This document shows positions 1 through 64,000 of a DNA stretch of 64,000 bases, piece by piece. The stretch lies in NCBI GenBank assembly GCA_022385805.1, contig MU277746.1:1-64000 (forward strand). Direction: 5' to 3'. Numbering within the stretch: the stretch's first letter is position 1; the number at the start of each line of letters is the position of its first letter. The stretch is from Pilatotrama ljubarskyi (taxonomy: Eukaryota > Basidiomycota > Agaricomycetes > Polyporales > Polyporaceae). The notes under the pieces were generated by a model. It searched no databases, had not been told where the DNA came from, and worked only from the letters and a program-made list of their open reading frames with translations. The position numbers and the translations under genes are program-made.

Positions 1-812
1 AGTGCGACCGGTTGACTATGCTGCTATTACTAAGCGCCTAGTTCAACAAGCTGTGGTCGTAATGCAGAGCCCGGGGCTGACTGGGCTCGCATTCACTCAG
101 AAGGGATCTATCGCATCCATCACGAGCGCAACAAGTCGACTCAAGCTGTCAGGAAGCAAGAACAGCATCTTATCCCATATGAGCGGCAATCGCTTCTCTG
201 TGCTTGCCGTGGCATGATCGACAATGTGACTCCGAAGCATCTCCTCGCTGGTCGAGGACGATGCGCAGGACTTCTCGGTTCTCTACCATTACTTTCTCTC
301 GAGTTCAGTAAGATTTCGAGGTTGTGCATGCTCTTCTATGTCGCACAGCATTAATGTTCAAGACATATACCTACTTGTACCAAATATAAATCCTTGTTTA
401 CGATGGAGCACTCGTCCGATAAGCTCGCCATCACGCCTGGGTGACTTGTTACTTCCCCTGGCCAGCAAGTACGCAGTGCGGACTGCACTTCTGTATCTAG
501 TACCACATCCAGCGAGAGTGTAGAAGCTGCGGAGAGTATAACGCTGTTGTTATGCGACAAGACTTAGACAGAACGTCCGAAGACTGTCTTGGTTCACGTG
601 CTCGAGAGAGGAGCCTCTGGCGATACATGGGAGACGTATGCACGCATACAGGAGCATGGAAGTTATCACTACGTTTCGATCATTTCATTACATACGCAGG
701 AGCACGTCGGTGGCAAGGAAAACGTAGTCTCTTGGGGATGCCCTATCTCAGATCGGGTCCGCATTCACATTCAGGGGAGCTCCGGACTCGCAGACGCATA
801 CGACGCGTAGCC
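1..812. other. no recognisable gene
   Basis: I see only short, unconvincing open frames on both strands, with no conserved motif and no credible exon chain. The right part may contain the true 3' end of the family A gene A1, because that gene has a strong splice donor near its apparent end. Confidence 0.5.
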
Positions 813-2064
813 CTAGCGTATAACTCCTTTGCAGTCAACTGCACCTGCTTCATGACATATGAAGGGCGCAGGTCTAGCGAGATACAGGTCAGATTGTACA
901 TCGTCATCACCATTCGTGACGAACTTACAGAGTTTGATCTTCGCAGGTTCAATGTTCGTGCGATGCAATGACGAGCCATCCTCGCTGGATTCAGAGCTGT
1001 AGATCGACGAACGAAGGTCTATCGGCCCTTGACGAGCACGCCGCTGCGATTTTTGAATGATTCTGTGAGCGTGAACGATGAATATCGACGACGATGGGCC
1101 TTGGACATGCAACGAAGGGCTCACCTCACGATCTCGTCGCGCTCCTGGAAGAGTTCCTCCGGATCAGGTATATCCACTTGATTGAGATGCGCCGGAAGGT
1201 CTAACCATAGGTCGACCAGCGGGAGAAAGGACAGATCCTCGTGGAGCCCCGAGAAGAGGTCCATTTTCTTCAACCCGCTAGCACCCTGGCCAGCTATACC
1301 CTGTGTCCCGACGCTGGGAGGGTAGCTCGCTCGCATGTCCGTAGACCCTCTCGAGCTCTGCCCGGAGGAAGACGAGGCGCTACCGCACGGTAGCTCCAGC
1401 ACCGCGACGGCTGGGCGATCGCCGGCATAGAGGTTGGGTTTCGCGGAGTGTGGCGGTATCAGCGTCGCATTGTCCCATTTCATGGCTGCATACGCCACAT
1501 CTGCCACACTCCGCGAGCTGTGGTGATGCTGTCCTTGCGTTGCTCGTTCAGCATCGTCGGAGGAGTGCATGTCTAACACGGCCCGTTGTGCTTCAGGCAG
1601 GCGCACGGCTGCGCCTTCATCGAGCGCCTCCCGGGCACGGACGCGGACGGCCAGACTGGTCCCGGACCAGTGGTAGCAATTGTCGAAGGGGAAGGGAGGC
1701 TCTGTACGGAGAGGCGTGCGACGTGTAGTATGGTACACGTTCGGAAAGATCGGTGTACACATGTCGGACGTGATACCTGCAGCCTCGTCTCGCGGACGCA
1801 CACACGGACCGATCGGGCACACGCGGTAGCAGTACCACGGCCTGTGAGGGAAGGGGAGCTCCAAATCCTGTGAATATTAAGCGTGAGATTCTCGATGGCG
1901 TCGATGGAAGGACGCACAGATTGGATGTAAACAAGGTATTGCTTCGGGGTCATGGCGCTCGCGGCCGCCACAGCATCTGGGTCATCGAGATACTGCACCA
2001 TCGCCACAGGATCCACGCGGATGACAGCATACATGCCGGGATCTGGACAATAAGTCGCATTCAT
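813..2064 (-). CDS. family A protein, copy A1 (function unknown)
   Basis: One of seven related genes here that I cannot assign to a named family. Exon 1 (2064-1918) carries the family opening PGMYAVIRVD and QYLVYI. A 50-nt intron (1868-1917) joins exon 2 (1867-1125), which has the core ITSDMCTPIFPN, then PFPFDNCYHW, a Ser/Gly-rich linker and the second block LPLVDLWLDL with DIPDPEE. A 62-nt intron (1063-1124) leads to exon 3, which starts IIQKSQRRAR and reads to TAG at 813, giving 379 residues. A consensus donor GTAAGT at 928 suggests one more intron, as in A3 and A6, so the C-terminus is unresolved. The ATG at 2064 is chosen because all copies start one to nine residues before the P-x-x-Y-x-V motif. 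No family B partner is visible upstream. No signal peptide or membrane span is seen. Confidence 0.75.
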
Positions 2065-2125
2065 GGTGGTAGTGCTGGGATATAGAGGGGCCGAATGTGA
2101 AGGCCAAGGGTCTAAGTGAGGGAGA

Positions 2126-2132
2126 ATATATA
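2126..2132 (-). promoter_or_regulatory. TATA box of A1
   Basis: TATATAT on the minus strand, 62 bp before the A1 ATG. A2 and A3 have TATA motifs at nearly the same distance (about 62-71 bp), so the core promoter architecture is shared. Confidence 0.55.
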
Positions 2133-2877
2133 GCAGGGATGAGGAGGACATTCGTCGCTACTGTGGCCGGGCGTCTCACTGGTCTCTTGTCCTGCTCTTG
2201 TTCTGCGAGGGAATCCTCCTACGTACCAGGACGACATCTTAGACCGCCGAGGGATGCATATGTTGTGGCTCTTCTTGCGGCAGTGCGTCGTCAAGAGGCG
2301 GCGTCGTCCAAGAAATCTGCGCCACCTCCGCATAGACGTGGTGGTTGGCGGAGAACAATAGCAACACTCACCCTACGGGCTCGTCGCTGTTGTCAGTTCC
2401 CCTGTGTGCGTTGCCAGCACCAGTCATCGCCCGGAGAAATGGGGCACTGTCGTGATACCTGTACTCGCTGGTATTATGTCAGAACGTCAGTGCACACCAT
2501 TGAGATAGAATTGTGTAGGTTTCCGCGGCTACACTTGACGCGTATGGACGCAACCTCAGCGGTCAAAGGACAGTTCTCTCAAGCATCATGTCACTCTGGA
2601 AAACGAGATATGGTGAGTTTTGATAGCTCAGAATGCACTTAATGATCCTAGACGACGTACCGGTGTACATGCACCAAGGAGCGGCCTTCATCCTACCACG
2701 GACGAGAACAGCTGGGTACACAGTGACATTCAAGACGATGATGGAGTTCTGAATACATCGAGAGAGACACTAAGCGTGTATGTCGGCCCCTCTCCCACCC
2801 ACATACGAGAGAGAGACAGAACAAAGCGGTGCAGTATAGTCGCGCCAGTCAGAAACGAACAAGTCGCCTACTTCACC
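2133..2877. other. intergenic, no gene seen
   Basis: This stretch lies between the A1 promoter and the 3' end of the next gene. It is where a divergent family B gene would sit if A1 were paired as A2, A3 and A6 are. I searched all frames for the B motifs (GYICC, KERPC, ICIMxTF) and found none. Confidence 0.5.
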
Positions 2878-4372
2878 CTACTCGGAACGACCTTCCTCTC
2901 CGCGCTGGCGCACGCTCCCCGGTCGCCCATCATCCGAGCTGGCGCGAGGAAAGAGCTCACCATCCGTCTCCGGGTTCCAGTTGGCCAGCGTGAGCGACAG
3001 GCGCGTCGGCCGGCGCTCTGAAACGCTTTCGTCCTCTCCCGTCGAAGCGCGTCCATTATCGTCGTGTGGCGTAGGCGGTAGTACAGGGAATGGGTAGCTC
3101 ACCGCTGTGCCGACGGACGCTTCAGAGCCAGACGGTCGATGCTGCCCAAAGGACATAGGCGTGAGAGGTGTCATCGGCGTGATAGGACGAGCCGGGGCGA
3201 CGGGAGACGTCGTGCGGAGGAGGTTGGGCGTAGACGAGTTTTGAGGGGCGATCGGCGGTGTGTACGCCGTCATGGCTGAAAGAGCGGAGAAGGACTGCGG
3301 CCTAGTGGGTGGAGGGGAGGTGCCGGGTGACGAGCAGTGAGAAGGTGTTGAGGGCGGGCGGCCCACCAGGCCGTACTGATAGGGTTTCGGTTCTAGGCCG
3401 GGAGGGGGAGACGAGCCTTTGGCGCGACGAGGCCGGGATGAGGCGAGCGTGGGTTCGTACTCTGGGAACGATTGTCCACCGTAGCGGTCCCTCAAGCTTT
3501 CCCGTTTACGCCTAGCATGCAAAGCAGACGTGAGCATTCAAGAGTGCGAGAGGCGGTGCGATGACATACCAGATGAACCATATCAGCGCGACAAGACCGA
3601 TGAGGCCAAAGAACCCTCCTAGGACCCCTCCTATGATGGGGCCAACATCGTCCCTCGAGATGTCATGGTTATGGTTGGAGTTGTTACCGTCTCCGGTGAG
3701 CGACGTCGGCAAGAAAACAGGGGTTGGAGGTAGAGTCGAAGTGTAGGTCATGTACGTGACGAAGACAGAGCCATCAGCGAGAGTGGACGAGACTTCGGAA
3801 ACAATCACGGTCGGGGGCGGCGTTGAGATGCTGACAACGACAGGGCCGGATGGGAACGTAACCTGGGACGAGGGTGGAGGGGGTGGCGGAGGAGAAGGAG
3901 GCTGCGATGAGCCGCCATCACCGTCCGTCGAGCAGGGGGAAAAGAGCGTCTTCGTGGGCTGCGATTCGGTGATGGGGATGGTGAGCACGACTTGGACGGG
4001 GACTGTGTCCACTTCGCCCTCTGCAACCCAGACCGATATCAGCACTCACATGATACTACACTTCCGGATGTAGCTGGAAATGTCGGAGAGACAAAGCAGA
4101 GAACCGGTATAACCGCGGAGGTCCATGATTGCGGTTGCGGTTGCGGAAAAAAGGGACTCACCGTCGATGGTGCTCACAACCTCTACCGTGGTCGACGAGA
4201 GGCATATCGTCGTATGATTCAGGACGTTGACAGACGAGAGCACGCAGGACGAGCTGAGCGTTGTGGTCACATCCGGCGGGATGGTGGTGAGGCTGTCGGA
4301 GGTGGTGGTTGTGACGCTGCTCGTCGTCAACAACTCATATTCGGTCAAGGTCGGCGTCGGGGTGCATGCCAT
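2878..4372 (-). CDS. Ser/Thr-rich single-pass membrane protein, cell-wall-sensor-like
   Basis: Three exons (4372-4162, 4020-3570, 3511-2878) give 431 residues. Residues 1 to about 195 are rich in Thr, Ser and Pro, with a run of eight prolines, as expected for an O-mannosylated extracellular stalk. A single membrane span follows at about 197-221 with small-residue packing (GGVLGGFFGLIG) and then a basic stop-transfer RKRE. The cytoplasmic tail of about 210 residues is Pro/Ser-rich with repeated TPMTPLTPM-type sites. This architecture matches the Mid2/Wsc class of fungal wall-stress sensors, but no WSC cysteine domain is present, so the role is inferred from architecture only. The start is uncertain: no clear signal peptide follows the ATG at 4372, and an in-frame ATG at 4531 or an upstream exon is possible. 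The gene is divergent from the CHY zinc-finger gene. Confidence 0.75.
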
Positions 4373-4785
4373 AAACGAGAGCACGGGATCCCTCAGGCGA
4401 GAAAGAGAGGAGATGGCGGAGGGAGAGAAAGACGATGTGCGGGCTTTCGTGCCCGATGAGAGCGGATGGCAGCCCGCGCCAGAGTCGGACAGCACCCGCC
4501 GCGAGGTTCCGAAGTCTGGTCCTCGTTGCACCTAGAAGCCTGATATCGCGCTATCATTGGCATTTTGGGCGAGCAAGTAACGAGATAAGTAGCGCATCCG
4601 ACGGAGGACGTGCAGGAGGCATGGTGGCGGTCGAGGGCAGAGGCGTGGGCAACATGCACGGCGTCGGACTCCGTGGCCAACTGCAGCTCCGAGTCGCGCA
4701 TGGCTGAGGCACGTCCGGTACAGTAAACTTTGACCTCTGACCACCATCGTCTTCGCGTGCATTTCTTCGACACCGACGGACGAAA
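4373..4785. promoter_or_regulatory. shared divergent promoter region
   Basis: 413 bp separate the start codons of the membrane protein (minus) and the CHY zinc-finger gene (plus). No TATA box is obvious on either side. Confidence 0.4.
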
Positions 4786-5419
4786 ATGTGGTGAGCAGCC
4801 TCGAATCTGATTGCCATGGCTCCGACGTCCTGGTCGACACTCAGAGGATGCGATCTGCCTCGCTTGACCAGGACGGTGCTGGGTTGTGCGGTACTTCCGT
4901 CCAAGTCGTGAACGCTTACTCACACAGATTGCCATGTCTTCGTGTGTTTCAGCAAACACGTCCTCAATGCCCAGGTCGCAATTCGTGCGCCATGCTGCAA
5001 GCAGTGGTTCGACTGCGCCGAGTGCCATGCGGAGACGCAGGACCACCGGTTGAAGAAGACAGTCGAGATGCATTTCCTCTGCAAGAAGTGCAAGAAGGCA
5101 TTCCGAAAAGACATGAACAACTACGAGGAGAGCGACGAGTACTGCCCACATTGCGATAACCACTACGTGAGTTCTGACGCGTTCTGCAATTCACGGGCTC
5201 TGGATTGAAGGTACCGCAGGTCATCGAGGCCAAGACACCACAAGCAGTGCTCGGCGTAGAAGGAGACGATCCTCGCATCAACGCACGGTGAGCACCCAGT
5301 AACCGCCGTACTCTGCTGCCTCTCACGTATTGCGCTCCAGAATGCTGAAGGACGAGCGTGTCAAGCAAGATCCTTCACGCTCACTCTTCTCGATGGACCT
5401 TACCGATCGTATCGGTTGA
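4786..5419 (+). CDS. CHY zinc-finger protein, Hot13-like
   Basis: The 124-residue protein is almost entirely a CHY-type zinc finger: KHVLNAQ, then CCKQWFDCAECH, CKKCKKAFRKDM and YCPHCDNHY supply the Cys/His zinc ligands. The closing region (AKTPQAVLGVEGDDPRINAR, then SRSLFSMDLTDRIG) is the conserved tail of the small fungal proteins of this family. In yeast the relative Hot13 works in the mitochondrial intermembrane space with the Mia40 import pathway; localisation here is inference. There are four exons: 4786-4790, 4953-5166, 5211-5287 and 5341-5419. The first coding exon is only ATGTG, so the protein starts Met-Cys with the Cys codon split by a 162-nt intron. That start restores the usual MCKH opening and the reading frame. 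Confidence 0.88.
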
Positions 5420-6173
5420 CTGTTCTCCTGCCGTCCGCTCGGTATGTCTTATGTCTCCCCGGAGTATCTTCGCAGCTCAAGATGCCTTTGCAGTAGCTTT
5501 GATATCCATATATCGCGAATACATACCATGGCATCTTCGTCCACATTCGCGGCTCAGCATAGGACCCCATCTAGGCCATGCTTGAACGCTCTCGTCTTCT
5601 CTCCTCGGGGTTTGCACCCAGGCCATCTTGTTCCAGCCTTCAGCCACGAATTCCCAGACAGTGGCCGCAGGAAGCTATGGGCGACTCATTGCAGTTGGCT
5701 CACTGGAGCGTCTCACGCCCTCGCAGCCATAAGATTATCAGAAGAGCAGTTCACGCAGACTTGGGACAGGTAGGTAGACTGCACAAGATTGCGAGGCCGA
5801 GCGAAAACTAAGCCTGATCGGCTGTGTCGAACGATCTGCTGGCCCAGCAGCAGGACAGACGATGAGGCTTGCCTACATGATGTTAGGATTGTATTATGCT
5901 TCGAGAATCACGGTTTGGACCTCTACATCCCACTGATCCCACTCTCATCGCCATCGCCCGTGTACATGCCCGGGCACACCACCCTGCTCTGTGTCCTCCA
6001 TTTGGAATCCAACCCTCTTGACCCCGCTGTCCCTTGGATATGATCGGATATGGATGTGTAGTGCACTGGAACGCGGGATGCCCTACATCTGCGAGTTCCC
6101 ATAAAACGGACCGCCGCATGAACGTTGAACGGCGGCGCGATCAGCGCGCTATCCACAGAAGTGGCAAAAACAC
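5420..6173. other. intergenic, no gene seen
   Basis: This is the 3' flank of the CHY gene up to the tRNA. Open frames are short and lack motifs. Confidence 0.5.
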
Positions 6174-6247
6174 TGGCCAACGCCGGGATCGAACCGACGA
6201 CCTTGGCGTTATTAGCACCACGCTCTAACCAACTGAGCTAGCCGGCC
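6174..6247 (-). tRNA. tRNA-Ile (AAT anticodon)
   Basis: A 74-nt cloverleaf with acceptor GGCCGGC/GTTGGCC, discriminator A, anticodon loop CTAATAA (anticodon AAT) and an intact T-loop TTCGATC. Compared with the other copies in this window it has G instead of A at position 6, giving a G-U pair in the acceptor stem. No intron. Confidence 0.93.
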
Positions 6248-6443
6248 GTTGATGACTCAGGCTTTTGCTTGTATACTATCAGTTATATGTTTTCCGGCCA
6301 AAGATCGTAGACGTTTTGCTGGTTTTCCTGCTGACTTTCGACCATCGAACTGTTCACCCACCTCCAGCTCAGTTCTGCTCTCCCGCTCAACTCCTCTGAC
6401 CCGGCACCTGCTCCTTTAGATCCACGAAACGCCCTTTGTCTGT

Positions 6444-7364
6444 ATGGGGACCTCCAGAAGAGTCGCCGTGTCCGACCCGTCTTCCTCGAAACAGTCCGGC
6501 AGCGCACCTCACAAACACTCGAAACGTCCACAACACAAGAAACACCCTGCTCCCGCCGCGTCCGCCTCAAATGCTCTCCCAGGCGTGCAGAAGATCAAAG
6601 CTGCCCTACGACAAACGCGCCGCCTCCTAGCGAAAGATAACCTCGCAGCAGACGTGCGCGTCGCGACCGAACGGCGGCTGAAGTCGCTCGAGGCGGACCT
6701 CGAGAAGGCCGAGCGCGCGCGGCTCGAGCGCACCATGGCGACGCGCTACCACAAAGTCAAGTTCTTTGAACGGCAGAAGGTGTCGCGAAAGCTGCAACAG
6801 ACGCAGCGCAAGCTCTCCCAGGCGACGGACAAGGCGGAGCGGAAGGAGCTCGAGGCGCGTCTCACGGAGCTCCGCGTAGACCTCAACTACATCTTGCACT
6901 ATCCCAAGACGAAGAAGTACATTTCGCTCTTTCCTCCGGAGGTGAGGCAGGCGAAGGGCCAGAGTGCTGCGCAGGCTGCGAGGGAGGCGAAGGAGAAGTC
7001 GGAAACGGACAGGCAGCGGGAGGAGCTCCGGGATTGGATGCGGAAGCAGATGGATGCTGGTGCGTTGAGCTGGGAGCCTGAGGTCGAGCTGGAGAAGTCG
7101 GAACGCAAGGCCGCGCGAGCCTCGAACACGGCGCTATCGTTAGAGGCACCGGGAGAGAAGAAGACGAAAAGCAAGAAGGCCGGCACAGCAGACGTCTCTG
7201 CTGCAAAATCGAGGACAGCAGCAGCAGTGGCGGACGATGACTTCTTTGCTGCTGAGGAGGACGAGGAAGACGAGGGTGAGGACGGAGGCGCGAACGCGAG
7301 TGACTCGGAGGAGAGCGATAGTGGTGGAGGTGGTTCAGACGAGGACGTCGATATGGACGAATAG
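6444..7364 (+). CDS. EFG1: rRNA-processing protein Efg1
   Basis: A single exon encodes 306 residues. After a basic, disordered N-terminus (about 1-50) comes the Efg1 domain: long charged helices beginning GVQKIKAALRQTRRLL and running through RYHKVKFFERQKVSRKL, with the signature stretch LNYILHYPKTKKYISLFPP near residues 150-170. The C-terminus is Lys-rich and then strongly acidic (EEDEEDEGED, ending EDVDMDE). Efg1 is a nucleolar SSU-processome factor needed for early cleavage of pre-rRNA and 18S maturation. Length and layout match fungal orthologues. The tRNA-Ile lies about 200 bp upstream on the opposite strand. Confidence 0.93.
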   Translation: MGTSRRVAVSDPSSSKQSGSAPHKHSKRPQHKKHPAPAASASNALPGVQKIKAALRQTRRLLAKDNLAADVRVATERRLKSLEADLEKAERARLERTMATRYHKVKFFERQKVSRKLQQTQRKLSQATDKAERKELEARLTELRVDLNYILHYPKTKKYISLFPPEVRQAKGQSAAQAAREAKEKSETDRQREELRDWMRKQMDAGALSWEPEVELEKSERKAARASNTALSLEAPGEKKTKSKKAGTADVSAAKSRTAAAVADDDFFAAEEDEEDEGEDGGANASDSEESDSGGGGSDEDVDMDE

Positions 7365-8209
7365 GCGTTCAGGATTGCTTTCGATGGCTTTAGGTGAGTC
7401 CTAGTTCTAGCGTTGGATATACTCTTACTAAGCGCATTCATGTAGGGTACTCGGGAGGCGTATGTCGCATTGCTACGCACATTATAATTGCAGTCCACTC
7501 GCATGCATCCATTGCGTCTGCATGTTGAAGAGGACGTCTTCACCTAGACATGTCATATGCATACGTGCACCCAGGTATGGTCAAGATATGCCCTTTCGTG
7601 AATCGCTGCCGCCGCCTTTACTCTTACACTCTCCCTCATAGCGCTTACTCCGGAGTCACTATTGTGAGTCCATCTGCGGTCTCTCCGCTAGCAACGCCCC
7701 TACTCTTTGACAGACCATCGGACCATCCTGCATACGAATACGGAGGGCGCGAGCGCTTATATCCTCCATTTCTCTCCAGCGTCTGCGAAAGCCTGCTACC
7801 GCGCACCGAGCACCTCCGTGTCCTCCGGGCCCTGAGGCAGGTACGATCGCAATCCATGATCATGAGGCACCGTGCAGGTTCCCAGCGCACATCGCGATCG
7901 CTGGTCAGCGGGACCCTTGTGGCGTCCCGGCACGCGAGCACCCCTCTCGGACCGCCGGACCGTCTTACCTGGAGGGTATGCTCGCCGTCCTCCGTCCGCT
8001 CGAGCTCATCAGGCATAGGTGGGACGGAAAGGAGGGGTTCTGATGCAATGCAATGCACGATTAGCAATACTGACCCCGGGGGACAGGTATAAATCCGGAG
8101 GCCCTCCGTCCGCGTCGCTATCGTCCCGCTCATCTCCTGTCCTCCAGACTGTTACTCCCCTCTACCCACAGCACCACCGAGCAGTACTAGCAGCCGCATT
8201 TGACGCGCG
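7365..8209. other. intergenic; promoter of the aldo-keto reductase at its right end
   Basis: No gene is supported here. The only feature is a TATA motif at 8088-8094, about 120 bp before the next ATG. Confidence 0.5.
8088..8094 (+). promoter_or_regulatory. TATA box of the aldo-keto reductase gene
   Basis: TATAAAT in a GC-rich surround (GGTATAAATCC), 122 bp before the ATG at 8210. Confidence 0.5.
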
Positions 8210-9611
8210 ATGTCTTTCGGAAAGACGCTTACCCTGTCTACTGGAGCAAAGATCCCGCAGATCGGGCTGGGCACCTGGCTCTCGAAGCCGAACGAAGTTG
8301 AACGCGCCGTACGTCTCTCCTTCCCTTGCTCTCGAGCACTGCGCTAGGAGTGTCGACTGATTCTGCATGCATGCTGGTAGGTCGAGCATGCGATTCGCGT
8401 TGGCTACAGGCACATCGACTGCGCAATGGTGTACGGGAATCAGGACGAGGTGCGTCTTTTCCAGAATTACCCTCGCCTCCGCAGTACCTCTGACATGTGC
8501 CGTCCCGCGTGTTCCCTTTCATAGGTCGGTCGCGCGCTCAAGAAGGTCATCCCCTCCGTGGTGAAGCGTGAGGAGCTGTTCATCACTTCCAAGCTCTGGA
8601 ACACCTCGCACAGACCGGACCAGGTCGAGAAGGAGCTCAACGAGACGCTCAAGCAGCTCCAGCTCGATTACCTAGATCTCTATCGTGAGTCCCACATGCC
8701 TGTCATCTCGGTATAGATGACTGAACTCCGTTGAAGTGGTACACTGGCCCGTTGCTTTCCCTCCCGGGCTCGAGGGCTTTGAGCCGGAGGACCCCAAGCG
8801 GCCCGGATGGGTCATCCTCGACACGGAGGTCAGCTTGGTCGATACCTGGAAGGCGATGATCGCCCTGTTGAACACGGGCAAGGTGCGGAAGATGGCAAGG
8901 GTGGGGCGCTATCTTTTGTCTGACGAGCGTTCTGCAGGTCAAGGCTATCGGTGTTTCGAACTTCTCGATCGAACACATCAAGGGCATCGCGGAGGCGACG
9001 GGTGTCTGGCCTGTACGTTGCCTGCGTTCATATCGTCTGGCCAAAATTGACGAGCTATCTGCGTTGTCAGGCCGTCAACCAGATCGAGGCACACCCTCTG
9101 CTTCTGCAGGACGACCTCGTTCAGTTCTGCAAGGAGCACAACATCCACATCACTGCCTACAGCCCTCTCGGAAACAACAGTGCGTCTTCCTTTCCTAGGG
9201 AGCGTGCGTGTATGATCTAATCTAGGTTACAGTGGCGGGCCACCAGAAGCTCACGGACTACCCTGAGGTTCAGGCGATCGCCAAGAAGCTCAACGCGACG
9301 CCCGCGCAGGTCCTGATCGCATTCGGCGTCAAGCGCGGATACTCTGTCATCCCCAAGAGCGTTACGCCAGGTCTGTTACTGCACTCACCTAAAATACAGT
9401 CGGTTACTTACGCGGACGTCTCGCAGAACGTATCGAGTCGAACTTCCAGCAGGTCGAGCTGTCCGACGAGGACTATGAGAAGCTCGTCGAGCTCGGGCGG
9501 AAGAACCCGAAGCGGTTCAACGTGAAGACGACGTACCCGCCGTTCTGGGACATCAACATCTTCAACGACGAGGCGGAGAAGACGACCACGAACCAGATCA
9601 AGATCGCTTGA
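8210..9611 (+). CDS. aldo-keto reductase (aldehyde/glycerol dehydrogenase type)
   Basis: An NADPH-dependent carbonyl reductase with the AKR barrel. Eight exons (8210-8308, 8381-8449, 8525-8684, 8737-8882, 8938-9012, 9071-9179, 9233-9370, 9427-9611) total 327 codons. The catalytic tetrad is complete: Asp46 and Tyr51 in [13 protein letters not shown], Lys79 in FITSKLWN and His112 in VHWP. Family signatures [13 protein letters not shown] and AVNQIEAHP, and the C-terminal cofactor loop VIPKSVTP, are all present. The sequence is close to the Gcy1/Ypr1 type of fungal glycerol or aldehyde reductase; the natural substrate cannot be told from sequence. No signal peptide, so probably cytosolic. The gene looks intact. 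Confidence 0.93.
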
Positions 9612-10545
9612 GCAAGTCCGACACTGTCAAGAGGTCTGCCAGTGCTCGGGTCCGGGAGACTGGCGTAGGACGAAGTGTGAAAGTGGTTCCGTCGCAGTGT
9701 ACTTCGTTGTATTGATATCCACATTCCTAGCATTGGCTTGTGTTGCATCATTACTGTTGAGCAATGAGAGTGATAAGTGAAGCTTTCGAAGAATTGAGCA
9801 GCAATCGCTCGGCGCGCTCCCAGTACCCCGCGGCCCGCCTTTGAAGTGGAGGGAGGGGCACTCGGCAAAGTCCGAAATTGACGAGACGCGGACTCGACAA
9901 AGAGTCGAGCTCATCCTCGCCTGTTTCTTTCTCGCCCTCGCCTGTTTCTTTCTCGCCCTCGCCTGTTTCTTTCTCGCCCTCGGCTGTCTCTTGCATTCCA
10001 TTGAGTTCAACTTCTCGTCGTGTCATCTAGAAAGATTGACACCTAGAACCGCTTCAAAATGAATATGGGAAGCCTGGTCGACTATCTGACCATCGGCTGC
10101 GAATGCTGCGAACTGCAATATAATCGTTCTGCATAGGCACGGCGTTTCAACACAGCGCGCTGAGCCCCAACCACTTGTATCGGGCGGCCAACGAATCACT
10201 CTCGCTCTACTATATGCCGGTCGAACTCAAGCTGTTCCCCCTTCCAGGCGAAACCACGTACATGCGCTGCGATGCGCACGCTTTGCAGCATGTTCAGGTC
10301 CTCGCCCCTCGCCGGCTACCTGTGCGTATGGAGAAAGGTAGAGGTGGGATGCTCTTCCTTCGTTGCATCATGTCTCCGCCTCACCACACTCGTCAGGCTC
10401 CGGACTCGCAGAAGCGTCTCACAAATCGAGCCCTCCTAAAGCGCAGCCGTAATTATTTCGTACATGACATGTAACCCCAAAGGCAATTCGCTCCTCCCCC
10501 CTTCCTTCGCATCTTCAACCACCGTCGACGACAACGAACGGTGCT
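9612..10545. other. intergenic with a short minisatellite
   Basis: This is the region between convergent genes (aldo-keto reductase and A2). Apart from the 21-bp tandem repeat at 9915-9977 I see no gene or motif. Confidence 0.5.
9915..9977 (+). repeat. 21-bp tandem repeat, three perfect copies
   Basis: Three identical head-to-tail copies of a pyrimidine-rich 21-mer beginning CCTCGCCTG, followed by a partial fourth. The period keeps frame, but no gene covers it. It lies about 300 bp past the reductase stop codon. Confidence 0.9.
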
Positions 10546-11893
10546 TCAGCGCCTGCTGAAGAATGCGTCGATCGCGGCTTTCAGCCTTGCCGACAGACTG
10601 GCTGGACATCGTGGACTCGAGGTGAGACGACGCAAATTCAGAGTCAACAAATATCAGGGCTCACATTTGGGACGCTTCTCGATCGCATCAACGACTCGGT
10701 CATGAGCACCGGCTTGCGTCTCATTGACGTCGGCGGGATTGTGAACATCCGCGCTGTCATCAGCTTCGTCAGAGGACTGGGCCTCTCGACGCGCACGGGT
10801 GCGAGCAATGCTCTCCTCCACGATCCTGGAGAATGGTCAGTACACCACGCTGGAGATATCCATGGCTTGGCGACGCACTTGACAAGCTTTTCGCGCTCCT
10901 TGACGAATTCGATGGGATCTGGAACGTTGTCCTCCGAGAACTGGGCGCCGAGGTCGAACCAAATCTTGACAATGGGAATGAGAAGATCACGCTCGTCCGT
11001 GAACATGCCAAAGATGTCCATCTCGTGCAAGTCTACGATTGCCTCGGCATCTTGTGACTCCTCGCCGTCACAGTCTGTACCCTGCTCGGATTCATAAGCC
11101 GCGCTCCACTGAGATTGACTTTCATCGTAGCTCGGGGCCAGGCTTTGTAAATCTTGAGCGAACGACGCCATTGATCGCGAAGACATCGCGTAGTTCCTAG
11201 CATCCTCCTCCACAGATAGGTCGGTAACAGAGGGGTTCGATGACGCATCTGACCGTGGTATGGCCCCGTGTTCAGAACGTTCGGCATGCGCGTCCTCCAC
11301 CTCGCACACGCGCGCGACAGTGGTGGCGGCCAGAGCCTGCCGCTCTTCCCAGATACGCATGCTCTTCAGTGTGTGCATGCCCCTAGCCCACTCCATCTTG
11401 GTGTGCTGGTCCGCAGGTAGCTCCGTCACCGGTCCTGCTCGGTAGTCGCGCCCGTCGTTCACGATGCGGACGTCGAGCTGGGTGTATGCCCCGAACCAGT
11501 GGTAGCAGTTGCTGAAAGGGAATGGCGGCTTCGTATGAAGTGATTCGCAATCCCCAAACGGATAGTATGTGTTGGGATGAATCGGCATGCACATATCGGA
11601 GGTAATGCAGAGCTCTGGGGCCTCGGGTCGAATGCGAGGACCAAGCAAGTACGCGCTATACTTGAAGGTAGGGTTGTCCGGGAAAGGGAGCTGCAGAACC
11701 TACAACCTTGTCAGTACGATACCGCCGGGGCAAAACAGGATAATGAACATACCACGTTCAAGTAGACGAGGCACTTGGTCTTCTTGAGACTGGCAGCCTC
11801 CGCGTTGGCGACGGGGTCGTCGAAGGGTTTCAACGTACTCTCGATATCCAACTCGACGACAGCATACGTACCCGGACGTGGGAAGAACGGCAT
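10546..11893 (-). CDS. family A protein, copy A2 (function unknown)
   Basis: Four exons (11893-11753, 11699-10879, 10825-10665, 10601-10546) with introns of 53, 53 and 63 nt give 392 residues. It opens PRPGTYAVVELD, continues LQLPFPDNP, and has the family core ITSDMCMPIHPNTYYP and PFPFSNCYHW. A long acidic, Ser-rich linker (about 120 residues, rich in Glu/Asp/Ser) precedes the second block EMDIFG, IVKIWFDL and NVPDPIEF. The C-terminus is short, basic and amphipathic (SLSARLKAAIDAFFSRR). No enzyme motif, signal peptide or membrane span is visible. It is head-to-head with B1 across 625 bp, one of three such A/B pairs here. The last exon rests on splice logic only and is the least certain part. 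Confidence 0.82.
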
Positions 11894-12518
11894 GTTGGAG
11901 TGTATGAAGGTGCGAGTTCAAAGTCTCGACGTGCAAGTTTTCCCCGGACAATCTGAAACGGACTTTATATGGGCAGCAGCTTAGCCACATAGGAACAAAG
12001 AAGCTCTCGTGAGCTGCATCAAGCCAAGCGTGCATTCGGCTGTGGAGCTCTATGCAACAAAGACGAACACGAAAGGTGTTTGTTCTTGGGCGGAACGGGT
12101 CCATGGGATGTGGGATAGTCGTTTTGAGCGAAGCCAAAGCAATGAGAGGCATAAGCTGTGGGAGGTGGTGTCTTGAAACGTGAGCAGTATCTCGGATTCG
12201 CGGTGGCCTATTAGTTGCGTAGAAGACGAACCGTCAGCCCGGCCTGGCGGACAATGACCTGAGCTACGCACCGCGCACAGATCGGGGATCTTGACTTTGT
12301 CCCTCAATATGCGGCCCGTGCCTCCTACGGTCGCGGACCTTCGTTTACAATACGCCAACGGTGCGGACAGATCCGTGGCTCCGGCGGGAGCGAGACTGTG
12401 GCTAAGCACTTGTCAGGCTACATAAAAAAGAAGGCAGACTCGTACCGACCGGGTGCACCTCTCTTCCCTGCGCTGGACTCGCACCTCAACTTACAAGCTC
12501 CCACCACGCTCCCCTCGC
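11894..12518. promoter_or_regulatory. bidirectional promoter region between A2 and B1
   Basis: This 625-bp spacer separates the start codons of A2 (minus) and B1 (plus). A TATAAA on the minus strand at 11964-11969 lies about 71 bp from the A2 ATG. On the plus side an AT-rich motif (ACATAAAAAAG, about 12420) lies about 100 bp from the B1 ATG. Confidence 0.55.
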
Positions 12519-13724
12519 ATGTCCGCACCACCCTGCCCTCAGTGTCTCGCCACCAGACACTTGTCTGGCGAATCTCTCAGGCCGACGACGCGGAAGGAAT
12601 CGCGGCCCGATCTCGGCTTCTACACTCCTGGCTACATCTGCTGCGTGCACGACAGCTTAGCCACCGCCATCGAGCTCATCTTCAGCAGGAGTCCCGGCAT
12701 CAAAGAGAACAAAGTCCTCCGCGACCAGTTCCTCGAGAAAATCAAGGAGATATACGCCGCTGCCGCTGCCATGAAGGACTTCGGCAAGGAACGTCCTTGC
12801 ATCATAATGAACACGACAGAGTTCATCCCGGGGCAAGGCGGCGCCCGCGCCCACCCTCTCATCTGTATCATGGGCACTTTCGAAGGGACGCCGTACGAGC
12901 AACTAGCCAGAGTGTATCAGCACTTCTGCGTCGCCGTGTTCCCAAACCGCGGTGTGGAGAAAGGAGGACGAGACCATATCCACATCTGGCCTGGGCCGTG
13001 GCCACATCCTCGTCAGTGGATTTTGGCGTTCGAATACAGGAGCCCCGGGCCCATCCTCTCTACGTGGCCGCCTCTTTCTAAGCGTCGAACCAACACCGCG
13101 AATACTCCAGAAGATCCTGTTTTCGAAGAAATCAAGAGGAGCTTTGCCCCGATGCACTGGCTCGACGCAGAAACATTCACTTGGTTCAGGGAGCAATGCA
13201 GCGAACGCCTTGACAGCTGGGATAAGATGTGCGGGGATGACCCGGACCTCGCGCAAAGTTGCGCATTCGAGTACAGAGTAAGACATACCCTTGTCTTTCG
13301 GGAATGAGGCGAGCACATACTGAGGCGCCCCCTGTAGCAGAAGTGTTTCTTCGCTCGAAGCCAGCGGTTCCTGGCCCGAGTAAGTACCTGGATCCAAAAG
13401 AACGCACCCCAATGACTTACTCATCCCATCTCGCAGGTGAATCGGCAGTCTAGCAGGACCAGCATCAACAGCCGTACCTCCAACTCTCGGCCGCGTACTC
13501 CGCTGGCTCCAGCGGTACCGAATGGTGCAAATCACTCCTTCTCGCGTTCTCCCCACCGTCCGGGCGGCTCTCCTGGCGGCCATCGGGCGAAAGGCTTTGA
13601 GGTAAGTATCCAGATTTGCCTGATACGGTATGCGGTGGTCAATGACATGGGAACGCGGGCGATCCAGGCGCGGAAGGAGAACTCGATGGGGCGCAAAGCC
13701 TCCCGCCTCTCTCAGGCGTCTTGA
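12519..13724 (+). CDS. family B protein, copy B1 (function unknown)
   Basis: Four exons (12519-13277, 13341-13379, 13437-13601, 13668-13724) give 339 residues. The conserved globular part (about 30-230) has TPGYICCVHDSLATAIEL, then GKERPCIIM, LICIMGTFEGTPYEQL, FCVAVFPN and IHIWPGPWPHPRQWILAF. A tiny 13-codon exon and then a Ser/Arg/Pro-rich tail (PHRPGGSPGGHRAKG) follow. The pattern of a short strand, an RPC motif and an ICxMxTF strand recalls the small-barrel PemK/MazF-like proteins and other agaricomycete proteins with RPC...CLMATF motifs that I recall, but this is a weak resemblance and no activity can be claimed. The ATG at 12519 is preferred over 12453 because B2 starts at the matching point (MS plus a short polar leader). 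Divergent from A2. Confidence 0.82.
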
Positions 13725-16700
13725 CTCTGCGTGTTCGGCCGCTCCTCGGCAAGGATGAAGATTGAGGACTATGTCCGTGAGCTTAGTCGAGGTTTGCACT
13801 GCGCGTTTGGAAGATATTCTACATACCCATCTCGGATCAGAATGTTTAATGAGAGCACCCTGTTCGTACGAGGTGCGTTGGATCAATGATGTACGCTCAC
13901 CAGATAGGCTGCCACTACATGCGGGTGGTACATTGTACGCTGCGAACGAACTTGAAGTGTCTGTCGGCGCAGGACCCGGTTTCGACATGGACGCCCCAGG
14001 AGAAAGACTGCACGAGTGCGAGTTACGAGGTCAATGGGAGTGGCACCCACGGCGGTGCACGTGGAACGTAGCCAAGCAAGCTATTTAGGAATACCATGAC
14101 GCGCTTATGGGCGGACGCGTTGTTCAACTACTGCACACCTGGCAAGACCTTGTAGACTCACCCTGGCGAAGAGAAAGACTACCGTCAAGTTGTTCTGTAT
14201 GAGGTAGAGCCTAGTTCTCCGCATACATAAGTCCACAAAGGCAAATACCAGTCAATATCAGAACGATTATTAGAGCGGCGCCTATACGGGGGCCACTGCG
14301 CCGTCGCTCCTTGAACTTGCCTCTTCCCTCTCCCTCTCAAGCTCTTCTCTCTTCGTTCCGTACTTAAGCTGCACCATCCATGAATGTCAATGCTGGTACG
14401 ACTCTAGCAAAGCAAAGCAATCTCACCCTGTCAGCCTGAGCCGCACGGTAAGCACATTTCTCCTTCGCCTTCCGCCACCGAAGTCCGTAGTCAGCGGAGC
14501 TTGCGTACCGCCGTCTTGTCTTGTGCCCGACTGCTCTAGTCCTTGAAGTCCTCTGCCGTTGAAAGCGGCTCCGAGTGTCCACTGTTGGAGCTCGATTTGC
14601 ACTTCCGAGTCCCAGAGTAGCGCTGCGTATACATAAAGCTCTGGACAATCATGGACCAAGTGATGGTGTTGAGCTGCCCGGCGGGCACGCGTCCAGGGAT
14701 CCTGAACAACAAGGCTATCATTTCCCTCTGGTCAATTTGTCACTGGACTTCGAGGGGCTCGGGCAGAACATTTGGGCAACCCGCCCTCGCTACTTGATGA
14801 CCGTGCTCGGCCGGTGAGTTCAGAGCCTTCCTGCTCCGTGCTTCTGTTGCCATTAGCAACATACGCAGAGCGGACGAACTAACTCACAGCTGCGACCAAG
14901 GCCGCACCCGACGCCGACGTAGATGCGGTTACGGTCAACGAACCACCAGTCGCGTTAGCGCCTAGTGCAGAGCAACATAGATGTGATCTGAGACCTCCGT
15001 GGCAGTCTGCGTACGCCATACATCGCGTGGCCTTGAACGATTCGGTCCCGGTAGTATTTTCGCCGCTGACGCGCTCAGGCTTCGCGTATCGACCACTTTC
15101 ACAGGAAGTGGTGGTGATCTCGACCGCACCTGGTCACGAAAGAGTTGCGACGAACAGCGCTGAGGCAGCGAGGGGCAAAGCACTGCGGACGTACCTGAGT
15201 TATCAGAGAACGATCGCATGGAACGTTGCTCAGAGGGACGACCTGTCGAACTTGTAGTGCGCTGGGAGAACCGACGTGCCTGAATCACCAGCGAGTGAGC
15301 GGCCGTCGTGACCCGGGGGACGGAAGCAACAACAGACGGCAGCCAACATCATCGAACACATCTCGCTCCACACTTTGCGATCACGGGCACAGGACGTGAA
15401 CGAGGGGCAGGGCAAGGAGGCGGTGGTGCAAAGTTTTGCAGCAGAAGCGAGTGCAAACGTTGGCACCTCCGTCTCGAGAAGTCCCCTGGTTCGAAGCTTC
15501 GAGTTCCCGCGATGCATACAAAGGCAAGAAGACTCCGGGAGAGCGCCCGAGACTCTGAGCGAAGACGGAGACGATGGTGACCTGGCTCGAGTGGAGAAGG
15601 ATCGCAGTGTTCCCCTGACGACTATGCGCGGCATCCCAGTCGACGCTCAAGCCCATCCAGAAGCAGCGAACGAGAACAAGTGATCCTTCGGGTCTCCACG
15701 GGAGAAGAAAGGCACCGACGAGAAGACGAAGGCACCGCGCAAGCTTAGTTAGCTCTCAGCTGGGGCAATGCCACGGTACCCTTGGCAGCGATCGGGAAGA
15801 CATGTCTGTCTCACGTCTTGACGACGCCTGCCTGTCGAGGTTGCAAGGCCTCCAGATTCGTTACTGCCGCCAAGTCTGCAAGCTTTCAGACCACCTCGGC
15901 GGTAACATCGAGCGAGCAGCGGACCCGCGGTGGAGCGTAGGAAAAGCGTAAAGTCTGATAAGCCGGGCCGAGTTGCCATAAGGGGGCAAGTCGGGAGAGG
16001 ACAGGCGTGAGATGAGCGCGATGGGGATGGCGGGAGGATGCAAGGGGAGAGAAGTTCGAGAAGCAGAGGCTAGGGCGGCGCACGAAAATGACGCGGAGGC
16101 GGAAGCGCAGGATCCGTGGTCATGGGCGGGGCGCGTGCCTGATGTCGGCGCGCATCGAGGGGTGCGTCGCAGCGCAACCGACGCGGCATGCGGTCAGCTG
16201 GCGTCGGGCGTAGGCGACTCTGCGGGCCACGACGCGCGAGATGACTCTGAAAGTGCGTCAACAAGACGAGAGAGTGCAGAGAGGACGACGAGAGAGCGAG
16301 AGCGAACAGATCAGCGGTGGTGGGCAGAACTTTGCAATGACAGATGGATCTTGTTTGTTTCTCAGCATCAGCCGTTCACAGCGTCTCCAGATCTCTTCAG
16401 CGTCCGCAGAGGTGCGGAGCAGTATCAGAGCAGTGCAGCTGGAACAGTTGGTCCTTTTATAGCAGAGATGTTTTGGTTCGAGGATGCGTATGTCGCGGGG
16501 AGCACGGCGAGACGGAGAGGAGAGCGCTGCGAGACAAGGGCGGCTCGGCAAAGAGCGAGGGGAGAAACATTATGGGCGCCTACAGTCAGGGGCACGGCCT
16601 GATTGGGAAAGAAGCTGGGGAGAAGAGCAGCGGCTTCCCATCGCATTCGCTGCTCAGCCTCCGCCTCCAATGCTCTCCTCCTCCCGCCGCGTCCTCCTCC

Positions 16701-16831
16701 TCCTCCTCGACTCCTGCGCTGCGCGACCCGTCCTCCTCTCTTTTGCCCCTGTTCAAACGAACTAGCAGCCAAGCTCGCGCGAGGTCCACAAACGACGACG
16801 AAGACGACGACGCCCCCGCCCGCTTCGCTCC
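13725..16831. other. 3.1-kb stretch without a supported gene
   Basis: Scattered short frames occur on both strands, none with recognisable domains or linked by good splice sites. Two minus-strand frames around 14420-14720 have a protein-like composition but no exon chain or homology that I recognise. The right end (16.0-16.8 kb) is probably the 5' region of the 7TM gene. Confidence 0.45.
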
Positions 16832-19800
16832 ATGAGCACCGCTTCAGCGAGCGCGTTCCTTCTCTGGGCTATCCTCTCTGTCCTCGTGCGTCTTCTGCTC
16901 TCCGTGCGACTGAATATACGCAAGTTGACCAGGGAGACTGCGTATAGTTTTTGGTCTTCCTCGTGCACCATCTCTGGTGCTACGACAAGTTCAAATGCCT
17001 CCGCTGGTCCGCAGGCCGTCAGCCAGGCGCATTCAAGCGCGTCATGACAGTGCGTCGCCCGGTATGCTTTCCTGTGTGACTAGCTTATATGAGCCTCCTT
17101 TAGTACTCCTATCTGGGAGCGGTACCGTTATTCGCTGTCTATAGTATAGGCACGACGGTCATCAAGTACAGGGAAGGTCCGTCGAACTTCCCGCCGTCGG
17201 CTGTTCCTTGCGCTGAATTATCGTCCTCTAGGTTTCGTTATACTGGCGGATGGAACATGTACGTCTATCCAGCCGTTTCCTCCTCTGCTGACTTCGTGCT
17301 GACCGCTTGCAGTCATCCCTCGGCCCATCGAAATGTACCAGGAATCTAACCGCGGATGGGTCCTCCCGTTGCAATTCGTATTCAGCTTTGCGTGGGCGCT
17401 CGAGCTGTGAGTAGCTTCGGTTTTGTGTTGGCTCTCTAGTTCCTCCCGGCTCGTCTGCTGGCCACGCGTCTTCTCTCGCTTGGTTACACTGCGTACTGGC
17501 TCAGTCCACGGCTCAGTCCACTCTCTTGCGTCGAGACGACTTTTGGATACTTGGGGCGGCACAACACCCCAGAACTCTATCTCGGTCCAGCGGTGTTGGC
17601 TTGTCCGACTGAACCTTACGATGCTGCACCCTACTCCCCGCCTTCTCTCCGTCCCTATGATCGTCATACGCTTGCTGACGCTCACGTTTCCCGTGCCCCA
17701 TCGTAGGGTAACGCACCTGGAAGGCACGTCCCCCCTTTCCGACCCGCATATATCGACGCTCACTTGCTCTCACGCAGAACTCGCGTTCTGGCTGTACCTA
17801 CTGCACCAGAACCCTAACAAGGAAGCGTGGTTCTCGAGCTGGGAGTACCGGCTGTGGTACATGGGTGCGTCATCTCTGCTCTCCCATGTATTCATTGCAG
17901 GCCGGCGACTGAGATGACGCTCGATCGGAATCTGCGATGTAGGGAGCATGGTCGCGCTCATCGGCATGCCGCTCACTGCCCTCATTACGCGAAATCATCT
18001 TGAGACTGTGAGTCTCCCTACCCATGTCTAGGCTAGGAGCCACCCGCCCCAGAAACTAATGGTCCCGTGGCGCGCCATGATAGTGCGACGCATACATCTT
18101 CCTCGTCGGTGCGGCAGGGTCGACCTCGACGACGATCTCCTTCCTCTACGTCCTCTGGCGCTTCCCCAAGTTCATTCGGCACGTCAAGGAAGAGGGCGCG
18201 GACCCGAGCGTCGTCGTCCGCTTGGCGACGTTCTACCAGCTCAACGTACGTCACCTTTACTAATTGCAACACTGGGTGAGGCTGATCGCGTGTTGGGAGC
18301 AGCAAGTGCGGGTGGTGTTCAGGTTCATGTTCACCCTTCCGCTGCTTGTACTAGCGTTGGACGGGATAATAGGCGTCTCTCATCCAGTCAATCGTAACCT
18401 GTACGCCCCTGACCCCTCTGTCTTCTTTCCTCTGTCTAATTCCTAACCCCCCGTAGGTTCCTCACGGACTTCTTCACGATGATCGCCGGCCTCGGCTGCT
18501 TCGTCTCCTCCATGATCACCCTCCTCATCTTCTTCCCGCGCTCCATCGTCCGCGAAGCGGGCTACAAGCCCAAGCTCGCCAGCACTCTGCCCCCCACGTC
18601 GCCGAAAAGCCCGCCCGTCACCCCGCCCTCGCGCTCCGCCCCTTTCCCGGCCCCTCCCCACGCGCACGGGCAGATGCACGGACACCCGGGGCTGCAGTAC
18701 CATCTGCCGGGGTACGGTGTAGGAGGAGCGGGGTTGGGCAGGGTGGGCGGCGTGGGTGCGCCGCCGGTGACGATGACGGAGACCGGGTATACCGGGACGG
18801 GGTACACGGGCATGACGGGGTATACATGGGATAGAGACAGGGACGAGAGCGCGTACACGGCGAGCATGTACTCGCCCCGCGAGTCGCTGTACGACTCTCC
18901 GCGGTACACCGCCGAGGATCACGCCATCACCGGCGGCGCGGGTGAGGTGCAACGACGGCCCTCGCGCGTGTCAAGGAGAGGAAGCAGGCGGGTGAGCGCG
19001 TACAACCCGATGGACGTGCACCAAGAGCAGGACACGGACGCGGACGACGAGCTGGAGCGCGGCCATGGGCGGGCTGGGAGTCCCGATGCGAACGTGGACA
19101 TGGATATGGGTGCAAGCAGGGAAGGAGAGGGAGAGGGAGAAGGAGACGAGGAGAGCGTGCCGCCGTATTCGCACGCCCATCCTCACCTCCACCCGCCTCA
19201 ACACCTCCAACACGCACACGCGCAAGCGCATGACCAGAATCTGCACCAAAGACACCCGTTCCCGCACTCGCTCTCCAGCCCCCAAGTCCTCACGCTCGCG
19301 CAGGCTGCCCCGGGAACGCGCCAGCGCTCTCCTCCGCCTCGCACCCCTGCCCCCGCAGCACCACCACCATCTCAGCCAACTACGAACCCAACTCCAGCGC
19401 GCCCTTCGTCTCCCTCGTCGACTTCAAAGTCGAAACGGCGCACGTGGGGCTGGGAAGAGTCGCGGCACGCCCAGTTCGCGCTCGGGCCCAACGTCCTGCC
19501 CAGTGCCGGTGCGCTGGCCAACGCGCACGGGCATGCAGGAGTGAACGCGGACGGGGCGAGGAGGAGCTTGCACGTGCTCGCGAGCGGGCCGGGGGCGACG
19601 GCGGTGGACGTTGGGCCGGGCGGGGTTGGGCTAGGGATGAATTTGAATCTGGGGAGTGTGGTTGGGAGGGGGATTGGCGCGAGGGCGGGGAGGGGGTCGA
19701 GTTTGCATCCATATGTGAGTGGCCTTTCCTCTCGTTTTTCGCGTCTCGTGGGTATGTGGGTGCTGATGCGGGTATCGCTGGCGTAGGTGGTCAACTTCAC

Positions 19801-19925
19801 GTCGCCGATCGGTGAGTGCTTCCTGTAGCCTACAGGGATATGCGAGGAAATGACTGACGGGATTGCTTGTGCTTGTAGATCTGGTGGACATCCCGCCGCT
19901 GGACGACCTCCCGCGCGCGATCTGA
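16832..19925 (+). CDS. seven-transmembrane receptor-like protein with long cytoplasmic tail
   Basis: Thirteen exons total exactly 713 codons. Seven hydrophobic segments are visible: AFLLWAILSVLVRLLLSFLV at the N-terminus, YLGAVPLFAVYSIG, LPLQFVFSFAWALEL running into ELAFWLYLLH, MVALIGMPLTALI, YIFLVGAAGSTST with ISFLYVLW, FRFMFTLPLLVLALDGIIG, and FFTMIAGLGCFVSSMITLL. Span seven is followed by PRSIVREAGYKPKLAS and a tail of about 400 residues, rich in Pro, Ser, His and Gly with GYTGTGYTGMTGYT repeats, ending in the conserved-looking DLVDIPPLDDLPRAI. This is the layout of a GPCR or GPCR-like sensor with a regulatory tail; no ligand class can be assigned. The sixth coding exon is only 17 nt; it is preceded by a 300-nt intron and followed by a GC-AG intron (17724-17777). 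Confidence 0.85.
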
Positions 19926-21097
19926 CCTTGGCTCGCCTTCCTCCCCGCGCTTCCCGTCAGCTCCTGTGATCGTGTCCCCGCGTTCAGTCATCCATCTGCA
20001 ATGCTCTGCATCCACCACCCCTCGCTCTCCCTCACATCTCGCATCCCGCACCTCGCATCTAGCATGCCACCGCCCTGACACCGCCATCATGCACAGCCTC
20101 TGACTTGTGTATCCGCTTCCGTCATAAGCTACACCTCCGCTCCGCATCGCATCGCGTCGCATATACCATATTCTGACACGGCTGCTATCCACCTCGACGC
20201 CACCCGCATCCTCACGCCCCTTCATTGCGCCCCATCCACCACGTTCGCGCGATCTTCTACGTGCCATATCCCGCCATCTACCTACGTCGTCCCTTCCGCC
20301 TCCTGCGCCGACGTTCCCGAGGCCACCTTTGGGAGGCGCCGCTTCGTTACGACCCCTCACGACTATTTACGACTACACGCTGCGCATTGCTGCGACGTTG
20401 ACTCTTTCCACCACCTCGGCCTCGCCTTGCTGCGTCGGCGCCTTGTTGCTTGAGGGCCGAGGAGAACCTGTACCAGCCCGTCTCCCAGGCGCTATGTCCA
20501 CGCCGTTATCACGCCAGCCTCGCACGTACTGTATCCCCTGGCGGCCCCGCTTGGGACCGCAAACTTCCCGCAGGCTCAGTCAGGGCTCCTCCCGCGCAGT
20601 CCGTGGTCTAGCTTCGTCTTCGTTAGTATGTATCCGCTTTCTCTGCTCTGCTATCGGTCATTCCTTCGTCTCGGTTCCGTTCTGGTCTGCCCTTCATCTT
20701 CTCTATTATAACCTTGGATATCACTTTCGTGGCCCGCTCGTCCCTCAGACTGTACCTCACGGTCGCTGGGAGACGCTCCGTTGACTATTCAGTTGGTTCG
20801 TTGGGTGGGCTGGGTTGTCGGACAGGCGGCGTTGTAGTGTTGTAGGATACTGGCCCGACCATGCTAATGTAGTGTAGTGTACAACAAACCGCCCCAAAAT
20901 ACTTGCCATCGCGTACCATCTGCCATAGTAAACGTATGAACGTGGATGAGACTATGAGATGAAGAACAGCGGTATGTAGGGTACGACTCCAGTGCTGTCA
21001 AACGTGCGCTATTGATGTCATGGCGATGTCGCAGTCCCCCGTGGCTCGGAAAGCCAGCTTATCGACCAGAGCGAGGACGCCGGCAAAGTGGCCACAG
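19926..21097. other. intergenic between convergent genes, no gene seen
   Basis: Holds the 3' flanks of the 7TM gene and B2. The left half is pyrimidine-rich on the plus strand with some CATCGCATCG-type simple sequence. No gene or RNA motif is supported. Confidence 0.5.
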
Positions 21098-22209
21098 TCA
21101 TGCCCGAGCGGGCCTCGGAGAGGGCTTCCACCAGGACGGCTTGCGGCGGAGCAACCGCTTGGGCCCTCTAGCCTTCTTCGGCTGGTCAGAGCGATCCCGG
21201 TGCGCACATGCGGCGGAGGAAAACAGGCATGTCAGATATACAGGACGGAACGGGCAGAAAGGCGGGAAGAACGTACCGACATGTTCTTGGTGTCGCCAGC
21301 GAGTGGCTGAAGTTCTGCGTTCTCATCGAGTGGTGCCAAGGGGGTTGGACACCGCGACAAGGAAGCGCAGCTCTTGGTACTGGCGCCGCTCATCTGCACC
21401 AGGAGTGAGTGGTCAACAATGTCGGAAGAATTGCTGACTCACGATGGAGCCACAGCTCGCCAGGCGATACTTCTTCTGAGGTATCGGGTCAGTACCGTTG
21501 TCGCGGAGCTGGGCCAGCGCAACAGAATACTCACTTGTCTGTGCTCTATCGCGCATTGTATAGCGAAGTTCGGATCGACAGCGGTCAGGTCAAACCATTG
21601 CTTGATTGCGCGCTCGCAATGGTCACGGAGCGCATACGTCTCCCTTCTGGTGAGCCTGCGGACGGGGACGTCCTCTGAGCCGGAGCTGGTTGGGGTGCGA
21701 TACCCAGCCCGCCAAAAGCCCTTGATATACCGGGTACTGTCGAAGGGGTAGGCGATGATCCACTGGTCAGAGTTCGGCCACTCCGGGGTCGTGTGCAACG
21801 GAATGGAACCCTCCTGGCCAAGATTTGGAGAGACCGGGATGCAGAAGATCTTGAGTATCTCCGAGAGCTCCTCATAAGCAGCCCCACAGAAGGTCGCCAT
21901 GATGCAGATAGTAGGCGTCGTGCGCGTGTCGCTGGGGATGGTACAGAGCAGGACGCAGGGCCGCTCCTTCCCGATCCTAGAACCCTCTGCCGTGATGCGC
22001 TCGAGCGCGTCCTTGCACTTCTTGTACAGCGCTGGACATGCCTTGATCGTCGGGTGTTGCTCAAGGATACGTTCGATGGGGGTCGCCGTGGATTCGTAGA
22101 TACAGCAGATATGACCCCGCTGATAGCCCTTGCTGCAGTCTTCCGCGGACGTGGCACTTCCAGGAGTTGGAGGTGGCGAGTCAAGATCGTATGAGCTCCG
22201 ACGGGACAT
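21098..22209 (-). CDS. family B protein, copy B2 (function unknown)
   Basis: Four exons (22209-21535, 21475-21443, 21393-21277, 21181-21098) give 302 residues. The conserved block reads YQRGHICCIYESTATPIERI, GKERPCVLLCT, TICIMATFCGAAYEEL, FCIPVSPN and PEWPNSDQWIIAYPF, matching B1 step by step. As in B1, the second exon is a tiny 11-codon exon (KKYRLASCGSI) and the tail is low-complexity and basic (PKKARGPKRLLRRKPSWW). The shared exon layout shows that B1 and B2 descend from one gene. It is head-to-head with A3 over 371 bp. No signal peptide or membrane segment is seen. The function is unknown. Confidence 0.82.
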
Positions 22210-22580
22210 GACGAACGACGTTAAGAAACTGTGGGAGGGGAGTAGCTCTGCGAGGAAGAATGGACCAACGATATGCAAGTCGACTGACCCGTAGTGCAGC
22301 GGATTAGGAGGGTGCTGTCGGGATTACTGGGAAAGCGTGGCGGGAGCCCATAGCCACATCTTCATCTCGTAGCAGACAATAGCCCAGGACAACGGCCATC
22401 ACGCGAGGTGGAGTGAGGCTTCATAGACTTCCGCAAACAGGCGAGCATGTCGGATTCATGCTGTGCTGAGATGTGGCTAAGGTAGAGCCATCCTTTGTCT
22501 TCCTTTGTCTCGCATGCCTATAAAGATCGTCTAGCCGTCCCCGCCAGAGACGCCACACTCACCTTCCTCCTCTCGCCGCC
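22210..22580. promoter_or_regulatory. bidirectional promoter region between B2 and A3
   Basis: The shortest of the three A/B spacers (371 bp). A TATAAAG at 22519-22525 lies 62 bp before the A3 ATG, the same spacing as in A1. I see no TATA box toward B2. Confidence 0.6.
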
Positions 22581-23708
22581 ATGAGCTTTGCCCCTCTTCC
22601 CGGAACATATGCAGTGGCCCAAATCGACGTGCAAGCCACGTTGGCCGGCCTAGAGGATGAGAAGGCTCTATCGGCCGCATCTCGCCTTGAAACTAAGAAG
22701 TATCTGATATATCTCCACACGGTATGATCAGGGCACGACTATCGGAGGTGTCGCGAGAGACTCACAATGTTATAACAGCCTCTCCAGCTTCCTTATCCCG
22801 GGAGCGGACCGTGGAAGTACTTGGCCTACTTCGTGGGTCCCGACCCGCGCCCTGAGGAACCCGAGAACTTTATAACCTCAGACATGTGCATCCCCATCTT
22901 CCCCAACACAAATCACCCTACAGGCCGTGAGCCGGTGCGGCCCAACTCTCCATTCCCGTTCCCGAACTGCTCGCACTGGGTAGGATGGGACCTGGAACGC
23001 AAGGTGCGGGTTCTCGAAGGCCATTATCCGGCGGAGCAATCTGTCAAGCTACCACCCAATGAGCATGTCGACATGGAAGACTATTGCGGCGACGATCTCA
23101 CGAGGAGCCACCGGATGAAGGTTGACCGAGCAGCGGAGCCTGAGGTGAGTATCTGTGGACGCCGAGAGTCTACAATGCTGAATCTGGGCGCTGTAAACGT
23201 AGCCGTCCGTGGAGGACAAAGAGGTACCAGCACCGTCCACAGGCAACCCCATCCTCGCGCAAGAACTGAACGACTCCATCGATTCTATCGCGGATCTCGC
23301 GGCCCTGGACATCTTCGGATTCGAGCCTCGAAATGGCGACGATCTCCTGCCTGTAATTAGGATTTGGGTGGACCTCGCTGCACATCTCACCAAAGACGAC
23401 ATACCAAGTCCGCGGGGCTTCGTTGAGGAATCGGAGGCTGTCATCAGGTGCGTAGATGGACCGGGGTTCTGGTGCGGCGACGAGTTTACTGAGTGGCGTT
23501 TCAGTATCGTGAAGCGTGCGAAGGCGCGTAAGGCATTGAAGACCAAGCAGCAGTTGGAGAATGCTGGGAAGTTCAAGGTCTTTCGGCGTGCGCTAGGGTC
23601 GTGGAAAGGTGAGACGGCCAACCTACATGAGGCGCTACTGAATGCTCATATGTTCATTTGGCAGCTAAGATCATGTCAGGAGTTCGTCGTGTGCTCTGTT
23701 CGGGATGA
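22581..23708 (+). CDS. family A protein, copy A3 (function unknown)
   Basis: Five exons (22581-22721, 22779-23144, 23203-23447, 23505-23608, 23665-23708) give 299 residues, the shortest intact member because the central linker is short. It opens PLPGTYAVAQIDVQATLAG and KKYLIYLHT, then LQLPYPGSGPWKYLAYFVG. The core is FITSDMCIPIFPNTNHPTGR with PFPFPNCSHW; note Ser instead of Tyr in the NCxHW motif, shared with A4. The second block is LDIFGFEPRNGDDLLPVIR with DIPSPRGFVEESEAVI. The tail is basic (IVKRAKARKALKTKQQ). A3 and A4 are tandem sister copies in the same direction. Divergent from B2. Confidence 0.85.
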
Positions 23709-24231
23709 TTGAAAACGTACCCATCTTATCATTAAGTCATGATAGGCCCTGGGGATATTATGAGGCTTGATCCGTGCTTCGAAGCGAGTTTTAGGTGAAA
23801 GAACGAGAGGAACGGTCGAGTAAGAATTAGCTTCGCAAGGGAGCATCGGTTAGCACGTGTATGCAGACCCGCCTGAATTGGTACAGCCCGCCTATCCGTT
23901 TGGAGCTTCATTGGCATCGGCTTCGAATGTCGATGGTTGTCCTGAGCGAAACGATCCTAGCAGTGGCTGGGCATGGCCAGGTGGTGGACGCCGTGTGCGC
24001 CTACGACGATGAAGAGAGCGTCAGCGCTAACATCACGCCCGCCATAGCGGACCGGAGTGGGGAGCTGCAGGGGAGAGTGAACAAAGCGAGAAAAGTCCTT
24101 TCGAGAAGCCACCGACGTGGACGCATAACCTGCTGCAATGGCGGCCGCCCATTTGCATTATGTCTCTTGTCGCACTGGCACCTATATAGCATGGAGCGCG
24201 TGGCGGGGAGGCAGATACACCTCTTTCCATC
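23709..24231. other. intergenic between A3 and A4
   Basis: No gene is supported. A TATATA motif at 24183-24188 lies about 49 bp before the A4 start, so A4 kept a promoter-like element although its coding sequence is broken. Confidence 0.5.
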
Positions 24232-25378
24232 ATGATCTTCTGTCCTCTCCCCGGCACGTACGTTGTCGCCCAGATCGACCTGCAAGCAACATTCGCCGAG
24301 CTAGACGATCCCACAACATTCAAGTTCGCTGTTGCTGCTCACATCGAGCCCCGAAATTACCTCGTTCACCTGCACACGGGGTGTTCAGAATCATCTCATC
24401 TGCAACACAAACGCGACGACTCACCAGAGTTCAGCCTCTGCAGCTTCCTTGCCCACGAGCCGGGCCTACAAGTACCTGGCGTACTTGGTAGGCCCGGATC
24501 CCCGTCCGGACGAGCCCGAGAACTTCATCACATCCGATATGTGCATCCCAGTCTATCCGAACACAAGCCGCCCTATAAAACGTGAGCCCGTGCGACCCAA
24601 CAAGCCATTCCCTTATGTAAACTGCTCGCACTGGGTGGGATCGGATATGGAGCGCAAAGTGGGTGTCTTCGAGGGAGATTATCCGGAGGAGCTATCTGTT
24701 AAGCTACCGCCTCGTTAACACATCGACATGGAGTCGTATTGCGGGAAAGACCTTACAAGAAGCCACCAAGCAAAGATGGCCCAGTCACCACAGCCAGAGG
24801 TGAGCGCACTAGAAGTGCCGGCCTTCCGTATTGCTGACAATACATCACTGACAGGGAAGGGCTGCGCAAGACGATCCCGACGAAAACCCCCTTGATTCGT
24901 CTCCGGATGCGACATCGCTCGCGCAGGTTTCAGAGCCGTCTGAATGCTCCTTCGGCGATCTTGAGTGGATCGACATCTTCGGGTTCGAGCCCCGAGACGG
25001 CGACGAGCTACTGCCTGTCGTCAGGGTCTGGCTGGACATCGCGGGACACTTCTCCGACAAAGACATACCGAGCCCACGCGGGTTTGTGGAGGAATCAGAG
25101 GCCATCCTCGTGCGCATCCGACACGTGCTTACTCCCTCGATGCTGCCTAGTGTGATTCGTGCATCGAGGGCGCGCCGAGCAGTGAATACGAAAAAGAAGC
25201 ACGCAGGAGCAACCCCCCGCTCCAGATGGGGCGCTAGAGTTCGCGGACTCAGAGACGATGGTAAGCACACTCCATCTATGCGCTGCACCTCAACAGCACC
25301 GTGCTCATCGTGTCCCTTCGCCGATGCACAGCTCGCACTATTCTGTCAGGAATCCGTCTTTTCCTCTGCTTGGAATAA
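24232..25378 (+). pseudogene. family A copy A4, broken by a frameshift and a stop
   Basis: Closest to A3, with the same opening (PLPGTYVVAQIDLQATFAEL) and core (ENFITSDMCIPVYPN, NCSHW). Two lesions are clear against A3. The frame shifts near 24467 between LQLPCPRAGP and YKYLAYLVG, consistent with loss of one base. A TAA at about 24716 interrupts the stretch that reads LPPNEH in A3 (here LPPR, then stop). Beyond these the homology continues through the second block (IDIFGFEPRDGDELLPVVR, DIPSPRGFVEESEAIL) and a last exon ending TILSGIRLFLCLE, with plausible splice sites still in place. The decay is therefore recent. A tRNA-Ile follows 396 bp downstream on the same strand. Confidence 0.85.
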
Positions 25379-25773
25379 CTTCTTGGGTACGTACCTTACC
25401 ACTACTGCATCGAGAGGCTCCATAATCCTGGGTGTAGACACCCACCTAATTCGATGGCATGAGATACACCTAACAGTTCCCTCGTGGGACGAAGGGTCAT
25501 ACTGTACTTACCAGGGACTCTGCCAGTGAAGTCTGCCCCGCATTGCACGGCGCGAATGCTGCTGCAGCTCGGAGTATCTGCCACTTCTTGCAGTACGTGC
25601 AAAGGGTTACCGTAGATGACAAGGTGCCAACGGCCGCAACGTTGTACTTCAGTGTCCGGAATGACTGCTTTTCGAGGAGAGATGGTAGTGCATGCTACCA
25701 CCAGTACTAATAAGCGGTTTGAGGTTCACCGTGCAGACAAGTGGTAGGGTGCTATTACCAAGCTAACGCACAT
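25379..25773. other. intergenic, no gene seen
   Basis: Flank between the A4 pseudogene and the tRNA-Ile. Nothing recognisable. Confidence 0.5.
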
Positions 25774-25847
25774 GGCCGACTAGCTCAGTTGGTTAGAGCG
25801 TGGTGCTAATAACGCCAAGGTCGTCGGTTCGCTCCCGGCGTTGGCCA
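25774..25847 (+). tRNA. tRNA-Ile (AAT), T-loop variant, possibly inactive
   Basis: 74 nt, identical to the other full copies except that the T-loop reads TTCGCTC instead of TTCGATC. This changes the near-invariant A58, which is both part of the TFIIIC B box (GGTTCGANNCC) and needed for the T54-A58 pair. The copy may therefore be transcribed or folded poorly. Confidence 0.85.
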
Positions 25848-26332
25848 GCTGTTTTGCTCCTAGCAATCAACCGCAGTGACATTCCTGGCATCAGAGTCGA
25901 CGATATCCTATAGTGCACCCTTCTTGCAAGTTGCTGATATGATAAGAAGCTTTCGCTGAGCGCCAATCGTACAGGGTAGGTGAGCGGTGCTCAGTGCATA
26001 CGGTACAGGTATAAATAGGGTGATTCTGCTGGAATAATTCTTACATCGCTTAGCATCGCTTAAGGCGAGTGGCGCCACCTGATTGGCTGGAGCCCATAAG
26101 AATTCTTACAGCAGAATCACTCTAATAAGTTGGAACTTCCCTTAGACTCGTGCAAGTCCAACGTCCCGACTGGAAGTATCCCATGGGAAAAGTGAGGAAA
26201 TGGCGGAAGGAGGACCAATATTCATGCAAAGATGATACCGTCCGTCTACATAACACAGTGGCTTCTCCTCTGCACTAGCTTGCCGCCGTACAATGACAGG
26301 GAACCTGCAACTCCCGAGAGGCAGCAAAAAGC
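25848..26332. other. spacer between two tRNA-Ile genes, holding a MITE-like element
   Basis: The spacer separates two oppositely oriented tRNA-Ile genes. Its only structured feature is the inverted-repeat element at 26017-26123. The rest holds no gene. Confidence 0.5.
26017..26123. mobile_element. MITE-like inverted-repeat element (candidate)
   Basis: About 107 bp bounded by 15-bp near-perfect terminal inverted repeats: AGGGTGATTCTGCTG at 26017-26031 and its complement with one mismatch at 26109-26123. The flanks are AT-rich (AAAT / AATAA), compatible with a short target duplication. Inner AATTCTTACA copies also occur near both ends. There is no coding capacity. A non-autonomous DNA transposon is the simplest reading; a chance hairpin cannot be excluded from one copy. 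Confidence 0.5.
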
Positions 26333-26406
26333 TGGCCAACGCCGGGATCGAACCGACGACCTTGGCGTTATTAGCACCACGCTCTAACCAACTGAGCTAG
26401 TCGGCC
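26333..26406 (-). tRNA. tRNA-Ile (AAT anticodon)
   Basis: 74-nt standard copy with acceptor GGCCGAC/GTTGGCC, anticodon loop CTAATAA and T-loop TTCGATC. It lies 171 bp downstream of the A5 fragment on the same strand. Confidence 0.94.
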
Positions 26407-26576
26407 GTGAAGCGTGCAGCGTTGAGTGCGCTTACAGCGGTAACTTTAGTCGAAGGGTGTCAGAACGTCGACCGAGTTACTCGACTCGAATCCACTTATA
26501 CTTATTCGAGCTCGGGGTCTGTCAGTCCGCGGCCTTGCAGGTAAATATATCTGCATGTATCAATACTCTATGTGGT

Positions 26577-27116
26577 TTAGGGCCAGACAGGAATGTATGG
26601 GATCCCAACACAGCCAGCTATGCGCATCGCGACCGATCTGACATTCATACCACGCAGCTTGCGTAGCAGTTTAAGTGAACGAAGATCTGCAGGTCGAGTT
26701 TGCACAGTAAGCCCGAACGAAAAATAGATCCGTATAATCACGACGATTAAGCCCACAGCGGCGTCTGGGCTTTTGACTGCGTGGATCGAAATGCTCGATA
26801 CGCTCCCCGGAGGGCCCGGGCGCAGGCCATTTGACACCGTGACGCGGCTGTTCGGGCGAGGCGTGAAGAGCCGCATATGCGCCAGTGCGCGCCTCCTGTA
26901 TGATCCTGCCGGACACTCTGGCGAGCATCTGCTGGATGCGACACAAAACAGTTGACTCAACTTCACGATGGCTTCCCGTTCTAGGAGGAATCCAAGAGGG
27001 CAGGGAATGTCTTCTTCCTTCAGGTGATCTTCCAGGTCAAGCCATAGGTCTACGAGAGGTTGCAGAGCGACGTCTTGGTCCGGACCTGCAAAGATGTTCA
27101 TGGCCATGGCCCATGA
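26577..27116 (-). pseudogene. family A copy A5, 5'-truncated fragment
   Basis: Only the 3' half of a family A gene survives: AMNIFAGPDQDVALQPLVDL, WLDLEDHLKEEDIPCPLGF, then IIQEARTGAYAAL and the last exon LRSLKLLRKLRG ending IPYIPVWP. It is most like A6 (AMNIFGAPDQDVACVPLVDL; MPYVPVWP). The opening, the ITSDMC core and the NCYHW motif are absent upstream. The splice donor after the second block has changed to GTTGAG. A truncated duplicate is the best reading. Confidence 0.8.
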
Positions 27117-28369
27117 GTACACCGACTTCGTCGTGCACCGATCGTGACTCGTGGCTCGAAGTCGTGCAACAGTAGCTGCTCCCATCGGATCTAAGTATAG
27201 GCTAGATCAGAAGAAGAGCGATCGCGAGCCTGTGAGACGACCAATACGCAGAACTAGTCGCAGGAAATCGCAGACGCACTTCCTTGGCCACAAACGGAGT
27301 GATGAGACTTGTACTCCAGCGATACTAAACGGGCTGAGAAAGGTCAATTGTCGCGAGTTGGTAGTATCTGGGGGTTCGGGCTCTGCGAGGAGAACGGGCT
27401 TGGCCGCGGCGCTCGCGACGGAAATGCCGACAGGCGCGGACGGGCGACGGCAGCTGGACAGCGGGCCGATTGCACTTGAAGACGCCGAACGGTCTCAGCG
27501 CTCTGGTCCGAGTCGGACCACACAATGATGAAGACCTCCAGTTCTACCGAGTGGTCTAGCAAAGTCGGCACATCTGCTCGAGTTTACGTTCGCTATTTCA
27601 TCTAGAGGTCGTCCTCCTCTGACCCACCCCGCGTGTCCTGCTTCCGGAGGACATGCGCGGTGTGCTGTCGGTGCCTAGCGGTATTCTGAACGTACTTGTG
27701 ATGGGTACGCCTTCAATCGAGCTTCCCTTCGTCGCAATATCCTAAACAATCAGACATTCACAAGGGGGATGATAGGGGAGGCATGCAGGCCCTATTCTAG
27801 TGTGAGGTGCCGTACCACTCTCGGTCAGCATCTATGCCCACACGGGATCGCCGGTGGTGCAGTCAGCCTTCACACCATTGGCACTAGCACCCCTGCAATC
27901 TCCGTAGATCTCCTCGAGCTCAACAGGCCTCAATTGGTACAAGCAACGAACCTCCTGCGCTCGCGTGCACCGCAATCCCGCATGACCTTCGAAAGCGACA
28001 AGTCCTGTGAAGCCTTCCCACATTTCGTTGGCCTATTATAAGCCGACGATCAGCCGACTAGAGTGCTCCCCTCGGTGCTCACCCAGACTCGAGGGCGGAT
28101 GACCGTACACGCCCGCCCGCGACGTCACGCGCTCGCTCTGCTACAGGTACGTACTCCTCCCTGGCGTGTTCGTAATGCGTCCGGAACCCGTCTGGTTTCA
28201 GAAAACGTAGGAATCCAGGTCACGAACGCGCATCGTACGGCGCGCGGACGTGAAATGCTCGTCGATTGGTGGTGATGGAGCGGCCCAGCGAGCGGGCCGA
28301 CGCACACTATAAAACCCAAGGCGACGCTCGAGGTAGACGACGAGCTCGCCCTCGCTTCTCAAATACGTC
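27117..28369. other. intergenic; xylanase promoter at right end
   Basis: 1.25 kb with no supported gene. The right end carries the TATA box of the xylanase gene. Confidence 0.5.
28308..28314 (+). promoter_or_regulatory. TATA box of the GH10 xylanase gene
   Basis: TATAAAA, 56 bp before the ATG at 28370, within a typical ACTATAAAACCC context. Confidence 0.7.
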
Positions 28370-29853
28370 ATGTCGTCTCTGCTAAGTCTAGTTGCGACTA
28401 CTGCGCTCGTCTGCGGCGTCCTTGCTTCGCCGGCTACGTCTGACGCCAGTACCTTCCACCCGATACCCGGCTTGAACGTCGCAGCGAAGAGCGCCAGGAA
28501 ACTGTACTTCGGGACAGCGACCAACAGCGAGCAGTGGAACGACACAACGTACTTCAACATTCTGAAGAACAATGCTGAATTCGGACAGGTGACGCCTGCG
28601 AACGTCATGAAGTGGGTGCGTTGTAGTCGTCCCGAGATCTAGCGTGTTCAGCCGACACTGAGTGTGGGTTGTTGATAAGTTCGCGACCGAACCCGAAGAG
28701 GGCGTCTTCACGTTCCAGGATGGAGACATCATAGCCGACTTCACTGAGAGGACCGGTAAATTACTACGAGGCCACAATTGTGTCTGGCACAATCAGCTCC
28801 CGGACTGGCTAGAGAACGGCACGTTCAGCCCGTCGGAACTCGCATTCATCGTCAGTCGGCATTGCTTCAACCTCGTCAGTCATTATAAGGGACATGTGTA
28901 AGTCTCGTACGATTGAGCTTGACGACGCAAATGGCGCTGATGAATCACGTTGCAGATGTACGTACTAGCTCGCGCTTCATGGTTTTCTGCACCTCAGCTG
29001 AACCGATGTGGTGTCTCATCGCATACAGACAGCTGGGATGTCATCAACGGTGAGCTCGCTTCAACCTTCACCAGACGACGATACTGACACAATTTCTCAG
29101 AGGCATTCAATGACGACGGGACGTTCCGGTCAGACATTTTCTTCAACACTCTGAACACGACCTACATCCCACTCGCGCTCTATGCGGCACGCGCAGCTGA
29201 CCCGAAGGCGAAGCTGTACATCAACGACTTCAATATCGAAGGCATAGGTGTGTCCCTACTCCCTCCCGGTTACTTTCCTGCTCCGACGTCTCTGACACTC
29301 TCTGAAGGCGCGAAAGCCACCGCGCTAAAGAACCTCATCAAATGGCTGAAGAGCGAGAACGTCCCTATCGACGGCGTTGGCCTTCAATCGCATTTCGAGG
29401 TCGGCGGCGTCCCGCCGACATTGCAGCAGAACATCGAGGAGTTTGTCGCCCTCGGCCTCGAGGTCGCGATCACGGAGCTTGACATCCGCTTCACGTCCCT
29501 CCCGCCGACAGCCGCAGGTATTGCGCAGCAAAAGAAGGACTACGAGACCGTCATCGCCGCTTGCAATGCCGTGGAAAAGTGCGTTGGGGTGACTGTGTGG
29601 GACTTCACAGACAAGGTACGTGATTCTGGCGTCTCGATGCAAGGAGTATATGGCCACTCACTTGGACGGTCATTGCAGTACTCTTGGATTCCTGGAACAT
29701 TCCCCGGGCAGGGAAGTGCGTGCCCGTGGACGGAGGTACGCTCCTCTCCTACCCGGATGCATGCTGGTACTCATCTGCCCGTGGTTGCAGGACTTCGTGA
29801 AGAAGCCCGCCTATGAGGGAATAATCGAGGGCTTCCAGACGCATGGTCACTAG
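28370..29853 (+). CDS. secreted GH10 endo-1,4-beta-xylanase
   Basis: Cleaves internal beta-1,4 links of xylan outside the cell. Eight exons total 354 codons: 28370-28615, 28680-28897, 28956-28957, 29029-29049, 29101-29247, 29308-29615, 29679-29735 and 29791-29853. Residues 1-19 form a signal peptide (LLSLVATTALVCGVLA). GH10 landmarks are KLYFGTATNSEQ, ANVMKW, RGHN with VWHNQLPDW, the acid/base Glu163 in SWDVINEAFND, LYINDFNIEG, GLQSHFEVG, the nucleophile Glu268 in ITELDIRF, and the closing KPAYEGIIEGF. No CBM1 domain is attached. The third coding exon is only 2 nt (AT): joining it between a split Val codon and the next exon restores GHVYSWDV, the usual family sequence. Without it the frame breaks. 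Confidence 0.93.
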
Positions 29854-30339
29854 TCTTTAATGGCACTGTCTGTACGGCCCAACATCACATCCTGGAGCGA
29901 CCAGACCTGCGAATGCTGTCGGACGAGTGCTTGCCGCCTCGTAGCGGGGATGGAAATGCTCAATCACCGGCGTCGACAACCCCAAGGATCAGTGAGTTCT
30001 GTGCACGACTTCACAGGGCGTACGCTTCTATCTGGAAATGACTCGTCAGGTTTCTCGGTCGATGACGTGCCCGAGCAGATCTTGCAGAAGCCGAGCGCCC
30101 TATGGCTGCAGACTCGGTACTAGCGTGCGGCTCCGGCGCCGCCGGAAGTGAGCATCGCACCTACCAGACGTGGTGACCTCCCCTTGTCCCTCAGGTGCTG
30201 TGAAGGCGGCCTACTAACGCCGCTCGGTCCTGGTGCATCCCTTCGGGGACCTGAGCAGTGCTAGTGAGCGCTGAGCGTCACGCCAAGCCGAAGTGTAGTC
30301 CAGTAGTTCGATGACAGAGCCTCGTAATCTCGTTCGTAG
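29854..30339. other. intergenic, possibly decayed 5' part of the MFS remnant
   Basis: No exon of the MFS gene can be recognised in the sequence preceding the surviving C-terminal piece. The stretch contains a GC-rich palindromic patch (GGCTCCGGCGCCGCC near 30130). Confidence 0.4.
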
Positions 30340-30649
30340 GCGTGCTTCTTGGACCAATGTACCCAATTGTCATGAACCATGCAGGGCATGTATTGCCGCC
30401 GTGGCTCCTCACTGGGTGCATCGGCTGGATCGCCGGCTTCGGCCAGGCGGGCTCTGCGTTCCTTCCGTTCCTGACCGGTGCAGTCGCGTCAAAGGCCGGT
30501 ATCAAGAGTCTCCAGCCTTTGTGAGTAGCCGTGGCTCTCGTTTTGCTCAGATTCACTGTGCTGATTTGTGTGGCAGACTGGTCTCCGTGATGGGCTTGAT
30601 GGTGGGGCTCTGGGCTCTTGTGCTCAGCAGCCCAGGCCGGACCGACTAA
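30340..30649 (+). pseudogene. MFS transporter, C-terminal remnant
   Basis: Two exon-like pieces (30340-30520 and 30577-30649) around a well-formed 56-nt intron encode VLLGPMYPIVMNHAGHVLPP, WLLTGCIGWIAGFGQAGSAF, LPFLTGAVASKAGIKSLQPL and LVSVMGLMVGLWALVL. This is the last two or three spans of a fungal MFS carrier with a normal stop. A full carrier has about 12 spans and 450 residues, and no N-terminal spans are found upstream. It is therefore a truncated relic, although its splice sites are still clean. Confidence 0.75.
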
Positions 30650-30990
30650 GTTGCGGTACTATAGTCCTGTCTGGCTCATAGGTCTTCCGCCAATTGTGTA
30701 ATTTCCTGTTCGCGCAATCAATCAGGCTGGGGCTAGGCTCATTCCGACCAAACAGTTCCCACGTCTACTCGTGGTTCCCGCGGCCGATGACATGGGGCAA
30801 AGTGCAAGTTCTGAGGAAGGCGTTGGTCGCCCTTCAACTCAAGCACATTCCCAGATGGTAACTCAGTCGCGCATGAAATTTGGAAATCCTTGCTTTGTGG
30901 CGAATATCTTCAAAAAATATTATTATCGAAAATCCCTGCAGACCATCGAGGCTGGTTACTGACGGGCGTGAGTAGGAAGGAGCAAAAGTG

Positions 30991-31078
30991 TGGACACACT
31001 GGGAATTGAACCCAGCACCCCCCGCATACCACGCAATTCGTGCTAAGCGGATGTGATAACCAACTACACCATGTGCCC
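30991..31078 (-). tRNA. tRNA-Ala (AGC) with a 14-nt intron
   Basis: Acceptor GGGCACA pairs with TGTGTCC and includes the G3-U70 pair that marks alanine tRNAs. The D-arm is GTGTAGTTGGTTATCAC and the T-arm GGGTTCAATTCCC. The anticodon loop starts TTAGCA; a 14-nt intron follows position 37, and removing it leaves a standard 74-nt tRNA. Total gene 88 nt. Confidence 0.88.
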
Positions 31079-31972
31079 GCACAAAGTAGGCGTGTTAGTC
31101 AACATGTGGGCAAGCAACGCGCGTTCCCATCGCCCCACTCGGCCCGCGCTGGTCCCATGGCCTTTCAATTGAGCTCATCTTCCCGCTCGTTGAACTTGTT
31201 ATGATGCCCGACAATACGAAGCAAAGTTGTATAGAAACCCCGTGGCCGGCTCACCTGCCCATCTAATAGGCTTGACAGCGAAGACCCGTCCGCAAGGCTG
31301 TTTACTGAGCGCCAGCAACCAATCGCGGAAGTCGTCCTGCCTGTTCATGCCTGCCACCTGTTTGCCGACTGGTGAGGGTTTGCGCCGTCCGTCTCTTTCG
31401 CACGTTACTGAGATCTTTCCGCCAAAATCTGAGCAAGTATAAACCCGGGCGGTAGGTTTGCGAAGCTCGGTGCCGAGGCTGTATGACACGAGGCTGTATC
31501 GTGGTGACGGAAGGAAGGGGGACGCGACGGGCTGGTGCCCTCGTCCACCTTCTCCTCCGCCTCCACCATTCATTTCTACACCGCCCTGACCGGTCGCGTA
31601 GGACTGAATGTGCCAGGAGGCTCCCTTCCGCGTGCTTTCTCCTATAAACCCCGACTATCCATTTACGGCAGATCCGCCAAATTGACAGCCCCTATCAACC
31701 TTAAGCCGGCCGTCCTACGACCGCCTATTCTCCCGTTGAAAGGGCAATACGCTCTCTGCATTCTCAGAACGCCTCTCTACAGTCGTTTGGACGCTCACTC
31801 TGCAAAAGCTCTGCTGAACGTGCTTCCGAGCACCCGCAGACGTCCCACCACTTGAAGCCACTGCGCTCCTGTCACCTCTTGAGCACCGCCACTGCTTACA
31901 ATAACTATCCGCCCACAAAAGGCACTGTCCTGCTTGCCCTTCGATAGGTGCTACCACGCGAGCCTGGACGAG
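31079..31972. other. promoter and 5' leader region of the FAD oxidase
   Basis: No gene is supported. Two TATAAA motifs (31438-31443 and 31643-31648) precede the oxidase start by about 530 and 330 bp. Confidence 0.45.
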
Positions 31973-34900
31973 ATGGAGCCGTCTCCTCAACTCCAACTCA
32001 GGCCGAAGCTCGTCCAGAGTCTCTCAGACGAACTGTTCGACGAATTAGCAGCCTCGGTCCAAGGACCCGTCTTGCGTCCCACTGACCCCGAGTGGGTGAG
32101 CACGACTATGAGAAACTATTCCCAACTGACAGTCACGTTCAGGTATGCTGAGCGGACCAAGACCTTCAATGGCAAACTCAAGTCCTTGTCCCGTGCGGTC
32201 GTCTCACCTCTTGATGCCCACGATGTCAGCGTCGTCGTAAGGTTCTGCGTTAAACACAACCTGTCACCCTCTGTGCGCGCAGGCGGGTACGGCATCGCTG
32301 GATGGGCCATAGCTGGCGATGTCATCATTGACATGAGTATGATGACCTACATCGACATCGAGCCTCCGAAGTCTGGCGTTGACACCGACGGCGACGTTGA
32401 ACACGACGGCGGCGAGGTCGACTGGACTCCTCTTAAGAACATGCCGGCGCCTGGCAGCAAAGGGAAAGATCGCCCTCCAGCCGCTGAAGCGTCTTCATCG
32501 GACGGGACCAGGACTGGCAAACGCCGTCGTGAGGATCGCTCGCCATCCACGGGTCCCGACGAGATGGGATCGTCGACGGGACGTGGGCCCTTCGACGGTG
32601 CCTCGTACGCGGTGGCCTCGTTCCTCCGTGGTCCGCCTCTCCCTCCGGAGCCTGGAGAGTCTACTCGACAGCCGCCCACGAACCGCCCGCGCCTACATTC
32701 TCCAGAACCTGAGCCGCCCGAGTCGGCTTCGCGTCGCCCGAGCAATCCAGGGCACGGCGAACAGCCCGAAAGTACGCCTCTGGAGGTGCCCCCGCTCACC
32801 GGAAACATGCGTCAGCTCTCAGGGGATTCTAATTCGTCCGACGAGAGTTCACGGCACTCAGCACTCGGGTTCGCTTCCGAGTACTCACGCTCCTCCTTTG
32901 CCACTACGGTCGCGTCTCCGCCCGAAGAAAAGGATGATGGTCAGGGTGCGGACACGCGTGAGCCCTTCGCATATCTATCTGCGGACACCGCTGCCTTTTC
33001 GCGGCTGCCTATGTATGGCACGGCCGATCCACTCGGGCATGGACCGAGCCCAGAGACTCCTTCAACTTTGACTACGCCTACGGCAGGTTCCTTCTTCCCG
33101 CCGGCTCAAAGCTGGCCTATACCCCCTCCAGTGGCCCCAGGAGTGCCTTCTGGTGTCAGCGCGTGGAACCCTGCCATGGGTTTCGGTGCTCTCATGTCGT
33201 CGGGCTCCTCACTCTTCCCGCTTCCAATGCCCAACGCCATGTCGCAGTCCATCATGGCCGGGACCATTCCATTTCCAGTTACAGGGCCATCCGGCTTCCC
33301 GCGGCCTTCAGGAGCAGTACCTGAGGCGAGCACTGGACACCTCGACACGATGCAGCACTTCAAGCCTGTGCACCCACACGCCTACGTCACCTTTGGTGCA
33401 GGCATGCGGCAGAAGGACATTGACCTGTACACTGCGGACCACCCTCTCGAGGGCACGAACACCGTCACCAGCGAGAAGAAGGACGCAGCTGTGCCGTATC
33501 ACGTACCAATGTGAGTGCCGAGGTGACCATGCTTGCGGTGGTTCAGGCAAACTGAATGTGGCACAGGTCCGCGCATCCAGTGGGATCCTCGATCATGCTT
33601 CTCTCGGGCTTCGGATTCATCAGCAGGATGTACGGCCTCAGCATTGATAACGTCGTCGAGATTGAGATGGTCCTTGCAGACGGGCGGATCATTATCGTCA
33701 ATGCCGAGGAGGATCCTGGTGAGCGTTCGTGCTGCGTACATGACTTCATCCAACCCTGCTTCACTCGCACTGCATGTCGCTCCATGCTGACTATCTTGAC
33801 CTTCTCCACAGAACTGTGGTGGGCCGTACGCGGCGCAGGACCAGCGTTTGGAATCGCAACGCGGTACAAGGCGCGGGCGTTCCCCGTGCCAGTTGTCTTC
33901 GCCGGCAATCTCATCTAGTAAGTCCTTTGCCCGCAGGCCGCGACCGAACGCCTACCTACGCTTGCCCCACACAGCCGTTTCCGCCGTGCGACGGCACCTT
34001 CGCTCATCAAACACTTCCGCGACTGTATCAAAAATGCGCCGCGCGAGCTGTACGCCAACGTGCTCCTCACCGCCGGACCTGCGGACAAGGACTCGCTCGT
34101 GGTGATTCAGATGTGCTACGTCGGCCCGAAGGAGAAGGGTATGGAGTATCTGCAGGCGATCTCGAGTTGGGAGGGCGAGCGCTGCCTTCTGAACGAGGTG
34201 AACGAAAAGAGCTTCCTCAACCAACAGGACAGCGTCGCGCAGGTTCTCCGCGGAAAGGGTGCGTCTTCACTTTCTGGCCCCGCCCTTTCCGAGGCTATCT
34301 GCTCGGTGGGTGCTGGACTGACTTGGGTCCGGTGACTAGCGGGAAGACAGTGGTTCCTGCGCTCCGCGCTCATCACCTCGCTCCCAGACGAGGTCATCAA
34401 CAAGACGGTCATTGAGTTCTCCGACACTCCCATAGGATGCAGTAAGTATCTTGCCTCTCCTGTACGTGGAAACGCTGCTCACTGTGGTCCATGCGCACAG
34501 CCTGGCTCTTCGAGCTCGCAGGCGGTGCCATTGCAGACTTCGAGGATAACTGTCTTCCTAAGGAGCAGCGCGAAGCGACATGGACCGTTGCAGCGCTCCA
34601 CCAATGGGACATGGGCGTCGACGACCCACGCTGCATCACCACGGCTGAGCAGGTGAGCTCTGCGGGCGCAGCTTCTCTGCGTGCGCAAAATAGAGATTGC
34701 TCATCATGTATGACTGACTTAGTGGATGGGAGGCACCATCAAGCAGGTGTCCGTAGGCGGACCATACCCGACGGTGAGTATCTCGCTACCTCCCCGCACG
34801 GCTTCGACGTAACACGGCAGGGTCACTGACTGCGCGACATCCTGTACGTCAGTTCCTGGGCAGACACGAACCGCCCACGCGCACCATGGCGTGCTACGGC

Positions 34901-35032
34901 AAGAACTGGGATCGCCTGGCGAAGCTGAAGCGCAAGTACGACCCGGACTGTCTCTTCAAGAACAACTTCTGGCCATTGGACAAGCACGGACGTCCTGTCG
35001 AGCCTCTCACGAACGAGCCGCCTTCTCCATAG
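31973..35032 (+). CDS. FAD-linked (PCMH-type) oxidoreductase with a large disordered insertion
   Basis: Eight exons (31973-33510, 33567-33718, 33812-33917, 33975-34258, 34340-34441, 34501-34652, 34723-34773, 34853-35032) give 854 residues, against about 450-550 for relatives. Residues 70-130 hold the first half of the FAD-binding fold (VSPLDAHDVSVVVRFC, VRAGGYGIAGWAIAGDVIID). About 330 residues of Pro/Ser/Glu-rich low-complexity sequence follow (roughly 131-460), and then the fold resumes with YVTFGAGMRQKDIDLY, HPVGSSIMLLSGFGFISR and LWWAVRGAGPAFGIATRY. The end has the berberine-bridge-like CYGKNWDRLAKLKRKYDPD and FKNNFWPL. The usual covalent-FAD His after the Gly loop is replaced (GGYGIAG). 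The substrate is unknown, and no signal peptide is seen. Confidence 0.88.
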
Positions 35033-35473
35033 ACTCGCTGCTTCTGACCTCGCCGCTTCCTGTATGTATCATAGCAGGCAGTTGCCGTTGTACGTGTACT
35101 CGTGCCCGAGACGCCCGAATCAAATACTCAGAGCCTCTGCGAGGCTGTCACGCGACAACGGCGAAAGAGCGGGAGTTGAACTGTTTTCTCTGCATGCCAT
35201 AAGTCTACCTACATGTGCGAGAAACCAAAGCGGTGAAGGGGTAACTAAATGGGCCGGATATAGCTTGATACAACGCGCACGGTACAGCTCAGGACATACA
35301 CCTCCAAGAATCCATCGCAGGCTCAACGTACACCTCGAAGAAAGACACAGGAGCCTCTGCGGATGGGGATATACAAGAAGATCAAGCGTGGGGAACTAGA
35401 TGCACAGCGACGATACACGGGTAAAGATGAGCAACGAGTGAAGGAGATGGCAGTCCAAAGATCGTCTGCGAAA
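35033..35473. other. intergenic between convergent genes
   Basis: 441 bp between the stop codons of the FAD oxidase and the Rho GEF. Nothing recognisable. Confidence 0.5.
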
Positions 35474-38400
35474 CTAGTCCACGGGTAACAGGAAGCTCGC
35501 AAGGACCCAACCGATGTTCCCCGCGTCGTCTCGCGCGAGGAGCAAGCAATCCTCGCCGTCGTCGACGTACAGCGGGAGGTCGCGATGCGTCGACGGGTGG
35601 CCCGCTTCCTTGAGGATATCATAAACGTCGTCCAACCGGAGCGTGAAGAACGGCAGGTCGCGATACGACACGCCTGGCGGGGGTTCGCACTGGTGAATGA
35701 CGCGGCACTGGTATAGTGCGGGTATAACGCCGCCGCTGGACCGTTTCCTGCTCGAATGCGCCCCGCGCCCGGAGTGCGGCGCGAAGCTTGCCTTGCTCGG
35801 GGACGGCGTCGGGGAAGGCGTCACGCTGTAGCCCATGCTCGACGGGAGCGACGGCGATCGGCGATGGCGCGACTCGGACGACCCCGCGTTCGCCCGGAAG
35901 CTGTCCGTGAGCCGCCGCCTAAAGCTCGGTTTCCGCGATGGTCGCCCGCGCGCATCTTCTTGCAGGGAGCCGGCGACACTGTGCAGGCTCGGGTTGCTGC
36001 TGCTCGGGCTGATGTCGTCCGGCACCTCGAGAAGCCTGCCCTGCGACTGCGACTTCTTGAGGGGCATCGTCGGCGCTTGCGGCGTGCTCTTCGTGCGCGA
36101 ATAGGGCGGCGGCCGCGATGCGGAGCTTGCAGGAGTCAGAGCGGCGAGATGCGGGACGACGTAGCTGTACCCGGCCTCGTCCACTAGGGTCGAGCCACCC
36201 ATGCTGTGGCCCCTCGAAGACGAAGCCCGCTTGCCCGACTTCTTCGAATGGAGGCTCTCGCTCGACCGCCGCGCCGCCGTCTGATGGCTCTGGTTCTCGA
36301 TGTCCATCGAGTGCACGCTGCGCGTCTTCGTGCTCATCCCACCCGGAGATGCCGCAAGCGTGGCCGACGTCGAGAACATCGACGACGCGGACGGGCTCGT
36401 CGCGGGGATGTTGAGGGGGTCCAGCGCGGAAAGGACGGAGGAGACGACCATGCTCTGCGCCGCGTCGCCATCGCTGAGCGACAGTGAACCCGGCTTCCCG
36501 CCTGACTTGCGGCGCGCCTTCTCGAGCGCGTACTGGGCAGACTTCTTCTCTGGCGGCCGTACAATGTTTAGGGAGTGGATGGCGATCTCGACCTCGCGGT
36601 AGCGCTCCCACCACACACGGAGCGTCTCGACCGCGCCCGCGTTGGCCTCCTCGTCGACCTTGAGTGCGTCCCAGAGGTCCGCCCACCGGTCGCGCATGTC
36701 GGAGTAGAATTTGGCTTGCAAACCCGCGAAGCGCGTGATGCTCAGCGCGATGCCCTTGTCGAGGAGCCGGAGGTACGTCGGCAGGTCAGCGAACAGCTGT
36801 GCCCGCAGGGCCACGTATGACTGCGAGGCTTCAAGCAGCTGGGGAGGCGGCCTGGACTTAGCGATGTTGAGGTTGAGGAGACCGTAGTGCAAAGGCTCGA
36901 GCGTGTGCATCGCCTCAAGCAGGCGCAGGGGAGCGTTGGTCGTCTCCGAAAGCTCTGTGATCTGTGGGAGCACCCTGTCCTCCAGCAGCTCCTTCGCCAG
37001 GTCGCACACCGGCAGGAGCTCCTGGTCGATTAGCCCCAGGAACGCGTCGAACGCCTCCGATCGGACGTCCGAGCCCATCCAGATCACGCGCCCGAAGCTC
37101 TTCGCCCACTCGTCCAGCGCCACCGTCAGCGCACGCACCGAGTCCGCCCACTTCGTGGTCTCTTTCGCGAAGCGCTGCATGAAGTGCTCGTACTCCTTCA
37201 GGCTCTCGCCCATGCGCTTGACAGCCTCCGCCTCCTGATTCGCCTCCGCGCCCTCCTTCGCCTTGTACGCAGCAGAACGAAGGCTCTTCATCCGGCCCAG
37301 GCTCACCGAGGCGGCGACACCAACATTCAGGCCCTTCTTCTTGGCCTTCGCCTCCCCATTCTTCGGCGATGCGCCGGACGCGATGCCCGTCAGCACCTCG
37401 CGCACGACCTCGCGCCGGCGCCTGCCTTCGTTCACCGCGCGGGCGACTTCCTCGAGCTTTTCTCGCGCGAGGCGCAGGTTCGCCTTATCACCGTGCGAGT
37501 CAGGCGTCTCCTCGATGATCGTGGCTAGGAGGAGCGGGTACTTGAGCAGGCGCTGCACGGGCTTGATGAGGAGCGACGGCAGGTCCCACGCGTGCGACAA
37601 GCTCGAGGCGAGTGTGCGCGTTTGCGCGAGGTACGCCGCGAGCGCGGGGGTCTGCGGGAGGTTACTCAGGTGCTCGAGCGCAGTCGGGTGCTTGGTGATG
37701 TACGTCCGGTACAGCGGCTCCAACTTCGGAATCTGCGGGCGCGGCACAGGCGCCTGGTCAGCGCACAATCCCCGGCGATATTAATGAACGCGAATGAATG
37801 AAGGGGCACACGCACCATGTCCAGGAAGAGCTTCCCCACCCTGTCTTCTCCCGAGCCGCCGTCCAGCACATCCCCGAGCGCATCCTCCAGCGCTTCGGTG
37901 AAGGTGTCCGAGAAGAACGCGAGCTCCTCCACGTTGGTGAAGATAATCTTCGCGTCGTCGACGGTCATTGGGGGCCCGCTTGTCGATGAGGATGACGAGT
38001 CGGACGCTGTTGAGAGCGTCCGCGAGGACGAGCCGGACGAACCGGGAGGCGTGGCGAGCGTGGTCGAGAGCGGTGCGGGTTGACCTGGAGAAGAGAGAAA
38101 GGGGCGGGTCGAGATGTTAACAGAGACGATCATGCGGGTTTGAGCACCAACTTTGTGCCACGCACCTAATGCCAGGGGAATATGAATGTCGCGAATGAGG
38201 GCGAGGTCGGATGCATACGCTCTTTCGGAGGAGAGCAGCTCAAGCAGTGCGTGCGTGCGCTTCGAGGTCACCGCAGTGAGCGACGACCGCGCGGATGCGG
38301 ACGGGACGAGCGTCCCTTCGTCGTCCTCCGCCGGGTCGAAGGAGGACAAAGGCATTGGCTCCGAGGGCTGTGGGGTCAAGGGCAGAGGTTTGTCGGGGGT

Positions 38401-38772
38401 GACTGGTCGGCGTAGGGTAGCTGAAGAAGGGGGATTGTCGAGCAGACCAGAGAGCGAGCCGAGGCTCCGGGAGTGCATGAGCGGCATGTCGTCGTCTTCG
38501 TCGGGCTCGTCGGGGCGTGCGATGGCGAGCGACGTGGGAGGAGGCCGTTGGGCTGGCTTTGCCGTGGGCCTGAGCGGAGATCGTGGTGGAATGGGAGGTA
38601 ACGTTGTGGGAGAAGAGGAAGGGGCGAATGAGGCGGAGGAGGAGGATGTGGATGTGGATGTGGATGTGGAGGAGGTGGATAGGCGGAAGTCTTCAGGCGG
38701 GGATGCAGCTTGGCCCACGCGGCGAGAACGAGGCTCGCTGGGACCGGTCGTCTGCTCGGATAAAGTGCTCAT
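35474..38772 (-). CDS. Rho-family GEF with DH and BAR domains (Gef1/Tuba type)
   Basis: Activates a Rho-type GTPase, probably Cdc42, by nucleotide exchange at the membrane. Three exons (38772-38166, 38084-37816, 37753-35474) total 1052 codons. Residues 1-165 are a Ser/Thr/Pro-rich leader. The DH domain spans about 169-420, from KRTHALLELLSSERAYASDL to the signature LIKPVQRLLKYPLLL. A helical BAR region covers about 450-700 (MKSLRSAAYK, YEHFMQRFAKETTKWADSV, RFAGLQAKFYSDMRDRWADL). A long disordered Ser-rich stretch follows. The last 80 residues form an SH3-like module (ALYQCRVIHQCEPPPGVSYR to GNIGWVLASFLLPVD). DH next to BAR is the layout of S. pombe Gef1 and animal Tuba. The leader contains a short (GTGGAT)n-type coding microsatellite near 38650. 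Confidence 0.92.
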
Positions 38773-39888
38773 TTCCGTCGATCGCGACGAAGACTATAAT
38801 TCGGGTTTGGACTGGACTTCTCGCCGTCCGCTGCTTATCCGCGCGAGCGCCACGGAATCTGCAAACTGCCCGTCCGCCGCAACTGCCTCGCTAACAACAC
38901 CGCTCCCAGGAATCACAATCTGCTGTTTGTCACTGCTACAGCGCACGGAGACGACCACAGGATCTGGGGCACTCACGGTTAGCTCCCGGAGCACACGTGC
39001 AAGTCGCCTGGGGACGCAGTGACCCAATATGACGGAGGCTACTCGCTGCAACGTTTCCGGTCGATGTGGTATATGACGGTTGTCAATTGTGAATGCGGCT
39101 CCCGGCTGAAGAGGTCGGTCACCGGCGCTGTCGGTGCGAGGTGGTCGTTGGGGTGAGAGCGAGCTCGACGGTGAGGATGAGCGGGATGGTGGAGGTGCGG
39201 ATTCATTAACATCGGGGTCAACAGACGCGCGTGCTGGATGAATAGATCATGTGGCTGTATGCGTCCCGCAGGTCTGTCAGTGTCAATGTTCCGTCTGGAC
39301 TTGCACTGTGCAGCCACGATACAGGATGTGAGATGGCCGCAGCCGATGAGGAGAGCTCGGCGATGAGGGCATGCACATCTGCATGTAGAGGTTTGAAATC
39401 AAGTTCGATGCATGTTCACATGCACAGGTGGATGTGGCTTGAGCTTTTTGCTACAGAAAGGGGTCGACTCCACCGCCAAGACTAGCCGCTTCTCTTCTCT
39501 AGATCGCGGAATTATACCCCGACAATCGCACTGTTATTGTACCTGTAAACATGCATGCACACGGTATATATACAAGGCTTTTAAAATGATGCTCAGACTG
39601 AACAAAGCCGTCGTCTGTCAGCCCTGCCTCGGCCCGAGTCCCCGGAGCTCGGTCTGCCGAAAGGTAACGGGATTCAGAGTGCCGGGCGTCCCGAAGTGTG
39701 CAAGTTGGGCACGCCTATTCTTGCATGCCAGTGAGAACGTTGGCAGCTTGAACCACGACCGTCGGGAGACTCGCTGAGTCGCCTGCTCAGTAGTCGACGC
39801 AACAGTACAGCAGGTCAACCGGGACCGCCGAAGGGCGGAGCGCACGCAGTCGTTCTGAGCACTCCCACATACCTCAAGAAACCTGAAG
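38773..39888. other. intergenic between divergent genes
   Basis: 1.1 kb between the starts of the Rho GEF (minus) and the CoA-transferase (plus). No gene or clear TATA box is seen near either start. Confidence 0.5.
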
Positions 39889-41751
39889 ATGACTCGGACC
39901 ATCCTTCAAACCTGGGCCGAAGTGGCCAAGGGCAGCGTACTTGGTTACCGCGTCGCAGCACCTATCAGCTGCAGACCCAGCGTCAGGTATGGAGTATACA
40001 ACGGTACCGTTGCGATGCGAAGTGGACCAGACGAACCTTCTCATACTCCCTGCAGTACCAGGCGGTATAGCAGCAGGAGCATCCCTGGAGCGATCACTCC
40101 CGAGAATCTTCCTTTGGCTGGTGTTCGGGTACTGGAAGTCGGCCAAGTCATTGCGGGTCCATTCTGTGGACAGCTCCTTGGGTATATGCAACATTGTCCT
40201 AACCACTCTATCGCGTGCGCACTGAAGTGCGCGTTTTGCAGTCACTACGGCGCGGAAGTGATCAAAGTGGAACCGCCCGATGTAGGAGACCCGCTACGCG
40301 TCTGGAGAGAACGCGATGTCGACGGCGTGAGCCCGTGGTGGCGGAGCATCGCACGCAACAAGAAAAGCGTGACCATCGACATGCGCACGGAAGAGGGTCG
40401 AAGGTGCGCAAACCGGCGCGGGCCTGATAGCCTCTATCCTTGGTGAGCTACACGGACAAGCAGGTTAGTGAAGCGACTTGCCATTAAGAGCGACGTTATC
40501 GTCGAGAACTTCAAGCCCGGCAGTAAGTCTCATCGTGCATGGCGCTGATTGGCGCGGGACAGCTCATGCTCATTCGCGCCGTATCATGCAGCGCTCGAGA
40601 AATGGAACCTCGGACCTGCAGATCTGCACCCTCTCAATCCCTCGCTCATCTTCACCCGCGTAAGCGGATACGGCCAAACAGGCCCGTGGTGCTCGCGCCC
40701 GGGTTATGCGTCCGTGTGCGAAGCCGAATCGGGCTTCCGATACATCAATGGGACACCCGACCCCGAGACCGGTGCCCTGCTAGGGCCGCCTATTAGGCCA
40801 AACTTGAGCTTGGGGGACTCGGTTGCTGGGCTGCACGCTGCTTTTGGGACGGTCAGTGAGCATGCGTACATGAGACCGCGTTTGTCCTCGGCTCACGCGT
40901 TCGGATCCAGGTCCTGGCTTTGCTGTCTCGGAAGGCAAGAGAGGCACAAGGGCAGCCGGGCGGTCAGACCGTCGACGTGAGCATCTTCGAGAGGTATGCA
41001 TCGCCTGAGATGGCCATTTGCCACCGCTCGCACTGGCAGTTGACGCCTTCACCGACAGCATGATTAACCTAATGGAAGGGATCATCCCGGAGTATGACCG
41101 CAAGGGCAAGGTGCGTTGATCATACTTGTTTCCATACAGTACAGGCGAGCCTCTCTCAACTACCGAACCCGACAGATCCGGGGACCCTCAGGATCGTCCC
41201 TTACCGGAATCGTGCCCACTAACGCATATCCATGCAAGCCCTCTCTTTCTGCACCCAAGGCACCCTCCTACATCGTGATCGGCGCGAACTCGGACTCAAT
41301 CTATAACAGGCTCATGCGCGCGATTGGCCGGACAGACCTCACCGGGCCTCTCTACGCACAGAACCATCACCGCGTCGAGCGCCAGGCCGAGATCGAGGAT
41401 GCCATCTCCGCGTGGACGCGCGAGCGCACTGCGGAGGAGGCTGAGGAGGTGCTGAGAGCCGCGAGCGTGCCTGCCGGACGGGTGCTGAACGTGAAGGATA
41501 TTGTGGAGAGCGAGCATACGCAGGCGAGAAAGCTTGTGGAGGACGTGTGGGTGCCGAAGGAGGATGCAGAGGGCGGTGGGTGGAATGTGAAGATGTCGAG
41601 GGCAGTCCCGCTGCTGGAGGGGTGTGAGACTAAGACGCGGTGGGCGGGCCCAGAGCTCGGTGAGCATAACCGGGAGGTGCTGATTGGGGAGCTGGGGCTC
41701 GCGGAAGAAGAGTTCGACAGGCTCCGGCGAGAAGGCGTGATCGGGAAGTGA
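39889..41751 (+). CDS. class III CoA-transferase (CaiB/BaiF family)
   Basis: Transfers CoA between carboxylic acids. Seven exons (39889-40181, 40242-40403, 40464-40522, 40592-40851, 40911-40993, 41059-41110, 41176-41751) total 495 codons. Family landmarks are LAGVRVLEVGQVIAGPFCGQ, LLGHYGAEVIKVEPPDVGDP, WRSIARNKKSVTIDM, KSDVIVENFKPG, FTRVSGYGQTGPW, the substrate-loop region PIRPNLSLGDSVAG, and the C-terminal RQAEIEDAISAW with VPAGRVLNVKDI. The closest named relatives are formyl-CoA transferases and the mitochondrial glutarate/succinate transferase SUGCT. The N-terminal 75 residues are rich in Arg, Ser and Thr and may be a mitochondrial presequence; this part is the least certain of the model. 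The gene ends 73 bp from the convergent C45-family gene. Confidence 0.9.
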
Positions 41752-41824
41752 TGCGCTGAGCCCCATAATTGTTCTATGACTGCGAAGATCTATGTATTCA
41801 TGTATCCCAGCGCACTGCTTGGAT

Positions 41825-43109
41825 TCACCAGGGCATCTGGTACACCGCACTCTCCTCCCCACTACCCGGCTTGCCGAAGATGACCTCCGCCGAGGGCTCC
41901 CTCGCAGGGTCGAATGTCATGACGATGTTGAACAGCGTCTGGATCCTCGCCGCCCGGCTCGGGTCCGGAGAACAACATATCGCCTGCGGCGAGTTCGTCG
42001 TATCCGCGAACAACCTCTTGCGCAGCATCTCCCCGTCTACCTCCCCAAGGCGTTGCATCCCCAATTCCTCCATAAGCTCGCCGCAGATCGCCTTCGCGCG
42101 TTCGAGGCGAATTGGCGACCCTGACAGCCAGGGCGGCTCGTCGACCAGGTTGTTCTCCAGGAAGTGGTTCGTGTGCGCGAGCACGCCGTTTTCGTCTTCC
42201 TTGAGGTAGAACCCGCCGCGCGGAGAGAGCTCCAGTCCGCGTGCGCTGTCTTTGTCGGCAATGAGGATGTGCTGGCTCGACGCGGCGCCGCCGAGGGCTT
42301 CGATGGATGTGATAGCTGTGTCGACTGAGTCGCATTCGAGTGCGATGCGTAAGAGCAGATGGATGGGGAGAAGCTCTGTTGAGATGGGCCGGGCGCGGAT
42401 GGCGTTCAGGCATACGCCGACCGAGGCTGAGTTGAACCCGATCTTGCCAACGATGCCAGGCTGTCTCCGAGGAAGACAATCAGCGGGCCTCCATGATCCC
42501 TGATGAGGCGCGGCAGCATGAAACGCACCTCGATGACCATGTAAATCTTAGGTTTACCCGGGGCGTCCACGGAAGCCAGAGCGAGATTCTTGCCCACACC
42601 GTCTCGCCAATCCCAGTTTTGGGCGAGGATCTGCTTATGAACCCCCGTTGAGCGGATCTTCCACGCCAGGGCCGTGCAGCCATCGTCCCATTGACCCAAC
42701 GCGATCTCGCTGCGCGCATTCATCGCCACGATATCTAGCAAGTCCACACCTGGATCGGCTCTAGACCTGACCCCATCCGCGATCCCTTGCATCTCCTGGA
42801 GAAGATGGGGTGCGAGGCGGGCGATGCTCTCCTTGAATGCTGCTGCGACGCTGCGGACCGTTAGCCAGTCGAACTTGCAGGCCTCTTGGAAGAGGTCGCG
42901 GTAGATCGTGAGCTGATCGACGATCTGCGGTGCGAGGAGTTGACCATGTCCCAAGCCAATCTACGGGACCAAGGTGAGATGAATGAAGTCGAGTAGTGTG
43001 TCGATCGTACGTTCACCGGACTCTGTGCTACGCTGACGCCGATGACACTCACCTCATACGACGAACCTGACAGCTCGATCTTGATGAGCTCGTGGGCAAT
43101 GAGAGGCAT
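41825..43109 (-). CDS. C45-family peptidase/acyltransferase (penicillin acyltransferase-like)
   Basis: An Ntn-hydrolase of the acyl-CoA:6-aminopenicillanic acid acyltransferase (C45) family. Three exons (43109-43053, 42960-42529, 42460-41825) give 374 residues. The conserved IGLGHG motif follows the first intron. The autocatalytic Gly-Cys site is in WDDGCTALAW, with Cys about 114 as the nucleophile of the mature beta subunit. QNWDW, GKIGFNSASVGVCLNAIR and HTNHFL also match the family. Outside penicillin producers these proteins act on unknown amides or acyl-CoA substrates, so no pathway is claimed. No PTS1-type C-terminus is seen (it ends YQMPW). Confidence 0.88.
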
Positions 43110-43646
43110 TGGAGTTGAATGGGAGTATACGTTATCGGAGAGTGGCCGTGATGTGCAACCTCCAGGGGAATGGGGCTCAGAGCGATGACAAGATTCTATG
43201 CAGTCATGGGATTCACGAGACCAACAGGGTTCGCAGAGCCTGACTGCTTCTGACCGACCTCTTCTCGCTTATCGTAAAGGCCGCTGCTTGCATCTGGGTA
43301 TGTAGGGCGTCGCTAACCACACGCACAGGGAGCTTTCATGTTCGCGACTCCGAGTAGCACTGGTCCTGTCAAAGCGCTTCAGCTGCTTTCGAAAAATGCA
43401 GTAAGAAGTGTATGCAGAGCTGGCGAGCTTCGACGACTATTATATTACAACACTTCTACTGTTATCCGTACTTATCGAGCGATGGCAGCGACCATCAATA
43501 TCAGGCGCCCGAAAGCCTCGACTTCACCACGACTTCGCCATCATAACGTTCTGCGATAACTTCTGGCCCTGGGACTCTCCCGACCAACTAGCAGCTACTC
43601 GGCCCCACGTGAATTTTTCCGCACTGGGTTGAGTAGCTTCGCGAAG
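43110..43646. other. intergenic, no gene seen
   Basis: Between the C45-family gene start and the 3' end of B3. No motif or credible open frame. Confidence 0.5.
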
Positions 43647-44925
43647 TCAGAAATCGCTCCGAAGGCTTGGTAAGTCCGGGGCCGAGATTGCGATATTCGA
43701 CTTGAGGTGGAACCCGCAGGCGTCTTTTCTGGTGCAGCCTGCAGAGAATTGATATAAGGTGAGCATGAAGGTGAATCTAAAGACGATCGGAGCATTCACC
43801 GTGACAATCGTTGGCGAAGGCTTCTTGCGTCGATGTCTGGTGCGAATAGGGCCGGACTCGTTGCGTGCAGCGGCATGGCTCTCAGGCTGTACCTACACGA
43901 ATTGAAGCGTCAGCGGTGAACGGCAGTATAGGGACTATCGGGCTGCTCACGCTTGCAGGTTGTAGCGTGTGTATCGTTTCATGAAACTGACTGACTTCAC
44001 TCTCGTAGATAGTATGGGACATGATGCTTTTGCCCTTTCGAGGGCGAATCTTGTACGGGCTTGCAGATCCTCTCGAGTGAGTGGATCCACGAGATGTCGG
44101 ACGTGACCCCTATGAAAGTGCACGTCAGTCAGCGTCCAGGCGCGGCATAAAGAATCCAGCGTAACACGTAAGCTCACCGTTAGCGCGTACCACATCTTCA
44201 GGTACTCCTGCTCGAATCAAAGATGTGGAGCGCCGGTGGGGGTCAAGCAACCCGTGCCTCGTCGACAAGGCGTAGAGACGTACCCTGTACTCTCTTTCCT
44301 TCTCTTCAACCAGGGATGGGTTCGATCGGCAAAGCGCTGCCCAGGCTTTGCGCTTCTCAGCGCATATGACTTTGAGATGCGCCACAGCTTTTCTGCCGAA
44401 AGCCATGCCTCAACGCTCGTTAAAGCCCTCGGGCACGAACCACCTCGAGATTAGTCTGCGGGTGGTTTGATAAGGCCAAGCAATGATCAACTGAGCTGCC
44501 TTGCCTGCAGGCCACTCGGGTAAGGAATGTAGGTGTATATCGTCGAGGAAGCCCATGTCCTCCAGGTAGACTAGGACACAGAAGTCCTGAAAGATCGTCG
44601 GCAGGTCCTCCAAAGGAGTGTTGTCGAAGGTGCACATCAAGCATACCCGATACCCTGGCACACCAAGCGAGGCATCCTCCACGCAGTGCATTAGCACGCA
44701 TGGACGCTTCTTGTGCGTGGCTTGCTCCTTCTCTGAGAAGTACCGAAGTGAGACCTTTGAACGCTTGCGAGCATTCTCCGTCAAGATGGTCACGTCCTTG
44801 CCTGCCAGAATGTGCTCTACGGGAGTAAAGACAGAATCTTGAACCACGAAGACTTCGCCAGGTTGAAAAATGTTGTCGGCCTCTGGGCCCGAGTACTCGT
44901 CGGCTTCGCAAGAACACTGCGTCAT
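43647..44925 (-). CDS. family B protein, copy B3 (function unknown; contains an in-frame TGA)
   Basis: Family B core: GEVFVVQDSVFTPVEHIL, KKRPCVLMH, VCLMCTFDNTPLEDL, FCVLVYLE, IHLHSLPEWPAGKAAQLIIA. Exons are 44925-44284, 44207-44178 (10 codons, the tiny exon seen in B1 and B2), 44109-43951 and 43892-43647. An in-frame TGA lies at 44412-44410 between GFNER and GMAFGRK. Two readings are possible. A 51-nt intron (44393-44443, GTGGTT...GGCAG) would remove the stop in frame and give 341 residues, close to B1 (339). Alternatively, B2 aligns across the start of that stretch (FWRAGY against RWFVPEGF), so it may be ancestral exon and the TGA a lesion that truncates the protein after about 171 residues. 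Divergent from A6. Confidence 0.7.
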
Positions 44926-45463
44926 CTGTATGCTGTACCACTGCTAGGGCGAAGCTGGTAACAGAAGGGTTCGTGAAGTGAGACGTGTGTTGCAACGCAC
45001 CAGACCGCCGACGGAGGTCTCATTTATTCGGGACAGTCATGCTGAGGATAGCGACTGCATTCTATCATCCATAGCGACCGTTGCCTTGAGGACGTATGTT
45101 GCAGATACATTCCCGTCTCGGATTGTTGCTCGAACAACATAGGGGGACAACACGGCTTCGAGCTCGAGGCCAGACGCGCCATGAATGCATAGAGCTGCCG
45201 TCCAGGCTTGCTGTCTGAATTGTCCACGAACGGGATGGTGGCCTTATTGCCCAAGGCACGCCCACACTACCTAACAAGAGCAAACATGGCAACGAGCACA
45301 CGATGAGGACAAGGTGTTATTATGTTGGCTACCTTAACGACCGCTCACGTTGTCCGTACAATATACAATAGCAGTCAGCTTGTCAGCGCTCAGCTTATCG
45401 CCTCAGTCGCCCTCCCTCAAGTGCACTCGACACGCTGTTCAGGCTCACATACCGATCTGAGCG
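44926..45463. promoter_or_regulatory. bidirectional promoter region between B3 and A6
   Basis: 538 bp between the start codons of B3 (minus) and A6 (plus). An AATATACAATA motif near 45360 is the only TATA-like element, about 100 bp before A6. Confidence 0.5.
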
Positions 45464-46835
45464 ATGTCTTCACTTGACTCTGTGTACTTCAGTCCCAACC
45501 CCGGCACGTACGCGGTGATACGTATAGATCCCGTCGCAATGGTCGAAGAGCTCAAGCTGGATGATGCAGAAGCTCTATCTGCGGCGAAAGCGATGCACAC
45601 AAAGTCCTATCTCATATGCTTAGACTACGTGAGTTGTGCATCGCCGCTGGAAAGCCTTCGAAGAGCTTACCGGGCATTGTTGACGGCAGGACCTCGAACT
45701 ACCTTTTCCTGGCAGGCCCTGGTACGGATACGGCAGTTACCCGGTCGCACCGTGCTTGCGGCCTGAAGAGCCAGATAGAGGGCTCACCTCAGATATGTCT
45801 GTTGCGATATACCCGAACCAAAACCACCCCACGGGGCGACCTCCGGTTCACCCGGAACCAGCCTTCCCTTACGGGAACTGCTATCACTGGGTTAGTTTCA
45901 GCATCGACATACGTGTCCGGGCACGCCCAGAACTGTTCGACGAAAGCCGAGCGGTCAACCTACCACCGAAGGAACAAGTCGAGATGGATTGTTACTTCGG
46001 GCGGGACCTTATACGTGCTGCGGAAACAAAGAGGATGCGCCAAGAGATGCTTAGGTCACAGACAGATGAGCAGGTGAGAAGCCAGCAGCATTCCACTGGG
46101 CCCTTCGACCCCTACGTCGAGCTACGGTCAGCGATTCTCACCTCCAATCACGCAGGCGCATGTAGATCCCGCGCAGACTGGTCGTAGTAAGGCAGAAAGC
46201 TTCAGCGGGAGCTCTACGTCCGGATATGAAGCTTCGCGTGACAGCAGCAGCAGCTACAGCACGTTGTCAAGCGAAGACTCGGTTTCGGTATACAACGAAG
46301 TTGACGCATTGATGGCGATGAACATCTTCGGCGCCCCTGACCAGGACGTCGCTTGCGTTCCCTTGGTGGATTTGTGGCTCGATCTAACGGATCATTTGAA
46401 GGAAGAAGACATTCCCAATCCTCTCGGCCTTCTGGAGGAACGAGACGCCATCGTCAAGTGAGCGCTGCGCTTGTAGGGCGGTAGATACTTTACTCACTCC
46501 GTTGTCAGAATTATTCGGGACGCGCGGAGCCGGACATATGCGGCTCTCAATGCTCGTCCTGAGCCCCATAGGAAGGGGGAGGGAGCGACGCCATCCCATA
46601 GCGAGTCTGGGCCATGCTCAGACGCTAGCAGTGGCGAGGGAGGAAAACACCGTCGTAAGCCTACCCCCATGATCTCGAGAGAGTTTGGAGCCAGCTACTC
46701 ACAGATATTACAGGCTTTCGTCCCCTCAAGTTGCTGCGAAAACTACGCACCCGTGTCAAAGCGGTCACCTCCCGCTACGGCCCTCACCGGTACCTGTGGC
46801 AAACATGCATGCCCTACGTACCTGTTTGGCCTTGA
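45464..46835 (+). CDS. family A protein, copy A6 (function unknown)
   Basis: Five exons (45464-45628, 45690-46073, 46156-46457, 46509-46654, 46714-46835) give 372 residues. The opening is PNPGTYAVIRIDPVAMVEEL with KSYLICLDY; then LELPFPGRPWYGYG, LTSDMSVAIYPNQNHPTGR (Ser-Val in place of the usual Cys-x) and PFPYGNCYHW-like AFPYGNCYHW. After a Ser-rich linker comes the second block AMNIFGAPDQDVACVPLVDL and LKEEDIPNPLGLLEERDAIV. The last exon is basic and hydrophobic (RPLKLLRKLRTRVKAV) and ends YGPHRYLWQTCMPYVPVWP, a tail shared with A5 and A7. Divergent from B3. A tRNA-Ile relic follows 197 bp downstream. Confidence 0.85.
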
Positions 46836-47337
46836 GTGTTCGTCAATCACTTTAGGGAACTTCTTGTCGGTCGCAGAGCAACTCAGAGATGTAGGCTTCA
46901 AATACACTACGTTCACACATGGAACATTGGAGAGGCGTGGTCGTTAGACACTGCACAACGTCAGTAGTAGCTGTAAAGAATCACTTGTCAGGGTTCTGGT
47001 GATACAACGCATGGTAAGCAGGCTGTGCATCGGCCGACTAGCTCAGGTGCTAATAACGCCAAGGTCGTCGGTTCGATCCCGGCGTTGGCCATTCCTTTTG
47101 CTGGTGGTGGCGGCGACGGCTCGGATATGCAGTATGTATGCACCTCTCCTGCGACAAACCACCAGCCTCTCCCGCTTGGTCTGCCTGCTGCCTCTTCGTC
47201 TCCTCGCTGTGCTTGATTAGACTTATTCTATACAGTACCTGGGCTCTGCTCAAACACCACTCTGAAACCGCTTGCAGCAGCAGTGCGCTCGTCGCACTCC
47301 AGCAACGCCAGCACTCTCCTCGACATCCTCTGCGGCC
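46836..47337. other. intergenic with a tRNA relic
   Basis: Contains only the deleted tRNA-Ile copy at 47032-47091 and the 5' region of PMR1. Confidence 0.5.
47032..47091 (+). pseudogene. tRNA-Ile (AAT) pseudogene with a 14-nt deletion
   Basis: Identical to the functional copies except for loss of 14 nt covering the 3' half of the D-loop and the start of the anticodon stem (GCTCAG joins directly to GTGCTAATAA). It is 60 nt instead of 74. The acceptor, anticodon, T-arm and B box are intact, but the molecule cannot form a D-arm. Confidence 0.92.
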
Positions 47338-51299
<3,962 letters not shown>

Positions 51300-51792
51300 T
51301 AGTGATGCTAATGGGTCATATATTTTTGCTTTCCATAGTCATGAGACGATGGTGGTCGAGCAGTATACGATATGATATCTCCTGTTATGTTCCCGCGAAC
51401 TTTCCTGGAAGTATTGGCAGCAGAGAACAACGGTGATGTGTACCTCGTCATGGGTAAGTATACCGTATGAGTTTCGTCATGTCCGTGATGCTGTGGAAAC
51501 CGCCTTGCATGTGGAGACCCGCCGACGCAACATGGCCCATGACACCAGTGACCAAGCACTAGATCCGAAGGAATACGAGTCTTGCAAGTCTTCATGCCAG
51601 GCTATGTCACCGGCAACGAGCCAAAGCTGGGTGAGATGTTTGCGCGCGACGCATCAATCATTATGGTTCAACGATCGATACAATCGACCGTAATATATAC
51701 ACAGATTCCAAGGGTATCTAGCTGCTTGTAGGCAGCATATTCGATGGAAGAGTCTTGCATGTAGCGGGGTATCTGCGAGCTTCGCTCTTTGC
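51300..51792. other. intergenic between convergent genes
   Basis: Between the stop codons of PMR1 and A7. Nothing recognisable. Confidence 0.5.
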
Positions 51793-53114
51793 TCAGGGCC
51801 AGATGGCGATATAAGGCAACCTGAAGGTGTAGCGAATCCGGCGCAACAATGGCCTGCCTTGGACATGCAGCTTCCGACGAAGATCTGCCGGCAGGGACCC
51901 TGCGCAACCATGAGCATAGATCGTAGTGATCAGGTCATATGTACACTCATGAATGCGCCCGGCGTCGGAAAGGCGCGCCTGCTTGCCAGTGGCCTGAGCT
52001 TCCGCCACAGCTTCTTGATTCAGTGCTACTTGGTGCTGCGGACGCAATACGTGTTGGTAGTGCGTACGACTGAGAGACTCCTTGATGATTCTATGCCCCG
52101 ACACCTCGCGTTAGGGTACCCTTACAATAGGTAGACACCTACAACATGACCTGCTCACCTCGTGATGCTATTGCACTCACTGAAGAACTCGAGCGGAATA
52201 GGTATATCATCGGCATCCAGCGTCCGCAGGTCGAAGGGGAAGTCGAAGAGCGGCAGATGCTGTCCGGCTTCATCCTCACCGGTGAAGATATCCATCTTGG
52301 CCAATCCCTCCTCTGTGTTGGTGGATTCCGAGTCGCCATTATCACTTGCGGTATAACTCAAACGATCGTCAGCGTCATCCGATGGCGGGAGAGAGGGGGC
52401 TCTGGGGCTGGCAGCGGATGCCAGAGGTCCTAGTACCGGTTCCGAGTCGTCTATCTGCGGAGTAGATGATGGGTCTTGCTGGTCCGTGCACGGTGCGGAT
52501 GAGGTCGAGGTGTCGTCCCGCTGGGCATGGTTTTCAGTTCCTACAATATCTCGAGGAGCGTACCTCCGCTTGTTGTCGTCGCTCCAGATGAACTGCATCT
52601 CGGTGCGTTCCAGGGCCGAGAGTCGAACGGCATGGGATTCGTCGAAGGACGCCGCATCGGGCATCGCCCGCATTGGAACATCAACACTTGTCGCAAACCA
52701 GTGGTAGCAGTTTGAGAACGGAAATTCTGGAGTCGTATGGAGCGGGCGACGCCCTTCAGGGTGCACAGTATTGGGATAGATTGGTATGCACATTTCCGGC
52801 GTTATGGCATCCTTGATATTCTCCGCACGAAGAGTTGTCGCAATAGGATTCACTGTGAACCGATACCAGAGCATGTCTGGAAACGGCAGGCCTTGTTGCT
52901 GTGCAGAAGCCAGTATACAAAGTCTTGATCAGCACGCCATTCCAGACGACATTCGCGATCTAGCAGCGCTTACGTGCTCAAGATATACCAGGTAACGCTT
53001 GTTCTGGAGGATTTCCGCCTGTCGAATAGCTACAGGGTCGTCAAGGTGTTTCACAGACCACACTGAATCGAGTCGGATGACACCATAGCGGTAGGGCATG
53101 GGGGAGTAAGACAT
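51793..53114 (-). CDS. family A protein, copy A7 (function unknown)
   Basis: Three exons (53114-52974, 52898-52159, 52090-51793; introns 75 and 68 nt) give 392 residues. It opens PMPYRYGVIRLDSVWSVKHL with KRYLVYLEH, then GLPFPDMLWYRF. The core is diverged: ITPEMCIPIYPNTVHPEGR in place of ITSDMC, with PFSNCYHW kept. A long polar linker precedes MDIFTGEDEAGQHLPLFDF and IPIPLEF. The C-terminus (RRKLHVQGRPLLRRIRY) ends LPYIAIWP, the tail also seen in A5 and A6. A possible extra intron near the 3' end would not alter the frame clearly, so it was left unspliced. No family B partner is found upstream. Confidence 0.82.
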
Positions 53115-54025
53115 CTGATGAAATCGAAGGGCAAGGAGCTCAGTGTCAACAACTTCGCAGCGAGTTGAGAATTAGGGAACGTACGATCGGGCGAGCCCGG
53201 ATGGCGTCCCCTTCGGAAGGGGTTTGAGGGTGTGATTCCGGAGATACCAATGTCAAGCAGTATAGCCGTATTGGAGATGATATGCGTCTAACCGGTGGGC
53301 CGTTTCAGCAAAGTGTAGACGATTTTTGTCACCGCTACTAGGCAAGCGTCCAATGGGTGCCAGTGGGTAGCGTCAAAGCTTCACCGGGAGCGTGATAAGA
53401 GTGCAGATGCCCCAGGGCAAGTATCGGCGTGGTCGTACTACTCGGCGTCATAGGATGGGCTTAGTACAAAACGGTGCCGCTACTTAGCTGCTGGGCATGT
53501 TTGCACCCATTTGGCTGAGTGGGTACGCGTGAGAGATTCTCGGCCTACCATGCGCTCCTGTGCAATCCCGTGGTTAACGCGCAGACTTCGGTCGCGTTGC
53601 AATGTGAATTGGTGTTGTTCAGAACTTGGCGGGCCGACAGTACTGGACGGGGATGCGCCTGGTCTCTTGTATGTAGTTAGGTCGAGCTTTTGTTCTGCCA
53701 AGCGACCCTGTCAACGATGCGCACTTCACCGGGGCCCATTCCTCGAGGTTTGTGATCTCATGCACCGAGCAAAGGATGTCAGGGGTTGGTGCGTTCCACA
53801 ACCCGCCCTTGCCAGTCCTGGGGGTGGACCGTGGCGATCCTGACAGTGCTAGTCACCAATCAAGCTCTTACATACTGTACGCGATCGCAGTTTATGCAGG
53901 CATTCGTCGAGGAGCTGGAAGGTCTGTGAATACGTGGAGAGCCTTGCGGAGGGACTACTGTAGTACTAGCAGAGGAGGCCGCGGGAATTGAGCGCTGAAC
54001 AATAGTCATCGTCAGCAGGAAAAAA
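53115..54025. other. intergenic; no B partner for A7
   Basis: This is where a divergent family B gene would be expected for A7. I looked for the KERPC, ICIMxTF and PEWP motifs on both strands and found none. Confidence 0.5.
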
Positions 54026-54099
54026 TGGCCAACGCCGGGGTCGAACCGACGACCTTGGCGTTATTAGCACCACGCTCTAACCAACTGAGCTAGTCGGCC
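54026..54099 (-). tRNA. tRNA-Ile (AAT anticodon)
   Basis: 74 nt, same body as the other copies. The T-loop reads TTCGACC (position 59 changed), which keeps A58 and the B-box consensus, so it should be functional. Confidence 0.92.
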
Positions 54100-54732
54100 G
54101 TTGACATGCGTTGCTTTGGTATGGTCCTGTTCCGAGTATGGTAATGTCGTTACGTGAACTTCGACGCTCTCACTCTTCCGCTAGCATATCCGATGCGCTT
54201 ACCTCCCCGAATTCCATTTCGGACCGGTTTTGCATGGCCACCTCTTCGAGAAGTAGGGATAGTTCCAACACCCGACTCGATGGAACTCCCTCCCTTTGAC
54301 CGATGTGTTTACCGAAGTCGGCGACTTAGGACGGACTTCCCGTTCTCGGACGGCAGACGGCGGATCGGTCCACCTAGTGCAGACTCCTTCACCTCCGAGC
54401 GCACGTTGCAAGCTTCATTCGCAAGGCAAAGGACAGCCACAGAGTCCCATCGCACATCCGCAGGCCTCGACAATCGCCATTAATGCCTTATCGCGGGGGC
54501 ACCCACGAACATCCGCCTCATGTCTTCCGCTCCCTCGCAGCCACGCCTCCGCATGTCTGAGCACATATAAACCCCGACCACACCCCTTGCCCATTCTCTC
54601 TCCATCCAGCCTTCGCGCGATTTTGCATCAGCTTCCCGCCGCATCAAGTTGCCTACCTTGCCTATCGCCTTGCCTTATCGCCCAACCACCACCCGCTCGC
54701 GCCGACAGCCCGCTGCTTGCACTCAGGATCGT
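54100..54732. other. promoter and 5' leader of the phosphatase-like gene
   Basis: No gene. A TATAAA at 54566-54571 lies 167 bp before the ATG, followed by a pyrimidine-rich leader typical of fungal transcription starts. Confidence 0.5.
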
Positions 54733-55713
54733 ATGTCTGCTGCCCCAGCCACCGTTCTCCCCACGCTCGTCATCCCAACCAAGTCGCGTCCGGATGCCGC
54801 ATCGCAATACCCCTCAAGCCCTCTGAAGGTCTTCCCGCCGCCCGCGCCCTCACTACGGCGCCCCCTGCGCGAGCGCTGCGGCGTCAGCCTGACGCTACAT
54901 ATCGAGACCCCCGCGCTCGCGTTCAAGCCGTCCAAGGTGCCCGGTCCGTGGTCGCCAAAGGGCCACCTCCAGCCGCACCGCAACCATCTCCCCCGCCGCC
55001 GGAACCCGAAGCCGTGCTTCGCGAGCTTCCAGGAGAAGCCGCAGACGCCGCCGGCCGCGCTCCCCGAGCCCCCCAGGCAGAAGAAGTCGGCCTCCGTACC
55101 GACCCCCGCACCCGCACCTCATCCCGTGCCAACACCGACTTACGCGTTGAAGCTCCCGAAGGTGGGCGAGCCCCGTCTGCAGGCGATCATCCCCGCGCTG
55201 TGGGTCGCCTTTGCGGGGGTGGACGACCGCTCGTACGAGGAGGGCTTCTCGCACATCGTAGAGATCTGTTATGGGGGCGACGCCACGGCGCAGAAGCCCG
55301 GGAGCTCTGAACGCATCTGGAGCGGACACGCGCAGCGTCTGCGTCTCGCCCTCCCCGAGTCCGCTCGCCACGTCACAGGCCGGGCTGCGCTCGCGCTGGG
55401 CGACGCCCAGCTCCGCGCGGCGCGCGACTTCATCGCCGAGTGTCTCCCCAAGAGCCTGGCGTCGATGCCGGAGCAGAGCGAGGTACGCGTGCTCGTTGTC
55501 GCGCCGCAGGGCCGCCCGACGGACGCGATGTGCCTCGTCGGGTGCTACCTGGCGTTCGTCGCGAATCAGGCGACGGACGCCATCCTGCGCTGCATCGACG
55601 AGGAGGAGACCATCCTGAGCGTGTGGAAGGGCGAGGTGTCGGGCGACGAGATGGACCGTGTCGAGAAGATCGCTCGGTCGTGGTCTTGGCTGTCGACCCT
55701 TGCTAAGCGGTAG
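54733..55713 (+). CDS. dual-specificity-phosphatase-fold protein without the catalytic Cys
   Basis: A single exon encodes 326 residues. Residues 1-135 are Pro/Arg-rich and disordered. From about 140 the protein reads like a DSP-type fold: LQAIIPALWVAFAGVDD, FSHIVEICYG, RLRLALPESARH, LRAARDFIAECLP, then a strand and loop VRVLVVAPQGRPTDAMCLVG, and helices (GCYLAFVANQATDAILRC) that match the region after the P-loop. In active enzymes the loop is HCxxxxxR; here it is VAPQGRPTDA, so the Cys and Arg are missing. A pseudophosphatase is inferred. The assignment rests on pattern, not on a search. The ATG at 54733 is the first in frame after the TATA box. Confidence 0.65.
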   Translation: MSAAPATVLPTLVIPTKSRPDAASQYPSSPLKVFPPPAPSLRRPLRERCGVSLTLHIETPALAFKPSKVPGPWSPKGHLQPHRNHLPRRRNPKPCFASFQEKPQTPPAALPEPPRQKKSASVPTPAPAPHPVPTPTYALKLPKVGEPRLQAIIPALWVAFAGVDDRSYEEGFSHIVEICYGGDATAQKPGSSERIWSGHAQRLRLALPESARHVTGRAALALGDAQLRAARDFIAECLPKSLASMPEQSEVRVLVVAPQGRPTDAMCLVGCYLAFVANQATDAILRCIDEEETILSVWKGEVSGDEMDRVEKIARSWSWLSTLAKR

Positions 55714-55964
55714 GACCCGCTAGCTCACCCTCCAGGCCCTGCGGGAGAATGTGTACGCCCCGGACGTGCCGGGAGCAGGCTTGTAGGATAGTCACACCTG
55801 TATCCATACCTACCCGTTGTATACGATCCGTAACTTATTGTCAGCTCAAGCCTGCGGGCCAGTGGTGATGGAGTGCGCAAAGCAGGTGGTATTGATACAG
55901 CGACTTGAGAGCACAGCGGTTAGTAATGGTGGTGTACAGGGTATAGCGGCCGGTCCGAGCGATA

Positions 55965-56840
55965 TTACACGGTCAGCCGTAGGATAGCGTTCTGGGCGAT
56001 TATCTCGGGAGACGTCAGCGGTCTCCCGGCACGCATGAACGCCAGACGTAGCTCCTGAATGACAGACGCGATGAGCGGCTGAGGGACGTTTGGGGAAACA
56101 GGCGCACCTCGAAGCTATGTTGATCGTATGGCGGCATGCTGTTCAAACTTTGCAGGCTATCTGCAGGTATTGACGAGCTTATAGAAGCGGCAGGAAGCAG
56201 GGACGCTGAAAGACCGCGTTGGTTTGGTACAGCTTCGAGCCGCAAACTCAAAGGGGGAAGGCAACGGTGCTACTCACGTCGTTGTGGTGGCGGCACGTTG
56301 ACGTACTTCTTGCCGGCCTTGTACGCTTCCCAGCGCAGCTCCTAATTGATACACCGGTCCACAAGAGCAAAATAACAAGATCGGGTGGTACGTACCTCGA
56401 AGGAATACGTTGAGTATTCCTGCTGCGCTACTATCGAGTGGAAGTAGGCATCGCTACCGTACTCCTGTACCTTCGGCGGTACGAACGCCTGTGCGAGCAG
56501 ATTCGGGGCAGCGGCAGGCCCTGCCGTGCTGGAACTTGACGTCGTAGCGACTCCATTCGTCAAGGGCTGTCCTTCGACAAGCGGTTCGAAGAGTTGCGGG
56601 AGGCCGAGGGCGGCGCGCTGCTTGGGGTCCGTGGGCACGGGAGGACATGGCGGCGGCGGCCGTCCTGTGGTTTGGTACGCGTGCAGATAGTCGAGAAACC
56701 GGCGTTCCTGATGAGTTAGATAGAAGGGTGGAGGGTGCGGAGATGAGCGTTCGGGAAGGGTTTACCTCGAAGCTCTCGTCCTTGTCCCCGCGGTTGGCGG
56801 GGACGTTCATGTACACGATGCGGCCGCCAGGTACAGACAT
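55965..56840 (-). CDS. small protein with three SFE-E(L)R junction repeats, Nup98-motif-like
   Basis: Five exons (56840-56766, 56707-56396, 56341-56278, 56205-56108, 56054-55965) give exactly 212 residues, ending NAILRLTV. Three segments share a pattern: DESFE|ERRFLDYLHAYQTTGR, STYSFE|ELRWEAYKAGKK and DQHSFE|ELRLAFMRAGRP, where the bar marks a phase-0 intron in each case. The segment S-F/L-E-E-L-R-x-x-x-Y resembles the short motif in nucleoporin Nup98/Nup116 proteins (SLEELRLEDY type). No FG repeats or autoproteolytic domain are present, so this is a resemblance and not an assignment. Between repeats are Pro-rich linkers (RPPPPCPPVPTDPKQRAALG). Confidence 0.75.
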
Positions 56841-57061
56841 GGTGCATTCAACTGGTACGCCTTCGTATTATGCCACTGGTTCCGAGAAGTGCTAGAATCA
56901 GGCCAAACCAGGGATCTTGGTGAAGCTGAGGAGTAGCGAGAGATCACCAAGGAGGGCGCGTTGGACATCCGCCACCCGGAACCCTTCAGCCGTCCCGCAG
57001 GCGAACTGACAGGTTTCCAGCCCCAAAAGCACATAATAATTACAACCACGTCCCTTTCGAC

Positions 57062-57135
57062 GGCCGACTAGCTCAGTTGGTTAGAGCGTGGTGCTAATAA
57101 CGCCAAGGTCGTCGGTTCGATCCCGGCGTTGGCCA
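57062..57135 (+). tRNA. tRNA-Ile (AAT anticodon)
   Basis: 74-nt standard copy with acceptor GGCCGAC/GTTGGCC, anticodon loop CTAATAA, T-loop TTCGATC, followed by a T-run (CCTTTTT) that can serve as Pol III terminator. Confidence 0.95.
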
Positions 57136-58556
57136 ACCTTTTTCCCATCTGCTTCTGACCCTCTCCCACGATACTCACTTCTCCGTTGCATCAGAGTCCG
57201 CACTTGTTCCGCCTCCTGCAGTCGCTTCACCCGCACAACCCTCTTCTCCCTTTACATCCTCTGCTTTCCGACAGCTCGAGTGCCGCATAACGACTGCTGC
57301 GTAGCCAAGCCCACTATGAAGTCTCTTGTCGAACGGGTCGCCGTGTTCAGATATCATCACCTACGAATTTACCAACTTACGTACGATGGAATCGCGCCCG
57401 TGCCTCCCAGGGCGTGAATATGTATATATGACTGCCGCTCGAATTTCAGACCTTCGCGGCGACTGCCTGAGTGCGAAACTGATGTCGTAAGGGGTTCCAA
57501 CAGGACTCAGGTCGATAGACCGTTCGCATTTTACTGTGTTCGTGGAGCACGGAGCGTCCGGACGATCCAGACCGAATGTGGCAAGTCGCAAGGGGCGCAT
57601 CGACGACGACTGACGCCGCGTCCCAGGCGCATACCCGTCCATAACTACGTTGGCGACCCCGTAGCCTAAGCTCGCGATGTGATGCTGGCATGCAACAGAG
57701 TCTTCATGAGTGTTTGCGGGCTGAGCCGATCCCAAGAGGCTACAGACAGCAACACCAGCGGCATCCGGTCGCAGACGCCCTGTCAGAAGCCGGCGTCCCG
57801 GGATCACGGGCAGCGGAGCGAGGTGGCTCTTCCTCCCATACGCGGCTGCATCGCTCCAGGGATCTGTGAAGAAAATAAAATCAATGCGGTCTATCGACAT
57901 GAGTCCTGCTGTCAATTCGTTGGGAATCTCTGCTGCGCGCCACGAAGACGACTTCTCGCGAAGCCCACATACGGCAACTCAACGTTCATGTGGCATTCGT
58001 GACCCCGGTGAATTCCCAGCCCGCCCAGAAGATCATCATACCACGAGGTATCGTACCAACTCCGCGACGTATACGCCCCCTTTCTTCGCGACTCCTGAAG
58101 GGAAGCAGCAGCTTGCAGCAGCGTCGTCCTCCAGGACCAGCGCACGGGGACTTCACGAGGCTACTCCGGCCAATCCATTCTGCCCCCATCGGACGGTTAT
58201 AAGCGTGAGCCACTATTACGAGTTTGATCGGAATCTCCCGCAGGGCCCGCTAACGGAACGATGCCAGGCCCACGAGACTCTGAGGCTTTGCAGATTGGCG
58301 TCCTCCGCTGTGCTATTGGCCGTGGACCCCATTTCGGTTATGGTAAAATGCGCCCCGTCCCTCGACGGCTCGGGGCCCTCTCAGAGGCCTTGCCGCGCAC
58401 TCCCCGTACCCATGATTAGCGTGGCTCTGGCAGGATGCGTCACGACTAGCTTGGGGACCAGGCCGAGACGATTCTGCCGCTCCCACACGTATAAGAAGCC
58501 CGCGGGTTCTCACCGCGCACCCCCTCTCTTATCGACCAACTCCCCGAGCACCTGCA
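57136..58556. other. intergenic; P450 promoter at right end
   Basis: 1.4 kb without a supported gene, although long chance open frames exist on both strands. A TATAAGA at 58490-58496 lies 67 bp before the P450 ATG. Confidence 0.5.
58490..58496 (+). promoter_or_regulatory. TATA box of the P450 gene
   Basis: TATAAGA in ACGTATAAGAAGCC, 67 bp before the ATG at 58557, the usual fungal spacing. Confidence 0.6.
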
Positions 58557-60903
58557 ATGGAGCCTCTGCTGCTGACGGCCGTGCTCGGCGGACTTGCGCT
58601 CCTTTACTCTATTTATCGGTTTCTGACCCGGCCGTCCTTGTCGGACATCCCTGGCCCGGAGTCGACGTCGTTCTGGCTCGGTACGTTATCTACGCGCAGT
58701 TTGGCAAACGGCTTCGGAAGGCGATGGTGGCTGATGGTCGAATCTTACAGGACACCTTCCCGAACTGTTCCAGGAACAGGCTGGCGACACCGATTTCAAG
58801 TGGCAAGAGCAGTATGGCAGCATCGTGCGCGTGAAGGCGCCGTTCGGCGTACGTCCCAATCTGCTTCCTTGCCTGCCTTGGCGCAGTGTCTGTTTGCTCA
58901 CGCCCGGCGGTTTCGCGCGATGCAGGAGGACATGCTGTGGATATCGGATCCCAAGGCGCTGCAGTACATATACCAGACTTCGGGATACAACTTCCCGAAG
59001 CAGCCGGAAAGACGTATCCTGTCTCGTCTCATTGGAGACACCGGATTGACATGGGCGGAAGGTGCGCGGAGCTCTCATGAGCACCTCACCGCGCCCATGC
59101 TTGCTTCAGGCAGCACGCTTACCATTACCGTCAGGTGACGTGCACAAACGTCAGCGGAAGGTCATGCTCCCTGCCTTCGGCACCCCAGAGTCTAAGGCGC
59201 TCCTGCCGGTCTTCAGGCACTACGCTGAGCAGGTACTTCAGCGGTGACGTTAAGGGAGCATTGAGTGTCGTTGACGTCGTGGTCCCCGACTGCAGGTCAC
59301 CTTGAAATGGAAGGACTTGTTAGCGGACCATCCGAACCGCTCTATCAAGCTCAACATCCACGATTATGTCGCACCTGCGACCCTGGAAGCAATCGGGGAA
59401 GGTACGCTCATCCGTGTGGAGCCGTAAATAAGATTCTGAGACATGTCCGGTCCAGCCGCTTTCGACTACAAGCTCGGTGTGCTGGACGACGAGGCCAGCG
59501 AGCTCGGGAAGGCTTACAGCAATCTCGTGTAGGTCGTCCCACTAGGCACCACCTGCGACTCGTGTCTGACCTCACTGAATAGCGCTACCATCTTCTCTGC
59601 GCCGTCTAACAAGAAGATCTTCATGCAGAACATCGCACACTACGTGCCGATGCGCATCCAGGAGTTCCTCTACGACCATCTACCAGGGAAGGGCCTCGAT
59701 AAGGCGCGCTTCAATCGAACGGCGGCGCATAAGGTGGCTAATCAGCTCTTGGAGATGAAGACGGAGGCTCTCATGATGGGCAAGGGCAACCGCGACGTCA
59801 TGAGCATCCTTGGTGAGTCTGATCTTGCTACAGCTGTTAGAATGTCGCTAACAGTATGGACAGTGAAGGCGAACGCGTCGGAGAGTGAGGCGACGAGGCT
59901 CAGCCATCAGGAGATCGTCTCGCAAATGCGGTCAGTGTTCCCATCCATGCGCCCTTTGTTCACGGCGGGTGTTCATTGCATGGGGTAGGACGATTCTGCT
60001 CGCTGGTCAGGAAACGACTTCGAACACGCTGAGCTGGGCCTTCATGGAACTGGCAAAGCAGCCACATATTCAGAGCCGACTCAGGAAAGAAATCCACGCG
60101 ATGGAGCGCACCATCCGCGAACGAGGCGACGCCGACTTCACCGTCGCGGACTTCGAGGCGATGCCGTACCTGCAGGCAGTGCTCAAAGAGATCCTTCGGT
60201 TCTACCCGGCGGTGCCGCATACGTACCGGCAGTCGCTACACGACGACGTGTTGCCGCTTTCAAAGCCCATCACTACCCGCTCGGGGAAGGTCATCCACGA
60301 CCTGCCCATCCGAGCGGGTTTGAGGTTGATTTTGTCGGTATGCGCCTACAACCGGTGAGCTTCTCTGACCATCCCTCCGCAATCCCGCTAACCCACTACC
60401 ATGCTCAGGGAGAAGGACGTTTGGGGAGATGACGCGCACCTCTTCAACCCCGACCGTTGGCTCGACTCGTCCAAGGCGAAGCGCGGCACCGCCGTAGGCG
60501 TGTATTCGAACCTGTACGTCATCCCGCTCCGCTGCCCGCGAAGCCCGCCTCTGGATTGCAACATTCTGATGCGCCGCTTGCGCCCGCAGGCTCACGTTCG
60601 CGGGAGGAGTCCGAAGCTGCATCGGCTGGCGCTTCGCGTGAGTCTCGCTTTCTCGGTTCGGCGCCTCCGTCTCCGGAGGGGCTGCTGCGGCGCGCAGTGC
60701 TGACCGCTGCCGATTGTCGCAGGATTTACGAACTGCAAGCGTTCCTGACCGAGCTCGTGTCGAACTTCCAGTTCGAGCTCACCCCCGACGTGGACCGCCT
60801 CCGCAAGACGCAGGCGATCGTCATGGTCCCGACGCTCGAGGGCGAGGTAGAGAAGGGCGTCCAGCTCCCGCTTCGGATCTCCCTTGCGCCTCGGGAAGAG
60901 TAG
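58557..60903 (+). CDS. cytochrome P450 monooxygenase
   Basis: A membrane-anchored heme-thiolate monooxygenase, probably in the ER. Twelve exons total 544 codons: 58557-58680, 58751-58848, 58926-59061, 59135-59232, 59296-59401, 59456-59528, 59583-59812, 59864-59930, 59989-60354, 60409-60513, 60590-60637, 60723-60903. The N-terminal anchor is LLTAVLGGLALLYSIYRFL. Helix C carries HKRQRKVMLPAF, helix I has LLAGQETTSNTLSW, helix K has the ExxR motif in KEILRFYP, the PERF-region equivalent is FNPDRW, and the heme loop is FAGGVRSCIGWRFA with Cys478 as ligand. The sequence looks like the fatty-acid/terpenoid-type P450s expanded in agaricomycetes; the substrate is unknown. No other biosynthetic core gene is next to it, so a cluster is not supported. 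Confidence 0.93.
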
Positions 60904-62480
60904 CTCCTCTAGGTATACCTCTTGGTTTCTCTCGGCCACGGTCTCGCTTTCTTGGATACGATACGTCTCACACTCGATACCCGTCCTCTCGTTTTGCTTG
61001 ACCCCACTAGATCACCTCGACTCGTTATCGCATTTTTGCTGTCGTGTCTATGTAATCAATCACCTTCTCTGATGACTGCGCGAGGAGCGAGCGAACGAGG
61101 CATACATTATACGATTGTGCTACAAGATAGGAGCTAGGGGTTCCGAGAACGTGGAGGGGAAGCGACCAGTGTACGCGCGTTAGAGATATAGCAGAGGGGA
61201 ACGAAGAGCACTGCAGTTCGGCCACAATGTACAAGAGGGCACAAGAAGCATAGAGTAGGCTTCGGGCGCCTGGATAGAAGGAACAAGAGGAGTTATCAAA
61301 TCGACGCGACTGCCACAGAGGATGGGTAAGCGACATCTGCAGCGAGATGCATAGAGGAGAGGGAGAGATATGTACCATACGTCCGTGAAGAGCGTCATAA
61401 GGAGCCGAAGCTTGACGATACGCAGCACCATCCACCGGGTCCTGGGTTCGAGCGACGGACAGCGCCGCGACACGAGGCATGAGGGGGGTATAGCTCCGGC
61501 GTCGAGATGATAGGAGAGTGAGAGGCTTGCGATGGAGATTGCGACGACATGGATGCGGTCTAGAAGGGGCGAAAGAGAGGGGGGTGTTCACGATGGGCTA
61601 ACACGCGGATCACCCAGAGAGGCAGTGTCCTACCGCGCACTGCGTTCCCCTCCCCCACTCGCGGAAGCTCCCGGCCGACCGTCCGTATGTGTTGACACGT
61701 TTGCGAGTATTTGTGGCTGCGGGGCGCAGCCGTCGTGTCAGCTGTCTTGAGAGTTGTACAGCGCCGTCTGGGCGTAGGTCGACCGCGAGTTGGCAAAACA
61801 GGACGGGTGCTGGGCTAGCTTGCGATTGGCGGAGGGGCGCGAGTCGGTACTCTGGATGCTGCGGGACCGTTTCATCGAATCGGCATATGCACAGAAGCAG
61901 CGGTAACACCTACGTCGACATAGGCAGCGAGTCGATTGCACCCTCAGCATCGCGAGCGCTGCCGGTTTCGCTTCCTCGACTTTGTGACCGGCGAAGAAAA
62001 CGAAGGCAGAAGCTGTAGGGCGAGGGGCAGCGCTTCTCCGCGTGTTGAGATTCTGCAGCCGCGGGCCTTTTGAACAACCTGCTGCCGATGAAGCGTCCGA
62101 CCGCTCGCGCACTGTACAAAGCGAACAGTGAGCTCATCGCAGACATTGTGGGAGGGGCAGAAGGACGTACCAACGAAGACTGGTGCAGCCTTGGGCCGGG
62201 CAAACATCATAGCGAGCGAGCATCTTGCGGTACAGATGGCAGGCGACGCTCGTACTGCGGAGTTTGGTTAGAATGGCCAGGGCGCGATATGGAAGGGTTG
62301 CTGCGTACTCGACGACGACTGGTATTCGGGCGAAGTCACATGTCAGTATCAGTACAACAGTACCCAAGTGCCTAGGGCGCTCACACTTCACGTAGGACGT
62401 AGCCTGGGTTGCGGTGATTATGGGACCACATGCCATCCTACAGAATTGCGTTCTATCTGTACTCACGAAGTTCGAGAAAG
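60904..62480. other. 1.6-kb stretch without a supported gene
   Basis: Several minus-strand frames contain hydrophobic stretches (for example VKLRLLMTLFTDVWYISL near 61400) that could be remnants of a membrane-protein gene, but no exon chain holds together. Confidence 0.4.
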
Positions 62481-63549
62481 CTATGCACAACGATGAGCTG
62501 TGAGAACAACCGGAATTGCAGTATATTGCTCACCTGAAGAATCATGATTTACGAAGCTGACGACCTGCACGCAACAAGTCAATCCGCGGCCACCCTTCAC
62601 CTTGCTTGTACGTACCGCTGCCAGTGTCGACGTAACCCAAATGGTCCCGAACTCGACAACGTCTTCCCTCCGCATCACAGCGGCGCACGGGCGAATCTTG
62701 AATCCATGTTCTTGCCTACACAGGTAGAGCACCTGTACTAGGCTCGATGCGAAAGCAAAGGTTGACACGATGAGGGCTACTGAAGTGTCAGACGGCGACG
62801 ACTCGTCTGAGAGGCGGGTACGCACTGTAAATCGCCTCGGCAACCTGTGAACCAAGGTGGTTCTGCAGTATATTCGGAAGCTGGCTAGTGGCTAGCACAC
62901 GCGACGATGAACGAAATGTACGACCACTATAGGGCGGGGACTCGTACCGTTCCAAATGATTATCCACAGTACAAGCTTCAGGATGTCGAGGATTGTACCG
63001 AGCCAGGTTTTCTTGAACATGAAGGCTCTGCACGGAGATGCGGTGAGCGGGACGAGCGGGATGTTGCTAGAGGTACTGACATGCGAACGAGGAAGATGGT
63101 ATACGCCAGACCGATAGAAATTCCAGCGGTAACCTGAAGCATCGGCACTAAGTACAGGTGAACTCACGGATGTCGAAGACTCTAGCGAAGCACTGACCTG
63201 GGAGAGGTACCTCAAGGGCTGCATAGCGACCAGTCGCTCGTTAGGGACATTTCTTCAGGTCGCGAGCAGGGAGAATACGCACGTCAATGAGGGCAACTGG
63301 GAAGGCGTCGAGATACACAATAGTCGAGATGACAGACATGAAGCTCATGTAACGGCAGCCGAAATACACCAAGAACGCGCCAGGTCTGCAGCCAATCTTG
63401 CCTGTGGCGAGCGCCCAGTCGCAGGAGAGCGTGGAAAGAAACGTCATACTAGGGACGCGTTAGAGACACAGCGCACGAGACCAATAGCAGGAGAACGTAC
63501 CATGAATATCCAGTGAGCAGTTGCGTGATGATCATCGCGACAGTCAGCT
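62481..63549 (-). CDS. multi-pass membrane protein, basidiomycete expanded family (5' end not found)
   Basis: Six exons can be chained in frame with GT-AG introns of 52-64 nt: 63549-63501, 63448-63283, 63218-63198, 63133-63081, 63027-62948 and 62884-62481, about 257 residues. Spans are visible in LTVAMIITQLLTGYS, GAFLVYFGCRYMSFMSVIST, TAGISIGLAYTIFLVRI, TILDILKLVLWIIIWNG, VALIVSTFAFASSLVQVLYL and FGTIWVTSTLAAV. The segment FLSTLSCDWALATG followed by a short loop and span resembles the start of the DUF6533-type seven-span proteins that are expanded in agaricomycetes. The first exon is missing: in the frame preceding 63549 there is a stop, and the preceding sequence (LPHDLDANWDLNASLPF) joins only with a one-base shift. 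A frameshift or an unrecognised intron is possible. Confidence 0.55.
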
Positions 63550-64000
63550 CTAGGAAAGGGTAAGCTCGCGTTCAGGTCCCAGTTCGCGTCCAGATCATGC
63601 GGAAGCACGTACTGGAGGACACGATCGATCCTCCGTCCTGGAAAGGGTCATCCTGCGTTTGCATCAGGGGAGAGTGGTCGCCAGAAGAAGGCCGCCAGCT
63701 TGGTCTTGCGTCAGAGGCTGAAACAGAGGAGATATTTGAACGAGCGAAAGAGAGGCCGTGCACCAGTGTCAGAGACCAGAGATGAGGGGGGAAGAAAGGA
63801 ACATGTGGGGAGATTTGTGACGGAGCCGTGCCTGCGTCTAAAAAGGCTGCAGCTGCGTGCGGTGATGACGGCGGAGTGCGCTGGTGCAGAGACGAAAGTG
63901 CTTCAGGGCGAGCGTCGCCGCGCGCGACTTGGCCTCTTCGCTCAGACGGGGACGTAACCGAGCAACCGAGCCAGATCGGGTTACGTACTTGATGCGCAGG
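63550..64000. other. upstream flank, possible first exon of the preceding membrane protein
   Basis: Holds the unresolved 5' part of the membrane-protein gene. The minus strand around 63550-63610 encodes LPHDLDANWDLNASLPF in a frame one base off the next exon. Beyond that nothing is recognisable. Confidence 0.4.

Follow-up and report, generated by a model that had tools for sequence, protein, structure and literature searches.

Toxin-Antitoxin Modules and Paired Recognition Genes

The described systems that come closest to the locus discussed here are type II toxin-antitoxin modules with toxins of the MazF/PemK/Kid family (PF02452), the HD1/HD2 gene pairs of basidiomycete mating-type loci, and the het-B locus of Podospora anserina. 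MazF acts as a homodimer, and its partner MazE is not known to have a MazF-like fold. HD1/HD2 genes can be found as several pairs clustered together. Divergent HD pairs are described for basidiomycetes in PMC4915694, and PMC8086154 gives Gly9, Gly26, Arg28, Pro29, Asn39, Thr51, Asp76, and Gln77 as the conserved positions of MazF, with Arg28 and Thr51 required for its activity. The het-B locus consists of a gene for a HET/lectin-fold protein and a gene for a PII-like protein, which take part in a pseudo-allelic interaction in fungal allorecognition (PMC10890737). In basidiomycetes, nonself recognition outside mating is described as poorly understood (PMC8229728).

We analysed a window of 64,000 nucleotides on one contig (C77) of the polypore Pilatotrama ljubarskyi, which contains genes of two unnamed, polypore-centred families, A and B. 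Both proteins have a predicted barrel similar to that of the MazF/PemK/Kid toxins, and B appears to keep the toxins' order of conserved residues, Gly ... Arg-Pro ... Thr. Unlike these toxins, A and B are eukaryotic, give no PF02452 match, and are longer than MazF in the models, with tails in B and an extra strand-helix region in A. As in a type II module, a gene for a putative toxin (B) adjoins that of a partner (A) in 7/7 detected cases in one genome, but the two genes are divergent rather than organised in an operon, and the partner itself has a MazF-like predicted fold, in contrast to MazE. The CcdB toxin and the type III toxins ToxN and CptN give fold matches to A and B with lower scores, and ToxN and CptN have an RNA as their partner, in contrast to the protein-coding partner gene of this locus. 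The locus shares with HD1/HD2 pairs the divergent transcription of two families (here in 7/7 pairs), but the A and B proteins that were scanned contain no homeodomain. With het-B it shares the association of two unlike genes, but the domains of het-B are unrelated to those of A and B, which are possible paralogues of one fold. Among the literature matches listed, we found no report of families A and B or of fungal MazF-fold pairs, a weak indication given that subscription journals are mostly uncovered by the source.

A mating-type locus was considered and ruled out, as all ten places with homeodomain (PF00046) matches and the matches to STE3 lie on contigs other than C77 and C79, the two contigs with A-B pairs. 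One cluster of STE3-type pheromone receptor matches, at positions 288588-322525 of contig C18, is probably the MAT-B region of this genome.

Three Head-to-Head Pairs in the Window

In the window, family A has seven loci and family B three genes (Table 1). A first-pass annotation of this DNA had placed every B gene of the window divergently from an A gene, with 625, 371, and 538 bp between start codons, and the positions of the start codons confirm both the orientation and the distances. Two of the gene models match proteins of P. ljubarskyi: the spliced B1 model is 100% identical to the annotated NCBI protein P0064, and A6 is 97% identical to P0001, with 53% of the query covered. A1, A2, A3, A6, and A7 are open across the conserved exons, the 3′ end being settled for A6 only. 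In the third pair, the in-frame TGA of B3 lies just past the conserved core and B-like sequence runs on in the same frame beyond it, so this pair may hold a truncated B; its partner A6 is intact. Contig C77 has 133,049 bp in the assembly used here and 137,104 bp in the records of P0001, P0060, and P0064, and a few kilobases adjoining the window may be missing from it.

Table 1. Genes of families A and B in the window and the intergenic regions that paired genes have in common.
Feature	Positions	Strand	Start codon	Description
A1	1100..2064	-		Unpaired family A gene; 3′ end provisional
A2	10546..11893	-	11893	Family A gene paired with B1; model from translation and open reading frame list, with one intron after exon 1 and similarity to A6 across two stretches; 3′ end from the first-pass annotation, provisional
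A2/B1 intergenic region	11894..12518	.		625 bp; longest internal ATG open reading frame 86 aa
B1	12519..13724	+	12519	Family B gene, 340 aa; N-terminal CxxC, predicted MazF-like core, Ser/Arg-rich tail
B2	21098..22209	-	22209	Family B gene paired with A3; core in a single exon (21529-22209), later exons provisional
A3/B2 intergenic region	22210..22580	.		371 bp; longest internal ATG open reading frame 31 aa
A3	22581..23712	+	22581	Family A gene paired with B2; 3′ end provisional; the tree joins it to A2 as sister (100/99)
A4	24232..25529	+		Unpaired A copy; in-frame TAA within the barrel exon, probable pseudogene
A5	26577..27134	-		A fragment (3′ part) lacking the N-terminal barrel exons; basis includes P0060
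B3	43647..44925	-	44925	Family B gene paired with A6; core open over 44410-44925, followed by in-frame TGA
A6/B3 intergenic region	44926..45463	.		538 bp; longest internal ATG open reading frame 52 aa
A6	45464..46835	+	45464	Complete family A gene; splice model gives 360 aa; C-terminus ...YVPVWP
A7	52155..53114	-		Unpaired A gene; weak similarity to B2 (31 residues, E 0.014)

Pairing across the Genome

The 33.1-Mb genome, in 173 contigs, holds at least seven B genes, three on C77 and four on C79, and the same seven were recovered with two B queries from different subfamilies. With A queries, at least 14 A loci were found: seven on C77, six on C79 (one of them, A13, a fragment), and a diverged one on C31 (271724-272618), a contig on which the B queries found none. 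All these counts are lower bounds, as the search scored the best candidates only. One row on C62 (E 0.023), where a signature scan of the matched strand gave no B-like frame, was dropped from the B count as chance, as was a row on C4 (E 0.052) from the A count; the place of A7, which the B2 query matches weakly, was also left out of the B count.

The arrangement extends past the window and is thereby stronger than first described. Each of the four B genes on C79 is divergent from an A gene, with gaps of 1777, 511, 381, and 488 bp, and in this genome the 5′ neighbour of every detected B gene (7/7) is thus a divergent A. The reverse does not hold: half of the A loci (7/14) have no head-to-head B, while each B detected with the B queries adjoins an A. 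To judge how readily such an arrangement would arise by chance, we shuffled a list of 30 genes, read partly by eye. When order and strand were both shuffled, 7/7 was reached in 3 of 400,000 trials; it was reached in 2 trials when order was shuffled with the strands kept, and in 56 trials when strand alone was shuffled.

Age and Joint Duplication of the Pairs

The pairs are old. Identity is 20-41% among the B copies and 34-57% among the paired A copies over the barrel region, and several copies group with Trametes cingulata proteins in the trees: in the A tree, P0003 of that species groups with A6 (97/88; 59% identity, 74% of the query covered) and P0036 with A9 (100/99), and in the B tree, P0066 groups with B1 (100/99) and P0073 with B2 (98/96; 59% identical over 202 residues). 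The A rows of P. ljubarskyi in the tree cover the barrel region only, which amounts to 41-44% of the columns.

The two trees also agree to a considerable extent on which copies are sisters. The B sister pairs are B1/B2 (84/84 between the B1 and B2 clades), B3/B4 (97/96), and B5/B6 (87/83), and the matching A groupings are A2/A3 (100/99), A6/A8 (both in a clade with 97/88), and A9/A10 (both in a clade with 93/82). The seventh pair is discordant, with A12 grouping with A6/A8 and B7 with B5/B6 on a long branch. By simple arithmetic, done after the trees were seen, only 3 of the 945 unrooted trees with seven leaves hold three given sister pairs. The A and B distance matrices are correlated (r 0.44 and 0.47); among 5040 permutations, 215 and 127 gave values as high. 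Linkage, orientation, age, and much of the co-duplication are shown by these data, and the A-B pair was largely duplicated as a unit. The first-pass annotation had proposed that A and B were copied, or kept, together as one unit, and the pairing of all seven B genes, the three matching sister pairs (the seventh not matching), the correlation of distances, and the linkage in Trametes described below all uphold this proposal. The contrary case that it had named, one very recent segmental duplication, is ruled out by the 20-41% identity among B copies and by the relatives in other species.

In other species, contig sharing was inferred from contigs of equal size in the match tables. All four T. 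cingulata proteins mentioned above are listed with a contig of 181,981 bp, a hint that C77 and C79 may both belong to a single locus. The B and A homologues of T. pubescens (TRAPUB_722 and TRAPUB_733) are both listed with a contig of 69,314 bp, those of T. versicolor FP-101664 with one of 2,618,999 bp, and those of T. polyzona with one of 871,912 bp, while the 171,743-bp contig of the T. coccinea B matches none of that species' A matches. By this measure, A and B would be linked in four out of the five named species of Trametes that gave a B match; three further B matches lie on short contigs. In Cubamyces and others, many A proteins were found and no B among the matches listed, in word-limited B searches that gave at least 4 and at least 10 matches. 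A single distant A relative was seen in Peniophora (E 6.8e-7), and in Trametes cubensis a predicted protein of 592 aa (P0002) carries two A units in tandem.

Predicted Fold and Conserved Residues

AlphaFold models of A and B were made separately, and MazF-type toxins rank first for both, with middling scores; between the weakest MazF-type match and the best unrelated one there is a margin of 1.1 (A) and 2.5 (B) Z units. At the level of sequence, PF02452 (PemK_toxin) matched none of the 13 proteins of the B alignment and 46 of the A alignment at E values up to 1, and it gave 0 matches in this genome at E values up to 10, with 3/14 control genomes giving a match. Pfam, NCBIfam, PADLOC, and the PDB sequences gave no functional match for A or B; weak sub-threshold matches to unrelated families were disregarded. 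The earlier statement that neither family has a recognisable motif stands for sequence models, but the comparison of the predicted folds leads to MazF-type RNases. We regard the MazF-like reading of both folds as a supported prediction.

B conserves residues that can be compared with those of MazF. All 13 aligned B proteins have Gly38, which precedes strand 1, Arg92-Pro93-Cys94 at strand 2, and Thr120, which follows strand 3, and by strand order these residues match the conserved Gly, Arg, Pro, and Thr of MazF. The Arg-Pro-Cys motif is present in 16/16 B proteins and the Thr in 15/16 (Ser in B7), on the strands that carry the catalytic Arg and Thr of MazF, in a register without statistical support. 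When an untrimmed B profile is aligned to E. coli K-12 MazF with hhalign, R92, P93, and T120 fall on R29, P30, and T52 (P 0.14). This similarity is not significant: once the profile is trimmed, 189 of 300 shuffled MazF sequences do as well as the real one. In A proteins, a Lys (35) or Arg (9) occupies the place matched by eye in 44/46 cases, and a Thr in 22/46.

A and B also resemble each other. They have in common a segment of the form C-I-P-x-x-P-N ... W, and their profiles align in hhalign with scores of 36.3 and 34.5. The trimmed comparison gave 27.5, a score reached by 1 of 200 column shuffles (best shuffle 35.7). Measured against the column shuffles, these scores make it likely, short of proof, that A and B share ancestry.

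It could be argued that the fold match is a generic resemblance between small barrels, and that A and B have no relation to MazF and some other function. We consider this unlikely, given that two models from two alignments rank one superfamily first by the margins cited above and that the residues invariant in 13 B proteins sit, by strand order, where MazF has its conserved Gly, Arg, Pro, and Thr.

The ends of the proteins have features of their own. Five of the seven B proteins (B1, B4, B5, B6, and B7) have a CxxC within their first 40 residues, as in B1 (window positions 12519-12560), which could possibly be a metal site. A proteins often finish in a PxxxxWP-like sequence after a basic helix (in A6, window positions 46713-46835); the WP terminus is present in 15 of 62 database A proteins, many of the others being truncated models, and in A6, A8, A10, A11, and A12.

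Possible Functions of the Pairs

The explanation that we favour, tentatively and at odds well below even, is that A and B are MazF/PemK/CcdB-like paralogues inherited head to head, with B toxin-like and A its partner, in a toxin-antitoxin-like module that serves nonself recognition or conflict. A and B would be anciently diverged branches of one such fold, and repeated duplication of the pair would have produced the seven clustered pairs of this polypore. B would be the more MazF-like member; given its Arg-Pro on strand 2 and Thr on strand 3, at the predicted counterparts of the catalytic places of MazF, we propose that it may be a toxin-like endoribonuclease or an RNA-binding protein. A, as a paralogous partner, could dimerise with B as MazF does with itself, and might thereby keep B inactive or determine its specificity. 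Under this model, the pairs would be eukaryotic counterparts of toxin-antitoxin modules in which the antidote is a paralogue, with nonself recognition or genetic conflict as its most plausible use. That B is not found alone in this genome while A often is corresponds to the pattern that a toxin and its antidote would leave. The two families are probably partners in function. In its most specific form, a multi-pair polypore locus for nonself recognition or conflict, built from a paralogous MazF-fold RNase and an antidote that evolved from the toxin, this explanation becomes doubtful. If it were true, eukaryotes would gain a toxin-fold pair with both members possibly derived from one ancestor. 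The clustered pairs, ancient and divergently transcribed, with proteins predicted to have a toxin-like fold, offer a concrete and testable candidate for nonself recognition in basidiomycetes.

It is also conceivable, if improbable, that A-B heterodimers distinguish self from nonself as HD1/HD2 proteins do, with the barrel serving as a dimer-forming scaffold and neither toxin nor RNase activity being involved. In architecture, HD1/HD2 pairs are indeed the nearest analogue, A and B being two families of one predicted fold, with clustered divergent pairs, unpaired relics, and strong divergence between copies, but the homeodomain and STE3 searches place nothing on C77 or C79, and a pure scaffold would have no need of the MazF-catalytic-type residues that B has kept.

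We give about the same small chance to the possibility that the pairs encode ordinary RNA-binding or regulatory proteins that work together and are co-regulated, their divergent arrangement being kept so that transcription is shared, and that they play no role in conflict. A short shared intergenic region is present in 6/7 pairs, and a 9-mer, CCCATCGTC, occurs in all four pair promoters of C79 (positions 2850, 6335, 10516, and 21266), with no further copy in positions 1-40000 of that contig. Taken over all seven pairs, this is 4/7 promoters, as compared with at most 3 in 60 simulated sets, for a motif picked after the fact. However, CCCATCGTC is absent from the three pair promoters of the window, its sole copy there being at position 1090, outside them. 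An 11-mer form, GGCCCATCGTC, has 38 copies genome-wide, of which 3 lie in pair promoters of C79, and a reversed control pattern has 10 copies. Furthermore, the copy numbers, the relics (A4, A5, and A13), and the wide divergence suggest fast-evolving genes more than housekeeping ones.

The pairs might instead be selfish poison-antidote elements, with a meiotic drive like that of spore killers, that spread by duplication. The linkage and the asymmetry between A and B would be as in the toxin-antitoxin-like module that we favour, and a poison and an antidote of common origin are known from other fungal drivers, the wtf genes. Great age is unusual for drive elements, however, and the relatives in several genera indicate an old family, which makes this reading quite unlikely.

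Least convincing, and to a similar degree, is that pairing merely reflects the duplication of blocks within one gene cluster, A and B being functionally unconnected: both families do lie on two contigs, save for one A on C31, and the T. cingulata relatives share one contig size, but among ten intervening open reading frames scanned with Pfam, the six that match (Efg1, GH10, RhoGEF, CoA transferase, AAT acyltransferase, and P-type ATPase; four have no match) are unrelated to A and B, and although the copies have diverged to 20-57% identity, adjacency and orientation have held in all seven pairs.
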